Assembly (NCBI GenBank): GCA_016235555.1
Contig: JACRKC010000069.1
Coordinates: 124,001 to 188,000 of the forward strand
Reading direction: 5' to 3'
Length of the DNA: 64,000 bases
Source: Verrucomicrobiota bacterium
Lineage (GTDB): Bacteria; Verrucomicrobiota; Verrucomicrobiia; Opitutales; Opitutaceae
Shown here: piece by piece, positions 1 to 64,000 of the stretch
Layout of the letters: every line of letters starts with the position of its first letter
How positions within the stretch are numbered: position 1 is the stretch's first letter
Notes under the pieces: generated by a model
The model's input: the letters and a program-made list of their open reading frames with translations, nothing else
Databases searched by the model: none
Told to the model about the DNA's origin: nothing
Program-made: the position numbers and the translations under genes

Positions 1-284
1 GCATCACGAGTGCCTCGTTCCTGCCGCTCTGGGCGACCAAGATTTTCGCCCTCTCGATCGGCTATGTGCTGGTCGCGATCGGCCTCGCGGTGCTGCTCGG
101 CCTGAAGCCGCGCGCTTCGCTCGCACTCGCAGGCCTCACCTACGTCAGCCTGTCCTTCGGCCTCATGGCCGTGCAGGAAAACGAAGGCGTGGCCTGGCTC
201 GGAATCTACGTCGGCCTCATCGCCGGCGCCCTCTGCCTCGTTAAACACAGCAAGTTTGCCCTCTGGAGCGACTCCAATGAGTGA
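1..284 (+). CDS. C-terminal part of a small DoxX-like membrane protein (5' end outside window)
   Basis: The reading frame is open from base 3, so the gene begins before the window. The visible 93 residues are hydrophobic and hold about three membrane segments, with a Gly/Leu-rich stretch (residues about 18-33) followed by a 'GLKPRAS' loop. This pattern resembles the C-terminal half of DoxX-family membrane proteins, but no diagnostic motif is present, so the family is a tentative inference. Its TGA stop overlaps the ATG of the following oxidoreductase by 8 bases, which suggests co-transcription and translational coupling. Confidence 0.6.
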   Translation, partial: ITSASFLPLWATKIFALSIGYVLVAIGLAVLLGLKPRASLALAGLTYVSLSFGLMAVQENEGVAWLGIYVGLIAGALCLVKHSKFALWSDSNE

Positions 285-1671
285 ACCGGTCAATCCCGCG
301 CTCACGCGCCGCGGGTTCCTCTCCACCAGCGCGAAACTCGGCGCCGTCGTCATGGCGGCCCCCTACATCAGCCGCGGTGCCTCCGCCGGCTCCGATGCCA
401 TCAACGTTGCCCTGATCGGCTGCGGTGCCCAAGGCCGCGTGCTGCTCAATGCCGCGATCAAGATCCCCGACCTCCGCTTCAAGGCCGTCTGCGACATCTG
501 GCCCTACAACCGCACTTACTGCGAACGCCTCCTGGGCAAGTTCGGCCACCAAGCGAAGCCCTTCGAGGACTACAAGGAGATGCTCTCCGCCGTCCCCGAC
601 CTCGACGCCGTGATCGTCGCCACGCCGGATTTCTACCACGCTGAGCACGCCAACGGCTGCATGAAAGCCGGCAAGCACGTCTACTGCGAGAAGCTCATGG
701 CCAATACCGTCGAAAACGCCCGGTCGATGGTGCTCACCCAGCGCGAGACCAAGAAACTTCTCCAGATCGGTCACCAGCGCCGCAGCAATCCGCGCTACCA
801 GCACGCCCTCGGCAAGCTCGTTCGCGAAGGCAACATCCTCGGCCGCATCAACAATCTCTCCGGCCAGTGGAACCGCGCCGTCAGCGACGATCTCGTCGCC
901 CCGCCGAGCCAGGTGCTCCCGGAGGCCGTCCTCCACAAATACGGCTACGCCAACATGCACGAGTTCAGCAATTGGCGCTGGTTCAAGAAATACGCCGGCG
1001 GCCCGATCTCCGACCTCGGCGCGCACCAGATCGACATCTACAACTGGTTCCTCAACGCCACGCCGAAGTCGGTCATGGCCAGCGGCGGCGCCGATTACTA
1101 CAAGAGCCACGAGTGGTATGACAACGTGATCGCGATCTACGAGTTCACCACTCCGACCGGTCCCGTCCGCGCCCAATACCAGGTGCTCACCACCACGAGC
1201 GCCGGCGGCGGCTACCACGAATACTTCATGGGTGACGAAGGCGCCCTCAAGATGTCGGAGAATCCGAAATATACGAAACTCTACCGCGAAGCCCGCGCTC
1301 CCGAGTGGGATCAGTGGGTCACCAAGGGTTGGCTCAAGAAGCCCGGCGAGGGCGAGGAAGGTGCCGCCGTCGCGGGCAAGCCGTGGGACAAGGCCGAAAA
1401 GCCGAAATTCACCATGGCCGCGCCCCGCTCCTCCGTCGTCGACGTGCGCGAGACCGCCGCCCTCTCGGCGTGGGACATCCCGGTCACCCTCGACAAGCCC
1501 ATCCACCAGCCGCACCTCGAAAACTTCTTCGACACGGTCCGCGGCAAAACGAAACTCAACTGCCCGGCCGATGTCGCATTCGCCAGCGCCATCACCGTCC
1601 TCCGCGTCAATGAAGCGGTGGCCGCCGGCGCCAAGCTCACCTTCAAACCCGAAGACTTCGTCGTCGCCTGA
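277..1671 (+). CDS. Tat-exported Gfo/Idh/MocA family oxidoreductase
   Basis: This 464-residue protein is a predicted NAD(P)-dependent sugar or inositol dehydrogenase-type enzyme. The N-terminus has a twin-arginine signal (TRRGFLSTSAKLGAVV) followed by a Rossmann fold starting at 'VALIGCGAQGR', so the folded protein is probably exported. The usual catalytic Glu-Lys-Pro motif appears as Glu-Lys-Leu in 'YCEKLMANT'. The 'GAHQIDIYNWF' segment is typical of the C-terminal domain of these proteins. An in-frame TTG lies at 256, but the ATG at 277 places the Tat motif at the normal distance from the start and overlaps the upstream stop. The substrate cannot be read from sequence. The next gene follows after 11 bases and encodes a secreted F5/8 type C protein, an arrangement that recurs at 5.6-9.3 kb. 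Confidence 0.9.
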   Translation: MSEPVNPALTRRGFLSTSAKLGAVVMAAPYISRGASAGSDAINVALIGCGAQGRVLLNAAIKIPDLRFKAVCDIWPYNRTYCERLLGKFGHQAKPFEDYKEMLSAVPDLDAVIVATPDFYHAEHANGCMKAGKHVYCEKLMANTVENARSMVLTQRETKKLLQIGHQRRSNPRYQHALGKLVREGNILGRINNLSGQWNRAVSDDLVAPPSQVLPEAVLHKYGYANMHEFSNWRWFKKYAGGPISDLGAHQIDIYNWFLNATPKSVMASGGADYYKSHEWYDNVIAIYEFTTPTGPVRAQYQVLTTTSAGGGYHEYFMGDEGALKMSENPKYTKLYREARAPEWDQWVTKGWLKKPGEGEEGAAVAGKPWDKAEKPKFTMAAPRSSVVDVRETAALSAWDIPVTLDKPIHQPHLENFFDTVRGKTKLNCPADVAFASAITVLRVNEAVAAGAKLTFKPEDFVVA

Positions 1672-1682
1672 TCCACTCACCC

Positions 1683-2333
1683 ATGAAACGCATCCTCCTC
1701 CTCACTCTCGCGTCGCTCGCAGCCACCGCGCTGCACGCGCAGGACAAGGTCCCGCTCAAGCTGGATCTCCCGAAGCCGCTCTTCGTCGGCACGCCGCGTC
1801 CGATTTCGCTGCCGAACCTTGAGCCGGCCACGGCCAAGCGCGCCGACCTCATGGTCCCGGCTGGCACCAAGCTGCTCTCCAAGGGCAAGCCCGTGACCAG
1901 CTCCGATCCCCTCCCCGTCATCGGCGAACTCTCGTTCATCACCGACGGCGAAAAGAGCGGTGTCGACGGCACCTACGTCGAGCTCGGGCCCGGAGTCCAA
2001 TGGGTTCAGGTCGACCTCGGCGCCAGCGCCAAGATCGCCGCCGTCGCCCTCTGGCACTTCCACGCCCAGGAGCGCGTCTATCACGACACGATCATCCAGA
2101 TCTCCGACGACAAAGACTTCAAGAAGGGCGTCGTCACGATCTACAACAACGACCACGACAACTCCGCCAAGATCGCCAAGGGCTCCGACCTCGCCTATCG
2201 CGAGACCTATCAGGGCCGCGTCTTCGACGGCAAGGGCACCGTCGGCCGTTACGTCCGCTGCTACAGCAACGGCAACACCTCCGACGAACTCAATCACTAC
2301 ACCGAACTCGAAGTGTTCGGTGCCGCGAAGTAA
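1683..2333 (+). CDS. Secreted F5/8 type C (discoidin-like) domain protein
   Basis: The 216-residue protein begins with a signal peptide (MKRILLLTLASLAATALHAQ) and is probably periplasmic or surface exposed. Residues about 80-213 resemble a discoidin/galactose-binding-like beta sandwich: 'QWVQVDLG', 'IAAVALWHFH', 'VGRYVRCYSNG' and the final 'ELEVFG' strand fit the F5/8 type C pattern. Such domains bind carbohydrate or other ligands; no catalytic site is visible. It lies 11 bases after the Tat oxidoreductase gene, so the two are probably one transcription unit that ends at the hairpin at 2358-2390. Confidence 0.8.
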   Translation: MKRILLLTLASLAATALHAQDKVPLKLDLPKPLFVGTPRPISLPNLEPATAKRADLMVPAGTKLLSKGKPVTSSDPLPVIGELSFITDGEKSGVDGTYVELGPGVQWVQVDLGASAKIAAVALWHFHAQERVYHDTIIQISDDKDFKKGVVTIYNNDHDNSAKIAKGSDLAYRETYQGRVFDGKGTVGRYVRCYSNGNTSDELNHYTELEVFGAAK

Positions 2334-2357
2334 CATCGTCCATCCGGTTTGATTTCG

Positions 2358-2396
2358 TAGGGCCGGCACCGCCTTCGCGGTCCGGCCCTATTTCTT
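2358..2396 (+). terminator. Rho-independent terminator
   Basis: A perfect 9-bp stem (tagggccgg / ccggcccta, 2358-2366 with 2382-2390) encloses a second small hairpin (accgc-cttc-gcggt). A T-rich tract (tttctt) follows directly. It sits 24 bases after the F5/8 gene stop and before the glycosyltransferase start, so it should end the upstream transcript. Such GC hairpins are also common as dispersed repeats in this window, so the assignment is likely rather than certain. Confidence 0.65.
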
Positions 2397-2428
2397 GTCC
2401 CCGCTGGCGGTTTCGCTATTCCCGTTCC

Positions 2429-3889
2429 GTGCGTCCTTGGTTGCTCCTCGTTCCGGTCGTCGCCGCCGCCTTTTGGTTGCGCACGCACGATCTCGCGGCG
2501 CGCCCGATGCACGCCGACGAAGCCAACCAGGCCGTGAAGACCGGCGAACTTCTGGAGCACGGCCGCTACGCCTTCGACCCCCGCGATCACCACGGCCCCG
2601 TGCTCTACTACGCCGCCCTGCCGATCGCGTGGGTGCGCGGCCAGCGCACGCTCGCCTCGCTGGATGAAACCACGCTTCGACTCGTGCCCGCCATCGCGGG
2701 CACCGCCTCCGTGGCCTTGCTCTTCTGGCTCGCCCTCTCCCTTGGGGTGTGGCCCGCGCTCACCGCCGCCGCGCTGCTCGCGGTTTCGCCGCCGGCCGTC
2801 TACTACTCCCGCTATTTCGTGCAGGAGACGCTCCTCGTTGCGTTCACGCTGGGCTTGCTCGCCTGCGCCCGCCAGTGGTGGCACACGACCGACCGACGCT
2901 GGGTGATCGCGGCCGGCCTCTGCGCCGGCCTCATGCAATCCAGCAAGGCCAGCACGCCGTTGTTCCTCAGCGCTGCGGTGGTTGCCGCGCTCGCGGCTCC
3001 GGGCTTTGTCGCACAGCTCAGCCGGCGCTCCCATCTCACCCGCGACCTCGCGCTCGCCATCGGCGCCGCCCTCGTCACCGCCGCCCTGTTCTACTCGTCG
3101 TTCGGCACGCATCCCGCCGGTCTCATCGACGCCATCGCGACCTACCGCCTCACGGCCGAACGCCTCGGCGCCGGCGCCACCGGTCACGAAAAACCGTGGC
3201 CGTATTATCTCCAACTCTTCGGCGTTCAGCGCTGGGGCGGCTTCTCGGTGGCGCAAAGTATTTTTCCCCTGTTGATTGGAGCCGGCGCACTCGTGGCCCT
3301 CAGCCTGCGCCGGCCCGTCGTGCGATGGATTCTCGTCTACACCGGACTGATTGTTCTGCTGCTCTCCTCGTCCGCGTATAAAACCCCCTGGCATGCGATT
3401 CACTTCGTTCCTCCTTTTGCCCTGTTGATCGCCGTCGGAGTGCACGCCGCCTGCGCAAAATCGCGGGTCGCGATAACAATCACCGCGGTCCTTACCCTGG
3501 CCTCGCTGGGCACGCTCCTCTACCAAACTCGCTTCGTCGCCTTTCTCCGCCCAGCCGATTCCCGCAATCCCTTCGCCTACGTCCACAGCGCGGCCGACGT
3601 GAAAAAATACCGTGCACTCGCCGGCGCCGCGCTTGCCCGCCATCCCGACCGCCCGATCCGCGTGATCAGCGAGGAATCCTGGCCGCTCCCGTGGTATTTC
3701 CGCGGACTGGAAAAAAACACCGGCTACTGGTCCACCCCGCCCGCCGACTGCGACGGCGCTCTGGTGATCGCCTCCGAGCATCAATCCGCCGCCGTGCGCG
3801 ACCGCCTCCGCGACCGCTACGAGGAATCCATCCTCGGTCTGCGCCCGGGGTTCATCATGGTCGTCTTCATGCGCGTCACCGCACCGTGA
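2429..3889 (+). CDS. GT39-like membrane glycosyltransferase, Agl23/TIGR03663-like
   Basis: This 486-residue polytopic membrane protein has many hydrophobic helices. Its N-terminal signature contains 'RPMHADEANQA' and 'DHHGPVLYYAALP'. In the Agl23/TIGR03663-like family, related to GT39 mannosyltransferases, this acidic loop lies outside the membrane and holds the catalytic Asp/Glu pair (here DE). I chose the GTG at 2429 because the first membrane helix starts just after it and the upstream frame runs through the terminator. The gene overlaps the GT2 gene by 4 bases (GTGA), suggesting a lipid-linked sugar transfer pair: GT2 charging the carrier, this protein transferring the sugar. Acceptor and sugar are unknown. 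Confidence 0.8.
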   Translation: MRPWLLLVPVVAAAFWLRTHDLAARPMHADEANQAVKTGELLEHGRYAFDPRDHHGPVLYYAALPIAWVRGQRTLASLDETTLRLVPAIAGTASVALLFWLALSLGVWPALTAAALLAVSPPAVYYSRYFVQETLLVAFTLGLLACARQWWHTTDRRWVIAAGLCAGLMQSSKASTPLFLSAAVVAALAAPGFVAQLSRRSHLTRDLALAIGAALVTAALFYSSFGTHPAGLIDAIATYRLTAERLGAGATGHEKPWPYYLQLFGVQRWGGFSVAQSIFPLLIGAGALVALSLRRPVVRWILVYTGLIVLLLSSSAYKTPWHAIHFVPPFALLIAVGVHAACAKSRVAITITAVLTLASLGTLLYQTRFVAFLRPADSRNPFAYVHSAADVKKYRALAGAALARHPDRPIRVISEESWPLPWYFRGLEKNTGYWSTPPADCDGALVIASEHQSAAVRDRLRDRYEESILGLRPGFIMVVFMRVTAP

Positions 3890-4629
3890 TCCCTCATTCC
3901 CTCACTCCCCCAGTCCCTCCAGCCGTCGCGCCGCGCCTCTCCCTCGTCATTCCCGTCTACAACGAGGCGGGCAACATCCTCCCCGTCGCCGAGGCCGCGG
4001 TGCCCGTGCTCGCGGCACTCGATCCGCACTTCGAGTTCATCTTCGTCAACGACGGCAGCACTGACGCCACCGCCGCTGAGATCGCACACGCTTCCTCCCG
4101 TTGGCCGCAGGTCCGCGAACTCCGTCACGCCACCAACCTCGGCCAAGCCGCCGCCCTCCTCGCCGGCCTCCGCGCCGCGCGGGGTGAACTGCTCCTCACC
4201 ATGGACGGCGACGGGCAGAACGACCCGCGCGACTTCCCTGCGCTGCTCGCCCTCGTCGAATCCGGCCGTTGCGATCTCGCCTGCGGTTGGCGCGTCAACC
4301 GCCACGATTCCTGGCTCCGTCGCGTCATGTCCCGCGTCGCCAACGTCATTCGTGGCCGCGTGCTCGACGATCGCGTGCACGACTCCGGTTGCCAGTTGCG
4401 CGTCATGCGCCGCGAGGTCCGCGACGCGTTCTTCCCGGTCACGCTCATGCAGTCCTTCGTGCCCGCCCTCGCCGTGGCCGCCGGCTTCCGCGTCGCGGAG
4501 CACGCGGTCACCCACCACGCGCGCCAGCGCGGCGTCGCCAAATACGGCCTCGGCAACCTCTGGTGGCGCCCGGCCATCGCGATGGTGAAACTGCGCCTCC
4601 TCCTCTGGCGCAACCGCCGCCGCTCATGA
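3886..4629 (+). CDS. Family 2 glycosyltransferase, polyprenyl-phosphate hexose synthase type
   Basis: The 247-residue protein is a soluble GT-A fold glycosyltransferase. 'LSLVIPVYNEAGNI', 'FVNDGSTD' and 'LLTMDGDGQNDP' give the nucleotide-sugar and metal-binding motifs (the DxD equivalent is DGD). 'DSGCQLRVMRR' and the downstream 'HHARQRGVAKYG' are typical of dolichol/undecaprenyl-phosphate mannose or glucose synthases. The C-terminal membrane domain found in longer relatives is absent. The GTG start at 3886 overlaps the stop of the GT39 gene, and its own TGA overlaps the ATG of the ApbE gene, so the three are translationally coupled. The likely job is to make a lipid-phosphate sugar donor for its membrane partner. 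Confidence 0.85.
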   Translation: MIPHSLTPPVPPAVAPRLSLVIPVYNEAGNILPVAEAAVPVLAALDPHFEFIFVNDGSTDATAAEIAHASSRWPQVRELRHATNLGQAAALLAGLRAARGELLLTMDGDGQNDPRDFPALLALVESGRCDLACGWRVNRHDSWLRRVMSRVANVIRGRVLDDRVHDSGCQLRVMRREVRDAFFPVTLMQSFVPALAVAAGFRVAEHAVTHHARQRGVAKYGLGNLWWRPAIAMVKLRLLLWRNRRRS

Positions 4630-5474
4630 ACCGGCCCGTCTTTTCGCATGAGGCGATGAACACCTACTTCGAGGTCAGCATCGCCAGCACCGATCAGTTG
4701 CTCGCCCGCTCCGCCGCCGCCGCCGCGTTCCGCGAACTCGATCGCCTCGAAGCCGAACTCAGCCGCTTCGTCGAATCCAGCGACATCTCCCGCGCCAACC
4801 GCCTCGGCCGCGGCGAGAGCACGGTCATCGGCGACGACGCGCTCGAGTGCCTTATCACCGCGGCCGACGCTGCGCTCGCCACGGATCGCGCCTTCGACCC
4901 CGCCTACGCCTCCGAGCGCCCGCCCGATCTCGCCGCCGACGCCCTGCCCTTCACGCTCGATCCCGCCGCGCACACGCTCACCTCGCGCACGCCGCGTCTG
5001 CGTCTCGACCTCGGCGCCGTCGGCAAAGGCTACGCGCTGGACCGCATGGGCGCCGTGCTCGTCGAGTGGGGCCTGCCCTCGGCCTGTCTCAATAGCGGCG
5101 GCAGCACCGCTCTCGCGCTGGCCGCTCCGCCCGACGCCCCGGGCTGGCCGGTCGGAGTCGGTGAAGGACCCAGCCGCGAGGTTCTCGCGCTCGCCAACTC
5201 TGCGCTCAGTGGCTCGGGCATCGCCGTCCAGGGCGCCCACCTCATCGATCCGCGTTCCGGCCTCGCCGCCGCGCGCACCCACCGCGCGTGGTCGCTCGCC
5301 GCCACCGGCGCGGTCGCCGACGCGTTGTCCACCGCGTTTTTCATCCTGCGTGACTCCGAGGTGGCCGACTTTTGCGCGGCTCACCCGGAAATCGGTGCGG
5401 CGCTCGCCTCGGCCGACGCAGGCCTGATCCTGCATGGCGCGTTGCGCGACGCCCCGCGCTTTCCCGCAAGTTGA
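4626..5474 (+). CDS. apbE: FAD:protein FMN transferase (ApbE family)
   Basis: ApbE proteins covalently attach FMN from FAD to Thr or Ser in target flavoproteins. This 282-residue copy shows 'LRLDLGAVGKGYALDRM', 'LNSGGSTALAL', 'GAHLIDPRSG' and 'ATGAVADALSTAF', which match the FAD- and Mg-binding blocks of the family in order. No signal peptide or lipobox is visible, unlike many periplasmic ApbE proteins, so this one may act in the cytoplasm. Its ATG overlaps the stop of the GT2 gene (ATGA). No obvious flavinylation target is encoded nearby, so its substrate is unknown and the link to the glycosyltransferases may be only positional. Confidence 0.85.
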   Translation: MNRPVFSHEAMNTYFEVSIASTDQLLARSAAAAAFRELDRLEAELSRFVESSDISRANRLGRGESTVIGDDALECLITAADAALATDRAFDPAYASERPPDLAADALPFTLDPAAHTLTSRTPRLRLDLGAVGKGYALDRMGAVLVEWGLPSACLNSGGSTALALAAPPDAPGWPVGVGEGPSREVLALANSALSGSGIAVQGAHLIDPRSGLAAARTHRAWSLAATGAVADALSTAFFILRDSEVADFCAAHPEIGAALASADAGLILHGALRDAPRFPAS

Positions 5475-5613
5475 CGTAAAGCTTCCCCTTGCTCGCCGCG
5501 CCGTCACCCACTGTGCTCTTCTTTCGTCAAACAGCGCATACCTCCCGCCGGTTCGCACGCCGCCCAGTCCGTGTGCGATCCCTGCACTGATTTACCTCTC
5601 ACCCTCGCTCGCC

Positions 5614-6912
5614 ATGTCCACCTCTCCGCTCACCCGCCGCACCGTCCTGAAGCGCGGTCTCGCCGGCGTCTTCGCCTACGCCGTCGCGCCGAACTTTTTC
5701 CCCGCGTCCCTCTTCGGCAAAACCGCCCCCAGCAATCGTCTCACCGTCGGCATGATCGGCAACGGCCTCATTTGCAGCGCCCACCTCGGCACACTGCTTG
5801 GTCGCGACGATTGCCGCATCGTCGCCACCTGCGACGTCTGGCGCAGCAAGGGCGAAAAAGCCCGCGACCGCATCGCCCGCGCCTACGGCAACCAAAAGGA
5901 CAGCGGCACGCCCGCCAAGGGCATCGATCTCTACGCCCGCCACGAGGAACTCATCGCCCGCGACGACATCGACACGGTTTTCGTCACGACGCCCGATCAC
6001 TGGCACGCCCCCATCTCCCGCGCCGCCATGCTCGCCGGCAAAGACGTCTATTGCCAGAAGCCCCTCACGCTCACGCTCCGCGAAGGCCGCGTGCTCGTCG
6101 ACACCGCGCGCCAGCAGGGCCGCATTCTCCAGACCGGCTCGCAGCAACGCTCCAACGTCTCCTTCCGCAAAGCCGCCGAAATCGTGCGCAACGGCCTCAT
6201 CGGCGACCTCAAACTCATCCGCACCAAACTCGGCGAGTTCCCACCGCCCATGGCGCTCCCCACCCAGCCCATCCCCGCCGATCTCGACTGGGATCGCTGG
6301 CTCGGCCCCACCCCGTGGCGCCCCTACAACGAACGCCGCATCCGCGGCGACTACGGCGGCGGCTGGCGCTGCTTCCTCGAATACGGCGCCCGCAAGAACG
6401 GCGACTGGGGCGCCCACCACTTCGACATCATCCAATGGGCGCTCGGCATGGACGATTCCGGCCCTGTCCTCTTCACGCCGAAAGGTTTCGAGGGCGCGCG
6501 CTTCCAGTCTCACACCTACGCCAACGGCGTGCGCGTCGAGCGCTACGAGGACGGCCAGAAATACATGATCGAGTTCTTCGGCACCAAGGGCTCCGTCAAA
6601 GTCTCGCGCAGCGACGAGTTCGAAACCGATCCCGCCCCCCTCGCCACCCGCGCGCTCCGCGCCGAGGAGATCCATCTCTACGCGAGCGACAACCACGAGA
6701 GCGATTTCTTCGACTGCGTGCGCACGCGCCAACGCCCGATCTGCGACGTCGAGATCGGCCACCGCACCGCGAGCATCTGCCACCTCGCCGGCATCGCCGA
6801 TAAAGTCGGCCGCGCCATCAAGTGGGATCCCGCCAAGGAGCAAATCATCGACGACCCCATGGCCGCCCGCCTCCTCGACCGCCCACGCCGCGCCCCTTAC
6901 GCGCTCCTCTGA
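5614..6912 (+). CDS. Tat-exported Gfo/Idh/MocA family oxidoreductase (second copy)
   Basis: This 432-residue protein has a twin-arginine signal (LTRRTVLKRGLAGVFAYAV) and then a Rossmann domain starting 'LTVGMIGNGLICSAH'. The catalytic EKP motif is replaced by Gln-Lys-Pro in 'VYCQKPLTLT'. 'NGDWGAHHFDIIQWALGM' supplies the conserved Asp/His region of the substrate domain. The ATG at 5614 is chosen because the Tat motif follows directly. It is related to the gene at 277 and, like it, is followed closely by a gene for an exported protein with an F5/8 type C domain. Given the loss of Glu from EKP, activity may differ from classical dehydrogenases. Confidence 0.9.
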   Translation: MSTSPLTRRTVLKRGLAGVFAYAVAPNFFPASLFGKTAPSNRLTVGMIGNGLICSAHLGTLLGRDDCRIVATCDVWRSKGEKARDRIARAYGNQKDSGTPAKGIDLYARHEELIARDDIDTVFVTTPDHWHAPISRAAMLAGKDVYCQKPLTLTLREGRVLVDTARQQGRILQTGSQQRSNVSFRKAAEIVRNGLIGDLKLIRTKLGEFPPPMALPTQPIPADLDWDRWLGPTPWRPYNERRIRGDYGGGWRCFLEYGARKNGDWGAHHFDIIQWALGMDDSGPVLFTPKGFEGARFQSHTYANGVRVERYEDGQKYMIEFFGTKGSVKVSRSDEFETDPAPLATRALRAEEIHLYASDNHESDFFDCVRTRQRPICDVEIGHRTASICHLAGIADKVGRAIKWDPAKEQIIDDPMAARLLDRPRRAPYALL

Positions 6913-6928
6913 ACGAAAGGAGACCACC

Positions 6929-9307
6929 ATGAGCGCCTCCATTCGCCCCTTCCATTCGTTCGGCCTCGCATTCGCCTCGGCCGCCCTGCTGCTCGCTGGC
7001 TGCGAGACGGTTTCCCCGCCGGCGCCTTCCGCCGCCGATGCGCCAGCGGCCAAGGCCGCGGCCGCCATGTTACCTTCTTCTCCGGTCAGCCCGGTATCGG
7101 TCGCACTTCACGAACTCGATTATTCCGGCGACCAGTCCGCCCTGATCGCGCTCGACGCCGACATCGTCGCGGCCGGCAAGGACCCGAAAAAAATCGCCGC
7201 CCTCGAAAAGCGCCTCGTCGATTTGCTCAAACGGCCCGATGGTTCCGTCGCCGCCCGCCAAGTCGCCTGTGAGCGCCTCGGCTTCATCCTCGGCGTGAAC
7301 GCCGCCCCCAGTCCCGCCACGCTCAAGCTCCTCGGAGCGATGCTCAAGGAGCCGGCAGAGTCTGAGCTCGCCCGTCTGGCGCTGGCGCCGATCCCGGGAC
7401 CGGAGGTCGATGCACTGTTTGTCGACGCGCTCACCGCCACCAAGGGCAAGACCCGCCTCGGTGTGATCGAGTCCCTCGCCGTCCGGCGTCCAACCTCCGC
7501 GATTGCCGCGTTGCGCCCCCTTTTGGCGGACGCTGACGGCCGCACCGCCGCCCTTGCCGCCACCACCCTCGGGCAAATTGGCACCGCCGAGGCACTCGCA
7601 GCCCTGGGCGACGCTCGCCCCGCCACGACCACCGTGCTCGAAGCACGCACGCAAGTCGCCCGCTCCCTGCCCACCGGCGCTTCCACGCTGGCTGAACTCG
7701 CGAAAGATCCTGCGCTCTCTTCTCCGCGCCGCGCCGCCGCGCTGCGCGCTCAACTCGACTTCGATCCTGCCGCCGCGCCGGCTCGCATCGCCGAGGTCCT
7801 TTCCGGCAACGACTGGACGCTCAAGGAGTCCGCCCTCGAGAGCCTCGCCACCTCCAAGGCGCCCGGCCTGGTCACCACACTCGCTGGCAAACTCTCCTCG
7901 TGGGACGCTCCCACGCGGACCGCTGTAGTCGCTGCCTTCGGCCGTCGCGGCGAAGCCGCCGCGGTTCCCGCGGTCGTCACTTCAATTAAGAGTTCCGACT
8001 CTACCGTCCGCGCCGCCGCCATCGAAGCGCTCGGCTTCCTGCCCGGCACGGCCGAACACGTCGCGCTCCTCGCCCGCCTTGCCGCCTCCGAAAAAACCTC
8101 CGAGGCCAAGCTCGCCAAGGCCGCCCTCGCCCGCCTCAACGGCCCCGGCGTCTCCGCTGCCGTGCTCGCCGGCGCCGAGTCCGGCGACGCCGCCGCCCGC
8201 GTCGTCTTCATTGAGCAACTCGCCCAGCGCAACTTGACCGAGGGCCTCGCGCTCCTCCGCAAATCCCGCGATGACGCGAGTGTCGCCGTGCGCACCGCCG
8301 CCGTCACCGCCTTCGGCGACCTCGCGCCCACCATCGAGCAGGCCTTCGTGCTCGACTGGGCCGCCACCGCCAAGGACTCCGCCGAGCAAACCCGCGCCCT
8401 GCGCGCTCTCGTCAGCCTCACGCTGCGCGACCCCGACACCGTCAAACGCGCGCAACCGATCTTCGCTCGCATCGAGCAATCCTCCCCCGCCGTCGCCACG
8501 CAACTGCTGCCCGTGCTGCCGCGCCTCGGTGGCGCCGACAGCGCGGCGTGTGCCGCCCGCCTCGCGCTTAACGCCGATGCCAAGCTCGCCGAAGCCGCCG
8601 CCTCCACGCTGTCGCGCTGGACCGATCGCACCGCGCAGGCATCGCTGCTCACCGTCGCCACCAAGGCGACAGTCGCACCCGCCCGCGCCAGCGCCCTGCA
8701 AGCCGCCCTGCGCAACTTCGAGCGCAATCGTGAGCCATGGACCGTCGAACTTACCAAGCAAGTCGCCCAACTCCTTGGCGCAACCACCGACACCGCGCTC
8801 CGCGAACGCCTCGTCGTCCTCCTCAACCGCGCCGCCGACAAGGACGCGGAGTCACTCGCCCAGAAACTCGCCGCTGAGCCCGCCCTCGCCAACGCCGCCC
8901 GCGACGCCGCGGCCTGCATCGCCGCCAACCTCGCCGGCCCGCCCACCGCCCGCGTCTCCGCCAGTGAAGGCTCCGCGAAGAACCTCTTCGACGGTCGCAC
9001 CTCCTCCCAATGGCGCGTCCCGGCCACGCCCGACCAGTGGGTCGAACTCGATTTCAAACAAGCACGCCCGCTGCACCGCCTCACGCTTGATCAGACCAAC
9101 CGCACCGGTGATTTCCCCGAGAAATACGAAGTCTTCGTGACCGACGATCCCGCCAAGCCCGGCAAGGCCATCGTCACCGGAGCCGGCCAGCGCAACCGCA
9201 CCGCGATCGATTTTCCCGCCGCCACCAAGGGACGTTACGTGATCGTCAAGCACACCGCCGAGCGCGCCGACGGCACGTGGTCGATCTGCGAAGTCTTCGT
9301 GGACTGA
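6929..9307 (+). CDS. Lipoprotein with HEAT-like repeats and C-terminal F5/8 type C domain
   Basis: The 792-residue protein has a lipoprotein signal ending in a lipobox (LLAGC, Cys near residue 25), so it is probably anchored to a membrane. From about residue 90 to 640 it is made of Ala/Leu-rich helical repeats of the HEAT or PBS-lyase type, recognisable by recurring 'VRAAAIEALG'-like units. Residues about 670-792 form an F5/8 type C domain ('SSQWRVPATPDQWVELDF' to 'TWSICEVFV'). Such proteins probably serve as scaffolds or binders of carbohydrate. It is preceded by one of the few strong Shine-Dalgarno sites in the window (aaaggag, 6916-6922) and lies 16 bases after the Tat oxidoreductase. Confidence 0.85.
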   Translation: MSASIRPFHSFGLAFASAALLLAGCETVSPPAPSAADAPAAKAAAAMLPSSPVSPVSVALHELDYSGDQSALIALDADIVAAGKDPKKIAALEKRLVDLLKRPDGSVAARQVACERLGFILGVNAAPSPATLKLLGAMLKEPAESELARLALAPIPGPEVDALFVDALTATKGKTRLGVIESLAVRRPTSAIAALRPLLADADGRTAALAATTLGQIGTAEALAALGDARPATTTVLEARTQVARSLPTGASTLAELAKDPALSSPRRAAALRAQLDFDPAAAPARIAEVLSGNDWTLKESALESLATSKAPGLVTTLAGKLSSWDAPTRTAVVAAFGRRGEAAAVPAVVTSIKSSDSTVRAAAIEALGFLPGTAEHVALLARLAASEKTSEAKLAKAALARLNGPGVSAAVLAGAESGDAAARVVFIEQLAQRNLTEGLALLRKSRDDASVAVRTAAVTAFGDLAPTIEQAFVLDWAATAKDSAEQTRALRALVSLTLRDPDTVKRAQPIFARIEQSSPAVATQLLPVLPRLGGADSAACAARLALNADAKLAEAAASTLSRWTDRTAQASLLTVATKATVAPARASALQAALRNFERNREPWTVELTKQVAQLLGATTDTALRERLVVLLNRAADKDAESLAQKLAAEPALANAARDAAACIAANLAGPPTARVSASEGSAKNLFDGRTSSQWRVPATPDQWVELDFKQARPLHRLTLDQTNRTGDFPEKYEVFVTDDPAKPGKAIVTGAGQRNRTAIDFPAATKGRYVIVKHTAERADGTWSICEVFVD

Positions 9308-9400
9308 CTCTCTCCCGTCCCTGCGCGCGTGTTCCACGTCCGCATTCGCCACGACCTGGTGCCGCGATGCAAAAGAACCGCGACGTGGCGACGCCTGGTG

Positions 9401-9456
9401 GCTGCGAGCGCCAGCGAGTGGTATGCGCGGGCGGTCCACTCGCTGACGCTCGCGGC
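9401..9456. repeat. REP-like imperfect palindrome
   Basis: The arms 9401-9421 and 9436-9456 match in 19 of 21 positions when one is reversed and complemented, with a 14-base loop. It sits about 100 bases after the lipoprotein gene and may act as a transcript stabiliser, terminator or dispersed REP element. No second copy was recognised in this window. Confidence 0.7.
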
Positions 9457-9540
9457 TGCACGTCACGTAACATTCGCATCGCGACACAAGGGGACTGTAG
9501 CCAATGATTATTGAGGCTCACATCATTGAGTGACACGCGG

Positions 9541-9640
9541 TGGTTCGGGGTCCGCGGCGTCCCGCCGGGGACCTTGGGAGGTGTCGGCGAGACGCCGACA
9601 CGAGCACCCGGGACGGGTGCGCTCCCCGAGCCGCCGAACT
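9541..9640. repeat. Cluster of GC-rich hairpins in a non-coding stretch
   Basis: The stretch between 9308 and 9788 holds no gene I can support. This part has consecutive perfect hairpins: gtgtcggcg-aga-cgccgacac (9581-9601) and gcacccg-gga-cgggtgc (9604-9620), enclosed by a weaker inverted pair (ggttcgggg / ccccgagcc). It could be a decayed repeat, a structured RNA or a strong terminator region; sequence alone does not decide. Confidence 0.5.
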
Positions 9641-9788
9641 CGCTGCCACCCCATTTCGCAGCCCTCGGCGGGACAGCCCGGTGCGTCGGTTCGCACGCTG
9701 GCATCGATCCGATGAGACCTCGGCATAATCGACTCGCCACCCGCCATCGGCTGCTCTCCCGTAGCGGCAAGCCGCCCCACCCACTGAC

Positions 9789-10577
9789 ATGACGTTCACG
9801 GCCGTCGCCCTGACATTCGCCCTGTTTGCCACCCTGCTGCTCGCCTACCGGTATTTGGTCCGGCCCGTGCTCATCGCCGTGCTTTCCGTCAGCGGAATAC
9901 TCGTGATGCTCATCGAGGCGCGGCGGCTGGAACTGCAGGTGTTCACTTGGGTGAAGGTCTTCACGCTGGCGATCTCGCTGGCGTTGATCGTGACGCGCGG
10001 CCGGGTGACAGGGCGGCGGGCGCAAATCCTATCGTGGGCGATTGTCGGCATGCTCGCGCTCAACATCCTCGAAGCGATCGTGGCCGATGCGGTCGCAGGG
10101 GCGTGGTTCAACGCGCTCGCCGGCCTCTCGCTCATCGCCACGCAGCGCGGTGCGGAAGCCGTGGATGCGGGGGTGGATCCGGCGGAGCGTCGCATCGCCG
10201 TCACCTACGATCTGCCGTGGAGTTGGTTGTTCGCCTATACCGCGTGGAATCTCGCCTTCGTCTGCCGGCACTACCCGCACTGCTGGCTCGATCACGCGGC
10301 CGTGCTGGCCGCATCGCTGGCGGCGGTTCTGCTCGTGCGCGATCGCCGGCGGTGGCTTGAGGCGCGGGCCTTCACGCTCGGAATGCTGGCCGTCATCGCC
10401 GGCTTCGCGCACGAGGTTGCCCGGTGCCCTTGGATCCCCTCTCCACCCCTGCCCGCCTTCGTCCTCCCGGCCGCCACCGGTTTGTCGTGCGCGCTCGCGG
10501 CGTGGAATGCGATCGCGCGCCGGCGGATGCGGCGCGAGGCGTGGCCGGCCATTTCACTGGAAGGCTCGCGCACCTGA
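9789..10577 (+). CDS. Polytopic membrane protein of unknown function (possibly DUF5692-like)
   Basis: The 262-residue protein has about seven hydrophobic segments. A central soluble loop contains 'RRIAVTYDLPWSWLFAYTAWN', in which the Trp/Tyr-rich 'WSWLFAYTAWNLAF' is the most distinctive feature and recalls the DUF5692 membrane family; I am not certain of that match. No catalytic motif is seen. It stands alone between a hairpin-rich region and a convergent gene, so context gives no function. Confidence 0.65.
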   Translation: MTFTAVALTFALFATLLLAYRYLVRPVLIAVLSVSGILVMLIEARRLELQVFTWVKVFTLAISLALIVTRGRVTGRRAQILSWAIVGMLALNILEAIVADAVAGAWFNALAGLSLIATQRGAEAVDAGVDPAERRIAVTYDLPWSWLFAYTAWNLAFVCRHYPHCWLDHAAVLAASLAAVLLVRDRRRWLEARAFTLGMLAVIAGFAHEVARCPWIPSPPLPAFVLPAATGLSCALAAWNAIARRRMRREAWPAISLEGSRT

Positions 10578-10733
10578 CGCTGGCGCGCGAACCCCCGGGG
10601 AGCCTTGAAGAGATCCCTTGGCCGGAGCGCACCTGCGCGCCATGGGAGGCGGCGTCACCCGTGAACCGCGCGGACAAATCGCCCGCCGGCAGGCTCCGGT
10701 CTTCCGGCTCAAGCCTCCTTTTTCAACGCCTGC

Positions 10734-11396
10734 TCAGTGGGCCGCCGGCCGGCAGCCCGGGGCCGGTCGCCACGCCACCGCCACGATCAGCTGGTCCCAA
10801 CTCGCGATTCCACCGTGGATGCGCAGCGGTCTCGTGCCCGGGCGTGATTCGCGAATGGCGACAAATCCGTCGTCGTCCACCCAGTCCACCCGCCAGTCGA
10901 AAAAACCGCCGACCGCCCGCTCGACCGGGTGGACGGCCTTGAACGTCGCTTCTTTGGCGGCGAATCGTTTCGCCGCCACCTGGGCGAACGAGTCGTCCGC
11001 GGGTGCGGCCGTCAATTCGCGCGGCCCCAGCACGTGCGCCGCCATGTCCCGCGTCATCCGCTCCGCGTGCTCCACATCCACCCCCAACGAAACGTGCGCG
11101 TCGCTTCGCGTCACCACCGCTGCGCCCCACCCCGCGCTGTGCGAAAAACTCCCCGTCCATCCGTCCGGCCAGATCGGAAAGCCCTCGGGGTGGTTCGGCA
11201 GCGGTGCGCGGACCACTCCCTGACTCGCGAGATAGGCGCGCGCCATCTCCCGCACCGTGTGGGATTCCCGCGCCCGGCGCCCTGCCTCCCGCTCGCTCCA
11301 ATCCGGAATGCGGGCGAGCAATAATTCGATCCCCCGGACCGCACAGCGGCGCCGCAGATTCTCCAGCGCTCCGGGCGCCGCTTCGAACGGGTTCAT
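10734..11396 (-). CDS. 4'-phosphopantetheinyl transferase (Sfp/EntD type), PfaE role
   Basis: This 220-residue enzyme should transfer phosphopantetheine from CoA to the serine of acyl carrier proteins. The signature motifs are present: 'GVDVEHAERM' (Mg-binding Asp/Glu) and 'KRFAAKEATFKAVH' (the (F/W)xxKE motif), preceded by 'WTGSFSHSAGWGAAVV' with the conserved Ser-His. It is the last gene of the minus-strand pfa operon, starting 10 bases after the PfaC-like stop. It therefore most likely activates the two ACPs of the PfaA homologue and perhaps the three carrier domains of the divergent PKS. The role matches PfaE of other PUFA synthase systems. Confidence 0.9.
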   Translation of the reverse strand: MNPFEAAPGALENLRRRCAVRGIELLLARIPDWSEREAGRRARESHTVREMARAYLASQGVVRAPLPNHPEGFPIWPDGWTGSFSHSAGWGAAVVTRSDAHVSLGVDVEHAERMTRDMAAHVLGPRELTAAPADDSFAQVAAKRFAAKEATFKAVHPVERAVGGFFDWRVDWVDDDGFVAIRESRPGTRPLRIHGGIASWDQLIVAVAWRPAPGCRPAAH

Positions 11397-11406
11397 CGCG
11401 GGCCGG

Positions 11407-14400
11407 CTATCGGCGGGCGCTTTTCTTCCACGCCTCGGACTCGTCGTGGATTCGCCCGTCGCGCCCCCACAGCCAGTCGGCCACCTCGACGTGCCACGCT
11501 TTTTCCTCGCGAGCGACGGCGAGGCCGCCGGGCCCCCGCTGCGGATAATCCAACATCGATCGCGTGGTCTCGCTCGGGGCCGTGAGATGGCGGAGCGCCG
11601 CGATCACCGCGGCCTGGACCTCGGTGATCTGAAACTCGGCGCACAACGCGCGAACCTGCGAGGCGCGGCCCGCCACGCCCGGCAACGGCGTCTCGTCTTC
11701 GTTCGGCGGGGGAATTCGATTGATCGCCTCGACGACCAGATCCGCCGCCTTTGGCCGCGGCAGACCACGCAATTCTCCGGGCAACAGCGGCCGGCCGAGC
11801 GTGAAGTCCTGTTGCCCATGCGCGACGGGAAACGAGATGATTCCCGCCAGCGGCTCGACCGGCAGTCCGCCGCTGTATTTCAGCGGCAGGATCGGCAGGT
11901 CGAGTTCGAGCGCGAGATCCACGATCACCGAACTCATCCGCCTGACGCGGTGCCGGCACGTGACCGCCTGCTCGCCCTCGATGTGCAGGTGCAGCGAATG
12001 CGGCGTGGCCGGCTGTGCCGCCTTGTAGGCCGCCACGAGATCGAGGAAGGCCTGCGGCTGGTCGCGATCGAACAGCAGCTGCGGGTTCACCCGCACGACG
12101 CGGCGCGGATGCCGCCACAGAAAATCCGTCAAACGCCCCATCCACGAATCGCCGTGTTCGGTGCGCGTCACGGTCGTGACCGGCAGTCCTGACCAGCGGG
12201 TGAACACCTCCGTGAAGAGCATGGATTCGACCGCCGTCTGGTGATTGCCGCAAATCAGGAATGGCCGGCGCTTGAGCGGCTCCGTCTCCCCCGGCGCCAT
12301 GAGCCGGAAGCGGCGAACGTAGTCCTGGCGCAGCGCCCGCGACAGGTCGGCGAGGAACTCGCCCGCAAACAACGTCTCGCCCGCCGCGGAACCATAGACG
12401 CCTTGGTCGGCTCCGCTGACGACGAACTGCCCCTCGTCGTTGCGGCAGGTCACCTGCCACTGCTGGAGCGGAAAGGCCGGGCTCGTCGCGCCGCCGGCCT
12501 GATCCACGGTGACATCGGCCGGATGCACCGCGAGCCGGTGCGCCACGTGTTCCTTCATCGCCACCATGCGCGCCAGCCGTTCGGTTGGTCCGCCCGGCGG
12601 CAGCGCGAAAAGTGTCTCGAGCTGGCCCGGCATCCATTGGAAGCGCGCCACCTCCTCCGGCCGGCAAACTGTCACCTCCCCGAGGGCGCGCGTCAGTCTG
12701 GCCGGCAGATACGTTTGCCGGCGCATGAAACTCCGCCGCTCCGCGTAGCTGAACCCGCGAAACGGCCCGGCGTCGAGCGGCGCCAGGCTCATCTGCAAGT
12801 CGCACCACACGCGGCCGCCCACGATAAACTGGACATAGACCCGCGGATCGCCGCCTTCGAGCCGCAGCGGCCGGATCTCGCAACGCACTTCGCCGTGGCG
12901 CGGCGGGTCGCCATAGAAGCGGACCCACGCGACGCCCCGCGGAAGCGCATTCCAGTTTTCGGTGAACCCGGGGAACCAGAGGCCGAGCTCGCTGAGCGGC
13001 ATCGCGTGCGTGCATCCGTCGAGCAACGCCGGATGGATTTCGCCGACCGGCACCGTGCCGCCCGCGGCGTCCATGACGGACGAGGCCCCGGCGCGCGATC
13101 GCCGCAGCTCGCGCAGCACGTGAAACGCCCGGCCATGTGTGGTCTCGCCCGTCTCATAGGGCGAGAGCGCCAGCGGCGCGTCCAGTTCCGCCAGCGCCGC
13201 CGGCGAAGCCGGATAGCCCGGGCTCCACTCCACCACGGTCGTTCCGAGTTCGTCGAAACGGGAAAGCTCGGCCCGGTTCGACTCGCGCCAGGCGGCGAGC
13301 CGGACCTTCGCGCCTCGGCCGGGCGCACGCAGGGGCTCGGACTCCAGCTTCACGCGCACGGCGCCGTCCTCCGGGCACACGAGCCAGCGCGCCGGAGTGA
13401 AGCTGCCCAAGGCCGTCAGACGCAGCCCGCCCGCCGGCTTGGCCACGGCCGCGAGTTCGTCGAGCATCACGGTCAGCGGGATCACGGCGGTCGTGAAACT
13501 CGGACGATGGTCGTCCAGCCACGGATGCGTTGGCCGGCTGAATTCCTTCTCCACCACCGTCTGGCGGACGCGACGGACCTCATCCGGCGGCGTCGAGGGT
13601 GTCCGGCAAATCCGCATCGCCAGCGCCGAAGTCTCGTAGATTTTCTTGCCGTCCACCCACAGGCTGCCACGGGCGCGCGCGAGGAACGCCGCACCGCCCT
13701 CCGGCTCGATCGCGAGCAGCTCCACCAAGGAGTCGATGCGCCCGTTCGTCGGCACGATCTGGCCGCGGTATTTCCACGCCAGCGGCCGGGCCAGCGCCAC
13801 CGGCTCGAACCGGGCCGCCTCGCTCCATTCAGCGCCCACGCCGCGCAGCCGCATCGCGAGCTGGAGCAGCTGCAACAACGCTTCGATCCCGAGCGATCCA
13901 GGCTGCACCGGATCCTGCATGAAGTGCGCCTGGAAAAACCAGTCCGACGCCTGCACCGCTTTGCGCGCCGTGATGATCCCCAGGCCCGCCTCGCCCGCTT
14001 CCGGTTGCCAGCTCGTGATCGCATCGAGCATCAACAGCGGTTCGCCGGCGATCGCGGCTCCCGGCTGCGGCAGTTCGTCAATCACGGCACCGCGCAATCG
14101 CCACCGGTCCTGGTCCGCTCGCGCGAAGGCCTGCGTCTCGAGAGGCGCCGGCGCCAGGCCGGGCTGACTGGCGAACGCCTCACCGGGGAAAAAGCCGAAC
14201 ACCGTGTCCATGCTCGCGAGCCCGCGACCGGCGATGGTGGCCGTCACCCGGAACCCGACGATGATGGTCGAACCCAGCTCCGACCACTGCGTCAACTCGG
14301 AGCGCACCCGCAAGGTCGCCCGGGCCGGCCGGATCTCCTCGTGCCAGGTCAATTTGCCATCGAGATTGCGGAAGAAGACATCCGTCGTTTGCGCGCTCGG

Positions 14401-17400
14401 ATCGCGCGCAAAGCTCGCCAGCCAGCCGCACGGCTGCAGCAACGCCTCCATGAAAACGCAGGCCGGCATGCTGTCGTTGCCGCTGCGCCGGAAAAACCAG
14501 TCGGGGGCGTCGAAATCGAACTCGCTCTCCACCCACATCCCGGGCGCCGGCTGGCCCATGACGCCCTCGCAGGCCACGATGCGCGTCATGAAATGATACG
14601 GCGGCCGCGGCAATCGCGGCAGCAGCAGCGGTCGATCCGCGCTCGCGTAGCCGGGGCCGAAGCCTTCACTCGGCCGGCCCAGCGCACACGCCAGCAACGA
14701 ACGGTGGTCGAAGACGATGCCCGGCCGCGTCGCCCCGACGCCGGCGTGCACGGCGACGATTTCACCGGTGCGCAGCATCTCGGCCAGCGGCCAGTCCTGC
14801 ACCAGCTCCACGCCGAGGTGTTCGCACAGGAACGCCTTCTTGCCATCCACCGAGGCCAGCACCGTCGCGATCAGCCGGGGACACGCGCCATCCACGAATT
14901 CCTCGACGAACACTTCGTAAACGAGCTCGCGCGACGTGGGCACACACTGGCCGCGGCACCGCATCAACGTCGGACGGTGCTGCACCGGCACGAAACGCCA
15001 GCCGTCCCGGCGGACCGTGACGCCCAGCGCCGCGAGGTAAAACGACACCGCCTGCACCGCTCCCTCGAGCATCAACGTGCCGGGCATGCAGGGGTCGTTT
15101 TTGAAATGCCCGGCAAAGAACCAGTGATCCGGCTGGATGCTCTTTTTCGCCCGCAGGTAACCGCGCCCCCACGCGCCACCGGCCGGATCGAAAGTCACGA
15201 CCTCCTCAATGAAACACATCCGCCCCGGCTGGACGCGTGGCGTCCGCGTGTGGGTCTCGGTCACCTCGAAACCCGGGCCAAAGCAGTCCAACGCGCGGCC
15301 TTCGGTGAACGCCGTGACCTCCGCCGCCGTGAACGACCGGCGCGCGGTCACCGCTGGCGGCGCCGCGACCGCACCGGCCGACAACACCGGCGCCGGATCG
15401 TTGGCCGGGTCCCACAGCACGCCTTCGGAATCCGCCAGCTCTTCGTCGCTGAAGAATCCGGCCTGGCCGTGCCGCACGCTGAGGCGCACCTCGCCGTTCA
15501 CCCGGAGATCGGAACGAAAGAAAAACATCCGGATGCCGCCGAGTTGCGCGTGCGAGTCGATCTGGATGTCGAATTTGAGCGTGTCGCCGATCCGCGGCAG
15601 CGGCCCCTTGAGTTCCGCCTCGCAGCCGAGCAGACGATACAGCCGCTCGTTGCGATTGAAGCCGTCGATGCCCATCCACGAGATGAGCAACAAGTCCGCC
15701 TGCCCGGCCTCGATGGTGATGCCGAGCGGCACCACGCCGTCGGCGACATACCACGAGTCGGGCCGCACATCGGTCTCCGTCCAGATCGTGCCCGGGCCCA
15801 GGACGCCCGGCTCCGCCGCGATTCCCGTGACCCGATCGGCCAGCAGCATCGGGGGCATCGGCATGCGCACCTGCCGGCGGAATTCATCCTGTCCGGCAAA
15901 CAGCGGACCGAACAATTCCGAGATTCGCCCCGACGCGAGTCGTTCAAGTTCGGCGCGCGAAAACACCGGTCCCGACGGCGCCAACACCTTGACCTCGGTC
16001 GATACGAGGGGCGCTTCGACCGGCGACCACGCACTCTCCTCCTGGCCGGTGACACTTGCTTCCGGCACGACGAACGCCCCGGCGCCATCGCCGTCCGCGA
16101 CGATGACCGCGCGCAGATACGCTTCGTGCGCCGCGGCCATTTCGCCGAGGAAGATTTCGTGCAGCCGGACCACGCCATCCGGTCCGGCTGGGTCGGCGGC
16201 CACTTCTGCGACCCCGGGGGCCACGGATGCCACCGGTTCTCCTGCGAGGTCCTCGGCGTCTTCGGTATTCCAGCGCAGCGGCGGCGGCCCGGGCATCAAC
16301 TCGGCCGGATCTTTCCGCACGACCGGCCGGAGAATCTCCGCCACCGGTTCGCGATGCGCCCGAAAATTGATCGTCCGCCCATGATCAGCAACCGGCGGCG
16401 GAGGCGGCGGGGCCGCGCCGTCGGTCTCTTCCAGGAAAACCATCGCGATGTCCTCCCGCAAACCGGCCACCTCCACCCGGGCGGCCCGCGGACCGCGCAC
16501 GGGCGGATCCCATGGCATCGCCGCCCCGTCGGGCAGCGGCAACCGGCGCTGCGAGAGCGCGAGCGCCGCCGACACGACTTGCAGCAGCGCATCGGCGGCA
16601 TGCGCATAGCCGCACCGCGCATGGAGCGTCTGCGCCATGGCCGTCCAGTCGGTGGCGCCGAGCACGTTGCGCTCCGGATCGGGTTCGATGAGCGCCCAAA
16701 TCCGGTCGCCGTCGCGTCGCGCGTCCTTCTCCCGCTTGAGCACGAGCAGACACGCCGCATCGCTCACGGCGCCGGCGAACTCCGGCGCGATCTCGGCGAC
16801 GGCCGCGGCATGAACCGGCTCCGCCCCGAGGTCGACGGCGCCCACGAGCGCCGCGTCCAATTCGCCCGATTGCAGCGCACGGACCGCGATCTCCATGGCG
16901 CGCAATCCCGAAAGCTGTTCGCCCGAGATCGACGCACTCGGGCCGGCGAAGTCGTGCTGCCGGTTCAACCGGTTGGTGACGATGTTGGGCATCAGGCCGA
17001 GCGTCGTCGCCGCCACCGGTCCCGCCATGATCCGCTGCCGGATCGGCTCGAGCTCGCGCGCGTCGATCGAAGTCTGCCCCAGTGCGGCCAGAAATTCACC
17101 CAGACGCAGATTGAGCCCGAAACGGCAGGCCTCCGCATCGCAGCCCATGCCCACGAAGACGCCGGTCTGTCTCGTCGGCAGCGGCCCGATCTGCCGCAAG
17201 GCCTGCGCGGCGACTTCGAGCATCACGAGTTGCTGCGGCAGCGCCTGCTCCAGATCCTGCGGCGGGAACACCAGCCCGGCCAGCGGCACCCGCACCTCCT
17301 GCATCCGCGGTTCGAATCGGCTGGCCGCGGATCCGGCCAGCGTCGCCCAGAAGTCGTGCGCGTCGCGGCCATTTCCCGCGCGCACCGCCAGCGCGACGAT

Positions 17401-18783
17401 GGCGCAGCGGCCCGGCCACGAGGCGCTCGGTCGCGGCAGGCGGTTCAGCCGCGAGGCGTGATGCTGCTCGACGATCAGGTGGGCGTTGTTGCCACCGAAG
17501 CCAAACGCATTCACCGCGGCCCGGCGCGGGCCGCGCCCGTCCCACGCCATCGGCGCCAGCGCCGGCCGCAGCCGCGTGCCCGCCAACGCCGGATTCGGTT
17601 CGTCCAGTCCGCGGATCGGCGCGATCGCCCCGTGCTCCATCGATTTCAGGACCTTGATCAAGCCGGCGACACCGGCGACCGGCAGCAAGTGGCCGACATT
17701 CGATTTCAGGGAGCCCAACCACGGACCGCGATCGTGACCAAACAGGTGGCCGCAGCTCTCGAGCTCGACCGCATCACCGACGATCGTGCCTGTCGCATGA
17801 CACTCGATCACCTCGATGTCCGACGGCTTCACATCGGTCCGGGCGTAGGCCGCTTCGAGCGCGCGCACCTGGCCGGCCGCCGCCGGCACCAGCAGCCCGG
17901 CCCCACGTCCGTCGTTCGACAAGCCCACGCCGCGGATCACGCCGAGGATCCTGCTGCCGTCCCTCACCGCGTCCTCCAGGCGTTTCAAGACCACCAGGGC
18001 CGCGCCTTCCGACGGCACCAGTCCGTCGGCCTGGGCATGCAGCGGCCGGCTCTGCCCTGTCGGACTCAGGGCCTGCAAAGTCGTGAAGCCCGCGTGGATC
18101 GTCAGACCGTGCACCCGGGCCACACCGCCCGCGAGCATCACATCGGCCCGGCCATCCGCCAGCCAGTCGCACGCAAACTTGATCGCGTAGAGTGACGAAG
18201 CGCAGGCCGCGTCCACCATGAAGCCACCCCGCGTGAACTGCAGCGCCTCGCACAGGAGTGTCGCCGGCAGGCCGGACATGAACCGGTTCCACAGCGTCGC
18301 GTTGCCCGCCATCCGCGGGGCGCGCTCCGGCCCGAGCAGTTCGCGCGCCCAGGTGGACGCGGCCACGTCGGTCAAACCGTAGGTCGGATACGACAGGTTG
18401 CCGACGATGGCACCGCCGCGCCGGTCTTCATCCGGGTTCATGCCCGCATCGAGCAACGCCGCGCGGCCGACGTGCAGCAGCCACTGGCACAACGGATCCA
18501 GCGCGGCGACCAGCGCCGGGTTGAGCCGGTGCGCCGCCGGATCGAACCGCGCCTCAAAGCCGCGGACGTAGCCGCCGCGGCGCGTCGGAATCCGCTCGGC
18601 CGGCGGCGCCGCCGGATCGGCCCGCATCAGCCGCGCCGGCCGCTCCACGCCCCACGTCGCCGCGTCCGCCTCCGAGAGCAGGTCGCGGCGCTCCAGCACC
18701 GCCTGCCACAGTTCGTCGGGCGAGTGAGCGCCGGGCAACAAGCACGCCTGGCCGACGATCGCGATGGGCCGGAAACGACTCAT
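11407..18783 (-). CDS. PUFA synthase subunit PfaC/Pfa3-like: KS-CLF-DH-DH-DH-acyltransferase
   Basis: The 2458-residue multienzyme begins with a ketosynthase (residues about 5-440; active Cys in 'DAACASSLYA', His in 'ECHATGT' and 'SNVGHLLPVAG'). A chain-length-factor-like KS follows (about 455-690) whose active site reads 'GPSASISGEQ' without Cys. A non-catalytic linker of about 180 residues holds no acyltransferase. Next come two FabA-like double-hotdog dehydratases, with catalytic His in 'FAGHFKNDPCMPG' and 'FQAHFMQDPVQPGS'. A third, PKS-type DH has 'HPWLDDHRPSF', where the usual Gly of HxxxG is Phe. Near 2060-2120 lies a segment resembling a decayed phosphopantetheinyl-transferase domain ('MVAMKEHVAHRL'). 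The C-terminus (about 2150-2370) is a PlsC/AGPAT-like acyltransferase with 'CGNHQTAVES' (HX4E instead of HX4D) and 'HIEGEQ'. This order matches what I recall of myxobacterial Pfa3, except that the AT domain is missing. The gene lies 12 bases downstream of the PfaA-like gene. Confidence 0.92.
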   Translation of the reverse strand: MSRFRPIAIVGQACLLPGAHSPDELWQAVLERRDLLSEADAATWGVERPARLMRADPAAPPAERIPTRRGGYVRGFEARFDPAAHRLNPALVAALDPLCQWLLHVGRAALLDAGMNPDEDRRGGAIVGNLSYPTYGLTDVAASTWARELLGPERAPRMAGNATLWNRFMSGLPATLLCEALQFTRGGFMVDAACASSLYAIKFACDWLADGRADVMLAGGVARVHGLTIHAGFTTLQALSPTGQSRPLHAQADGLVPSEGAALVVLKRLEDAVRDGSRILGVIRGVGLSNDGRGAGLLVPAAAGQVRALEAAYARTDVKPSDIEVIECHATGTIVGDAVELESCGHLFGHDRGPWLGSLKSNVGHLLPVAGVAGLIKVLKSMEHGAIAPIRGLDEPNPALAGTRLRPALAPMAWDGRGPRRAAVNAFGFGGNNAHLIVEQHHASRLNRLPRPSASWPGRCAIVALAVRAGNGRDAHDFWATLAGSAASRFEPRMQEVRVPLAGLVFPPQDLEQALPQQLVMLEVAAQALRQIGPLPTRQTGVFVGMGCDAEACRFGLNLRLGEFLAALGQTSIDARELEPIRQRIMAGPVAATTLGLMPNIVTNRLNRQHDFAGPSASISGEQLSGLRAMEIAVRALQSGELDAALVGAVDLGAEPVHAAAVAEIAPEFAGAVSDAACLLVLKREKDARRDGDRIWALIEPDPERNVLGATDWTAMAQTLHARCGYAHAADALLQVVSAALALSQRRLPLPDGAAMPWDPPVRGPRAARVEVAGLREDIAMVFLEETDGAAPPPPPPVADHGRTINFRAHREPVAEILRPVVRKDPAELMPGPPPLRWNTEDAEDLAGEPVASVAPGVAEVAADPAGPDGVVRLHEIFLGEMAAAHEAYLRAVIVADGDGAGAFVVPEASVTGQEESAWSPVEAPLVSTEVKVLAPSGPVFSRAELERLASGRISELFGPLFAGQDEFRRQVRMPMPPMLLADRVTGIAAEPGVLGPGTIWTETDVRPDSWYVADGVVPLGITIEAGQADLLLISWMGIDGFNRNERLYRLLGCEAELKGPLPRIGDTLKFDIQIDSHAQLGGIRMFFFRSDLRVNGEVRLSVRHGQAGFFSDEELADSEGVLWDPANDPAPVLSAGAVAAPPAVTARRSFTAAEVTAFTEGRALDCFGPGFEVTETHTRTPRVQPGRMCFIEEVVTFDPAGGAWGRGYLRAKKSIQPDHWFFAGHFKNDPCMPGTLMLEGAVQAVSFYLAALGVTVRRDGWRFVPVQHRPTLMRCRGQCVPTSRELVYEVFVEEFVDGACPRLIATVLASVDGKKAFLCEHLGVELVQDWPLAEMLRTGEIVAVHAGVGATRPGIVFDHRSLLACALGRPSEGFGPGYASADRPLLLPRLPRPPYHFMTRIVACEGVMGQPAPGMWVESEFDFDAPDWFFRRSGNDSMPACVFMEALLQPCGWLASFARDPSAQTTDVFFRNLDGKLTWHEEIRPARATLRVRSELTQWSELGSTIIVGFRVTATIAGRGLASMDTVFGFFPGEAFASQPGLAPAPLETQAFARADQDRWRLRGAVIDELPQPGAAIAGEPLLMLDAITSWQPEAGEAGLGIITARKAVQASDWFFQAHFMQDPVQPGSLGIEALLQLLQLAMRLRGVGAEWSEAARFEPVALARPLAWKYRGQIVPTNGRIDSLVELLAIEPEGGAAFLARARGSLWVDGKKIYETSALAMRICRTPSTPPDEVRRVRQTVVEKEFSRPTHPWLDDHRPSFTTAVIPLTVMLDELAAVAKPAGGLRLTALGSFTPARWLVCPEDGAVRVKLESEPLRAPGRGAKVRLAAWRESNRAELSRFDELGTTVVEWSPGYPASPAALAELDAPLALSPYETGETTHGRAFHVLRELRRSRAGASSVMDAAGGTVPVGEIHPALLDGCTHAMPLSELGLWFPGFTENWNALPRGVAWVRFYGDPPRHGEVRCEIRPLRLEGGDPRVYVQFIVGGRVWCDLQMSLAPLDAGPFRGFSYAERRSFMRRQTYLPARLTRALGEVTVCRPEEVARFQWMPGQLETLFALPPGGPTERLARMVAMKEHVAHRLAVHPADVTVDQAGGATSPAFPLQQWQVTCRNDEGQFVVSGADQGVYGSAAGETLFAGEFLADLSRALRQDYVRRFRLMAPGETEPLKRRPFLICGNHQTAVESMLFTEVFTRWSGLPVTTVTRTEHGDSWMGRLTDFLWRHPRRVVRVNPQLLFDRDQPQAFLDLVAAYKAAQPATPHSLHLHIEGEQAVTCRHRVRRMSSVIVDLALELDLPILPLKYSGGLPVEPLAGIISFPVAHGQQDFTLGRPLLPGELRGLPRPKAADLVVEAINRIPPPNEDETPLPGVAGRASQVRALCAEFQITEVQAAVIAALRHLTAPSETTRSMLDYPQRGPGGLAVAREEKAWHVEVADWLWGRDGRIHDESEAWKKSARR

Positions 18784-18795
18784 ACCGCCTGAGGG

Positions 18796-21700
18796 TTAAA
18801 CAAACGAATCGACTTGATAACACTCGACGCCGCGCAGTGAGAACACGGCGCCGCCGTCCGCATCGATGCATTCGACATTCGATTCCGTGCCGGGGCCGGC
18901 GACCTCCTTGCCCTGCAGATGGCAGGCCAGGGTTTCGCCCGGTCGCGCCGGCCGGTGCAACACGAGTTCACCGATTCGCAGCGGCAGCGATTTGCGCCCG
19001 TGCGCCTCCATCGACCAGAGCACGGCCGCCTGCAACGCGCCGTCGAGCACCGCCGGGCCGACCCGCCAGGCGTTCGCCCCGGGCGCCGCGAGCGGATGGT
19101 TTTCCAGCACCAGCGCCGCGCCCGCCTGCGTCCAGCCGCGCAGTTCGCGAATGACCTGGAGATCACGACCGTGGAACAGCCGTCCGCGATAGGCGTCCGC
19201 CGGCTCGAAGCCGAAATCACGCCAGCCATTCGCCTCGGCCGGCCGCTGCGTCGGCGGCACAGCCACCGCAGTATTGGCGTCGGCCAGCGCGGAATAGTGC
19301 AGCTTGCCCGAGTCGGCCTCGACGATGCGCAACCCCACCGTGCCGTCGGCCGCCAGGGCCGCCGTGATCTGCAGCACCCGCCGCTCGGCGGCCGAATTCA
19401 ACACCACGGGTGCGAGCACCTGCACATCGCGCAGTCGTCGGAAGGTCGCCTCCGGTCTCGCCAACGCCGCGGCCTCGAGCAGCCACTCGGTCACCAGCGC
19501 GATCGGCACGACCTGCTTTCCCTTCACCACGTGATCGGACAGGAACGGATAGCGTTCCGCAGTGACGAGCACCTCGACCCGGCGGCCCGGCGCGGCGGCC
19601 GCGGCCAGATCGAGTTGCCCGACCCCGATCACGATTTCGGCGCCGTCTGCCGTCGCGGAGTTCGTGAGTTCGGCGACGAACGCCTCCGCACCCGCGAGGA
19701 GCGGAATGAGGCCGACCCCTTGTTGCTGGAAGTGTTCGCGCAACGCCGGCGTGACCATGCCGCCTTCCCACGGCCCCCAGTTGATCGAGCGCACCACGCA
19801 GCGATCACCGCGGCGCTGGGCCTCCGCGGCGGCCACTTTGTTGAGCACTTCGTTGGCCATCGCGTAGTCGACCTGGCCGCGATTGCCGAAGCGTCCCGCC
19901 ACCGACGAGAACAACACGATCGCTTCGAGCGCATCGTCCGCCGTCGCTGCGAGCAGCGCCTGCAACGACTTCACCTTCGTATCGAACACCCGCGCAAACT
20001 CCTCCGGGGTTTTCTCGGCAATCAACTTGTCCGCGAGGACGCCGGCCCCGTGCACGAGGGCGTGGATGCCGCCGTGGCTCTGCCGCACCCGCGCGAGCAC
20101 GGCATTGACCGCCACGGCGTCGGTGGCGTCGCAGGCCACATACTCCGCCTCGCTGCCGGCCGAGCGCAGCCGCGCCAGCGTCGCGGAAATTTCCCGTCGC
20201 GCCAGAATTTCGCGCGCCGCCGCCGCGGCCTCGCGCGGAGTCGGGTGGCGACCCGCCTGCTGCTCGCGCGTCAGCAGCACCCGGCGCAGATCGGCTTCGT
20301 GCGTGACGCCGCGACACTCGGCCGGTTCGTCGCCGAGTTCGGTGCGGCCCAGGAGGACGAATCGCGGATGCCGCGCTTTCGCCAGGGCGATCAACGCCTC
20401 CGCGGTGACCCCGCGTGCCCCGCCCGTCGCGATTACGACCGAACGCGAGGTCAGCCGCGCCGGGGCCGCCACCAAGGCGGAGGCCTCCGTCGTGATCAGG
20501 CGATGGCGGCTGCCGTCCGCCGGCAGACCCACCTCGCGTTCATCGCCCCCAAAGAGCAACTCCGCTGCGAGCCGGCGGCCGAGCTCTTGCGCCGACAGGG
20601 TGCCGCACTCGAGGTCGATGGCGCGGACGACGGCCTGCGGCCATTCCTTCCCCGCCGTTTTGGCCAGCCCCGCCAGCCCGCCATACCACGCGCGCCCGCC
20701 GGGCCCGGGGGCCATTCCGAATCGCCCGCCGGTATCCTGCACCGTCACGAGCAACCCGCCGGACTGTGCCATCGATGGCGCCACGCTGCGCGCCGCCAGA
20801 AAAGCGGCCTGGAGCTTCCCGCGGGCCGCCGCCAAGGCGGGATCGGGATGCAGTCCGTGCATCAGGATGACTCCGTCACAATCCGTCGGAATCTCGGTCA
20901 CCACCTCCGCGCGAACCCGCTGGGAGTGGAGCGCGTCGCACAGCGCCCGGGCGATCCCGCGGCCGTCCTCGGTGATCACGAGGCGCCGGGCGCGATGGAG
21001 TATCGGTGCCGAAAAAATCGTGGGCGCCGCCGGCTCGCACGTGACGCGATAACGCCGCAACCCCTCCACGCGCGCCGGGGCCGGCCCGGCGGCCGCAGCC
21101 GTCGCCGCAGAGACGTCCGGCGCCGGCAATGCAGTGGCGTCGCTGCCCCCGCCGAGTTGTTGGGCGAGATGATCGGAGATCGCCTGCAGCGTCTCCAAAC
21201 CGGCCATGATTTTCGCGTCGACCGGCGGAAGGCCCGGCAGCTTTTTCTGCACCGCGGCAAGAATTTCGACGCGCTTGATCGAATCGATGCCGAGATCGCC
21301 CTCGAGCTGCATGTGCGGCTCCAACATGTCGCGCGGATAGCCCGTCTTGTCGGCGACGGTCTCCAAAATCACCGTCATGATCCCCGCCGCCGACGGCGCT
21401 GACGCAGCGGTGGGCGCCGCCGGCACCGTCACCCGGGTCGCGGCGGCAGACGCTGGCGGCGCCTTCGCCACCGAGGCGCCCAACTGGTCGCGCAGGTAAT
21501 TCGAGATGGCCTCCAGGGTCTGGAGCGAGCCCATCACCTTGGCGTCGACCGTCGGCAGCCCCGGCAGTTTTTTCTGCACGGCCGCGAGGATTTCGACGCG
21601 CTTGATTGAATCGATGCCGAGGTCGCCTTCGAGCTGCATCGCCGGCTCCAACATGTCGCGGGGATAGCCCGTCTTTTCCGCGACCGTCTGCAAGACGGTC

Positions 21701-24700
21701 TCAATGACGCTGGCTCCGTCAACGACTCCGACCTTCTCTTCCGTCACTGGCGGCGGCGGCGTCGCGACCGCGACGGCCCGGGCAGCCGGCAACTCGGCGA
21801 CGGGTTTGCTGCGCGCGGGCTCGCGCGGCGGTGCCGGCACGGCCTGGGCGCCAACCGGAACCGGCGGCGGCGCCGGCGGGAGGGCCGGCTTGGCCACGGG
21901 CATGGTGGTCGAGGCGGCTGACGGCGGAACCGCCTGACCGGACATCGCCGCGAGAAAGGCGCGATGGGCATCGCTCAGCGCGCGCAGATACGCTTCGTGC
22001 GCCCGGGTGATCGCCTCGGTCGTGCCGGGCGATCTCGCCGGGGCGGCGCCAGTGGAGGTCGCGGTGGGATGATCGCTCATGACGGAAGGGGAGGTTGGCG
22101 GGAGCATCACGCGCGCGGCCGGTGCCGGCGCGAGCGGAGCCGGCGCAGGCACCGGCACCGGGGGCGTTCGCTGTCCATCGCGCGGCGGGTAAGGCCGGCC
22201 AAGATTGTAACCGCCGACGGGCAAGGCCGCGGCCGACAGCTTCGGCTCCGGCAGCAGAGCGCGGTAGCCACTTCTCAGAAAATTCCAATCGAGGCGAACC
22301 CCCGCGACGGCGAGCCGGGCGAGCGCCTGCAACAGCCCTGCATCCGCGGATTGGCCGCCCGGGTTCAACGGGATCGCCGTCACCGAGTCACCCAGCGTCT
22401 GCCGCACCAGCGCGGAAAGCACGGTGCCGGCGCCGACCTCCACAAAAATACGCCCCCCCGCGGCCTGCATCGCGCGGAGCTGATCCACGAACTGCACGGG
22501 CTCCGCGAGCTGCCGCGCGAGCATCGCGCGAATTTCATCCGGCCGGCCCTGGTAGGGCGCGGCGCTGCCATTGTTGAAGACCGGTCTCGCCAGGGCGGAA
22601 ATCTTCACCTCCGCAAGAAACTCCGCGAACGGAGCGGCGGCCCCGGCGACGGCCGCCGAGTGAAACGCCGCGGCGACCGCCAGCCGGCGAAAGGACACGT
22701 CGGCCTGGCCCAGCTTCGCCTCCAGCCGATCGAGTTCGGCGGACGGGCCCGCGACCACGCATTGCTCCGGACTATTGTGGTTGGCGAGCACGCAGGCGGG
22801 AAAATCCCGCAGCAGCTCCGCGATCTTCTCCCGCGGCGCGCGCACGGCGGTCATCGCACTCCCCTGCCCCGCGGCTTGGGCTTGTGCGGCCATCAACTCG
22901 CCGCGCCGGCGACACACGCGGACGCAATCCGCCCGCGTCAGCGCGCCCGCCGCCTGCAACGCGACGACCTCGCCGAGGCTGTGCCCGCCCACGAGCGCCG
23001 GCTTCACGCCAGCGGCGTCGAGCACTGAAAGGTAGGCCAGGCTGACCGTCGCGAGCGCCGGCTGCGCGACCTCGGTGGTGCGCAGCTTCTCTTCCTGACG
23101 CTGCTTCTCGGCGTCGTTCGTGGCCGGCGGCGGATAGACCAAGTCGCAAAGGCGTTCGCGTCCGAGCAGCGCGAGTTCCTCGATCTCCTCCCAGACCGCG
23201 AGCGCTGGGGCGAAATTCATCGGCAGCTCGGCCGCCATGCCGACGCTCTGGCTGCCTTGTCCCGGAAACAGAAAAACGACCGAGGCCGGATCGACCGCGG
23301 CACTCCCCCGCGCGAGGAAAATTCCCTCGGCCAGCGCACCACCGGCGCCTCCGCCAGCGTGGCCCGTCAGCTCGGTTTGCACGCGGCCCGCTTTCCGCGC
23401 GACCTCGTCGGCCGAGCTCGCGATGATGGCCACGCGCCACGGCGCGGACGGATCGAAGTCCGCCCGGATCTGCTCCGCGACGCGGGGAAGATCACCGGCG
23501 CCGAGTTTCAGCCACGCCCCGATCTTCCGGGCGAGTTCGCCGGCCGTCGGCGCACTCGCGAGCAGCACCTCGACGCCCAGGGCGCGCACGCGCGGTGCGG
23601 CGTGCGCCCCACGATATTCCTCCAGTGTCACGTGAAAATTGGTGCCACCGAAACCGAACGAACTCACCGCCGCGCGCCGCGCTTCCGACGCCGCCTGAAT
23701 CCACGGCCGCACCTGGGTGTTCAGATAAAGCGGGCTGCCGGCGAAACCGAGTTCCGGGTGGGGCGCATCGACGTTCGCCGTCGGCGGCAGCACGCGATGA
23801 TGCAGCGCCAGCGCCGCCTTGAGCAGACCGGCGGTCCCGGCCGCGCCCTTGGTGTGACCGATCTGGGATTTGATGGAGCCGAGCGCGCACCATTGCTGGC
23901 GCTCGCGATCCGCCGCGCGGAAAACTTCGTTCAACGCCGAGGCTTCGCACAGATCGCCCGCCGCGGTGCCCGTGCCATGACCTTCGACCAACCGCACCGT
24001 CGCGGGCGAATACCCGGCCTGCGCGTAGCACCGCTCCAGCGCGAGCGTCTGCCCCTCGGGCCGCGGCGCATACACGCTCTTCGAGCGGCCGTCGGACGAG
24101 GAACCGAGTCCGCGGATGACCGCATAAATCGGATCGCCGTCCCGTTCGGCGTCTTCGAGCAGGCGCAGCGCGAGCATGCCGCCCCCCTCGCCCATCATGG
24201 TGCCGTCAGCCGAGGCTGCGAACGGCCGGCAGTGCCCCGACGCCGACATCGCCGGCGTCTTGCTGAAGCACATATACATGAAGATCGTGTTCAGCGCATC
24301 GACGCCGCCGGTGATCACCCGGTCGCTCGTGCCGAGTTGCAGTTCACTGAGGCCGCGGTGCAGCGCCGCGAGCGAGCTCGCGCACGCCGCATCGGTCACG
24401 CAATTGGTGCCGCCCAGATTGAAGCGATTGGCCACGCGGCCCGCGACCACGTTGCCGAGGCAGCCGGGAAATGTGTTCTCGTTCCACTCCGGAAACAGCG
24501 CCGTGATGCGTCGCACGGCCTCCTGCACCTGCGGCTCGGGGATGCCCGCCTGCCGCATGCCTTCGATCCACATCGGGCGGCTCAGCAAACCCGACATCGA
24601 ACTGATCAACTCGGTCGCCGAAGCCACGCCGAGGATCACGCTGGTGCGCTCGAGCTTGAGGCGCGCGAACTGGCCGCCGGAGCAGTCCTCCAGCACCTGC

Positions 24701-25005
24701 CGCGCGAGCAGGAGCGCCAGGAGCTGGGCAATGTCCGTCGCCGGCAGCAGGTGCGGCGGCAGCCCGTAGGCCACCGGATCGAACGGCACGTCGGACAAAA
24801 AGGCGCCGTGCCGCGAATACGTCTTCACCGGCGCCTTCGGGTCGGCATCGAAATAGTCTTCGACGAGCCAGTGCGTCGCCGGCACGTCCTGCATGCAATC
24901 GCGCCCGCTCAGAATGAGGCGCCAGAATTCGTCGAGGTTGCGGGCTTGCGGAAAAAACGCACTGAGGCCGGTGATGGCCACGGGGCGAAAGGGAGCAGGA
25001 GACAT
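18796..25005 (-). CDS. PUFA synthase subunit PfaA/Pfa2-like: KS-MAT-ACP-ACP-KR-DH
   Basis: The 2069-residue iterative synthase starts with a ketosynthase (residues about 5-455; Cys in 'DAACASSLAAL', His in 'VEGHGTGTAAGD' and 'SQIGHTKGAAG'). A malonyl-CoA:ACP transacylase follows (about 565-850, 'FPGQGSQSVGM', active Ser in 'GGHSLGEVV' near 674). After a Pro/Ala-rich linker come two almost identical ACPs carrying 'LGIDSIKRVEI' (Ser near 1131 and 1241), a motif characteristic of PUFA synthases. Next are a ketoreductase ('VVIATGGARGVTAEA', Ser and Tyr in 'VLFSSVAGRFG' and 'VDYAMANE') and a PKS-type dehydratase with 'SDHVVKGKQVVP' and 'LDGALQAA'. The MAT is the only intact acyltransferase domain of its kind in the cluster. 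Two ACPs is few compared with the five or more typical of marine PUFA synthases. It starts 23 bases after the PfaD-like stop. Confidence 0.93.
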   Translation of the reverse strand: MSPAPFRPVAITGLSAFFPQARNLDEFWRLILSGRDCMQDVPATHWLVEDYFDADPKAPVKTYSRHGAFLSDVPFDPVAYGLPPHLLPATDIAQLLALLLARQVLEDCSGGQFARLKLERTSVILGVASATELISSMSGLLSRPMWIEGMRQAGIPEPQVQEAVRRITALFPEWNENTFPGCLGNVVAGRVANRFNLGGTNCVTDAACASSLAALHRGLSELQLGTSDRVITGGVDALNTIFMYMCFSKTPAMSASGHCRPFAASADGTMMGEGGGMLALRLLEDAERDGDPIYAVIRGLGSSSDGRSKSVYAPRPEGQTLALERCYAQAGYSPATVRLVEGHGTGTAAGDLCEASALNEVFRAADRERQQWCALGSIKSQIGHTKGAAGTAGLLKAALALHHRVLPPTANVDAPHPELGFAGSPLYLNTQVRPWIQAASEARRAAVSSFGFGGTNFHVTLEEYRGAHAAPRVRALGVEVLLASAPTAGELARKIGAWLKLGAGDLPRVAEQIRADFDPSAPWRVAIIASSADEVARKAGRVQTELTGHAGGGAGGALAEGIFLARGSAAVDPASVVFLFPGQGSQSVGMAAELPMNFAPALAVWEEIEELALLGRERLCDLVYPPPATNDAEKQRQEEKLRTTEVAQPALATVSLAYLSVLDAAGVKPALVGGHSLGEVVALQAAGALTRADCVRVCRRRGELMAAQAQAAGQGSAMTAVRAPREKIAELLRDFPACVLANHNSPEQCVVAGPSAELDRLEAKLGQADVSFRRLAVAAAFHSAAVAGAAAPFAEFLAEVKISALARPVFNNGSAAPYQGRPDEIRAMLARQLAEPVQFVDQLRAMQAAGGRIFVEVGAGTVLSALVRQTLGDSVTAIPLNPGGQSADAGLLQALARLAVAGVRLDWNFLRSGYRALLPEPKLSAAALPVGGYNLGRPYPPRDGQRTPPVPVPAPAPLAPAPAARVMLPPTSPSVMSDHPTATSTGAAPARSPGTTEAITRAHEAYLRALSDAHRAFLAAMSGQAVPPSAASTTMPVAKPALPPAPPPVPVGAQAVPAPPREPARSKPVAELPAARAVAVATPPPPVTEEKVGVVDGASVIETVLQTVAEKTGYPRDMLEPAMQLEGDLGIDSIKRVEILAAVQKKLPGLPTVDAKVMGSLQTLEAISNYLRDQLGASVAKAPPASAAATRVTVPAAPTAASAPSAAGIMTVILETVADKTGYPRDMLEPHMQLEGDLGIDSIKRVEILAAVQKKLPGLPPVDAKIMAGLETLQAISDHLAQQLGGGSDATALPAPDVSAATAAAAGPAPARVEGLRRYRVTCEPAAPTIFSAPILHRARRLVITEDGRGIARALCDALHSQRVRAEVVTEIPTDCDGVILMHGLHPDPALAAARGKLQAAFLAARSVAPSMAQSGGLLVTVQDTGGRFGMAPGPGGRAWYGGLAGLAKTAGKEWPQAVVRAIDLECGTLSAQELGRRLAAELLFGGDEREVGLPADGSRHRLITTEASALVAAPARLTSRSVVIATGGARGVTAEALIALAKARHPRFVLLGRTELGDEPAECRGVTHEADLRRVLLTREQQAGRHPTPREAAAAAREILARREISATLARLRSAGSEAEYVACDATDAVAVNAVLARVRQSHGGIHALVHGAGVLADKLIAEKTPEEFARVFDTKVKSLQALLAATADDALEAIVLFSSVAGRFGNRGQVDYAMANEVLNKVAAAEAQRRGDRCVVRSINWGPWEGGMVTPALREHFQQQGVGLIPLLAGAEAFVAELTNSATADGAEIVIGVGQLDLAAAAAPGRRVEVLVTAERYPFLSDHVVKGKQVVPIALVTEWLLEAAALARPEATFRRLRDVQVLAPVVLNSAAERRVLQITAALAADGTVGLRIVEADSGKLHYSALADANTAVAVPPTQRPAEANGWRDFGFEPADAYRGRLFHGRDLQVIRELRGWTQAGAALVLENHPLAAPGANAWRVGPAVLDGALQAAVLWSMEAHGRKSLPLRIGELVLHRPARPGETLACHLQGKEVAGPGTESNVECIDADGGAVFSLRGVECYQVDSFV

Positions 25006-25028
25006 GATGGAAAGTTGTGCGCGGCCGT

Positions 25029-26645
25029 TCAGACGAGCCGCAGCGGGCGGGGCCGGAATTCACTCGCCGCCGCCGGCACCGCGACTCCGCAGCTGCGCAG
25101 CTGCGCCGCGCGGGTGACGACCGCCGCGCCCTCGAGCAGGTTCAGCGCGAGCTGCGCCACGGTGCGGTTCTCCGGCGCCTCGAGAAAACTTCCGGCCACC
25201 CACTGGTTGAAACTCCCCATCGCCGGCCCGCACCAGAGCTGGTAGTCCGCCCGCCGGCTCGCTTCGCCGGCGATCGGCCAGTAACTGGAGCGCCCAAGAT
25301 ACCAGCGGAAAACCAGGGCCATGCGATGACGCGGATTACGCTCCGCCGCGGTGAGCTCGGCCGGCGCACGCTGGCGGAAAAATTCCTCACACTCGGCCCA
25401 GACGGCGCTCAACGGCTGGCGGAAGATTTCCTTTTCGAGCTTCTCGCGTTCGCCGGGCGCGATCTCCTCCAGCGCCGCGTGTTTCTGGTAAAGCTCATAC
25501 AGCCGCGTCGCCCGCTGCGGGAAAAAAGTCCCCTTGCGCAGCACCTGGACTTTTACGCCGAGCTCGAACATGTCCGCCGACGGCGCCATCGCACAATCGG
25601 CCACCCCGGCCGCCGCCAGCAGCTGCTTGGCGTCCGCTGAGAGCCCGGCTTCCACCGCGGATTGGTTGACGGAGCCGGTGACGACGAAGGCCGCGCCCAT
25701 CTGAAACGCCGCCGCCAGCGCCGCCGGCGTCCCCAACCCACCCGCGGCGCCGATCCGCGGCACCTGCTCATACTGGTGGGCCCGCGCGATCTCGAGCGCC
25801 TGCGCCGCGATCAGCGGAAACAAGGCCGTCAGCGGACGATTGTCCGTGTGCCCGCCCGAGTCGGCTTCGACCGTGATATCCTCGGCGACCGGCAGGTGCG
25901 CAGCGAGCGCCGCCTCGGCGGCGGTGAGTTTCCCTTCGTCCACGAGCGCCTGCAACATCCCGGCCGGAGCCGGCTGCAGAAATTGCCGAGCCACTTCGGG
26001 CCGGGAGATTTTCGCCCACAGGTGATTGGGCCGCACGATCCGCCCATCGGTCTCACGCCGGATTCCGGCAAACGCGTAGTGGACCACCGTGGCCCGCAGA
26101 TCCATGAAGGCCGATGCGCAGACCCGCCGCACACCGCGCCGCAGCAGCAAACCGACCAACGCCGCTTCCAGCTCGGGCTCGTTGGGCGAATGGATGAGGT
26201 TGCAGCCCCACGGCGCCTCGTCGCCGAGCTCCCGGGCGATTTCCGCCAACGCCGGGTCGACGCGCGCGAGCGGGAGACCGCCCGAACCGAAAAAACCGAT
26301 CGCCCCGGTGCGCGCCGCGGCGACGACCAGGCGCGTGGACGCGATCCCACGCGCCATTTCGCCGACGACGTAGGGAAACCGGGTGCCGTGGACCGCGCCA
26401 AAGCTCCGAGCGCCCAGCCATTCCGGATAAATCGGCGGCAGGTGCCCAATGACTTCCCCCGCAAGCCGTTCGCCATCCGCAAAGGCCGCGCGCACGACTC
26501 CCTCCGTCGGCTCGTGCATCAAAACGAGCGGACGGCGAAAGTCTCTCACCAGCTCACCGACCGCGACCGGCCTCTCGGCGGGTCCACTGGCCGGTGACAC
26601 CGGCGCGGATAAGGCGGGCGTGGGACCAGTCAAAGCGGCCTGCAC
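25029..26645 (-). CDS. pfaD: PUFA synthase enoyl reductase PfaD/Pfa1-like
   Basis: This flavin-dependent enoyl reductase (2-nitropropane dioxygenase fold) reduces chosen double bonds during PUFA assembly. 'VHGTRFPYVVGEMARGIAS', 'NLIHSPNEPELE', 'ADSGGHTDNRPL', 'APSADMFELGVKVQVL' and 'RKGTFFPQRA' match the PfaD family along its whole length, ending with 'RWYLGRSSYW'. The frame stays open far upstream through the divergent ligase gene, so the start must be chosen inside it. The GTG at 26645 gives 538 residues, close to the family's usual length of about 540, and leaves room for a divergent promoter. It is the first gene of the minus-strand operon pfaD-pfaA-pfaC-PPTase, the order I recall for myxobacterial pfa1-2-3. 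Confidence 0.9.
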   Translation of the reverse strand: MQAALTGPTPALSAPVSPASGPAERPVAVGELVRDFRRPLVLMHEPTEGVVRAAFADGERLAGEVIGHLPPIYPEWLGARSFGAVHGTRFPYVVGEMARGIASTRLVVAAARTGAIGFFGSGGLPLARVDPALAEIARELGDEAPWGCNLIHSPNEPELEAALVGLLLRRGVRRVCASAFMDLRATVVHYAFAGIRRETDGRIVRPNHLWAKISRPEVARQFLQPAPAGMLQALVDEGKLTAAEAALAAHLPVAEDITVEADSGGHTDNRPLTALFPLIAAQALEIARAHQYEQVPRIGAAGGLGTPAALAAAFQMGAAFVVTGSVNQSAVEAGLSADAKQLLAAAGVADCAMAPSADMFELGVKVQVLRKGTFFPQRATRLYELYQKHAALEEIAPGEREKLEKEIFRQPLSAVWAECEEFFRQRAPAELTAAERNPRHRMALVFRWYLGRSSYWPIAGEASRRADYQLWCGPAMGSFNQWVAGSFLEAPENRTVAQLALNLLEGAAVVTRAAQLRSCGVAVPAAASEFRPRPLRLV

Positions 26646-26810
26646 GATGCGTCCGGCCAACCGCAAATCAAGCGCAATGAGCCGCACAACCAAGGTGCGA
26701 TTCTGCGCACCGGCCACGAGCCGCACCCTGCCGGGAAGACCCGAAGCCGTGCGCCAAATCGAATCGATGAAAATGCTCGCGAATGAAAACTTTCGTGCCA
26801 CGCGTGAGGC
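26646..26810. promoter_or_regulatory. Divergent promoter region between pfa operon and acyl-CoA ligase
   Basis: The 165 bases between the PfaD-like GTG and the ligase ATG are the only place from which both transcripts can start. No convincing -35/-10 pair or operator was found by eye. The region is less GC-rich than its surroundings between 26760 and 26800. Confidence 0.4.
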
Positions 26811-28583
26811 ATGTCCCACCCCACGGCCGGGATTTCCCCGGCGCTTTTCGACCCATCTGCACCTGAGCAGGCGCTGCTGGCGGCCGGCAGTGTGGCGGGT
26901 CTTTTCTTTCAACGGGCACGGGCCCTCGGCGATCAGCCTTTTTTGCTTCAGTCCCACGCGGACGGCTGGCGCGGCTGGTCGTGGCGGGAGGCGGCGGGAC
27001 GCGTCGCCGGCGTGGCGCAGGCCCTGGCCAGGCACGGGGTGAAACGCGGCGACCGCGTGCTGCTGGTGTCGGAAAATCGCATCGAATGGCACGCGAGCGA
27101 TTTGAGCATCCTTGCCGCCGGCGCCGTCACCGTGCCGCTGCCCTCCACCGCAAGCGTCGACGACTGGCGGTATATCATCACCCACGCCGAACCCTCCGCC
27201 GTCATCGTCTCGCAGCGGCTGGTCGCCAAGTTCGAGCAGGCCGCGCCGGCCGGCCGGCCGCTCTTTCGTCTCACGATCGGCTCGGACCACGATGAATTTT
27301 CCTGGGAGCAACCGGCCGCCGCGGGCGGGCCCGAGCCGGTGCAATTCGCCGGCCTCGACGATCTGTGCTGCCTGATCTACACCTCGGGCTCCGGCGGCAC
27401 CCCGAAGGGGGTGGAGCAGACGCAGCGCAACCTGCTCTCGAACGTGGCCGCCGCCATCCGCAATCTCCGCCCCTACGGCCTCGAAGGGCACCGGATTTTT
27501 TCGTTCCTGCCGCTCTCGCACACCTTCGAACACACCGCCGGATTCGTCACGCCGATCGCACTGGGCGCGCAGCTGTTTGTTTCCCGGGGGCCGGAACACT
27601 TCGCGCAGGAACTGCCCGCGGCCGCCCCCACGCTCATGTGCGTCGTGCCCCGGTTTTGCGAAGTGATGCACCAGCGCATCCAGACGGAGCTGCGCCGGCA
27701 GAGCCGCCTCGCGCAATCGCTGTTTGCCCGCACCGAGGCGATCGGCCGGCGGCGCGTCCGCCGCGAGCCGGTGTCGCTGGTCGACGCGGCGTGGGACGCC
27801 ACGCTGGGCCGGGTCGTGCGCGGCAGGCTGCGGGCGAAATTCGGCGGCGCGCTGCGCTGCATGCTCTCGGCGGGCGCACCGCTTCGTCCCGAGACGTCTG
27901 AATTTTTCAACGGCCTGGGGCTGCCCCTGCACGAAGCCTACGGCATGACGGAGGCCGCACCCGGCATCACGATGCAGCGCCACGGCCAGATTCGCCCGGG
28001 GACCGTGGGCCCGCCGATGCACGGCGTGGAAGTCCGGCTCGCCGGCGACGGCGAAATCCTCGCGCGCGGGCCGAATGTGATGCGCGGCTACTGGCGCGAT
28101 CCCGCCGCCACCGCGGCGGCGCTCGCCGATGGCTGGCTGCATACCGGTGACATCGGCCGCTTCGACGCCGACGGCTCCCTCGTCATCGTCGATCGCAAGA
28201 AGGACTTTTTGAAAACCGCGGGCGCCGACATGGTCGCCCCGCAGCCGATCGAACTCGCGCTCACCAAGGAGCCCGGCATCGCGCAAGCCATGCTGTGCGG
28301 CGACGGCTGGCCCCACCTCGCCGCGCTGCTGGTGCCCGACCCCGAAACGCGCGAGGCGCTCACCGCGGGAAAATTGCCGCCGCGCGAATTGGAAACCCGG
28401 ATGCAGGCCGCCGTCGACCGCGTGAATGCCGGGCTCGCGCCGACCCGCCGGATCCGGCGCTTCGCCGTGCTGGCCGAACCCTTCACCCCGGACAACGGGC
28501 TCCTCACGAGCACGTTGAAAATCCGCCGCCGCGCCGTGCTCGAACGCCACGCCGCCATCATCGCGGGCCTGCGCCACGCGTGA
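26811..28583 (+). CDS. Long-chain fatty acid-CoA ligase (FadD/ACSL-like)
   Basis: The 590-residue enzyme should activate a free fatty acid as acyl-AMP and then acyl-CoA. The AMP-binding motif 'LIYTSGSGGTPKGVEQT', the 'LPLSHTFEHTAGF' segment, 'EAYGMTEAAPGITM', 'DGWLHTGDIGRFDADG', 'DRKKDFLKTAGADMVAPQ' and the terminal 'LKIRRRAV' lysine region appear in the expected order of long-chain acyl-CoA synthetases. It lacks the features of the FAAL domain in the next gene, so the cluster has two different fatty-acid-activating enzymes. It is transcribed divergently from the pfa operon and sits upstream of the PKS block, so it may feed or recycle the special fatty acid. Only a weak ribosome binding site (cgtgagg) precedes the ATG. 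Confidence 0.88.
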   Translation: MSHPTAGISPALFDPSAPEQALLAAGSVAGLFFQRARALGDQPFLLQSHADGWRGWSWREAAGRVAGVAQALARHGVKRGDRVLLVSENRIEWHASDLSILAAGAVTVPLPSTASVDDWRYIITHAEPSAVIVSQRLVAKFEQAAPAGRPLFRLTIGSDHDEFSWEQPAAAGGPEPVQFAGLDDLCCLIYTSGSGGTPKGVEQTQRNLLSNVAAAIRNLRPYGLEGHRIFSFLPLSHTFEHTAGFVTPIALGAQLFVSRGPEHFAQELPAAAPTLMCVVPRFCEVMHQRIQTELRRQSRLAQSLFARTEAIGRRRVRREPVSLVDAAWDATLGRVVRGRLRAKFGGALRCMLSAGAPLRPETSEFFNGLGLPLHEAYGMTEAAPGITMQRHGQIRPGTVGPPMHGVEVRLAGDGEILARGPNVMRGYWRDPAATAAALADGWLHTGDIGRFDADGSLVIVDRKKDFLKTAGADMVAPQPIELALTKEPGIAQAMLCGDGWPHLAALLVPDPETREALTAGKLPPRELETRMQAAVDRVNAGLAPTRRIRRFAVLAEPFTPDNGLLTSTLKIRRRAVLERHAAIIAGLRHA

Positions 28584-28614
28584 CGCGGAGCATTCGACCG
28601 CGCCGCGCTACGGA

Positions 28615-28734
28615 GTGTTTTCAAACTTGTGGGAGGGGCTTCATGCCCCGATGGGCTTCGGTGTGCGCCGGACGTCGGGGCATAAAGCCCCTCCCACAAT
28701 TATCTATCGCGCGATTTCATGAGTTTGAAAACAC
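28615..28734. repeat. Palindromic MITE-like repeat, family A copy 1
   Basis: The 120-bp element has perfect 13-bp terminal inverted repeats (gtgttttcaaact / agtttgaaaacac). It holds a long inner hairpin with arms tgtgggaggggctt and aagcccctcccaca around 28629-28698. A second copy in the opposite orientation lies at 46150-46271 and differs at about ten positions by eye. It sits 31 bases after the acyl-CoA ligase stop. No protein is encoded, so movement would need a transposase in trans. Confidence 0.85.
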
Positions 28735-28940
28735 CCCTGGTCGCACGTGGTGAACCGACGCAGCGTGTGTTTCAGCCAGCCGGCGAGGCCCAGCCCGGTC
28801 AGCGCGGTCGCCACCGCGGTGCCCAGCCAGATTCCGGCCGTGCCTTGTCCAGCGGCAAACGCCAGCGCGTAGGACAACGGCAGCCCCACGAGCCACAGTC
28901 CTGAAACATAAATCGCCGCGGCGGTGCGATGCGAGTGGAT
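28704..28940 (-). pseudogene. Remnant of a MATE-family transporter C-terminus
   Basis: On the minus strand an open frame begins just after a TGA at 28943-28941 and reads 'TAAAIYVSGLWLVGLPLSYA', then 'GTAGIWLGTAVATALTGLGL'. This resembles the last two helices of MATE multidrug exporters ('GLPLGYLLAF..G..GIWLGL'). Nothing upstream in this frame continues the protein, and its end runs into the family A repeat. It is therefore best read as a decayed gene end left beside the PKS operon. A chance hydrophobic frame cannot be excluded. Confidence 0.4.
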
Positions 28941-29011
28941 TCAGGGTCGGATTCTTCGCGCCATTTTCTTGCACGACCTCCCTCGCTTCGCATTGTCCCT
29001 GCGCCCGTCCA

Positions 29012-41307
<12,296 letters not shown>

Positions 41308-41311
<4 letters not shown>

Positions 41312-42039
41312 GCGATCCCGCTTCCGCCCACGCCGTGCCCGCCTCGGGCTGGACGCAGCGCCTCGCCGCGGCGCTCGCCCGCGCGCTCGCGCGCACGGTG
41401 TGCGGACTCGAGGTGCGCGGGCTCGAACACCTGCCGGCCGGCGAGCCGTTCCTGCTCTGCGCCAACCACTCCAGCCACGCGGACACGTTCGCGCTCGCCG
41501 CGGCCACCGGCGCGCACGGCCGCCGCCTGATTTTCCTCGGGGCACGCGATTATTTTTCCCGCTTTGCCCTCCGCACCTGGTTCATCGGGCGCCTGATCAA
41601 CCTCGTGCCATTTGAGCGCGGCTTCGGCCTGGCGGCCGCGAAACACAACCTCAGCCTGCTCGCGGCCTGCCGCGACGCGGGCCGCATCATCGTGCTTTAT
41701 CCCGAGGGGACGCGCTCGACCGACGGCCTCATGCGTGACTTCAAGCCCGGCGTCGGGATGTTCGCCGAGAAACTCCAACTGCGCGTCGTGCCCTGCCACC
41801 TCGCCGGCACGCACGCGATGCTGCCGAAGGGCCGCAATTTTCCGCGGGCGCGCCGGCTGCGGGCGACGTTCGGTCCGCCGCTCGCCGTGCCGCTCGCGCC
41901 CAGCCACGAAACCGGCCCGGCCCGCGCCGCCCGCTACGCCGCCTATGCGGCCGAGCTCCAGTCCCGCGTGACCGCGCTCGCCAGCACGCCGCCCGCGGCG
42001 GACGCCGCCCGGCTCGTCGCCAACCCGCTTTCGCCATGA
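41308..42039 (+). CDS. PlsC-type acyltransferase (glycerolipid, possibly DHAP or G3P acyl transfer)
   Basis: The 243-residue protein shows both core motifs of the PlsC/AGPAT superfamily: 'CANHSSHADT' (HX4D near residue 51) and 'YPEGTRSTDG' (near 131). It has no long N-terminal membrane segment. Its ATG overlaps the TGA of the megasynthase (ATGA), and its own stop overlaps the start of the AGPS gene in the same way. That coupling suggests it works with both. In ether lipid synthesis, AGPS needs acyl-DHAP as substrate, so this protein may acylate DHAP. This role is inferred from position; sn-2 acylation of a lysophospholipid is equally possible. Confidence 0.88.
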
Positions 42040-43748
42040 TGAAATTTTCCGGCTGGGGCGATCCCGCGAAGGCCTACGATCTTTCCACGCGCCCCTACCT
42101 CTGGGATTTCGTCCGCTCGCAGATCGGGCTCGAAAACAAACTCGATCCACCGGGACCGCGCCCCGAGGACATCGCCGTGCCGGAGCCGCGCCGCGACGAC
42201 GCACTCCTCGCGCAACTCACCCACGCGCTCGGCGCCGAGAAAATCTGCACCGACGCCCCGACGCGGCTTCTCCACGCCTACGGCAAGAGCTACCGCGACC
42301 TCCTGCGCGCCCGCGCCGGCCACGTGCCGCGCCCACCCGACCTCGTGCTGTTTCCCACCAGCCGCGCCGACCTCGAGGCCATTCTCGCGGCCGCCGTCGA
42401 GCATCGCGCGCAGGTCGTGCCCTTCGGCGGCGGCACCAACATCTGCGGCGGCGTCGAGCCCGACCCCTCCCGGCCGGGTGTCGCCCTCACCGTGAGCCTG
42501 CGCCGCATGAACCGCCTGCTCGCGCTCGACCCGGTGGCGCGCACCGCACGCATCGAGGCCGGTGCGCTCGGGCCGGAGCTCGAGGCCGCGCTCAACGCCC
42601 AGGGTTTTTCGCTCGGCCATTTTCCCGACTCGTTCGAGTTCTCCACGCTCGGCGGCTGGCTCGCGACGCGCTCCGCCGGCATGCAGTCCGACGCCTACGG
42701 CAAGATCGAGAACATGGTCGTGTCGCTCACCCTGTGCACGCCGCGCGGCACGCTCGTGACGGCGCGCGTCCCGCGCTCGTCCACCGGCCCCGACCTCGCG
42801 CAGCTCGCGGTCGGCTCCGAAGGCACGCTCGGGATCATCGCCGAGGCCGAGATGCGCATTCACCCTGTCGGCATGCGCGAGCATCGCGGACTGCTCGTGC
42901 CCGGCTTCGAGCGCGGCATCGCACTCGCCCGCGCCCTCGTGCAGGGCGGCGCGCTCCCGACGACGACCCGCATCTCCAATCCGCAGGAAACCGCGCTCAG
43001 CTTCGCCACGAAATCGCCCGCGCAGGGCCTCGCCGCCACCACCGCCAAGGTGTTCAAGAGCTACCTGCGCCACGTGAAAAAATTCCCGCTCGACGACGCC
43101 TGCCTGATGATCGTCGGGTTCGAGGCGGCGTCCGCCGGCGAACTCGCGGCGCAGCGGCGCGCCACGCTGCGCGTGTGCCGCGAATTCGGCGCCGTCGATC
43201 TCGGCACCGGCGTCGGCGCGAAGTGGTTCGCGGGCCGCTACGATTATCCCTACCTGCGCGACACCGTGATGGATCGCGGCGGCATGGCCGATGTGACCGA
43301 GACGTCCGCGACCTGGGACGTGCTGCCCGGCCTCTATCGCGACGTGAAGGAGCGCGTGCATGCCCACCTGCGCCGCGGCGAGTTTCCCGGCTACGTGGGC
43401 TGCCATCTCTCGCACAGTTATCCCGACGGCGCGTGCTTGTATTTCACGTTCGCCGCTGCGCGCGAACGCGGCCGCGAGCTCGCGCAATATCTGGAGACGA
43501 AACAGCTCATCTTCGAAATCCTGCTCCGCCACGGCGCGACGCTCTCCCATCACCACGCCGTCGGCTACGAACTGCTCCCGTGGATGCCGCGCCACCTCGG
43601 CGCGACCGGCGTCGAACTCCTGCGCGGTGCGAAGCACGCCGTCGATCCGCTCAATCTCTGCAATCCCGGCAAACTCATCCCCGGCGACACCCCTGCGCTG
43701 GCGGACTACTGGCCGCCGGCGTTGGTGAACCGCCGGCCCCCGGCCTGA
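42036..43748 (+). CDS. Alkyldihydroxyacetonephosphate synthase (AGPS-like, ether lipid synthesis)
   Basis: The 570-residue flavoenzyme should replace the acyl chain of acyl-DHAP with a fatty alcohol, forming the ether bond of alkyl-glycerolipids. The match to animal AGPS covers the whole protein: 'MMKFSGWGDP' at the N-terminus, the FAD-binding loop 'VVPFGGGTNICGG', 'PDSFEFSTLGGWLATRSAGM', 'STGPD', 'GSEGTLGIIAEA', and near residue 505 the 'LSHHHAVG' motif, whose His triad is essential in the mammalian enzyme. The related D-lactate/glycolate oxidases lack this N-terminal 'WNGWG'-like block and HHH triad. The gene overlaps the acyltransferase upstream (ATGA). It is the key clue that the cluster makes ether lipids, because the thioester reductase just upstream can provide the needed alcohol or its aldehyde precursor. 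No alkyl-DHAP reductase is seen here. Confidence 0.88.
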   Translation: MMKFSGWGDPAKAYDLSTRPYLWDFVRSQIGLENKLDPPGPRPEDIAVPEPRRDDALLAQLTHALGAEKICTDAPTRLLHAYGKSYRDLLRARAGHVPRPPDLVLFPTSRADLEAILAAAVEHRAQVVPFGGGTNICGGVEPDPSRPGVALTVSLRRMNRLLALDPVARTARIEAGALGPELEAALNAQGFSLGHFPDSFEFSTLGGWLATRSAGMQSDAYGKIENMVVSLTLCTPRGTLVTARVPRSSTGPDLAQLAVGSEGTLGIIAEAEMRIHPVGMREHRGLLVPGFERGIALARALVQGGALPTTTRISNPQETALSFATKSPAQGLAATTAKVFKSYLRHVKKFPLDDACLMIVGFEAASAGELAAQRRATLRVCREFGAVDLGTGVGAKWFAGRYDYPYLRDTVMDRGGMADVTETSATWDVLPGLYRDVKERVHAHLRRGEFPGYVGCHLSHSYPDGACLYFTFAAARERGRELAQYLETKQLIFEILLRHGATLSHHHAVGYELLPWMPRHLGATGVELLRGAKHAVDPLNLCNPGKLIPGDTPALADYWPPALVNRRPPA

Positions 43749-43758
43749 GTCTCCCCCG

Positions 43759-44958
43759 ATGTCTGCCGCGCTCCTCGACCTGCTCGACCACTCGCTCACC
43801 ACCGCCCGCGTGCGGTTCGCCCTGCCCGACGGCACTCGCGACGTCGGGCGCCGCGCCGACGCCCCGGCCAACGCCGAACCAGACTTCATCATCCGCGTCA
43901 CCGACCACTATTTCTTCGGACGCATCGCGGCCTCCGGTTCGCTCGGTTTCGCCGAGAGTTACATGGACGGCGGCTGGACGTTGGAGCGCGGCACGCTCGA
44001 GGATTTTCTCTCGGCCCTGCTGGTCTGCCGCTTCCGTGACGCGATCCATGCGCGTCCTTCCGTCGGCCTGCGGCTCGCGCTCCTGCGCCTCCGCCACACG
44101 CTGCTCGGCACGCGCACCAACGTCCGCTCGCACTACGACATCGGCGACGACCTCTACGCTTGTTTCCTGGACGAGACGCGCGGCTACACCTGCGGCTACC
44201 AACTCGCGCCCGAGGATGACGGCCGCACCCTGCAGGAAAACAAATACGAGCGCATCTGCCGCAAACTGCACCTCGCGCGCGGCCACACCCTCCTCGACCT
44301 CGGCTGCGGCTACGGCGGATTTCTCCTGCACGCCGCCCGCCACTATGGCGCGCGCGGCACCGGCATCACCAACAGCGTGGATCACGCCGCCTTCGCCGAA
44401 CGGCGCGCGCGCGAACTCGGCGTCGCGGAACTCGTCACGATCCGCTGCGGCGATTTCCGCGAGATCGCCGGCACCTACGACCGCATCGCCTCGATCGGGA
44501 TGTTCGAGCACATCACACCGGCGGAGCGGCGGGATTTCTTCGCGCTCTACCGGCGGCTGATGCGCCCGGGCGGCTTCGGACTTTTCCACGCCATCGGCTG
44601 CGTGACGGCGACCAACCGCTCCGATCCCTTCATCCAGAAATACATTTTCCCCGGCTCCCGCCAGACGCCGCTCAGCACCATCGTCGCCGGTTTCGAACGC
44701 GAATCCCTCGCCGTGCTCGACGTCGAAAACATGACGCGGCACTACCACCCCACCACGCGCCGCTGGCTCGAGGCCTACCGCGCCAACCGCCATACGCTCG
44801 ACCGCACGCGCTACGACGAGCGCTTTCAGCGCATGTGGGAACTCTATCTCGCCGGCTGCGTCGCGGCCACCGTGTATTCCGAAGGCGCGCTCTGGCAGAT
44901 CGTCGTCACCAGCGAGTATCGCCGCCCGCTGCCGCTGTATCGCGTCGGCCGCACCTGA
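43759..44958 (+). CDS. Cyclopropane-fatty-acyl-phospholipid synthase family methyltransferase
   Basis: The 399-residue protein is a SAM-dependent methyltransferase of the CFA synthase family, which modifies double bonds of membrane lipid acyl chains. 'VRSHYDIGDDLYACFLD', 'TCGYQL', the SAM loop 'LLDLGCGYGGF' (residue about 180), 'GMFEHI' and 'FIQKYIFPG' match the family in order, and the N-terminal lipid-binding domain is present. It starts 10 bases after the AGPS stop, so it belongs to the same operon. Its likely targets are unsaturated chains of the lipid made by the cluster. Methylation without ring closure, as in some relatives, is also possible. Confidence 0.88.
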   Translation: MSAALLDLLDHSLTTARVRFALPDGTRDVGRRADAPANAEPDFIIRVTDHYFFGRIAASGSLGFAESYMDGGWTLERGTLEDFLSALLVCRFRDAIHARPSVGLRLALLRLRHTLLGTRTNVRSHYDIGDDLYACFLDETRGYTCGYQLAPEDDGRTLQENKYERICRKLHLARGHTLLDLGCGYGGFLLHAARHYGARGTGITNSVDHAAFAERRARELGVAELVTIRCGDFREIAGTYDRIASIGMFEHITPAERRDFFALYRRLMRPGGFGLFHAIGCVTATNRSDPFIQKYIFPGSRQTPLSTIVAGFERESLAVLDVENMTRHYHPTTRRWLEAYRANRHTLDRTRYDERFQRMWELYLAGCVAATVYSEGALWQIVVTSEYRRPLPLYRVGRT

Positions 44959-45030
44959 GCGCCGCGGCGGCCCGCCCGTCCCGCCCGGTTTCCACGAGCG
45001 TCGTGCCTCGCCCGCCGGGGCTCCGCCGCC

Positions 45031-45171
45031 GGGTGTAACTCAAACTGAGGTCAATTTTCGAGGGCCTCAGCCGTAGCGGCGGTCTATGATCGCCGTCGTT
45101 GCGCGAAGGGTATTCGTTCGGCGGTCATAGACCGCCGCTACAAATCGCTGACCTCGGTTTGAGTCACACCC
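45031..45171. repeat. Palindromic MITE-like repeat, family B copy 1
   Basis: This element of about 141 bp is bounded by near-perfect terminal inverted repeats (gggtgtaactcaaactga / matching ggtttgagtcacaccc). It contains an inner hairpin built from tagcggcggtctatgat and tcatagaccgccgcta. The second copy is at 61782-61922. Flanking bases tccgccgcc and cccgccgca agree at 7 of 9 positions, perhaps a decayed target duplication. It separates the methyltransferase gene from the next acyltransferase gene. Confidence 0.85.
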
Positions 45172-45248
45172 CCCGCCGCAGGCGGATCATGCGCCCGCTT
45201 GACGAGCGCGCGCCGGACCGGCTTCGTCGCGGTTGGTCCCCGGTTCTC

Positions 45249-46031
45249 ATGCGTCGCGCGCTTGAAAAGCTCATCATTCCCTTCCGCTTCCTGATCTGCT
45301 GGCTGTATCTCGGCACGATCTCCGCCTGCTTTTTTCCGGTCTTCCTCGTGCTCTGGCCCAGCCGCCGGCGCCGCGTGCTCGCCTCGAATATCTACGGCCA
45401 GTGCACGGGGCGCATGATGATTTTCCTGTCGGGCACCACCCTCACGCCCGGCCTGCGCGCGAAACTCGCGGCGCATCAGCCCGCGATCTTCGTCTCCAAC
45501 CACACCTCCTACCTCGACATCTACTTCGGCATCTGGGTCGCGCCCACCGGCACGCTCGCGACCGCCAAGCGCGAGACCGCCCTCGTGCCGTTCCTCGGCC
45601 AGCTCTACGCCCTCTCCGGCAACATCCTGATCAACCGCGCCAGCAAACGCGACGCCGCCGCGGCCCTGCACGAGACGATCGACCTGATGCAGCGCTTCGG
45701 CACCTCGGTGTGGATCTGGCCCGAAGGCACGCGTTCCGGCGACGGCCGGCTGCTGCCGTTCAAGCGCGGCTTCGCCCACGTCGCGCTGGCCACGCGCCTG
45801 CCCATCGTCCCCGTCGTGGTCAGCGGTGCGCATCGCTGCTGGCCGCGCGGCCGCGCCTACACAACTCCCGCCGACGTGCGCGTGCAGGTGCTCCCACCCG
45901 TTCCTACCACCGATTGGACGCTGGAGAAACTCGATCAGCATGTCGCCGACGTGGAGGCCCGCTTCATCGCCGCCCTGCCGGCCGACCAGCGTCCCGCGCG
46001 CCTGAACAGAACTTCCGAAATCGCGATGTAG
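45249..46031 (+). CDS. PlsC-type 1-acyl(alkyl)glycerol-3-phosphate acyltransferase
   Basis: The protein has an N-terminal membrane helix ('IIPFRFLICWLYLGTISACF'), then 'SNHTSYLD' (HX4D near residue 83) and 'WPEGTRSGDG' (near 157), the standard motifs of 1-acylglycerol-3-phosphate acyltransferases. The ATG at 45249 gives 260 residues, the usual length. An ATG at 45189 would add 20 residues of poor, Arg-rich sequence close to the upstream repeat. It is a different paralogue from the PlsC at 41308 and may add the second chain to the alkyl-glycerophosphate. It is separated from the ether lipid operon by a 290-base gap that contains a family B repeat, so it may or may not be co-transcribed. Confidence 0.85.
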   Translation: MRRALEKLIIPFRFLICWLYLGTISACFFPVFLVLWPSRRRRVLASNIYGQCTGRMMIFLSGTTLTPGLRAKLAAHQPAIFVSNHTSYLDIYFGIWVAPTGTLATAKRETALVPFLGQLYALSGNILINRASKRDAAAALHETIDLMQRFGTSVWIWPEGTRSGDGRLLPFKRGFAHVALATRLPIVPVVVSGAHRCWPRGRAYTTPADVRVQVLPPVPTTDWTLEKLDQHVADVEARFIAALPADQRPARLNRTSEIAM

Positions 46032-46096
46032 GGCGGGCGTCCCTGCCCCCCGGTTCAGAACGTTCGCTCAACCCTCGGCGGGCCGAGACGCCCGCC
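46032..46096. terminator. Inverted repeat after the acyltransferase gene, possible bidirectional terminator
   Basis: A perfect 10-bp pair (ggcgggcgtc 46032-46041, gacgcccgcc 46087-46096) starts directly at the stop codon of the acyltransferase gene, with further partial pairing inside. No T tract follows, so it may instead be another dispersed palindrome. It lies between convergent genes, where a terminator is expected. Confidence 0.4.
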
Positions 46097-46149
46097 GCGG
46101 CGCAAGGCTGATCCCGGTCGGCGACTTCCGCCGCTCGGTTTAGCGCGGG

Positions 46150-46271
46150 TTTTCAAACTCATGAAATCGCGCGATCGATAATTGTGGGAGGGGCTTTGTG
46201 CCCCGACGACCGACGCACACTGAAGCCCGTCGGGGCATAAAGCCCCTCCCACAAGGTTTGAAAGCACTTCC
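46150..46271. repeat. Palindromic MITE-like repeat, family A copy 2 (inverted relative to copy 1)
   Basis: The reversed sequence matches copy 1 (28615-28734) at all but about ten positions, including the tgtgggaggggctt hairpin arms and the ttttcaaact end. A 9-bp direct repeat, tagcgcggg, flanks it (46141-46149 and 46272-46280), consistent with a target duplication. The right copy overlaps the stop codon of the next gene. A similar gcgcta also precedes copy 1, so part of this could belong to the element. Confidence 0.8.
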
Positions 46272-47440
46272 TAGCGCGGGACGCCGATGACAAAAATCGC
46301 CCACACGCCGAACAGCGCGTGCGCCGTCGCGACCGCCAGATACGACCTCGCCCGCCAGAACATGAAGCCGAAGACGAAGCCGGCGATGAAGGCGAGCAAC
46401 GCGAACATGCTGCCCAAGTGCATGTGGATCGACGCGAAGACCACGTCCGACACCAAAATCGATTTCCAGTGCGTTTTGATCGTCGGTTTCACCTCGATCA
46501 TGTCGAGCGTGCCCTGCACCGCACACCGGATGAACTCCTGCGCGAAACTCAGCCCGGCATAGGTCAACGCGAACCCCGTCCACAGGAGATAATTCGGGTT
46601 TGGGCGGGAAGCCAGCGCCCGCATCGGCTCGAACACCTTGATCGTCTCCGGATGCGCGTGCGCCAGCCAGAACTTGACCACCAGGAATCCCACCATGAAC
46701 GGCAGCGCCCAGAGCACGCCGGTCAGGACCTGCCGCAGCCACCCCTTCATCGTCATGTGGAAGTGCTCCTGCGGAATCTGGGTCTGCTTCATGAAATCCA
46801 GCACCACCCAGAGGAAGGCCACGATGAAGAAAAACGAGATGAGGGAATCCGACGGCAGCAGCGGCTTGATGAACAGGATCAGCGGCATCGCGAACATGTA
46901 GAACGACAACGCCGTCAGGATGCGGGTCAGGAACGACGAGGCCGAGGCCACCACCTTCAGCGCGGCCATTTCCGCCTCGTGCTTCGCCTTGATCGAGGTC
47001 GTGGCACTCGTCAGGCGCTCCACCAGCATCCGCGCCAGGTTCAGCGTCACCTGCTTCTGCTCCGGTCCGCCCTCGGGCAACTCGTCCAGCCGCAGACTCC
47101 GGACCACCGCCGGAGCCGCTGCCACGACGGTGGCGGTCGTCGCCGCCCCGTTGATCGCCGACATCTCGCCGAAGCAGCTGCCCGCCTTCAGCGTCATGAT
47201 TTTCACGCCCTTCGCCGAATTCGGCTCGCCCTTCCAGATGTCCAGGTCCCCGCTCTCGATCAGGTAGACGCGATCGTTTGACTGGTTCTCCCGCAGCAAC
47301 ACTTCGCCGGCCTGGAAGGACTGCGATGGCAGCCTCGCAATCACGCGATCAGCGGCCTCATCGGACAAATGACGGAAGACTTCGAATCGGTGGGTGGACA
47401 CGCGCGTGAGGAAGCTAACTCCGGGAAAACCGCTCAACAC
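46271..47440 (-). CDS. Cyclic nucleotide-binding domain fused to CPBP-like membrane protease domain
   Basis: The 389-residue protein has an N-terminal cNMP-binding fold (residues about 15-130: 'FQAGEVLLRENQSNDRVYLI', 'GSCFGEMSAINGAATTATV'). A short coiled segment and about seven membrane helices follow. The membrane part ends with 'SFAQEFIRCAVQG', 'VVFASIHMHLG' and 'ATAHALFG', which line up with the EExxxR, FxxxH and HxxxN/B motifs of CPBP (CAAX/bacteriocin-processing) proteases. In the first motif the two adjacent Glu residues are replaced by Ala-Gln, so proteolysis is doubtful. The cNMP domain could sense a second messenger or only serve as a structural module. GTG is used as start; a second GTG lies 12 codons later. 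It is divergent from the efflux operon. Confidence 0.75.
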   Translation of the reverse strand: MLSGFPGVSFLTRVSTHRFEVFRHLSDEAADRVIARLPSQSFQAGEVLLRENQSNDRVYLIESGDLDIWKGEPNSAKGVKIMTLKAGSCFGEMSAINGAATTATVVAAAPAVVRSLRLDELPEGGPEQKQVTLNLARMLVERLTSATTSIKAKHEAEMAALKVVASASSFLTRILTALSFYMFAMPLILFIKPLLPSDSLISFFFIVAFLWVVLDFMKQTQIPQEHFHMTMKGWLRQVLTGVLWALPFMVGFLVVKFWLAHAHPETIKVFEPMRALASRPNPNYLLWTGFALTYAGLSFAQEFIRCAVQGTLDMIEVKPTIKTHWKSILVSDVVFASIHMHLGSMFALLAFIAGFVFGFMFWRARSYLAVATAHALFGVWAIFVIGVPR

Positions 47441-47517
47441 TATTAATCTTGGTAGACAATAAATGAGCGACCCTACTTAACAATTGCCCGCCCCACTCCC
47501 TCGTCGTCCCCACTCTC
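47441..47517. promoter_or_regulatory. AT-rich divergent promoter region
   Basis: The 77 bases between the cNMP-domain gene and the efflux operon are AT-rich at 47441-47482, unlike the rest of the window, and must hold the promoters for both directions. A TTGGTA and a TACTTA are visible on the plus strand, but their spacing (about 19 bases) is not ideal, so I do not assign exact elements. Confidence 0.35.
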
Positions 47518-48915
47518 ATGCGCTGCGCTTTCCGGCTCCTCGCCGCCTTTCCCTTTGTCTGCGCTTCCGCGGTGCTGGCCGCCTCCGCCTGGCCGGTGCC
47601 GGCCGCCGCCGAGCGCTACGTCAAACAAGCCGTCGCCGACAACCTGGCCCTGCAAGCGCAGGCGCTCGACGTCGGCACCGCCCGGGCCCGCCTCTCCGCG
47701 ACCCAGGGCGCACGCCAGCCCAAGCTCGACTTCATCGCCCGCTACTCGGTCGCCGACGGCGGCCGCACCATCGACGTCCCCGCCGGTGATCTGATCAACC
47801 CGGCCTACTCCACGCTCAACTCCCTGCTCGCCGCCGCCGGCCGGCCCGCTGGCTTCCCGCACGTCGACAACCTCTCCATCCCGCTGCTGCGCGAGCGCGA
47901 GCAGGAGACCAAACTCCGCCTCACCGCCCCCGTGTTCAATGCCGAGCTCACGCGCTGGGCCGCGTCGCGCCGCTTCGGCGTCGAGTCCGCCACCGCCCAG
48001 AACGCCGCCGCCCGCCGCGAGCTCCGCCTCGGCGTCCTCACCGCTTACTACACCGTGCTCCGCACCCAGAGCGCCGAGCAGATCCTCACCTCGGCCACCG
48101 ACCTCACCGCCGAGGCCCTGCGCACGGCGCGCGCCCTCTTCGCCGTCGACAAGACCACCGAGGACCGCGTGCTGCGCGCGGAGGCCGACGATCTCGCCGT
48201 GAAACAACAGCTCGCCGAAGCCGTCCGCGATCGTCTCACCGCCCTCGCCGCCTTCAACGCGCTGCTGCACCGCCCGCTCGACACCGCGGTCGAGTCGCCC
48301 GCTGCCGCCGAGCTCGCCTCGATCACCGCGGCGCTGCTCACCGCCGAACCGGGCGCGGCGCCGGTGCCCGAATCACGCGAAGAACTCGCCGCCCTCCGCG
48401 CCGCCGCCTCCGAAGCGGCCGAGGCCGAGGCCGCCATCCGCGCCCGCCGCCGCCCCACGCTCTCCTTCGTCGCCGATGGCGGCATTCAAGGCTCCGCCTA
48501 CCGCACCGGCCACGGCGCCAACTACGCGCAGGCGTCCCTCGTCGGTGAGTTCAACCTCTGGGACGGCCGTCTGCGCGCCAGCGAGATCGACGCCGCCCGC
48601 TCGCTCCGCCGCAAAGTCGATCTCCGCCTCGAAACCGTCCGCGAACAGCTCGCCGTCGAACTCCGCGCCGCGACCGGCGAACTCGCCGCGGCCCGCGCCG
48701 CCTATCCCGCCGCCGAACGCCGCACGGCCGCCGCCACCCGCGCCTTCGAGATCATCTCCGCCCGCGATCGCGAGGGCCTCGCCAACCAGCTCGCCTTCCT
48801 CGATGCCCGCCAGACCGTCACCTCGGCCCGGCTCAATCTCGAACTGACCCGCCTCCGCCTTTGGACGGCCGCCGCCCGCGTCGATCGCGCGCTCGCCGCC
48901 ACACCACTCGAATAA
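47518..48915 (+). CDS. TolC-family outer membrane efflux protein
   Basis: The 465-residue protein has a signal peptide followed by two long helical repeats typical of outer membrane factors. 'LRLGVLTAYYTVLRTQSAEQ' and 'LRAATGELAAARAAYPAAERR' belong to the coiled-coil alpha barrel of the two halves. 'LVGEFNLWDGRLRASEIDAA' is the usual signature before the second helix pair. It would form the exit duct across the outer membrane for the RND pump encoded downstream. The adaptor gene follows after 5 bases. Confidence 0.88.
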   Translation: MRCAFRLLAAFPFVCASAVLAASAWPVPAAAERYVKQAVADNLALQAQALDVGTARARLSATQGARQPKLDFIARYSVADGGRTIDVPAGDLINPAYSTLNSLLAAAGRPAGFPHVDNLSIPLLREREQETKLRLTAPVFNAELTRWAASRRFGVESATAQNAAARRELRLGVLTAYYTVLRTQSAEQILTSATDLTAEALRTARALFAVDKTTEDRVLRAEADDLAVKQQLAEAVRDRLTALAAFNALLHRPLDTAVESPAAAELASITAALLTAEPGAAPVPESREELAALRAAASEAAEAEAAIRARRRPTLSFVADGGIQGSAYRTGHGANYAQASLVGEFNLWDGRLRASEIDAARSLRRKVDLRLETVREQLAVELRAATGELAAARAAYPAAERRTAAATRAFEIISARDREGLANQLAFLDARQTVTSARLNLELTRLRLWTAAARVDRALAATPLE

Positions 48916-48920
48916 TTTCC

Positions 48921-49967
48921 ATGCGCTCCTCCCCGTTCCTTCTGCCCGCCCTCGCCAGCCTTGTCCTCGCCGCCGGCTGCAAGCGTGCCGACCCTGCGGC
49001 TGCGCCCGCCGCCGCCGCGTCGCGCGTCGTCAATGTCCGGGTCGCTCCGATCGAGCAGTCCACCGCTTCACCCGTCGTGCGCGCTCCCGGCATCCTCGCC
49101 CGCCAGACCGAGGCCGATCTCTCCTTTCCCCTCGCCGGCCTGCTGGCCAGCGTCACCGTGCGCCCCGGCGATCGCGTGAAGGCCGGTCAGGAACTCGCAC
49201 GGCTCCAGCTCGATCCCATCGAGGCCCAGGTCGCGCAGGCGCGCGCCGCCGTCGAAAAACTCCAGCGCGACCTCGCCCGCGTGGAGAAACTCCAGGCCGA
49301 GCGCGTCGCCACGCTCGAAAACCTCCAGGACACCCGCACCGCGCTCACCCAGGCCCAGGCCGCGCTCACGCAGGCCGAGTTTGCCCGCAACCACGCCGTG
49401 CTCACCGCCCCGGCCGGGGGCCTCGTGCTCCGCCGCTCCGCCGAGCCCAACGAGATCGTCGCCGCCGGCCGCCCCATCGTCTCCTTCGCCAGCGAGGGCG
49501 ACGGCTGGATCGCCAAGGCCAGCCTCGCCGGCCGCGATGCCGCCCGTATCGCCCTCGGCGCGACGGCCGACCTCGACGACGGCAACGGCAACCGCGCGCG
49601 CGGCAAAGTCATCCGCATCGCCGCCGCCACCGACGCGCTCACCCGCACCGTCCCGGTCGACCTCCAGCTCGACACGCCGCCCGCGGGCGCTCGCTCCGGC
49701 GTCATCGTTTCCCTCACGATCACCCCGGCCCCCGTCGGCGCCCGCAGCGCCGTCCCGCTCGCCGCGCTCCGCGACGGCCAGGGCGGACGCGCCTTCGTCT
49801 TCGTGATCGAAGGCAACGCCACCACGGTCAAACGCGTGGCCGTCGAAGTCGAACAGGTGGACGGCGACCGCGCCTATCTCCGCAGCACGCTGCCCGCCAC
49901 CCAGCAGGTCGTGATCTCCGGCGGCCAGTATCTCAACGACGGCACCCCCGTGAAGCTGACCAACTGA
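48921..49967 (+). CDS. RND efflux periplasmic adaptor (membrane fusion lipoprotein)
   Basis: This 348-residue adaptor has a lipobox (VLAAGC, Cys at residue 16), so it is a lipoprotein. A split biotinyl-lipoyl domain ('ADLSFPLAGLLASVTVRPGDRVKAGQ' in the N-half and 'APAGGLVLRRSAEPNEIVAAG' in the C-half) encloses a helical hairpin (residues about 95-155). Beta-barrel and membrane-proximal domains follow. It bridges the RND pump and the TolC-like channel. It is 5 bases after the TolC-type gene and 22 before the pump gene, so the three form one operon. Substrates cannot be inferred. Confidence 0.88.
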   Translation: MRSSPFLLPALASLVLAAGCKRADPAAAPAAAASRVVNVRVAPIEQSTASPVVRAPGILARQTEADLSFPLAGLLASVTVRPGDRVKAGQELARLQLDPIEAQVAQARAAVEKLQRDLARVEKLQAERVATLENLQDTRTALTQAQAALTQAEFARNHAVLTAPAGGLVLRRSAEPNEIVAAGRPIVSFASEGDGWIAKASLAGRDAARIALGATADLDDGNGNRARGKVIRIAAATDALTRTVPVDLQLDTPPAGARSGVIVSLTITPAPVGARSAVPLAALRDGQGGRAFVFVIEGNATTVKRVAVEVEQVDGDRAYLRSTLPATQQVVISGGQYLNDGTPVKLTN

Positions 49968-49989
49968 GCCGCCCGCGTCCCGCCGCCCG

Positions 49990-52900
49990 ATGAATCTCAC
50001 TGCCTTCTCGCTCAAGAACACGCGCTTCACGTTTGTCGTCTTCGCCTGCATCGCCGCTCTCGGCCTCAGTTCGTTCCTCGACATTCCCCGCCGCGAAGAC
50101 CCGCTCCTCACCCTCCCCGGTTCGGTCGTCGTCGTCGTGTTTCCGGGCGCCAGCGCCACCGAGATCGAACGCCTGGTCGTCCGCCCCATCGAGGACAGCA
50201 TCAAGGAACTCGACGACGTGCGCAAGATGCGCGCCATCGTCAAGGACGGCGTCGTCATCCTCACCGTCGACTTCAACTGGACCGTCCAGCCGGACAAGGT
50301 CTACGACGACGTCCTCCGGCAGGTGAACAAGACCAAGGGCTCCCTCCCGCCCGGCATCCACAGCATCGAGGTGCGGCGCCTCACCACGCTCAACACCTCG
50401 ACGATGCAGTTCGCCATCGTCTCGCCCGACGCGTCCAACGCCCGGCTCGAGGACATCGCCGAGAACATGCGCCGCCGCTTCGAGTCCGTGCGCGGTGTCC
50501 GCACCACCGAGCGCCACGCCCTGCCCAGCCGCCAGGTGCGCGTCACCCTCAACGCCGACCGCGGCTCCGCGTTGCGCGTGCCACCCCTCCAGGTCATCGG
50601 CGCGATCGAGGCCGGCTCCGCGTCCATTCCCGGCGGCACGGCCGAGATCGGCGACCGCCGCTTCAACATCGAGACCTCCGGCGCCTACCGTTCCCTCGAC
50701 GACATCCGCCGCACGCCCATCGCCGGTTCCGGCACCGCCGTCGTGCGCCTTGGCGACATCGCCGATGTCTCCTGGGAAAACGAAAGCAACGAATACTTCG
50801 CCCGCTTCAACGGCCAGCGCGCCGTCTTCGTCTCCGTCTCCGCCGCCGGCAACGTCAACCTGTTCGACGTGCGGCAGCGCATCGCCGCCGAACTCGAGCG
50901 CATCCGCCCCACGCTGCCCGCCGACGTGAAGATCGAGTCCGTCTTCGACCAGACCAACAACATCCGCAGCCGCCTCGCCCAGCTCGAAGGCGACTTCCTC
51001 ATCGCCTTCGCCCTCGTGCTCGTGACGGTGTTCCCCCTCGGCTTCCGGGCCTCCCTGCTCGTGCTGGTGTCGATTCCGCTCTCGCTGGCGATGGGCGTGT
51101 TCGCCCTCCAGTTCATGGGGCACAGCCTCAACCAACTCTCCATCGTCGGCTTCGTCATCGCCCTCGGCCTCCTCGTCGACGACTCGATCGTCGTGGTCGA
51201 AAACATCGCCCGCTTCCGCCGCATGGGCTACGAGCCCATCAAGGCCGCGCTCGCCGCCACCAACCAGATCGCCGTCGCCGTCGTCGGCACCACCGCGGCG
51301 ATGCTCTTCGCGTTTTTCCCGCTGCTCCGGCTGCCCGGCGGTCCCGGCCAGTTCATCTTCCCGATGCCGCTCGCGGTCGTCGCCACCGTGCTCGCCTCGA
51401 TGTTTGTCTCGCTCACCATCATCCCGCTCCTCGCCAGCCGCCTCCTGCGCGCCGATGAGCCCGAGCACGGCAACTTCGTCCTGCGCGCGCTCGACCGTGC
51501 CATCCACGTGTCCTACCGGCCCTTCCTGCATTTCTGCATGCGGCACCGCATTCTCACGCTGCTCCTCGCCGCCGCGCTCACCGCCGTCGCTCCGCTCATC
51601 GTCAAAAAGATCGGCTTCAGTCTCTTCCCCAAGGCCGGCATTCCCCAGTTTCTCGTCGAAATCGAGGCCGAGGAGGGCGCCAGCCTCACCGCCACCGACG
51701 CGATCACCCGCAAGGTCGAGGCCATCCTCGCCACCACGCCCGAGATCGACAACTACGCCGCCAACATCGGCCGCGGCAATCCGCAGGTTTACTACAACTG
51801 GACCGGCCAGCGCCAGAAATCCAACGTCGCCGCCGTCCTCGTCTCGTTGAAGAAATTCGATCCGAAGACGAGCCCCGGGGTGATCGACAACCTGCGCCAG
51901 CAATTCACCCGCCTCAGCGGCGCGCGCATCGACGTCGTCGAGTTCGAAAACGGCCCCGGCACCGACGCCCCCGTCGCCGTCCGGCTCATCGGCGAGGACA
52001 TCGAAAAAATGACCGCGATGGCCGCCCAGGTCACCGAAGTCCTCAAGCGCCACCCCGGCACCGAGGGCATCGCCAATCCGCTCGTGGCGCGCCGCATGGA
52101 CTTCAAGGTCGTCGTCAACGAGGAGGCCGCCGCCCTCCTCGGCGTCACCCGCCTCAACATCGACCGCACCGTGCGCCTCGCCTTCGCCGGCCTCAACGTC
52201 GCGCGCTTCCGCGACACCAACGGCGAGGAATTCAACCTCCAGCTCTCCCTCCCGCGCGGCGAACGCGCCACGCTGGAAAACTGGCAGAAGATCGCCGTGC
52301 CGTCCGCCACCGGCGCCTACGTCCCGATCGAACAAATCGCCCACCTCGAGTTTTCGTCGGTCCCGCCGATCATCGAGCGCTTCAACCGGGAGCGCTCCAG
52401 TTTGATCAAGTCCCAGGTGCGCGCCGGCTACAACGTCGGCAAAGTCACCGAGGCCGTCGCCGAGGAACTCGGCCAACTCCAGTGGCCCGCCGACGTCCGC
52501 TGGATGCTCGCCGGCGAAGTCGAGAGCAAGGAGGAGAGCTTCGGCGGCATGGGCAAGGTGCTTCTCATCGCCGCGTTCGGCATCTTCGCGATTCTCGTCC
52601 TCGAATTCGGCAGTTTCCGCGGCACGCTCATCGTCGCCTCCGTCGTGCCGCTCGGCATCATCGGCGGCGTCAGCGCCCTCTGGCTGACCGGCTACTCGCT
52701 GTCTTTCACCGGTGCGATCGGCTTCATCGCGCTCATCGGCATGGAAATCAAAAACTCCATCCTGCTCGTCGATTTCACCAACCAGCTCCGCGAACAGGGC
52801 GTGCCCTTGCACGACGCCATCGAGCGGGCGGGCGAGACCCGCTTCCTGCCGATCGTGCTCACCACCGCCACCGCCCTCGGCGCGCTCCTGCCGCTCGCCA

Positions 52901-53046
52901 TGCAGGGCAGCGGCCTCTACTCGCCGCTCGCCATCGTCATCATCGGCGGCCTGATCAGCTCCCTCCTGCTCTCCCGCGTCGTCACGCCGGTGATGTATTC
53001 GCTCCTCCCGCCCAAAATCGACGTCGCGCCGAAGGCCGAAAGTTGA
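49990..53046 (+). CDS. RND family efflux permease (AcrB/MdtB-like)
   Basis: The 1018-residue inner membrane pump has the standard RND layout of two sets of six transmembrane helices, each broken by a large periplasmic loop. 'GLLVDDSIVVVENIARFRRMG' contains the paired Asp of helix 4 used for proton relay. 'FPLLRLPGGPGQFIFPMPL' and, in the second half, 'FTGAIGFIALIGMEIKNSILLVD' are family motifs. The N-terminus (helix 1 directly after 'SLKNTRFTFVV') and length agree with hydrophobe/amphiphile exporters. It completes a TolC-adaptor-pump operon. No regulator gene is adjacent. Confidence 0.92.
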   Translation: MNLTAFSLKNTRFTFVVFACIAALGLSSFLDIPRREDPLLTLPGSVVVVVFPGASATEIERLVVRPIEDSIKELDDVRKMRAIVKDGVVILTVDFNWTVQPDKVYDDVLRQVNKTKGSLPPGIHSIEVRRLTTLNTSTMQFAIVSPDASNARLEDIAENMRRRFESVRGVRTTERHALPSRQVRVTLNADRGSALRVPPLQVIGAIEAGSASIPGGTAEIGDRRFNIETSGAYRSLDDIRRTPIAGSGTAVVRLGDIADVSWENESNEYFARFNGQRAVFVSVSAAGNVNLFDVRQRIAAELERIRPTLPADVKIESVFDQTNNIRSRLAQLEGDFLIAFALVLVTVFPLGFRASLLVLVSIPLSLAMGVFALQFMGHSLNQLSIVGFVIALGLLVDDSIVVVENIARFRRMGYEPIKAALAATNQIAVAVVGTTAAMLFAFFPLLRLPGGPGQFIFPMPLAVVATVLASMFVSLTIIPLLASRLLRADEPEHGNFVLRALDRAIHVSYRPFLHFCMRHRILTLLLAAALTAVAPLIVKKIGFSLFPKAGIPQFLVEIEAEEGASLTATDAITRKVEAILATTPEIDNYAANIGRGNPQVYYNWTGQRQKSNVAAVLVSLKKFDPKTSPGVIDNLRQQFTRLSGARIDVVEFENGPGTDAPVAVRLIGEDIEKMTAMAAQVTEVLKRHPGTEGIANPLVARRMDFKVVVNEEAAALLGVTRLNIDRTVRLAFAGLNVARFRDTNGEEFNLQLSLPRGERATLENWQKIAVPSATGAYVPIEQIAHLEFSSVPPIIERFNRERSSLIKSQVRAGYNVGKVTEAVAEELGQLQWPADVRWMLAGEVESKEESFGGMGKVLLIAAFGIFAILVLEFGSFRGTLIVASVVPLGIIGGVSALWLTGYSLSFTGAIGFIALIGMEIKNSILLVDFTNQLREQGVPLHDAIERAGETRFLPIVLTTATALGALLPLAMQGSGLYSPLAIVIIGGLISSLLLSRVVTPVMYSLLPPKIDVAPKAES

Positions 53047-53079
53047 GGAGGCCCTGAACAGGATCAATTTCCGGGAGCG

Positions 53080-53143
53080 TTTGGATTGCCGGCCCGGCCG
53101 GTGGCCGGGCCGCCCGCCGACCGGGCGGGCCTGCAAAATCCAA
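53080..53143. repeat. Palindromic repeat, family C copy 1
   Basis: A 41-bp core of two adjacent GC hairpins (53091-53131) matches the reverse complement of 58442-58482 at nearly every position. It is bordered by tttggatt and aatccaa arms. It lies in the 283-base gap between the RND pump gene and pyrH; the rest of that gap shows no gene. Confidence 0.75.
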
Positions 53144-53329
53144 GGTCCAAAAGTTCATGAGAACTGGGATAACGCCCTCTCCACAAAATCTGCGGGGCGG
53201 TAACGCCGAGCCGCATGCGCGGCGGGCGCACGGCCGCTTGATTCTCTACCGGCGAACCCGGATGGGGCGAAACCGGGCCGGTGCATCTCGGGCATTGACG
53301 GATTTTTTTCCGATCCGTTTGCTGGCGCT

Positions 53330-54070
53330 ATGAGTGAACCCAAACCGGCCGATACTCGGGTCAGATACAAGCGCGTCATCCTGAAACTCTCAGGCGAGGT
53401 GCTCCGCGGAGGCAAATCCGGCGACCCCATCGACGGTGCGACGCTCGAAAAGGTCTGCACGCAGGTGAAGGAAATCCACGACCTGGGCGTCGAGGTCTGC
53501 GTGGTCATCGGCGGGGGCAATATCTTCCGCGGCCTCGCCGGCGAGAAGCGCGGCGTCGATCGCACGACCGGCGACTACATGGGGATGCTCGCGACCGTCA
53601 TCAACGGCCTCGCGCTCATGGACTGCCTCGAGAAACTCGGCGTCAACACGCGCGTCCAGTCCGCCATCCCCATGAACCAGATCGCGGAGCCGTTCATCCT
53701 GCGGCGCGCGATGCGGCACCTCGAAAAGGGCCGCGTCGTGATTTTCGTGGCCGGCACGGGCAACCCGTATTTCTCCACCGACACCACCGCCGCCCTCCGC
53801 GCGAGCGAGATGCATGCGGACATCATCCTCAAGGCGACCAAGGTCGACGGTGTTTACGACAAGGATCCGAAAAAATACCCCGACGCGGTCAGATACGACC
53901 AGCTCACGTTCATCGAGGCGCTCAAGCAGCGGCTCAACGTCATGGACTCGACGGCCTTCTCGCTCTGCATGGACAACAACGTGCCCATCCTGGTGTTCGA
54001 TCTGGGCGACGAGCACGCCATTCAAAAGGCCATCGTCGGCGAGAAGATCGGCACGCTCGTGAAAAACTGA
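53330..54070 (+). CDS. pyrH: Uridylate kinase (UMP kinase)
   Basis: This 246-residue enzyme phosphorylates UMP to UDP with ATP in pyrimidine nucleotide synthesis. '[14 protein letters not shown]', '[11 protein letters not shown]', '[17 protein letters not shown]', '[21 protein letters not shown]'-type sequence, '[14 protein letters not shown]' and '[13 protein letters not shown]' are the complete set of bacterial PyrH motifs, and the length is typical. It is followed by frr after 76 bases, the arrangement seen in most bacteria. The ATG at 53330 precedes a short Lys/Pro tail before the first strand, as in relatives. Confidence 0.96.
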
Positions 54071-54146
54071 GCGCCCCACCCCTTTCCCCCTGATTGCGGC
54101 GCGATGCCGCCCCAAGCGTAGCAACTCCCGAAAACCTCGATCCTCC

Positions 54147-54692
54147 ATGAGCCATCCGATTCTCAACGACACCCAGGCCAAGATGAAAAAAGCCGTGGAT
54201 CACACGCTCCACGAATTCAGCGCCATCCACACCGGCAAAGCTTCGCCGGCCATGGTCGAGAGTGTGATGGTCGAGGCCTACGGTTCGATGCAACCGCTCA
54301 AGGGCTGCGCCGCCATCAGCACCCCCGACGCCCGCCTCATCCAGATCCAGCCGTGGGATCCTTCGGTCATCACCGCCATCGTCAAAGCGATCCAGGTGGC
54401 CAACCTTGGTTTCAATCCCATCCCCGACGGCAAGGTCGTGCGCATTCCCCTGCCCGAAATGAGCCGCGAGCGGCGCGAGCAGTTTGTGAAGACCGCCCAC
54501 AAACTCGCCGAAGATGGCCGCGTGAGCGTGCGCAACGCCCGCCACGGCGCTCTCGACGCGATGAAGAAGGCCAAGCTGCCCCAGGACGAATCCAAGCGAC
54601 TCGAAAAGGAACTCCAAGTCGCCACCGACAAGGCGATCGCCGACATCAATTCCCACCTCGCCCACAAGGAGAAGGAGTTGCTGACGATCTAG
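54147..54692 (+). CDS. frr: Ribosome recycling factor
   Basis: The 181-residue protein splits the post-termination ribosome together with EF-G. The C-terminal half contains 'IPLPEMSRERREQFVKTAHK' and 'VSVRNARHGALDAMKK', the hallmark helix motifs, followed by 'KELQVATDKAIADINSHLAHKEKELLTI'-like sequence of domain I; the near-N-terminal 'IHTGKASPAMVE' matches the family (usually RTGRASP). Length is close to the usual 185. It follows pyrH, as is usual. Confidence 0.96.
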   Translation: MSHPILNDTQAKMKKAVDHTLHEFSAIHTGKASPAMVESVMVEAYGSMQPLKGCAAISTPDARLIQIQPWDPSVITAIVKAIQVANLGFNPIPDGKVVRIPLPEMSRERREQFVKTAHKLAEDGRVSVRNARHGALDAMKKAKLPQDESKRLEKELQVATDKAIADINSHLAHKEKELLTI

Positions 54693-54783
54693 TGTGGCCA
54701 GGGCACCGGGTGTCGCGAGGAAACGCGGGTTCACCGAGCGTTCCCCCCGTGCCTGGCGCCCGGCGCCTGTCCCCCTGCCCGCT

Positions 54784-55896
54784 GTGACGAAAAGTATTTC
54801 CGACCAGACGCCGAAGCGCGTCGTCGTCAAACTCGGCACCGGCGTGCTCACCAGCGGCGTCGGGCAACTCGACACCGTCCGCATCGCCGCGGTCTGCGCC
54901 GGGATCGCCGCCCTGCACGCGCGCGGCACCGAGGTGATCGTCGTCTCGTCGGGCGCGGTGGGACTCGGCATGGGCGCGCTCGCGCTCGCGAAACGGCCAA
55001 AGGAGCGTTCGAAAAAACAGGCCTGCGCCGCCATCGGGCAGTCGCGTCTCATGCAGACGTGGCAGGCGGGTTTCGCACCGCACAGCCTCACCGTCGCGCA
55101 GGTGCTGCTCACGCACGACGATCTCCGCGTGCGCTCTCGTTACCTTGGCGTGAAGGAGACGCTCCGCCAGTTGATCGCCTACGGCACGGTCCCGGTGATC
55201 AACGAAAACGACACGGTGAGCGCCGCGGAGATCAAGTTCGGCGACAACGACACGCTCTCCGCGATGGTCGCCTCGCTGGTCGAGGCCGATTATCTCGTCA
55301 TCCTCTCCACCGCGCCGGGCCTCATCGATCTGAAGGGCACGAAACTGATCGTGCCGATCGTCGAGCGCATCACGCCCGAGATCGAAGCGATGGCCGGCGG
55401 CACCTCGAGCGAGACGGCCGTGGGCGGCATGGTGTCGAAAATTTCCGCCGCCAGGGTGGCGACGCGCGCGGGCTGCGGGGTGTTCATCGCCAGCGGCGCG
55501 GAGCCGGAGATCCTCGCCCGGCTGCTCGGGGGACGCGGCCCGGGCACGTTCTTCGTGCCAAGCGGTCTGCCGCTCGATGCGAAGAAACGCTGGCTCGCCT
55601 ATTTCCAGCGCCCCGCCGGCACGATCTTCGTCAACGCCTGTGCGGTGCCCGTGCTCCGCGAGCAGGGCCGGAGCCTGCTCGCCGTGGGCGTCACGCATGC
55701 GCGCGGGGAGTTCGCCGCCGGCGACATCGTGAACATCGCCGGCCCGGACGGCACCGTGTTTGCCCGCGGCAAATCCGGCTTCGGTCACGACGAGATTCCG
55801 CCGCTCGCCGGAAAAAAAGGCGACGAGGTCGCCGCCCTCCATCCGGCGCGCAAACGCCTCGAAGTCGTCCACCGCAACGATCTGGTGCTCCTGTGA
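54784..55896 (+). CDS. proB: Glutamate 5-kinase with PUA domain
   Basis: This 370-residue enzyme makes gamma-glutamyl phosphate, the first step of proline synthesis. The amino acid kinase domain shows 'RVVVKLGTGVLTSG', 'VIVVSSGAVGLGMG', 'PVINENDTVSAAEIKFGDND' and 'GTSSETAVGGMVSKISAARVA'. From about residue 275 a PUA domain follows ('VTHARGEFAAGDIVNIAG'). The frame is open upstream, but the GTG at 54784 puts the first strand at the normal distance from the start. It lies 91 bases after frr, possibly in the same transcript; proA is not adjacent in this window. Confidence 0.94.
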   Translation: MTKSISDQTPKRVVVKLGTGVLTSGVGQLDTVRIAAVCAGIAALHARGTEVIVVSSGAVGLGMGALALAKRPKERSKKQACAAIGQSRLMQTWQAGFAPHSLTVAQVLLTHDDLRVRSRYLGVKETLRQLIAYGTVPVINENDTVSAAEIKFGDNDTLSAMVASLVEADYLVILSTAPGLIDLKGTKLIVPIVERITPEIEAMAGGTSSETAVGGMVSKISAARVATRAGCGVFIASGAEPEILARLLGGRGPGTFFVPSGLPLDAKKRWLAYFQRPAGTIFVNACAVPVLREQGRSLLAVGVTHARGEFAAGDIVNIAGPDGTVFARGKSGFGHDEIPPLAGKKGDEVAALHPARKRLEVVHRNDLVLL

Positions 55897-55923
55897 CGCG
55901 CCCCGACCGCCGCGGTCGCCGGT

Positions 55924-56412
55924 TCACATTTTCGCGAGCAGATCCGCGGCCACCTTGGCCACCACGCCATCCTGCGCGGACGTGCCGCCGCTGATGCCGA
56001 TCGCGCCGATGGGCACGCCGTCGACCACGAGCGGCAGTCCGCCCTCCACCGTGACGACGTCCGGGAGCGTCATGATGACCGACCGTCCGTCTTTGAGGAT
56101 CGCATCCTCGAACGCCTTCGTCGGCCGCTTGAACCGGATCGAGGTCTTGGCCTTGCCCAGCGCCACATCGATGCTGCCGATCTGCGTGCCGTCCATTTTG
56201 GAAAAATAGACGAGGTTGCCGCCGTCGTCGACGATCGCGATCGCCATGGTCCATTTGTTCCGGGCCGCCTCGGCTTCGGCGGCGGCGGCGAGTTTCCTGG
56301 CGGCTTCGAGCGTGAGCGCTTTCTTCGCAGCGAGCTGGGCGCGGGCCGGCGAGAGGAACAGTCCACCGCAGAGCGCGGCGACGACAAGGGCGAGGCGGAG
56401 CAGGTTTTTCAT
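55924..56412 (-). CDS. Secreted GlcG/HbpS-like (DUF336) protein
   Basis: The 162-residue protein has a signal peptide (cleavage near 'SPARAQ') and a GlcG/HbpS heme-degrading-like domain with 'MAIAIVDDGGNLVYF', 'FKRPTKAF' and the Gly-rich C-terminus 'GVPIGAIGISGGTSAQDGVV'. Family members bind heme or cobalamin-like ligands or are accessory proteins; the exact role is unknown. Its ATG overlaps the stop of the upstream hypothetical gene (ATGA on the minus strand), so the two are coupled. Confidence 0.88.
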   Translation of the reverse strand: MKNLLRLALVVAALCGGLFLSPARAQLAAKKALTLEAARKLAAAAEAEAARNKWTMAIAIVDDGGNLVYFSKMDGTQIGSIDVALGKAKTSIRFKRPTKAFEDAILKDGRSVIMTLPDVVTVEGGLPLVVDGVPIGAIGISGGTSAQDGVVAKVAADLLAKM

Positions 56413-57005
56413 GGGGAAACGGGAGCGCGAGCCAGACAGGCCGGCGGCGAAGCGCAATCCGCAACCGGTCGCGCCGCGCCCGCTGTTTCGAGCACGTCGC
56501 GCCAGAGCCGTGTCTCGCCGGCGTAACCGTGCCGGTCGAGCGCCGCGGCGATCTCTTCGAGCGCGGGCTCGACCACGCGGTGGCGGGGATCGCCCGCGAA
56601 CTCGGGACGCACCGCGCGCGTGAGCGCCCAGCAGGCCCACGCGCGCCACCGGCGCTGGTCACGGCGCGGCTCATTCATGCGATCCGCATAGTGCTGAAAG
56701 TGCACGCGCGGATTGCCGAGAAACACGCCGGGCGGCGTGTGCGCGATGCACCACGCCATCGCCGCATACGGCATCGGCCACGCGTGCAACTCGGCCTCCG
56801 TGCCCGCCAGCTCCGCGCCCATCGCGCGGTCGAGGCAGAGGATGGCGCGGGCCGCGAGCCGGCGCGACCAGAGCGCGTGGCCGTATTCGAGGCACGCGAG
56901 ATAGAACGCGCCGCCCCGATCCGTCTCGCGAAAGGCATGGAGCATCCGCCAGTCGAGCCCGTCACGGGGGGCGGGTAGGTGCGGACACGGCGGGAGAGGC
57001 GTCAT
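56409..57005 (-). CDS. Hypothetical protein, Trp/Arg-rich
   Basis: The 198-residue protein has no family I recognise. It is soluble, rich in Trp, Arg and Ala, and contains 'WRMLHAFRETDRGGAFYLACLEYGHALW' early and 'PPGVFLGNPRVHFQHYADRMN' in the middle, which look like a compact all-helical domain. The ATG at 57005 is preferred because the upstream part of the frame overlaps the start of the divergent DUF374 gene and looks non-coding. It is coupled by a 4-base overlap to the GlcG-like gene downstream. Confidence 0.7.
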   Translation of the reverse strand: MTPLPPCPHLPAPRDGLDWRMLHAFRETDRGGAFYLACLEYGHALWSRRLAARAILCLDRAMGAELAGTEAELHAWPMPYAAMAWCIAHTPPGVFLGNPRVHFQHYADRMNEPRRDQRRWRAWACWALTRAVRPEFAGDPRHRVVEPALEEIAAALDRHGYAGETRLWRDVLETAGAARPVADCASPPACLARAPVSP

Positions 57006-57085
57006 GGGAACGCCGTCGAGCCAGCCGGGAGTTGGCCGCGGGTGCAAGTGCTGCGACTCTTCGCTTGGCGCGCGCCGGGGTTTCC

Positions 57086-57790
57086 GTGACAAAGAGCGGC
57101 TTGAGCGAAGCTCCGCCAACTCCCTCCCCCGCCGCACCGGCGCCGTCGGCGCGCGGCCACGAGATTTCCGGGTGGCGCAGCGTGCTCGTCTGGCCCGCAG
57201 CCATGCTGATGAAGCTCTGGGGCATGTCGCTGCGTTTCGAGGAAACGCCGGAGGACATCGCGGCCTACACGAAGAACGACGAACCCGTCGTCATGGTGCT
57301 GTGGCACAACCGGCTGTTTCTCGCCGCGGAAATCGTGCGCCGCTACCGGGCCGGACGCGTGCCGTATGCGCTCGTGAGCGCGAGCCAGGACGGCGCGTGG
57401 CTCACGGCGTTCTTCGCCCTGGTCGGCCTGCGCACCGTGCGCGGTTCGAGCAGCCGCTTCGGACGCGAGGCGGCCACGGAGCTCGTGGAACTGCTGCGCG
57501 CGGGTAACGACATCGGCATCACGCCCGACGGACCGCGCGGCCCCTGCTACGAGCTGAAGCCGGGCGCGATCATCGTGCCGCGGCGCACCGGGGCGCCGCT
57601 GCTGTTGATCGGCGGCGAGTTTTCCTCGGCGTGGCGGCTGCGCAGTTGGGACCGGTTTTACATTCCCCGGCCGTTTTCCCGCGTGCGGATGCGATGCGAG
57701 CTGGTCACCAACGACCAGCTCGCGGATCGCGATGCGGCGGCCGCGCGGATTCAGGCGAGATTGCTCGCGCTGAATCCGGACCGGGACTGA
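57086..57790 (+). CDS. DUF374 lysophospholipid acyltransferase-like protein
   Basis: The 234-residue protein belongs to the DUF374 branch of acyltransferases related to lipid A and PlsC enzymes. The core motifs are 'VVMVLWHNRLFLAAEI' (with the catalytic His) and 'ITPDGPRGPCYELKPGAI'. The GTG at 57086 is chosen as start: the frame is open to a TTG at 57032, but a Pro/Ala-rich tail precedes the domain in either case. It is the fourth stand-alone or fused acyltransferase of this broad superfamily in the window, but is far from the ether lipid cluster and divergent from the hypothetical gene at 56409. Confidence 0.85.
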   Translation: MTKSGLSEAPPTPSPAAPAPSARGHEISGWRSVLVWPAAMLMKLWGMSLRFEETPEDIAAYTKNDEPVVMVLWHNRLFLAAEIVRRYRAGRVPYALVSASQDGAWLTAFFALVGLRTVRGSSSRFGREAATELVELLRAGNDIGITPDGPRGPCYELKPGAIIVPRRTGAPLLLIGGEFSSAWRLRSWDRFYIPRPFSRVRMRCELVTNDQLADRDAAAARIQARLLALNPDRD

Positions 57791-57809
57791 GCCCGTCGCA
57801 ACCGACGGC

Positions 57810-58271
57810 TCAGAACGCGGGGACGAGCGTCACGTTGCTGCCGGACGCGACCGAGTAGTCTTCGCCGGTATTCCAAGTGAGGTCGTTGACGAGAAATTTG
57901 AACACCACCGGGCGCGACGACTCCGGCAGCTCGATCTGCCAGCGATCATCGGTCACACAGTTCATCAGCATACCTTTGTCCCAGCTGAGGCCGGGGCCCT
58001 CGCCGCGGATGTGCAGCGCGTTGCCGAAGCCGATGTCGATCTGGGCGGTGATCGTCGTCATGAGCGGCTGGGCCGCCACCGGGGCGACGGCAGGCGACTT
58101 GGCCGCCGCCGGGAGCGAGGCAGCCTTCTTTTTGGCCGGAGCCTTGGCGGCCTTGGGCGCGGCAGCGGGTTTCGGTGCAGCCACGGCTTTCGGAGCCGGT
58201 GCAGGCACGGGTTTGGTCGCTGGGGCGGGCGACTTTGTGGACTTGGAAGCGGACTTTTTCATTGCGGTCAT
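57810..58271 (-). CDS. Lys/Pro/Ala-rich tail plus starch-binding-like beta domain
   Basis: The first 70 residues of this 153-residue protein are low-complexity Lys/Ala/Pro, like the tails of histone H1-like bacterial proteins. Residues about 72-153 form a compact beta domain ('MTTITAQIDIGFGNALHIRG', 'WDKGMLMNCVTDDRWQIELP', 'FKFLVNDLTWNTGEDYSV'), reminiscent of CBM20/CBM48 carbohydrate-binding folds. No signal peptide is present. A second ATG three codons in could also be used. The combination suggests a nucleic-acid or polymer-binding tail on a sugar-binding head; function unknown. Confidence 0.7.
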   Translation of the reverse strand: MTAMKKSASKSTKSPAPATKPVPAPAPKAVAAPKPAAAPKAAKAPAKKKAASLPAAAKSPAVAPVAAQPLMTTITAQIDIGFGNALHIRGEGPGLSWDKGMLMNCVTDDRWQIELPESSRPVVFKFLVNDLTWNTGEDYSVASGSNVTLVPAF

Positions 58272-58404
58272 AGGTGTTGAATGAGGCTAGAGAACCCCAG
58301 AATCGGAGACGAACTTAGCAAATGCGGGGCCAAAGCACCAGTCCCCGTTTGTGACATGACCGCAAATTCCTCACGCCAGGGAAACCACAACCAGTAAGCA
58401 ACTT

Positions 58405-58512
58405 ATACCAGCGTCACACAGCTTTCAGACTTTCCACTGCAGGCCCGCCCGGTGGGCGGGCAGCCCGGCCACCGGCCGGGCCTACCGTCAAAAAGCAAGG
58501 TGACGTTGGTAT
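58405..58512. repeat. Palindromic MITE-like repeat, family C copy 2 with terminal inverted repeats
   Basis: The ends ataccagcgtcac and gtgacgttggtat pair at 12 of 13 positions and enclose the double-hairpin core 58442-58482, which is the reverse complement of the core at 53091-53131. It lies in the 433-base non-coding gap between 58272 and 58704, together with a further palindrome at 58533-58597. Confidence 0.75.
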
Positions 58513-58532
58513 GATACCGATTACGAGACGCG

Positions 58533-58597
58533 TTTGGATTTTGCTGGGCCACCGCTTGCCGGTGGGGCCACAACGGCCGGCCCCCTACAGTCCAAAG
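58533..58597. repeat. Palindrome related to family C borders
   Basis: This stretch starts with tttggattttgc and ends with agtccaaagg, the same border type as at 53080-53143, but carries a different GC-rich core (tgggccaccgcttgccggtg). It may be a third, diverged member of the group. Confidence 0.45.
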
Positions 58598-58644
58598 GTT
58601 CTTCGTAATTGTTATGACCCGAAGCCCGGCAGAACCGACTACGC

Positions 58645-58680
58645 AAAAAAAACGGCATCCGGCGCTGACGCCGGATGCCG
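58645..58680 (-). terminator. Rho-independent terminator of the TonB receptor gene
   Basis: A perfect 12-bp stem (cggcatccggcg / cgccggatgccg) with a 4-base loop is followed on the minus strand by eight T residues. It begins 25 bases after the receptor stop codon. It is the clearest intrinsic terminator in the window. Confidence 0.92.
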
Positions 58681-58704
58681 TCGAGATGGGTGCAAGTGCG
58701 ACGA

Positions 58705-61659
58705 CTACAAGCGCAGTTTGTCGAACTTGTAGTCCACGCGGAGCGTGTAGGAGCGTCCGCGCGGATCCGCGATCCGGGGCTCCCAACTGCTGCCGGCACC
58801 GGAGTTGGTGTCGTAGGTGGCCGAGAACGGCGGGTCGGTGTTGAAGAGGTTCTTCACGCCGGCGATGATGGTCGTGTTGCGGAAGCCGCGGTAGGTCGCG
58901 CTGAGACCGTAGACGTTGTAGGGCTTCACAATAGGATTCCACCTGGCCGGAATGATCTGGCCCGTGCCGGTGCCGACGCCTGGCAGCACCGCGTCGCGGT
59001 AGCTGTTGCGGTAGATTTCGTTCACGAGGAAACTCCAGTTGCCCCGGCGGTAGCCGAGGGTTGCGGAATGCTTGGCATGCAGGCCGATGTCGCTCGAGCG
59101 GGTGAAGACATCGATCTCGCTGGCGCTCCACGGCGCGGTCGGCAGCAGACGGGACTTCTTCTCGAGCAGGTAGGACATGTCGAAGCTCGCGGTGAGCTTG
59201 CCCTTGGCGCCGACGTCCATGTCACCCTTCACGCCGAAATCGATGCCGCGGGTGCTGGTCTGGCCGGCGTTCACCCAGCGGGTGTCGATGCGCTGGATGG
59301 TGCCATCGGCGCGGCGCTGGAAGCGGTCCTGGAAAAGCGAGTAGTTTTGCAGGAGTTGCGTGGTGCCGAAGCTTTGGATGGTGCCGCGCCGGTTGACCGA
59401 CCACCAATCGACATTGGCGCTCAGGTGCTTGAACGGCTGGAGCACGACGCCGGCCGAATACATCTTCGCTTTCTCGGGCTGCAGGTCGGGTTTGCCGCCG
59501 AACAGCGTGGTCGCGGAGTTGGGCGCGATCTGCTGGCCGGTGCCGGGGTCGATCAGACCGGTCGAGGCGAGCGGGCTCTCTGTGACCGGGTCATACTGCT
59601 GCTTGAACGTCGGCACACGGAAACCCGTGCTGTAGGCGGAGCGCACGAGGAACTTGTCCATCGGCGCCCAGCGCAGCGTATACTTCGGATTCTTCGCGGT
59701 GCCGAAGCCCGAATACTGGTCGAGACGGCCCGCAGCGTTGAGATCGAGGCCCTTGACGATCGGAATCTGCAGCTCGGCGAACGCCGCCTTGATCGTGCGC
59801 TTGAGCGTGCCGGCGGTTGCGAGGCTGTTGTCGAACGGCGCGTTGAAGATGAGCGCATCGGACGAATTCAGGTTCTGCCGCGTGTCGCCTGTGAAAATGA
59901 AGCTCTCCTGCCGCCAGTCGACGCCGACCGCCGCCTGCAACATGCCGGCGGGCAGTTTCATGACGGAGCCGGAGGCGACCGCATCGTATTCGTCGGTGCG
60001 GTAGGTGCCGCCATACATCGCCACGCCGTTGGCGCGCGTCTTGTCGATCGCGGCCATGGCCTCTGGTGTCTGGGTGTAGGAAAACGGGTCGACGACGCCG
60101 GTGTTGATCAGGTTCACAAACGGCACGGTGAAAACGTAGCCATTGTTGATCACCGACCGGCCGCGGCTCTGCGCGCGGGAGGCACCGATCCGGTAGTCCC
60201 ACTGGGAGAGGAACCCGAGCGGGCCTTCGGCGCCGACCATCGCCCGCCACGTATCGGTGGTCGTGGTATACGCGCGGTTGCCGAGCGGCAGCGACCGCCA
60301 GCGGAAGGCCATCGGCAGGCCGCGGTTGGGCGCGAGTTCGGGGAAGTAGGCGGCGAGCACATTGAAGACCTTGTTGTAGCTCGCTCCGGTGCTCGGATAG
60401 AGCATCCGGAACAACGGATTCGGCACGGTGGTCCGGCCGTCCAGTGCCGTGGTGGTGGCGGCGGCCGAACTCGTCCACTGATTCGGCGAAAAGCTCTTGT
60501 TCGACACGGAGCGGCCGAAGACACCTTCGAAGGTCAACCGGTGCTGGTCGGTCAGCTTGAACGTGCCGCGCGTGACGAGGTTGGTGTTCTTGACCGGTTG
60601 CTGGATGACCGCGGCGCGGCCGGTGTCCCAAGCCGAACCGTATTTCGAAGCGGGCGAGGCCCACAGCACTTCGTCATAGGGTCCCATGCCATCGAGCCCC
60701 GCGTAGCCGGGCCCGCCGGGCAGGTCGACGTAATTGACGCCGTTCACCCGGAGGCTGGCGTTCTGCGGGTCGACCGGACCGACGGAACTGGTGGTGGCGC
60801 CCGCACCACTGCCGCTAAGGACCGTGGGCACCGGAACGGCAGCCGAGCCAATCGCAAACAGCGTCGCGATCGGCGTGCCACGGGTGTCGGGCGAAACACC
60901 GCGCGCCGGTTGGAACGTGTTGACGAAGTCGCGCTGGTCGCCGCGCAGCACCTTGTGGTCAGCGCGGGAGACCGAGACCATGAGGTTGTAACGGTCGCGG
61001 TTCAGGTCGCCGAAACCGGCGACGGCGTTGTAGCGGAAAATGTTGCCCCCACCCTGCTCCGTCGCGTCCATCGCGGCACTCGCGGCGGAGCCCTGATAGT
61101 TGTTCTTCAGGATGAAGTTGATCACGCCGCCGACCGCGTCGGTGCCGTAGATCGCGGATGCGCCGTCTTTCAAAATTTCGACGCGTTCGAGGGCGGCGAA
61201 CGGAATCTGGTTGAGATCGACGACGCCGCCGTTGAGGCCGTGCGACGAGACGCGCCGGCCGTTGAGGAGGATGAGCGTGGCGCCCGCGCCCTGCATGCGG
61301 AGGTTGGCGGAGGTCGCGCCGTTGTTGCCACGCTGAGCGCCAGCCACGACGTCGGCGTTGGACGCGAGGTTGTCGAGCGCGTTGCCGTTGATGTTCAATT
61401 CCATCAGCATCTGCTCGGCGCTGACGACGCCGCGCTGCTCGAGTTCGATCGGCGTGATGGTCACGATCGGCAGCGCGCCCTCGCTTTCGAGGCGCTTGAT
61501 CATCGAGCCGGTGACGACGAACTTGTCGAGCTTCACCGATTCGTCCTTCTTCTCGTCTTTCGGAGCCGCGGCCGGCTGGGCCAGCGCCTCGGTCAGCAGG
61601 CTCGCGGGTGCGAGCAAGGCAAACAATACCGCCCGTTTCCACGGGTTGCGTGCGTTCAT
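58705..61659 (-). CDS. TonB-dependent outer membrane receptor
   Basis: The 984-residue protein has a signal peptide, then a TonB-box-like 'DKFVVTGSMIKR'. The plug domain follows ('NLRMQGAGATLILLNGRRVS', 'IPFAALERVEILKDGASAIYG', 'AVGGVINFILK'), then a long beta barrel with 'RSAYSTGFRVPTFKQQYDP', 'LQPEKAKMYSAGVVLQP' and 'ISGVKNLFNTDPP'-type sequence near the end. It should import a large or scarce nutrient using ExbBD/TonB energy. No SusD-like gene is adjacent. The ATG at 61659 puts the signal peptide at the very N-terminus; an upstream in-frame start at 61695 would add 12 residues. An intrinsic terminator follows the stop. Confidence 0.92.
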   Translation of the reverse strand: MNARNPWKRAVLFALLAPASLLTEALAQPAAAPKDEKKDESVKLDKFVVTGSMIKRLESEGALPIVTITPIELEQRGVVSAEQMLMELNINGNALDNLASNADVVAGAQRGNNGATSANLRMQGAGATLILLNGRRVSSHGLNGGVVDLNQIPFAALERVEILKDGASAIYGTDAVGGVINFILKNNYQGSAASAAMDATEQGGGNIFRYNAVAGFGDLNRDRYNLMVSVSRADHKVLRGDQRDFVNTFQPARGVSPDTRGTPIATLFAIGSAAVPVPTVLSGSGAGATTSSVGPVDPQNASLRVNGVNYVDLPGGPGYAGLDGMGPYDEVLWASPASKYGSAWDTGRAAVIQQPVKNTNLVTRGTFKLTDQHRLTFEGVFGRSVSNKSFSPNQWTSSAAATTTALDGRTTVPNPLFRMLYPSTGASYNKVFNVLAAYFPELAPNRGLPMAFRWRSLPLGNRAYTTTTDTWRAMVGAEGPLGFLSQWDYRIGASRAQSRGRSVINNGYVFTVPFVNLINTGVVDPFSYTQTPEAMAAIDKTRANGVAMYGGTYRTDEYDAVASGSVMKLPAGMLQAAVGVDWRQESFIFTGDTRQNLNSSDALIFNAPFDNSLATAGTLKRTIKAAFAELQIPIVKGLDLNAAGRLDQYSGFGTAKNPKYTLRWAPMDKFLVRSAYSTGFRVPTFKQQYDPVTESPLASTGLIDPGTGQQIAPNSATTLFGGKPDLQPEKAKMYSAGVVLQPFKHLSANVDWWSVNRRGTIQSFGTTQLLQNYSLFQDRFQRRADGTIQRIDTRWVNAGQTSTRGIDFGVKGDMDVGAKGKLTASFDMSYLLEKKSRLLPTAPWSASEIDVFTRSSDIGLHAKHSATLGYRRGNWSFLVNEIYRNSYRDAVLPGVGTGTGQIIPARWNPIVKPYNVYGLSATYRGFRNTTIIAGVKNLFNTDPPFSATYDTNSGAGSSWEPRIADPRGRSYTLRVDYKFDKLRL

Positions 61660-61781
61660 AAGGTTGTGGGTAGAGTTAACTCCGGTCGCCAGCAAACGCC
61701 GGGCCCGGGTTGTGGTGCGGCAAAAAAGTCACTTGGTCAGTCGCAAATAAGCAAGGAGAATGCCGAACGCGGGCGGACCCG

Positions 61782-61922
61782 GGGTGTAACTCAAACTGAT
61801 GTCGGCGCTCTGTAGCGGCGGTCTATGACCGCCGTCGAACTGTCGCATGTGCTTCGTCGGCGGTCATAGACCGCCGCTACAACCGAACCCTTCGTTGACT
61901 GACATCAGTTTGAGTTGCACCC
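61782..61922. repeat. Palindromic MITE-like repeat, family B copy 2, with 9-bp target duplication
   Basis: The 141-bp element has 22-bp terminal inverted repeats with one mismatch (ends gggtgtaactcaaactga and tcagtttgagttgcaccc) and the same inner tagcggcggtctatgac hairpin as copy 1. The 9-bp direct repeat gcggacccg lies exactly outside both ends (61773-61781 and 61923-61931), the signature of a transposition event. It sits upstream of the TonB receptor gene, in a 440-base stretch without protein genes. Confidence 0.9.
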
Positions 61923-62100
61923 GCGGACCCGCGCAGCTCCGTTCTCCGGGCGATGCAGAGCACGCCCCTCTTTCGTCGCGCCCGGCGAAGCATGACTGTG
62001 CAAATGGGGGAGCCGCAACCGCTGCCGGAAAACGCCGCCCTCCCTTGCCAACGCCCAGCGGGGCGTCCTGCGGCTCCGCAACGCGGCCTTGCCGCCGCAA

Positions 62101-62176
62101 TGGTGGACCGGAGGGGGATCAAACCCCTGACCTCGTCGTTGCGAACGACGCGCTCTATCAACTGAGCTACCGGCCC
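62101..62176 (-). tRNA. tRNA-Ala (anticodon CGC)
   Basis: The minus strand folds into a full cloverleaf of 76 bases: acceptor gggccgg/ccggtcc, D arm gctc-agttgata-gagc, anticodon stem cgtcg/cgacg with loop ttcgcaa (anticodon CGC), T arm agggg-tttgatc-cccct, and an encoded CCA end. The acceptor stem has the G3-U70 pair that is the alanine identity element, in agreement with the anticodon. Confidence 0.95.
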
Positions 62177-62231
62177 GTGAGGAACGGGAGGTATTGGGAA
62201 ATCCGCGCCTCCAAGTAAACATCAATTTTTG

Positions 62232-62385
62232 CCGCCCGTTTCGCACCGGCGCATCTCACTTTCCTGCCACGCGGAGGGGCGCTTTTCCAAGCGCCCAAGC
62301 CCGTCGGTTGAAAACCGCCGCTCCGTCGTTCTCGCCGGACGGCAAGAAACTGAGATGTGCCCGTTCCGCACCGCGTCATCTCGGT
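62232..62385. repeat. Structured intergenic element with inverted and direct repeats
   Basis: Between the tRNA and the sulfatase gene, arms 62251-62268 and 62341-62358 are complementary at 16 of 18 positions. A perfect 8-bp hairpin (gggcgctt-ttcc-aagcgccc, 62277-62296) lies within. The sequences around 62234-62257 and 62359-62383 also form an imperfect direct repeat. It may be another dispersed palindrome; no second copy was noticed. Confidence 0.45.
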
Positions 62386-62412
62386 GAGCCGGGCCGACGT
62401 GGGGGACGATTC

Positions 62413-64000
62413 TCATGGGTCGCACGGGAGCGGAAACCGCGGGTTCGGCTGGTGCGCTTCGTTCAGGTAGCGGCGCAGGCGCTCGACGACCTGCGGGTGG
62501 GCCGCCGCGATGTTGCGCGTTTCACCGAGATCAGCCGACAGGTCGTAGAGCTCGAACGTCGCGGGCCGGCCGGCAGCGGCGAACGTGTGAATCGCCTTCC
62601 ACTGGTCGGCGCGCACCGCCTGCGTCGGCCCGCGCTCGCGAAACTCCCAGTAAAAATACTCGTGCTCCTTCTGCCCCGGCTGCCCCAGCAAGGTCGGCAC
62701 CAGCGACAGGCCATCGATCGCCGCGGGCAGTTTCGCGCCGCCGAGCTCCGCGAGCGTCGGCAGAATGTCCCACGCCGCAAAGGGCGCGTCCACGACGCGG
62801 CCCGCGGCGATGCGCGCGGGCCAGCGCGCGAGCAGCGGCACGCGGATGCCGCCTTCGTAGAGATCACGCTTCACGCCGCGCAGCGGGCCGTTGCTGTCGA
62901 AGAACTCCGGATCGTGGCCGCCCTCGGTGTGCGGGCCGTTGTCGCTGGTAAACAGCACGAGGGTGTCCTGCGCGATCCCGAGTTCGTCGAGCAGCCGCAG
63001 GATTTCACCGACCTGCCGGTCGAGCCGCGTGACCATCGCCGCGAACGTTGAGCGCGGCATCGGCTGCGAAGCATACCCGCCGGGCGCGGCGTCGGGACCG
63101 TAATCGGCCTCGCCGCCCCACTCGGGAAACTTCCGGCCGGCGAACGGGGTTTCAGGAAACTTGCCCTTGAACTGCGCGAGAATCTCGTCGTCCGGCGCCT
63201 GGAGCTCCGCGTGCGGAATCGGCGTCGGCACGAACAGGAAGAACGGTTTTTCGCGATGAGTCCGGATGAATTTCAGCGTCTCGCGGTGCAGGATGTCCGG
63301 CGCGTAGGTGGTCTTCACGTGCATGTCGTTGCCCGGGAGAAAAACCTGGCGCTGGCCGTCCCAGAGATACGGCGGGTAGTAGCGATGGGCGAAGCGCTGG
63401 CAGTTGTAGCCGAAAAACCGATCGAAGCCCTGCGCGGTCGGATCGCCCTCGCTGCCGACGAAACCGAGGCCCCATTTTCCGAACGCGCCCGACACGTAGC
63501 CCGCGCCGCGCAGCACCTCGGGAATCGTGACGGCAGCAGCGGGCAGCGGCTCCTGGCCTTCCGGAAAAATCTCGGCGTTGCCGCGCACCGGCGTGTGTCC
63601 GGTGTGCTGGCCGGTCAGCAACGCCGAGCGCGACGGTGCACACACGGTGTTACCCGAGTAGAAGCTCGTAAACCGCATCCCCTCCCGCGCAAGACGGTCG
63701 ATGTTCGGCGTGGCGAACTTCTTCTGGCCGTAACACCCGAGATCGCCGTAGCCGAGATCGTCGGCGAGGATGTAGATGATGTTCGGCGGGCGGGGCGGAG
63801 CCGTGAACGTGAGCGCGGATGCGCGCGCCAGTTGCAGATACGCTGCGGCGTAGCGCCGGCCCAGCTCGCGGTAGGAGTCGGCGTCGAAGTGAATTTTGTC
63901 ACCCTTATGATTGAGGCCCTCAGCGCTGACGAACGCGGTGCGCGGCACCTTGGCCGGCAGGTCGCGCAGTGTTCGATCGATCTGCTGCTTGAATTCGTCC
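62413..64000 (-). CDS. Sugar O-acetylesterase-sulfatase fusion (5' end outside window)
   Basis: The frame runs off the right edge. The last part of an SGNH-type sialate/xylan O-acetylesterase is seen first ('KVPRTAFVSAEGLNHKGDKI' and 'HFDADSYRELGRRYA', carrying the catalytic Asp/His region). It is followed without a stop by a complete S1 sulfatase: 'PNIIYILADDLGYGDLGCYG' supplies the metal Asp pair, 'TVCAPSRSALLTGQHTGH' is the CxPSR motif whose Cys becomes formylglycine, and 'GKWGLGFVG' and 'LFTSDNGPHTEGG' complete the active site. Such a fusion could remove acetyl and sulfate groups from the same polysaccharide. The export signal would be at the missing N-terminus. A TGA at 62415-62413 ends the gene, 236 bases from the tRNA. 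Confidence 0.88.
   Translation of the reverse strand, partial: DEFKQQIDRTLRDLPAKVPRTAFVSAEGLNHKGDKIHFDADSYRELGRRYAAAYLQLARASALTFTAPPRPPNIIYILADDLGYGDLGCYGQKKFATPNIDRLAREGMRFTSFYSGNTVCAPSRSALLTGQHTGHTPVRGNAEIFPEGQEPLPAAAVTIPEVLRGAGYVSGAFGKWGLGFVGSEGDPTAQGFDRFFGYNCQRFAHRYYPPYLWDGQRQVFLPGNDMHVKTTYAPDILHRETLKFIRTHREKPFFLFVPTPIPHAELQAPDDEILAQFKGKFPETPFAGRKFPEWGGEADYGPDAAPGGYASQPMPRSTFAAMVTRLDRQVGEILRLLDELGIAQDTLVLFTSDNGPHTEGGHDPEFFDSNGPLRGVKRDLYEGGIRVPLLARWPARIAAGRVVDAPFAAWDILPTLAELGGAKLPAAIDGLSLVPTLLGQPGQKEHEYFYWEFRERGPTQAVRADQWKAIHTFAAAGRPATFELYDLSADLGETRNIAAAHPQVVERLRRYLNEAHQPNPRFPLPCDP

Follow-up and report, generated by a model that had tools for sequence, protein, structure and literature searches.

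Background

The route by which aerobic bacteria form alkyl ethers is mostly unproven. In the eukaryotic and myxobacterial route, an alkyl-DHAP synthase (AGPS; MXAN_1676, with the FAR-GNPAT protein MXAN_1675) uses an alcohol from a plain fatty acyl reductase, and disruption of the AGPS gene in Myxococcus is described in PMC9131029 as having a minor effect. The elb operon of Myxococcus and sponge symbionts joins acyl activation, a carrier protein, reduction and acyl transfer in ElbD, a single FAR-ACS-ACP-AGPAT protein (PMC9131029, PMC9426513), although, by the account in PMC9131029, neither its reductase nor its transferase step was demonstrated in vitro. Pontiella isolates were reported to have no ether lipids even though the genus has elbD homologues (PMC11868695), so genes alone do not prove a product. 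Terrestrial myxobacteria encode polyunsaturated fatty acid (PUFA) synthases in the order pfa1-pfa2-pfa3-ppt, and the AGPAT domain of Pfa3 is presumed to place the PUFA at sn-2 (PMC6731297), a route different from loading by a fatty acyl-adenylate ligase (FAAL). The hgl islands for cyanobacterial heterocyte glycolipids are described as combining a PfaA/PfaC-like synthase with a thioester reductase (TR; PMC11804610).

We analysed a 64,000-nucleotide stretch of an Opitutaceae genome (hereafter the window) that has features of each of these systems. It shares with the AGPS route an AGPS carrying the active-site residues, an adjoining PlsC/GNPAT-like acyltransferase and a thioester-reducing step, but the alcohol would come from a FAAL-loaded two-module polyketide synthase (PKS) ending in a TR. 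As in the elb operon, acyl activation, a carrier protein, reduction and acyl transfer occur together, but no single FAR-ACS-ACP-AGPAT protein is present in the window: the PlsC is separate, PKS modules are added and AGPS is present. The likeness to a myxobacterial multidomain enzyme drawn in the original prediction holds at the level of function, whereas the domains and their order differ from those of ElbD. With the myxobacterial PUFA synthases the window shares the order pfaD-pfaA-pfaC-PPTase and, probably, a C-terminal AGPAT-like domain, and the PKS-type DH of its PfaC resembles DH4 of the Minicystis synthase as presented in PMC6731297; it differs in its host and in that no AT domain was found in its PfaC, as reported for Sorangium (PMC8436480). 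Unlike in the hgl islands, the TR is on a separate modular PKS and we propose AGPS as the destination of its alcohol; the annotated genes of 10734-46031 include no glycosyltransferase. Polyketide-fed ether-lipid genes next to separately inherited PUFA genes seem to be an undescribed combination. Since the reductive step, PlsC and AGPS are encoded in a single row of genes, the AGPS route can be tested directly here.

Organisation of the locus

Two lipid gene blocks lie side by side at 10734-46031, pfa on the minus strand and FAAL-PKS-TR/AGPS on the plus strand (Table 1). Every gene named in the original prediction is present and open at the predicted place and on the predicted strand. Gaps of 10, 12 and 23 bases separate the minus-strand genes, and the second PlsC probably starts at the ATG at 45189. 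The genes downstream of the plus-strand block are kept with AGPS in the related locus L052, with synteny at 63-84% identity. A minus-strand segment of the junction (28707-28940) that looked by eye like the scar of a transporter gene gave no Pfam matches with E up to 1 and is not put forward as one.

Table 1. Features of the two lipid gene blocks and their surroundings
Feature	Position	Strand	Evidence
4'-phosphopantetheinyl transferase (PPTase), pfaE-like	10734-11396	-	Pfam PF17837 44.6 bits, PF01648 39.7 bits, both above cut-off
PfaC/Pfa3-like: KS, KS-like chain-length factor, FabA-type dehydratases, PKS-type dehydratase, probable C-terminal PlsC-like (AGPAT) domain	11407-18783	-	Pfam, profile comparison, fold (weakly), motif
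PfaA/Pfa2-like, KS-AT-ACP-ACP-KR-DH	18796-25005	-	Pfam and motifs
PfaD enoyl reductase	25029 to ~26.7 kb (26699; upper end approximate)	-	TIGR02814 606 bits (cut-off 449)
Long-chain acyl-CoA ligase	26811-28583	+	Pfam
Junction of the two cassettes, hairpin repeats	28584-29011		No intact gene recognised
FAAL-ACP-KS-KR-ACP-KS-DH-ER-KR-ACP-TR, 4099 aa	29012-41311	+	Pfam; TR by TIGR01746; FAAL by PDB matches; motifs
PlsC-family acyltransferase 1, proposed DHAP acyltransferase	41308-42039	+	PF01553 72.8 bits
AGPS, predicted alkyl-DHAP synthase	42036-43748	+	PDB matches 2uuu, 4bby; invariant HHH 505-507
Cyclopropane-fatty-acid-synthase-type methyltransferase	43759-44958	+	PF02353 224.5 bits
PlsC-family acyltransferase 2, proposed AGPAT	45099-46031	+	PF01553 100 bits; TIGR00530 103.8 (cut-off 102.95)
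Downstream: cNMP-binding/CAAX protein (-), then OEP, HlyD-type and AcrB-type efflux genes (+)	46271-53046		Pfam

The plus-strand block

The best PDB match of the FAAL (E 6.3e-156) is 7r7e, a chain named only 'Polyketide synthase', and the next rows include FadD23, FadD32, FadD28 and a chain named Fatty Acyl-Adenylate Ligase; fatty-acyl-AMP ligases rank above malonyl-CoA synthetase and other CoA ligases. An ACP adjoins the FAAL (residues 603-668, Pfam), the TR scores 324 bits against the TIGR01746 cut-off of 213, and the DH, ER, KR and TR motifs of the protein are intact. As in trans-AT PKSs, no AT domain was found in the modules, with no PF00698 match and no GHSxG in residues 1100-2520, and the PDB matches listed there are to KS-flanking and post-AT linkers, AT-less PKSs among them. 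The only AT seen in the locus is that of PfaA, and relatives without pfaD keep the PKS. The only AT-motif-like trace in residues 1100-2520 is GETPG at residue 2371, which may be what is left of a decayed AT.

The AGPS shows near full-length homology to solved AGPS structures, matching that of Dictyostelium (2uuu) at E 2.6e-125 over query positions 38-548 and 4bby at E 1.7e-81. Residues H300, R419, Y578 and H615-617 of guinea-pig AGPS, which we take to be its active site (numbers counted from the alignment), are aligned and identical in the window's protein, whose H195, R312, Y469 and H505-507 are invariant among eight aligned sequences. By homology and active-site residues it is an alkyl-DHAP synthase, with the activity predicted.

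A PlsC gene adjoins AGPS in 55 of 80 loci, while FAAL was found within the flanks of only one and a strong PKS KS in those of two, many flanks being cut by contig ends. Three further Opitutaceae genomes (L052, L053 and L054) also have TR-PlsC-AGPS, each with the TR end just upstream of PlsC-AGPS; in two of these, FAAL-KS halves (66-73% identity) are on other contigs. L053 and L054 have an SDR between PlsC and AGPS, as expected for alkyl-DHAP reduction, and none lies beside AGPS in the window. A stand-alone TR is found upstream of PlsC-AGPS in G015. G286, in which the contig ends upstream of the TR, has no FAAL-KS1 match at 1e-60 in its genome, and two of the seven AGPS-bearing family genomes (G448 and G515; 33-38% identity) gave matches to neither PlsC nor TR in the vicinity of AGPS. 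Because L052 retains only two fragments of the methyltransferase gene, 92 and 83 residues long and in different frames, we do not treat this gene as core.

Outside the family, an acidobacterium carries FAAL-ACP-KS-DH-ER-KR-ACP beside PlsC-AGPS. Its AGPS belongs to a distant clade in the other half of the AGPS tree (built without locus L127) and, when searched for within its order at E 1e-120, occurred in that genome only (1/200). This PKS lacks a TR, so PlsC may receive its chain as an acyl group instead. Judged by its genes and their recurrence, the plus-strand block is a coherent putative ether-lipid cassette.

The minus-strand block

PfaD, PfaA (KS-AT-ACPs-KR-DH), PfaC (KS-CLF-DH) and a PPTase form one operon, and the block is by domain content a myxobacterial-type PUFA synthase with a PUFA as its predicted product. 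The PfaA-like protein has GHSLG at 674 and LGIDSI at 1129 and 1238, and three FabA stretches lie within 13684-15933 of the PfaC-like gene (Pfam). The upper end of PfaD is approximate, its ORF running on antisense to the acyl-CoA ligase; the complete 1182-aa ORF, of which the N-terminal half is antisense to that gene, was rejected as over-long.

The C-terminus of PfaC (11410-12537) is probably a PlsC-like glycerolipid acyltransferase domain. Profile comparison with PlsC gave an hhalign probability of 87.7 (E 3.4e-6), and its motif at residue 2180, NHQTAVE, has Glu in place of a final Asp. The domain has no Pfam match, and a sequence search against the PDB gave nothing useful. Its AlphaFold model, built from 4 sequences, has a mean pLDDT of only 63; plain Foldseek returned nothing at E <=0.001, with unrelated folds in the top rows, and VIA-align gave Z 5.3-6.7 to GPAT, PlsC and PatA with unrelated folds at similar Z, these three being interspersed in the first 13 rows with Csm6, a UGT and a methyltransferase.

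We tentatively assign the acyl-CoA ligase to the pfa cassette. A relative (64%) adjoins pfaD in G378 (L189), and L183 and L184, the two further pfa contigs that extend far enough upstream, showed none.

Distribution of the two blocks among relatives

Among 252 family genomes, pfaD was called above the TIGR02814 cut-off in 12 and AGPS (E<=1e-60) in seven, and only the window's genome has both (probability of one or more overlaps by chance, 0.29). The 12 overstates the number of true pfa operons, as it counts G343, G355, G361 and G391, in which PfaD is only 47% identical and the stretch fetched holds no such operon; a truncated PfaD in G377 scores just below the threshold. The nine other AGPS-bearing genomes searched, several of them MAGs of unknown completeness, all gave no pfaD. 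The two blocks are not kept together among relatives, and their overlap is at chance level. Adjacency alone was dropped as support for one pathway, and the idea that a Pfa-derived acid is extended by the PKS is consequently unsupported.

A linear path, in which a Pfa-made fatty acid is the FAAL substrate and passes from ligase/FAAL through PKS and TR to AGPS, would suit the divergent adjacency in the window's genome. G288, which carries FAAL-PKS-TR-AGPS, also has a remnant of the PfaC C-terminus interrupted by in-frame stops, a hint that this lineage, too, once had both pfa and AGPS. We nevertheless regard this path as quite improbable given the distribution above, the aminoethylphosphonate (AEP) genes that occupy that place beside FAAL in two relatives, and the acyltransferase-like domain that PfaC has of its own. 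The part of the original prediction that survives is an ether glycerolipid from a PKS-extended, reductively released chain, to which TR-PlsC-AGPS in three Opitutaceae and the TR-less acidobacterial FAAL-PKS-PlsC-AGPS both point.

A proposed pathway

We think it fairly likely that these are two separate lipid cassettes and that the plus-strand one builds a 1-O-alkyl glycerolipid. More probably, the sn-1 position receives a (5-hydroxy)alkyl chain made by the PKS, and any contribution of Pfa would be at sn-2. Domain content and conservation suggest the following steps, with substrates, loading in trans, 5-hydroxyl, PlsC roles and head group all predicted. The FAAL would adenylate a free fatty acid and load the first ACP; module 1 (KS-KR) would add C2 and leave a hydroxyl, and module 2 (KS-DH-ER-KR) would add C2 and remove the new oxygen, with malonyl presumably supplied by an acyltransferase in trans. 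The TR would free the chain as aldehyde or alcohol, giving a predicted C(n+4) 5-hydroxy alcohol. PlsC-1 may form acyl-DHAP, AGPS would exchange its acyl group for the alcohol, and PlsC-2 may acylate sn-2. The polyunsaturated chain of the pfa cassette would reach glycerol phosphate through the acyltransferase-like domain of PfaC, not through FAAL. The PKS thus predicts a distinctive chain with two added C2 units and one hydroxyl at C-5.

The two cassettes might meet on glycerol, with the PKS alcohol placed at sn-1 by AGPS and a PUFA at sn-2 by the PfaC AGPAT domain, yielding animal-like 1-O-alkyl-2-polyunsaturated lipids. The PlsC resemblance of that domain (profile comparison and the GPAT/PlsC/PatA VIA rows) and the sn-2 action presumed for the myxobacterial AGPAT (PMC6731297, PMC8436480) are consistent with this, but pfaD and AGPS are not co-conserved in the family, the AGPS cassette already has a second PlsC, and the VIA-align Z is <8 with unrelated folds alongside, so that we consider such a meeting unlikely.

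FAAL-PKS-TR proteins are typical of specialised metabolism, and AGPS is patchily distributed (7/252). Together with the OEP-MFP-AcrB genes kept downstream in L052, this would fit secretion of an alkylglycerol or another lipid-like metabolite through the RND pump. The pair of PlsC enzymes suits a polar membrane lipid, as do the phosphonate head-group genes of relatives and the CDP-alcohol phosphatidyltransferase of G288, and secretion is in our view unlikely.

The AEP pathway of the two Opitutaceae relatives (G287 and G288) starts ~150-185 bp from FAAL, and in G288 three AEP enzymes score over equivalog cut-offs. These genes resemble the known AEP/CMP-phosphonate tailoring systems (Ppm fused to an NTP transferase, PntC), whereas the window's genome has no phosphonopyruvate decarboxylase over cut-off; what it does have is a PF13714-family gene (149 bits), which matches the relatives' PEP mutase at 36% over 176 residues. 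The gene neighbourhoods point to an ether phosphonolipid in the two AEP-bearing relatives. As a tentative and less likely extension of the two-cassette pathway, Opitutaceae would make 1-O-(5-hydroxyalkyl) ether phospho- and phosphonolipids, an AT-less FAAL-PKS line supplying the hydroxylated alcohol to an animal-type AGPS; its partner would be a PUFA synthase serving sn-2 in this genome, and an AEP head group in the sister genomes. Such lipids, if made, could perhaps be unlike any bacterial lipid known to us. The AEP genes beside the cassette in these relatives would link ether lipids to phosphonolipids, the biosynthesis of which is described as poorly known (PMC6697681).

Organization of the locus

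Every gene named in the original prediction is present and open, and lies where it had been placed. The window spans positions 124001-188000 of contig C34 in a genome that comprises 8.03 Mb in 140 contigs. Minus-strand genes are separated by gaps of 10, 12 and 23 bases, and on the plus strand the PKS-TR, PlsC and AGPS genes overlap successively, end to start, by 4 bases, so both gene rows look like operons. Hairpin-forming interspersed repeats lie between genes of the window, including GCGGCGGTCTATGA...TCATAGACCGCCGC, and are possibly REP-like elements.

Coordinates of features in the window and in fetched loci (L) of related genomes (G)
Feature	Coordinates	Details
FAAL-PKS-TR, window	29012-41311	FAAL-ACP-KS-KR-ACP-KS-DH-ER-KR-ACP-TR; 4099 residues; first ACP 603-668; second ACP motif at 1754
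Acyl-CoA ligase, window	26811-28583	
Hairpin repeats, window	28631-28695; 45076-45139; 46233; 61815-61878	
AEP pathway divergent from FAAL, G288	L143:3122-7895 and 688-1863	
AEP pathway divergent from FAAL, G287	L149:4394-9064	
PfaC C-terminal remnant, G288 (contig C313)	L142:17302-18153	58% identity; two in-frame stops
Pfa genes, G321	L193:1-20000	

Identity and distribution of AGPS

The window AGPS matched the Dictyostelium (E 2.6e-125) and guinea-pig (E 1.7e-81) enzymes and is identical to mammalian AGPS at the residues we take to be catalytic. Its closest named relatives, at 80, 75 and 73% identity, are from Opitutaceae MAGs (L052-L054), which we matched through contig and coordinates to G366, G492 and G491 of the same-family set; on this basis we assign the host to Opitutaceae. 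At E ≤1e-60, AGPS occurs in 7 of 252 family genomes, the window's own included; in two of these (G448 and G515) it is only 38 and 33% identical, and no PlsC or TR match was found beside it. Across the class, 266 of 286 genomes gave some match at 1e-10, but most such matches, judged from their weak scores, are other FAD oxidases. Apart from the window's, just seven class genomes have a match under 1e-140, with 43-52% identity, and the match that ranks after them stands at 1.6e-59.

We retained the best 80 of 208 AGPS relatives from a contig scan, with flanks of at most 10 kb that in many cases stopped sooner at contig ends. Among these 80 loci, 55 have a same-strand PlsC match within 4 kb of AGPS, 25 have a same-strand HMG-CoA-reductase-family (HMGR-like) match within that distance, and six have a TR match, which reaches just 24-30% identity in L058, L068 and L114. 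The order HMGR-like gene, PlsC, AGPS is widespread (L064, L067, L070-L072, L074-L079, L090, L102 and others), many rows also carrying an SDR gene and a second PlsC gene. Two HMGR-like members scanned matched PF00368 at 340-346 bits, and one fell under the NADPH-HMGR equivalog cut-off (297 versus 442). The HMGR-like protein may thus stand in for TR and feed AGPS by a four-electron reduction of thioester to alcohol.

The FAAL-PKS-TR protein and its relatives

The DH motif HRLFGRVIVP and the ER, two KR and TR motifs are all present in the PKS-TR protein. Neither PKS module gave a Pfam AT match, and residues 1100-2520 contain no GHSxG; GETPG at residue 2371 is possibly what remains of a decayed AT. 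Among the matches listed, those to the stretches from KS to the next domain are KS-flanking or post-AT linkers, some of them from AT-less PKS structures. PKS modules are usually read co-linearly; by this logic an acid of n carbons would be lengthened to C(n+4), gain a hydroxyl at C-5 and be freed by reduction.

L052 carries the TR end, PlsC, AGPS, a shortened CMAS and PlsC, followed as in the window by CAAX protein and RND pump genes. L053 has KR-TR-PlsC-SDR-AGPS and L054 has KS-DH-ER-KR-TR-PlsC-SDR-AGPS; in both genomes FAAL-KS1 (66-73% identity) ends a separate contig, and we infer that the two halves form a single gene. We built an AGPS tree with 81 rows, for which 79 loci of the 80 were joined by the window and genome G015; in it the window and L052-L054 form one clade with support of 100. 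L066, from the acidobacterium Candidatus Sulfopaludibacter, has FAAL-ACP-KS-DH-ER-KR-ACP-PlsC-AGPS, with no AT or TR match in its FAAL-PKS. Its AGPS, found at E 1e-120 in one of 200 genomes of its order, lies in the opposite half of the tree (split 98), its exact place being unsure because its neighbor is a long branch. Given these separate positions, the pairing of FAAL-PKS with AGPS has probably originated or been put together on more than one occasion, and this favors a working link between the two, although the lack of TR in L066 counts against it.

Phosphonate genes in relatives

In two Opitutaceae relatives with AGPS, an AEP gene row starts about 150 bp (G288) and 185 bp (G287) from the FAAL ORF start, in divergent orientation. 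It encodes an NTP transferase, AEP transaminase, PEP mutase-NTP transferase fusion and phosphonopyruvate decarboxylase, and in G288 an MFS gene, a CDP-alcohol phosphatidyltransferase and a methyltransferase lie farther along. The G288 PEP mutase (373 versus 320), decarboxylase (391 versus 313) and transaminase (372 versus 361) exceed their NCBIfam equivalog cut-offs. A third relative, G286, carries its AEP set (44-59% identity) on contig C23, and the 20-47 kb part of that contig shows no FAAL. In the window's genome no phosphonopyruvate decarboxylase scored above cut-off; a PF13714-family gene (149 bits) matches the PEP mutase of the relatives at 36% identity across 176 residues. Published work describes Ppm-NTP transferase fusions and CMP-AEP, presumably serving lipids and glycans (PMC6697681). 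Judged from gene content, the G287 and G288 lineages may produce an ether lipid whose head group is AEP.

The PUFA-type block and its relation to AGPS

The PfaD-PfaA-PfaC-PPTase set resembles that of terrestrial myxobacteria in its genes, its tandem ACPs in PfaA, its several FabA-type domains plus a PKS-type DH in PfaC, and in that no AT was found in the window's PfaC (PMC8436480, PMC6731297). The PfaC C-terminal domain, kept at 64-69% in two pfa-bearing Opitutaceae, resembled PlsC in profile comparison (probability 87.7, E 3.4e-6) with weak fold likeness, and has NHQTA[VI]E versus the NHxxxxD of PlsC. The nearest pfa relatives (66-78%) are in G382, G348, G378 and G377. We place the acyl-CoA ligase only tentatively in the pfa block because a relative (64%) adjoins pfaD in G378 but none is on the G348 and G382 contigs.

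The original prediction had joined both blocks in one ether-lipid locus, in which a Pfa-derived acid is lengthened by the PKS, reduced and passed to AGPS. The ether-lipid part is supported by the FAAL-PKS/AGPS linkage in relatives; the joint pfa-AGPS neighborhood is not conserved. Above cut-off, pfaD occurs in 12 of 252 family genomes, coinciding with AGPS at 1e-60 in the window's genome only (the probability that one or more such genomes would occur by chance is 0.29), and in 5 of 286 class genomes, of which only the window's has a close AGPS. It had no match at 1e-15 in any of nine other AGPS genomes searched, nor was it found in any of the 80 AGPS neighborhoods. A PfaC remnant in G288 suggests that pfa may once have shared this lineage with AGPS; its stops are also explicable as assembly errors, and no other pfa pieces were found on that 25-kb contig. 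We conclude that the Pfa and AGPS blocks form two distinct cassettes, which may work together. Among the papers listed by our searches of the open-access literature (PMC), we recognized no description of a PKS-fed AGPS pathway, and the combination in the window would be a variant of known pathways, with a product predicted from its genes. In G321, Pfa genes are accompanied by distant same-strand TR (29%) and FAAL-like (26%) matches, possibly an hgl-like island in Opitutaceae.
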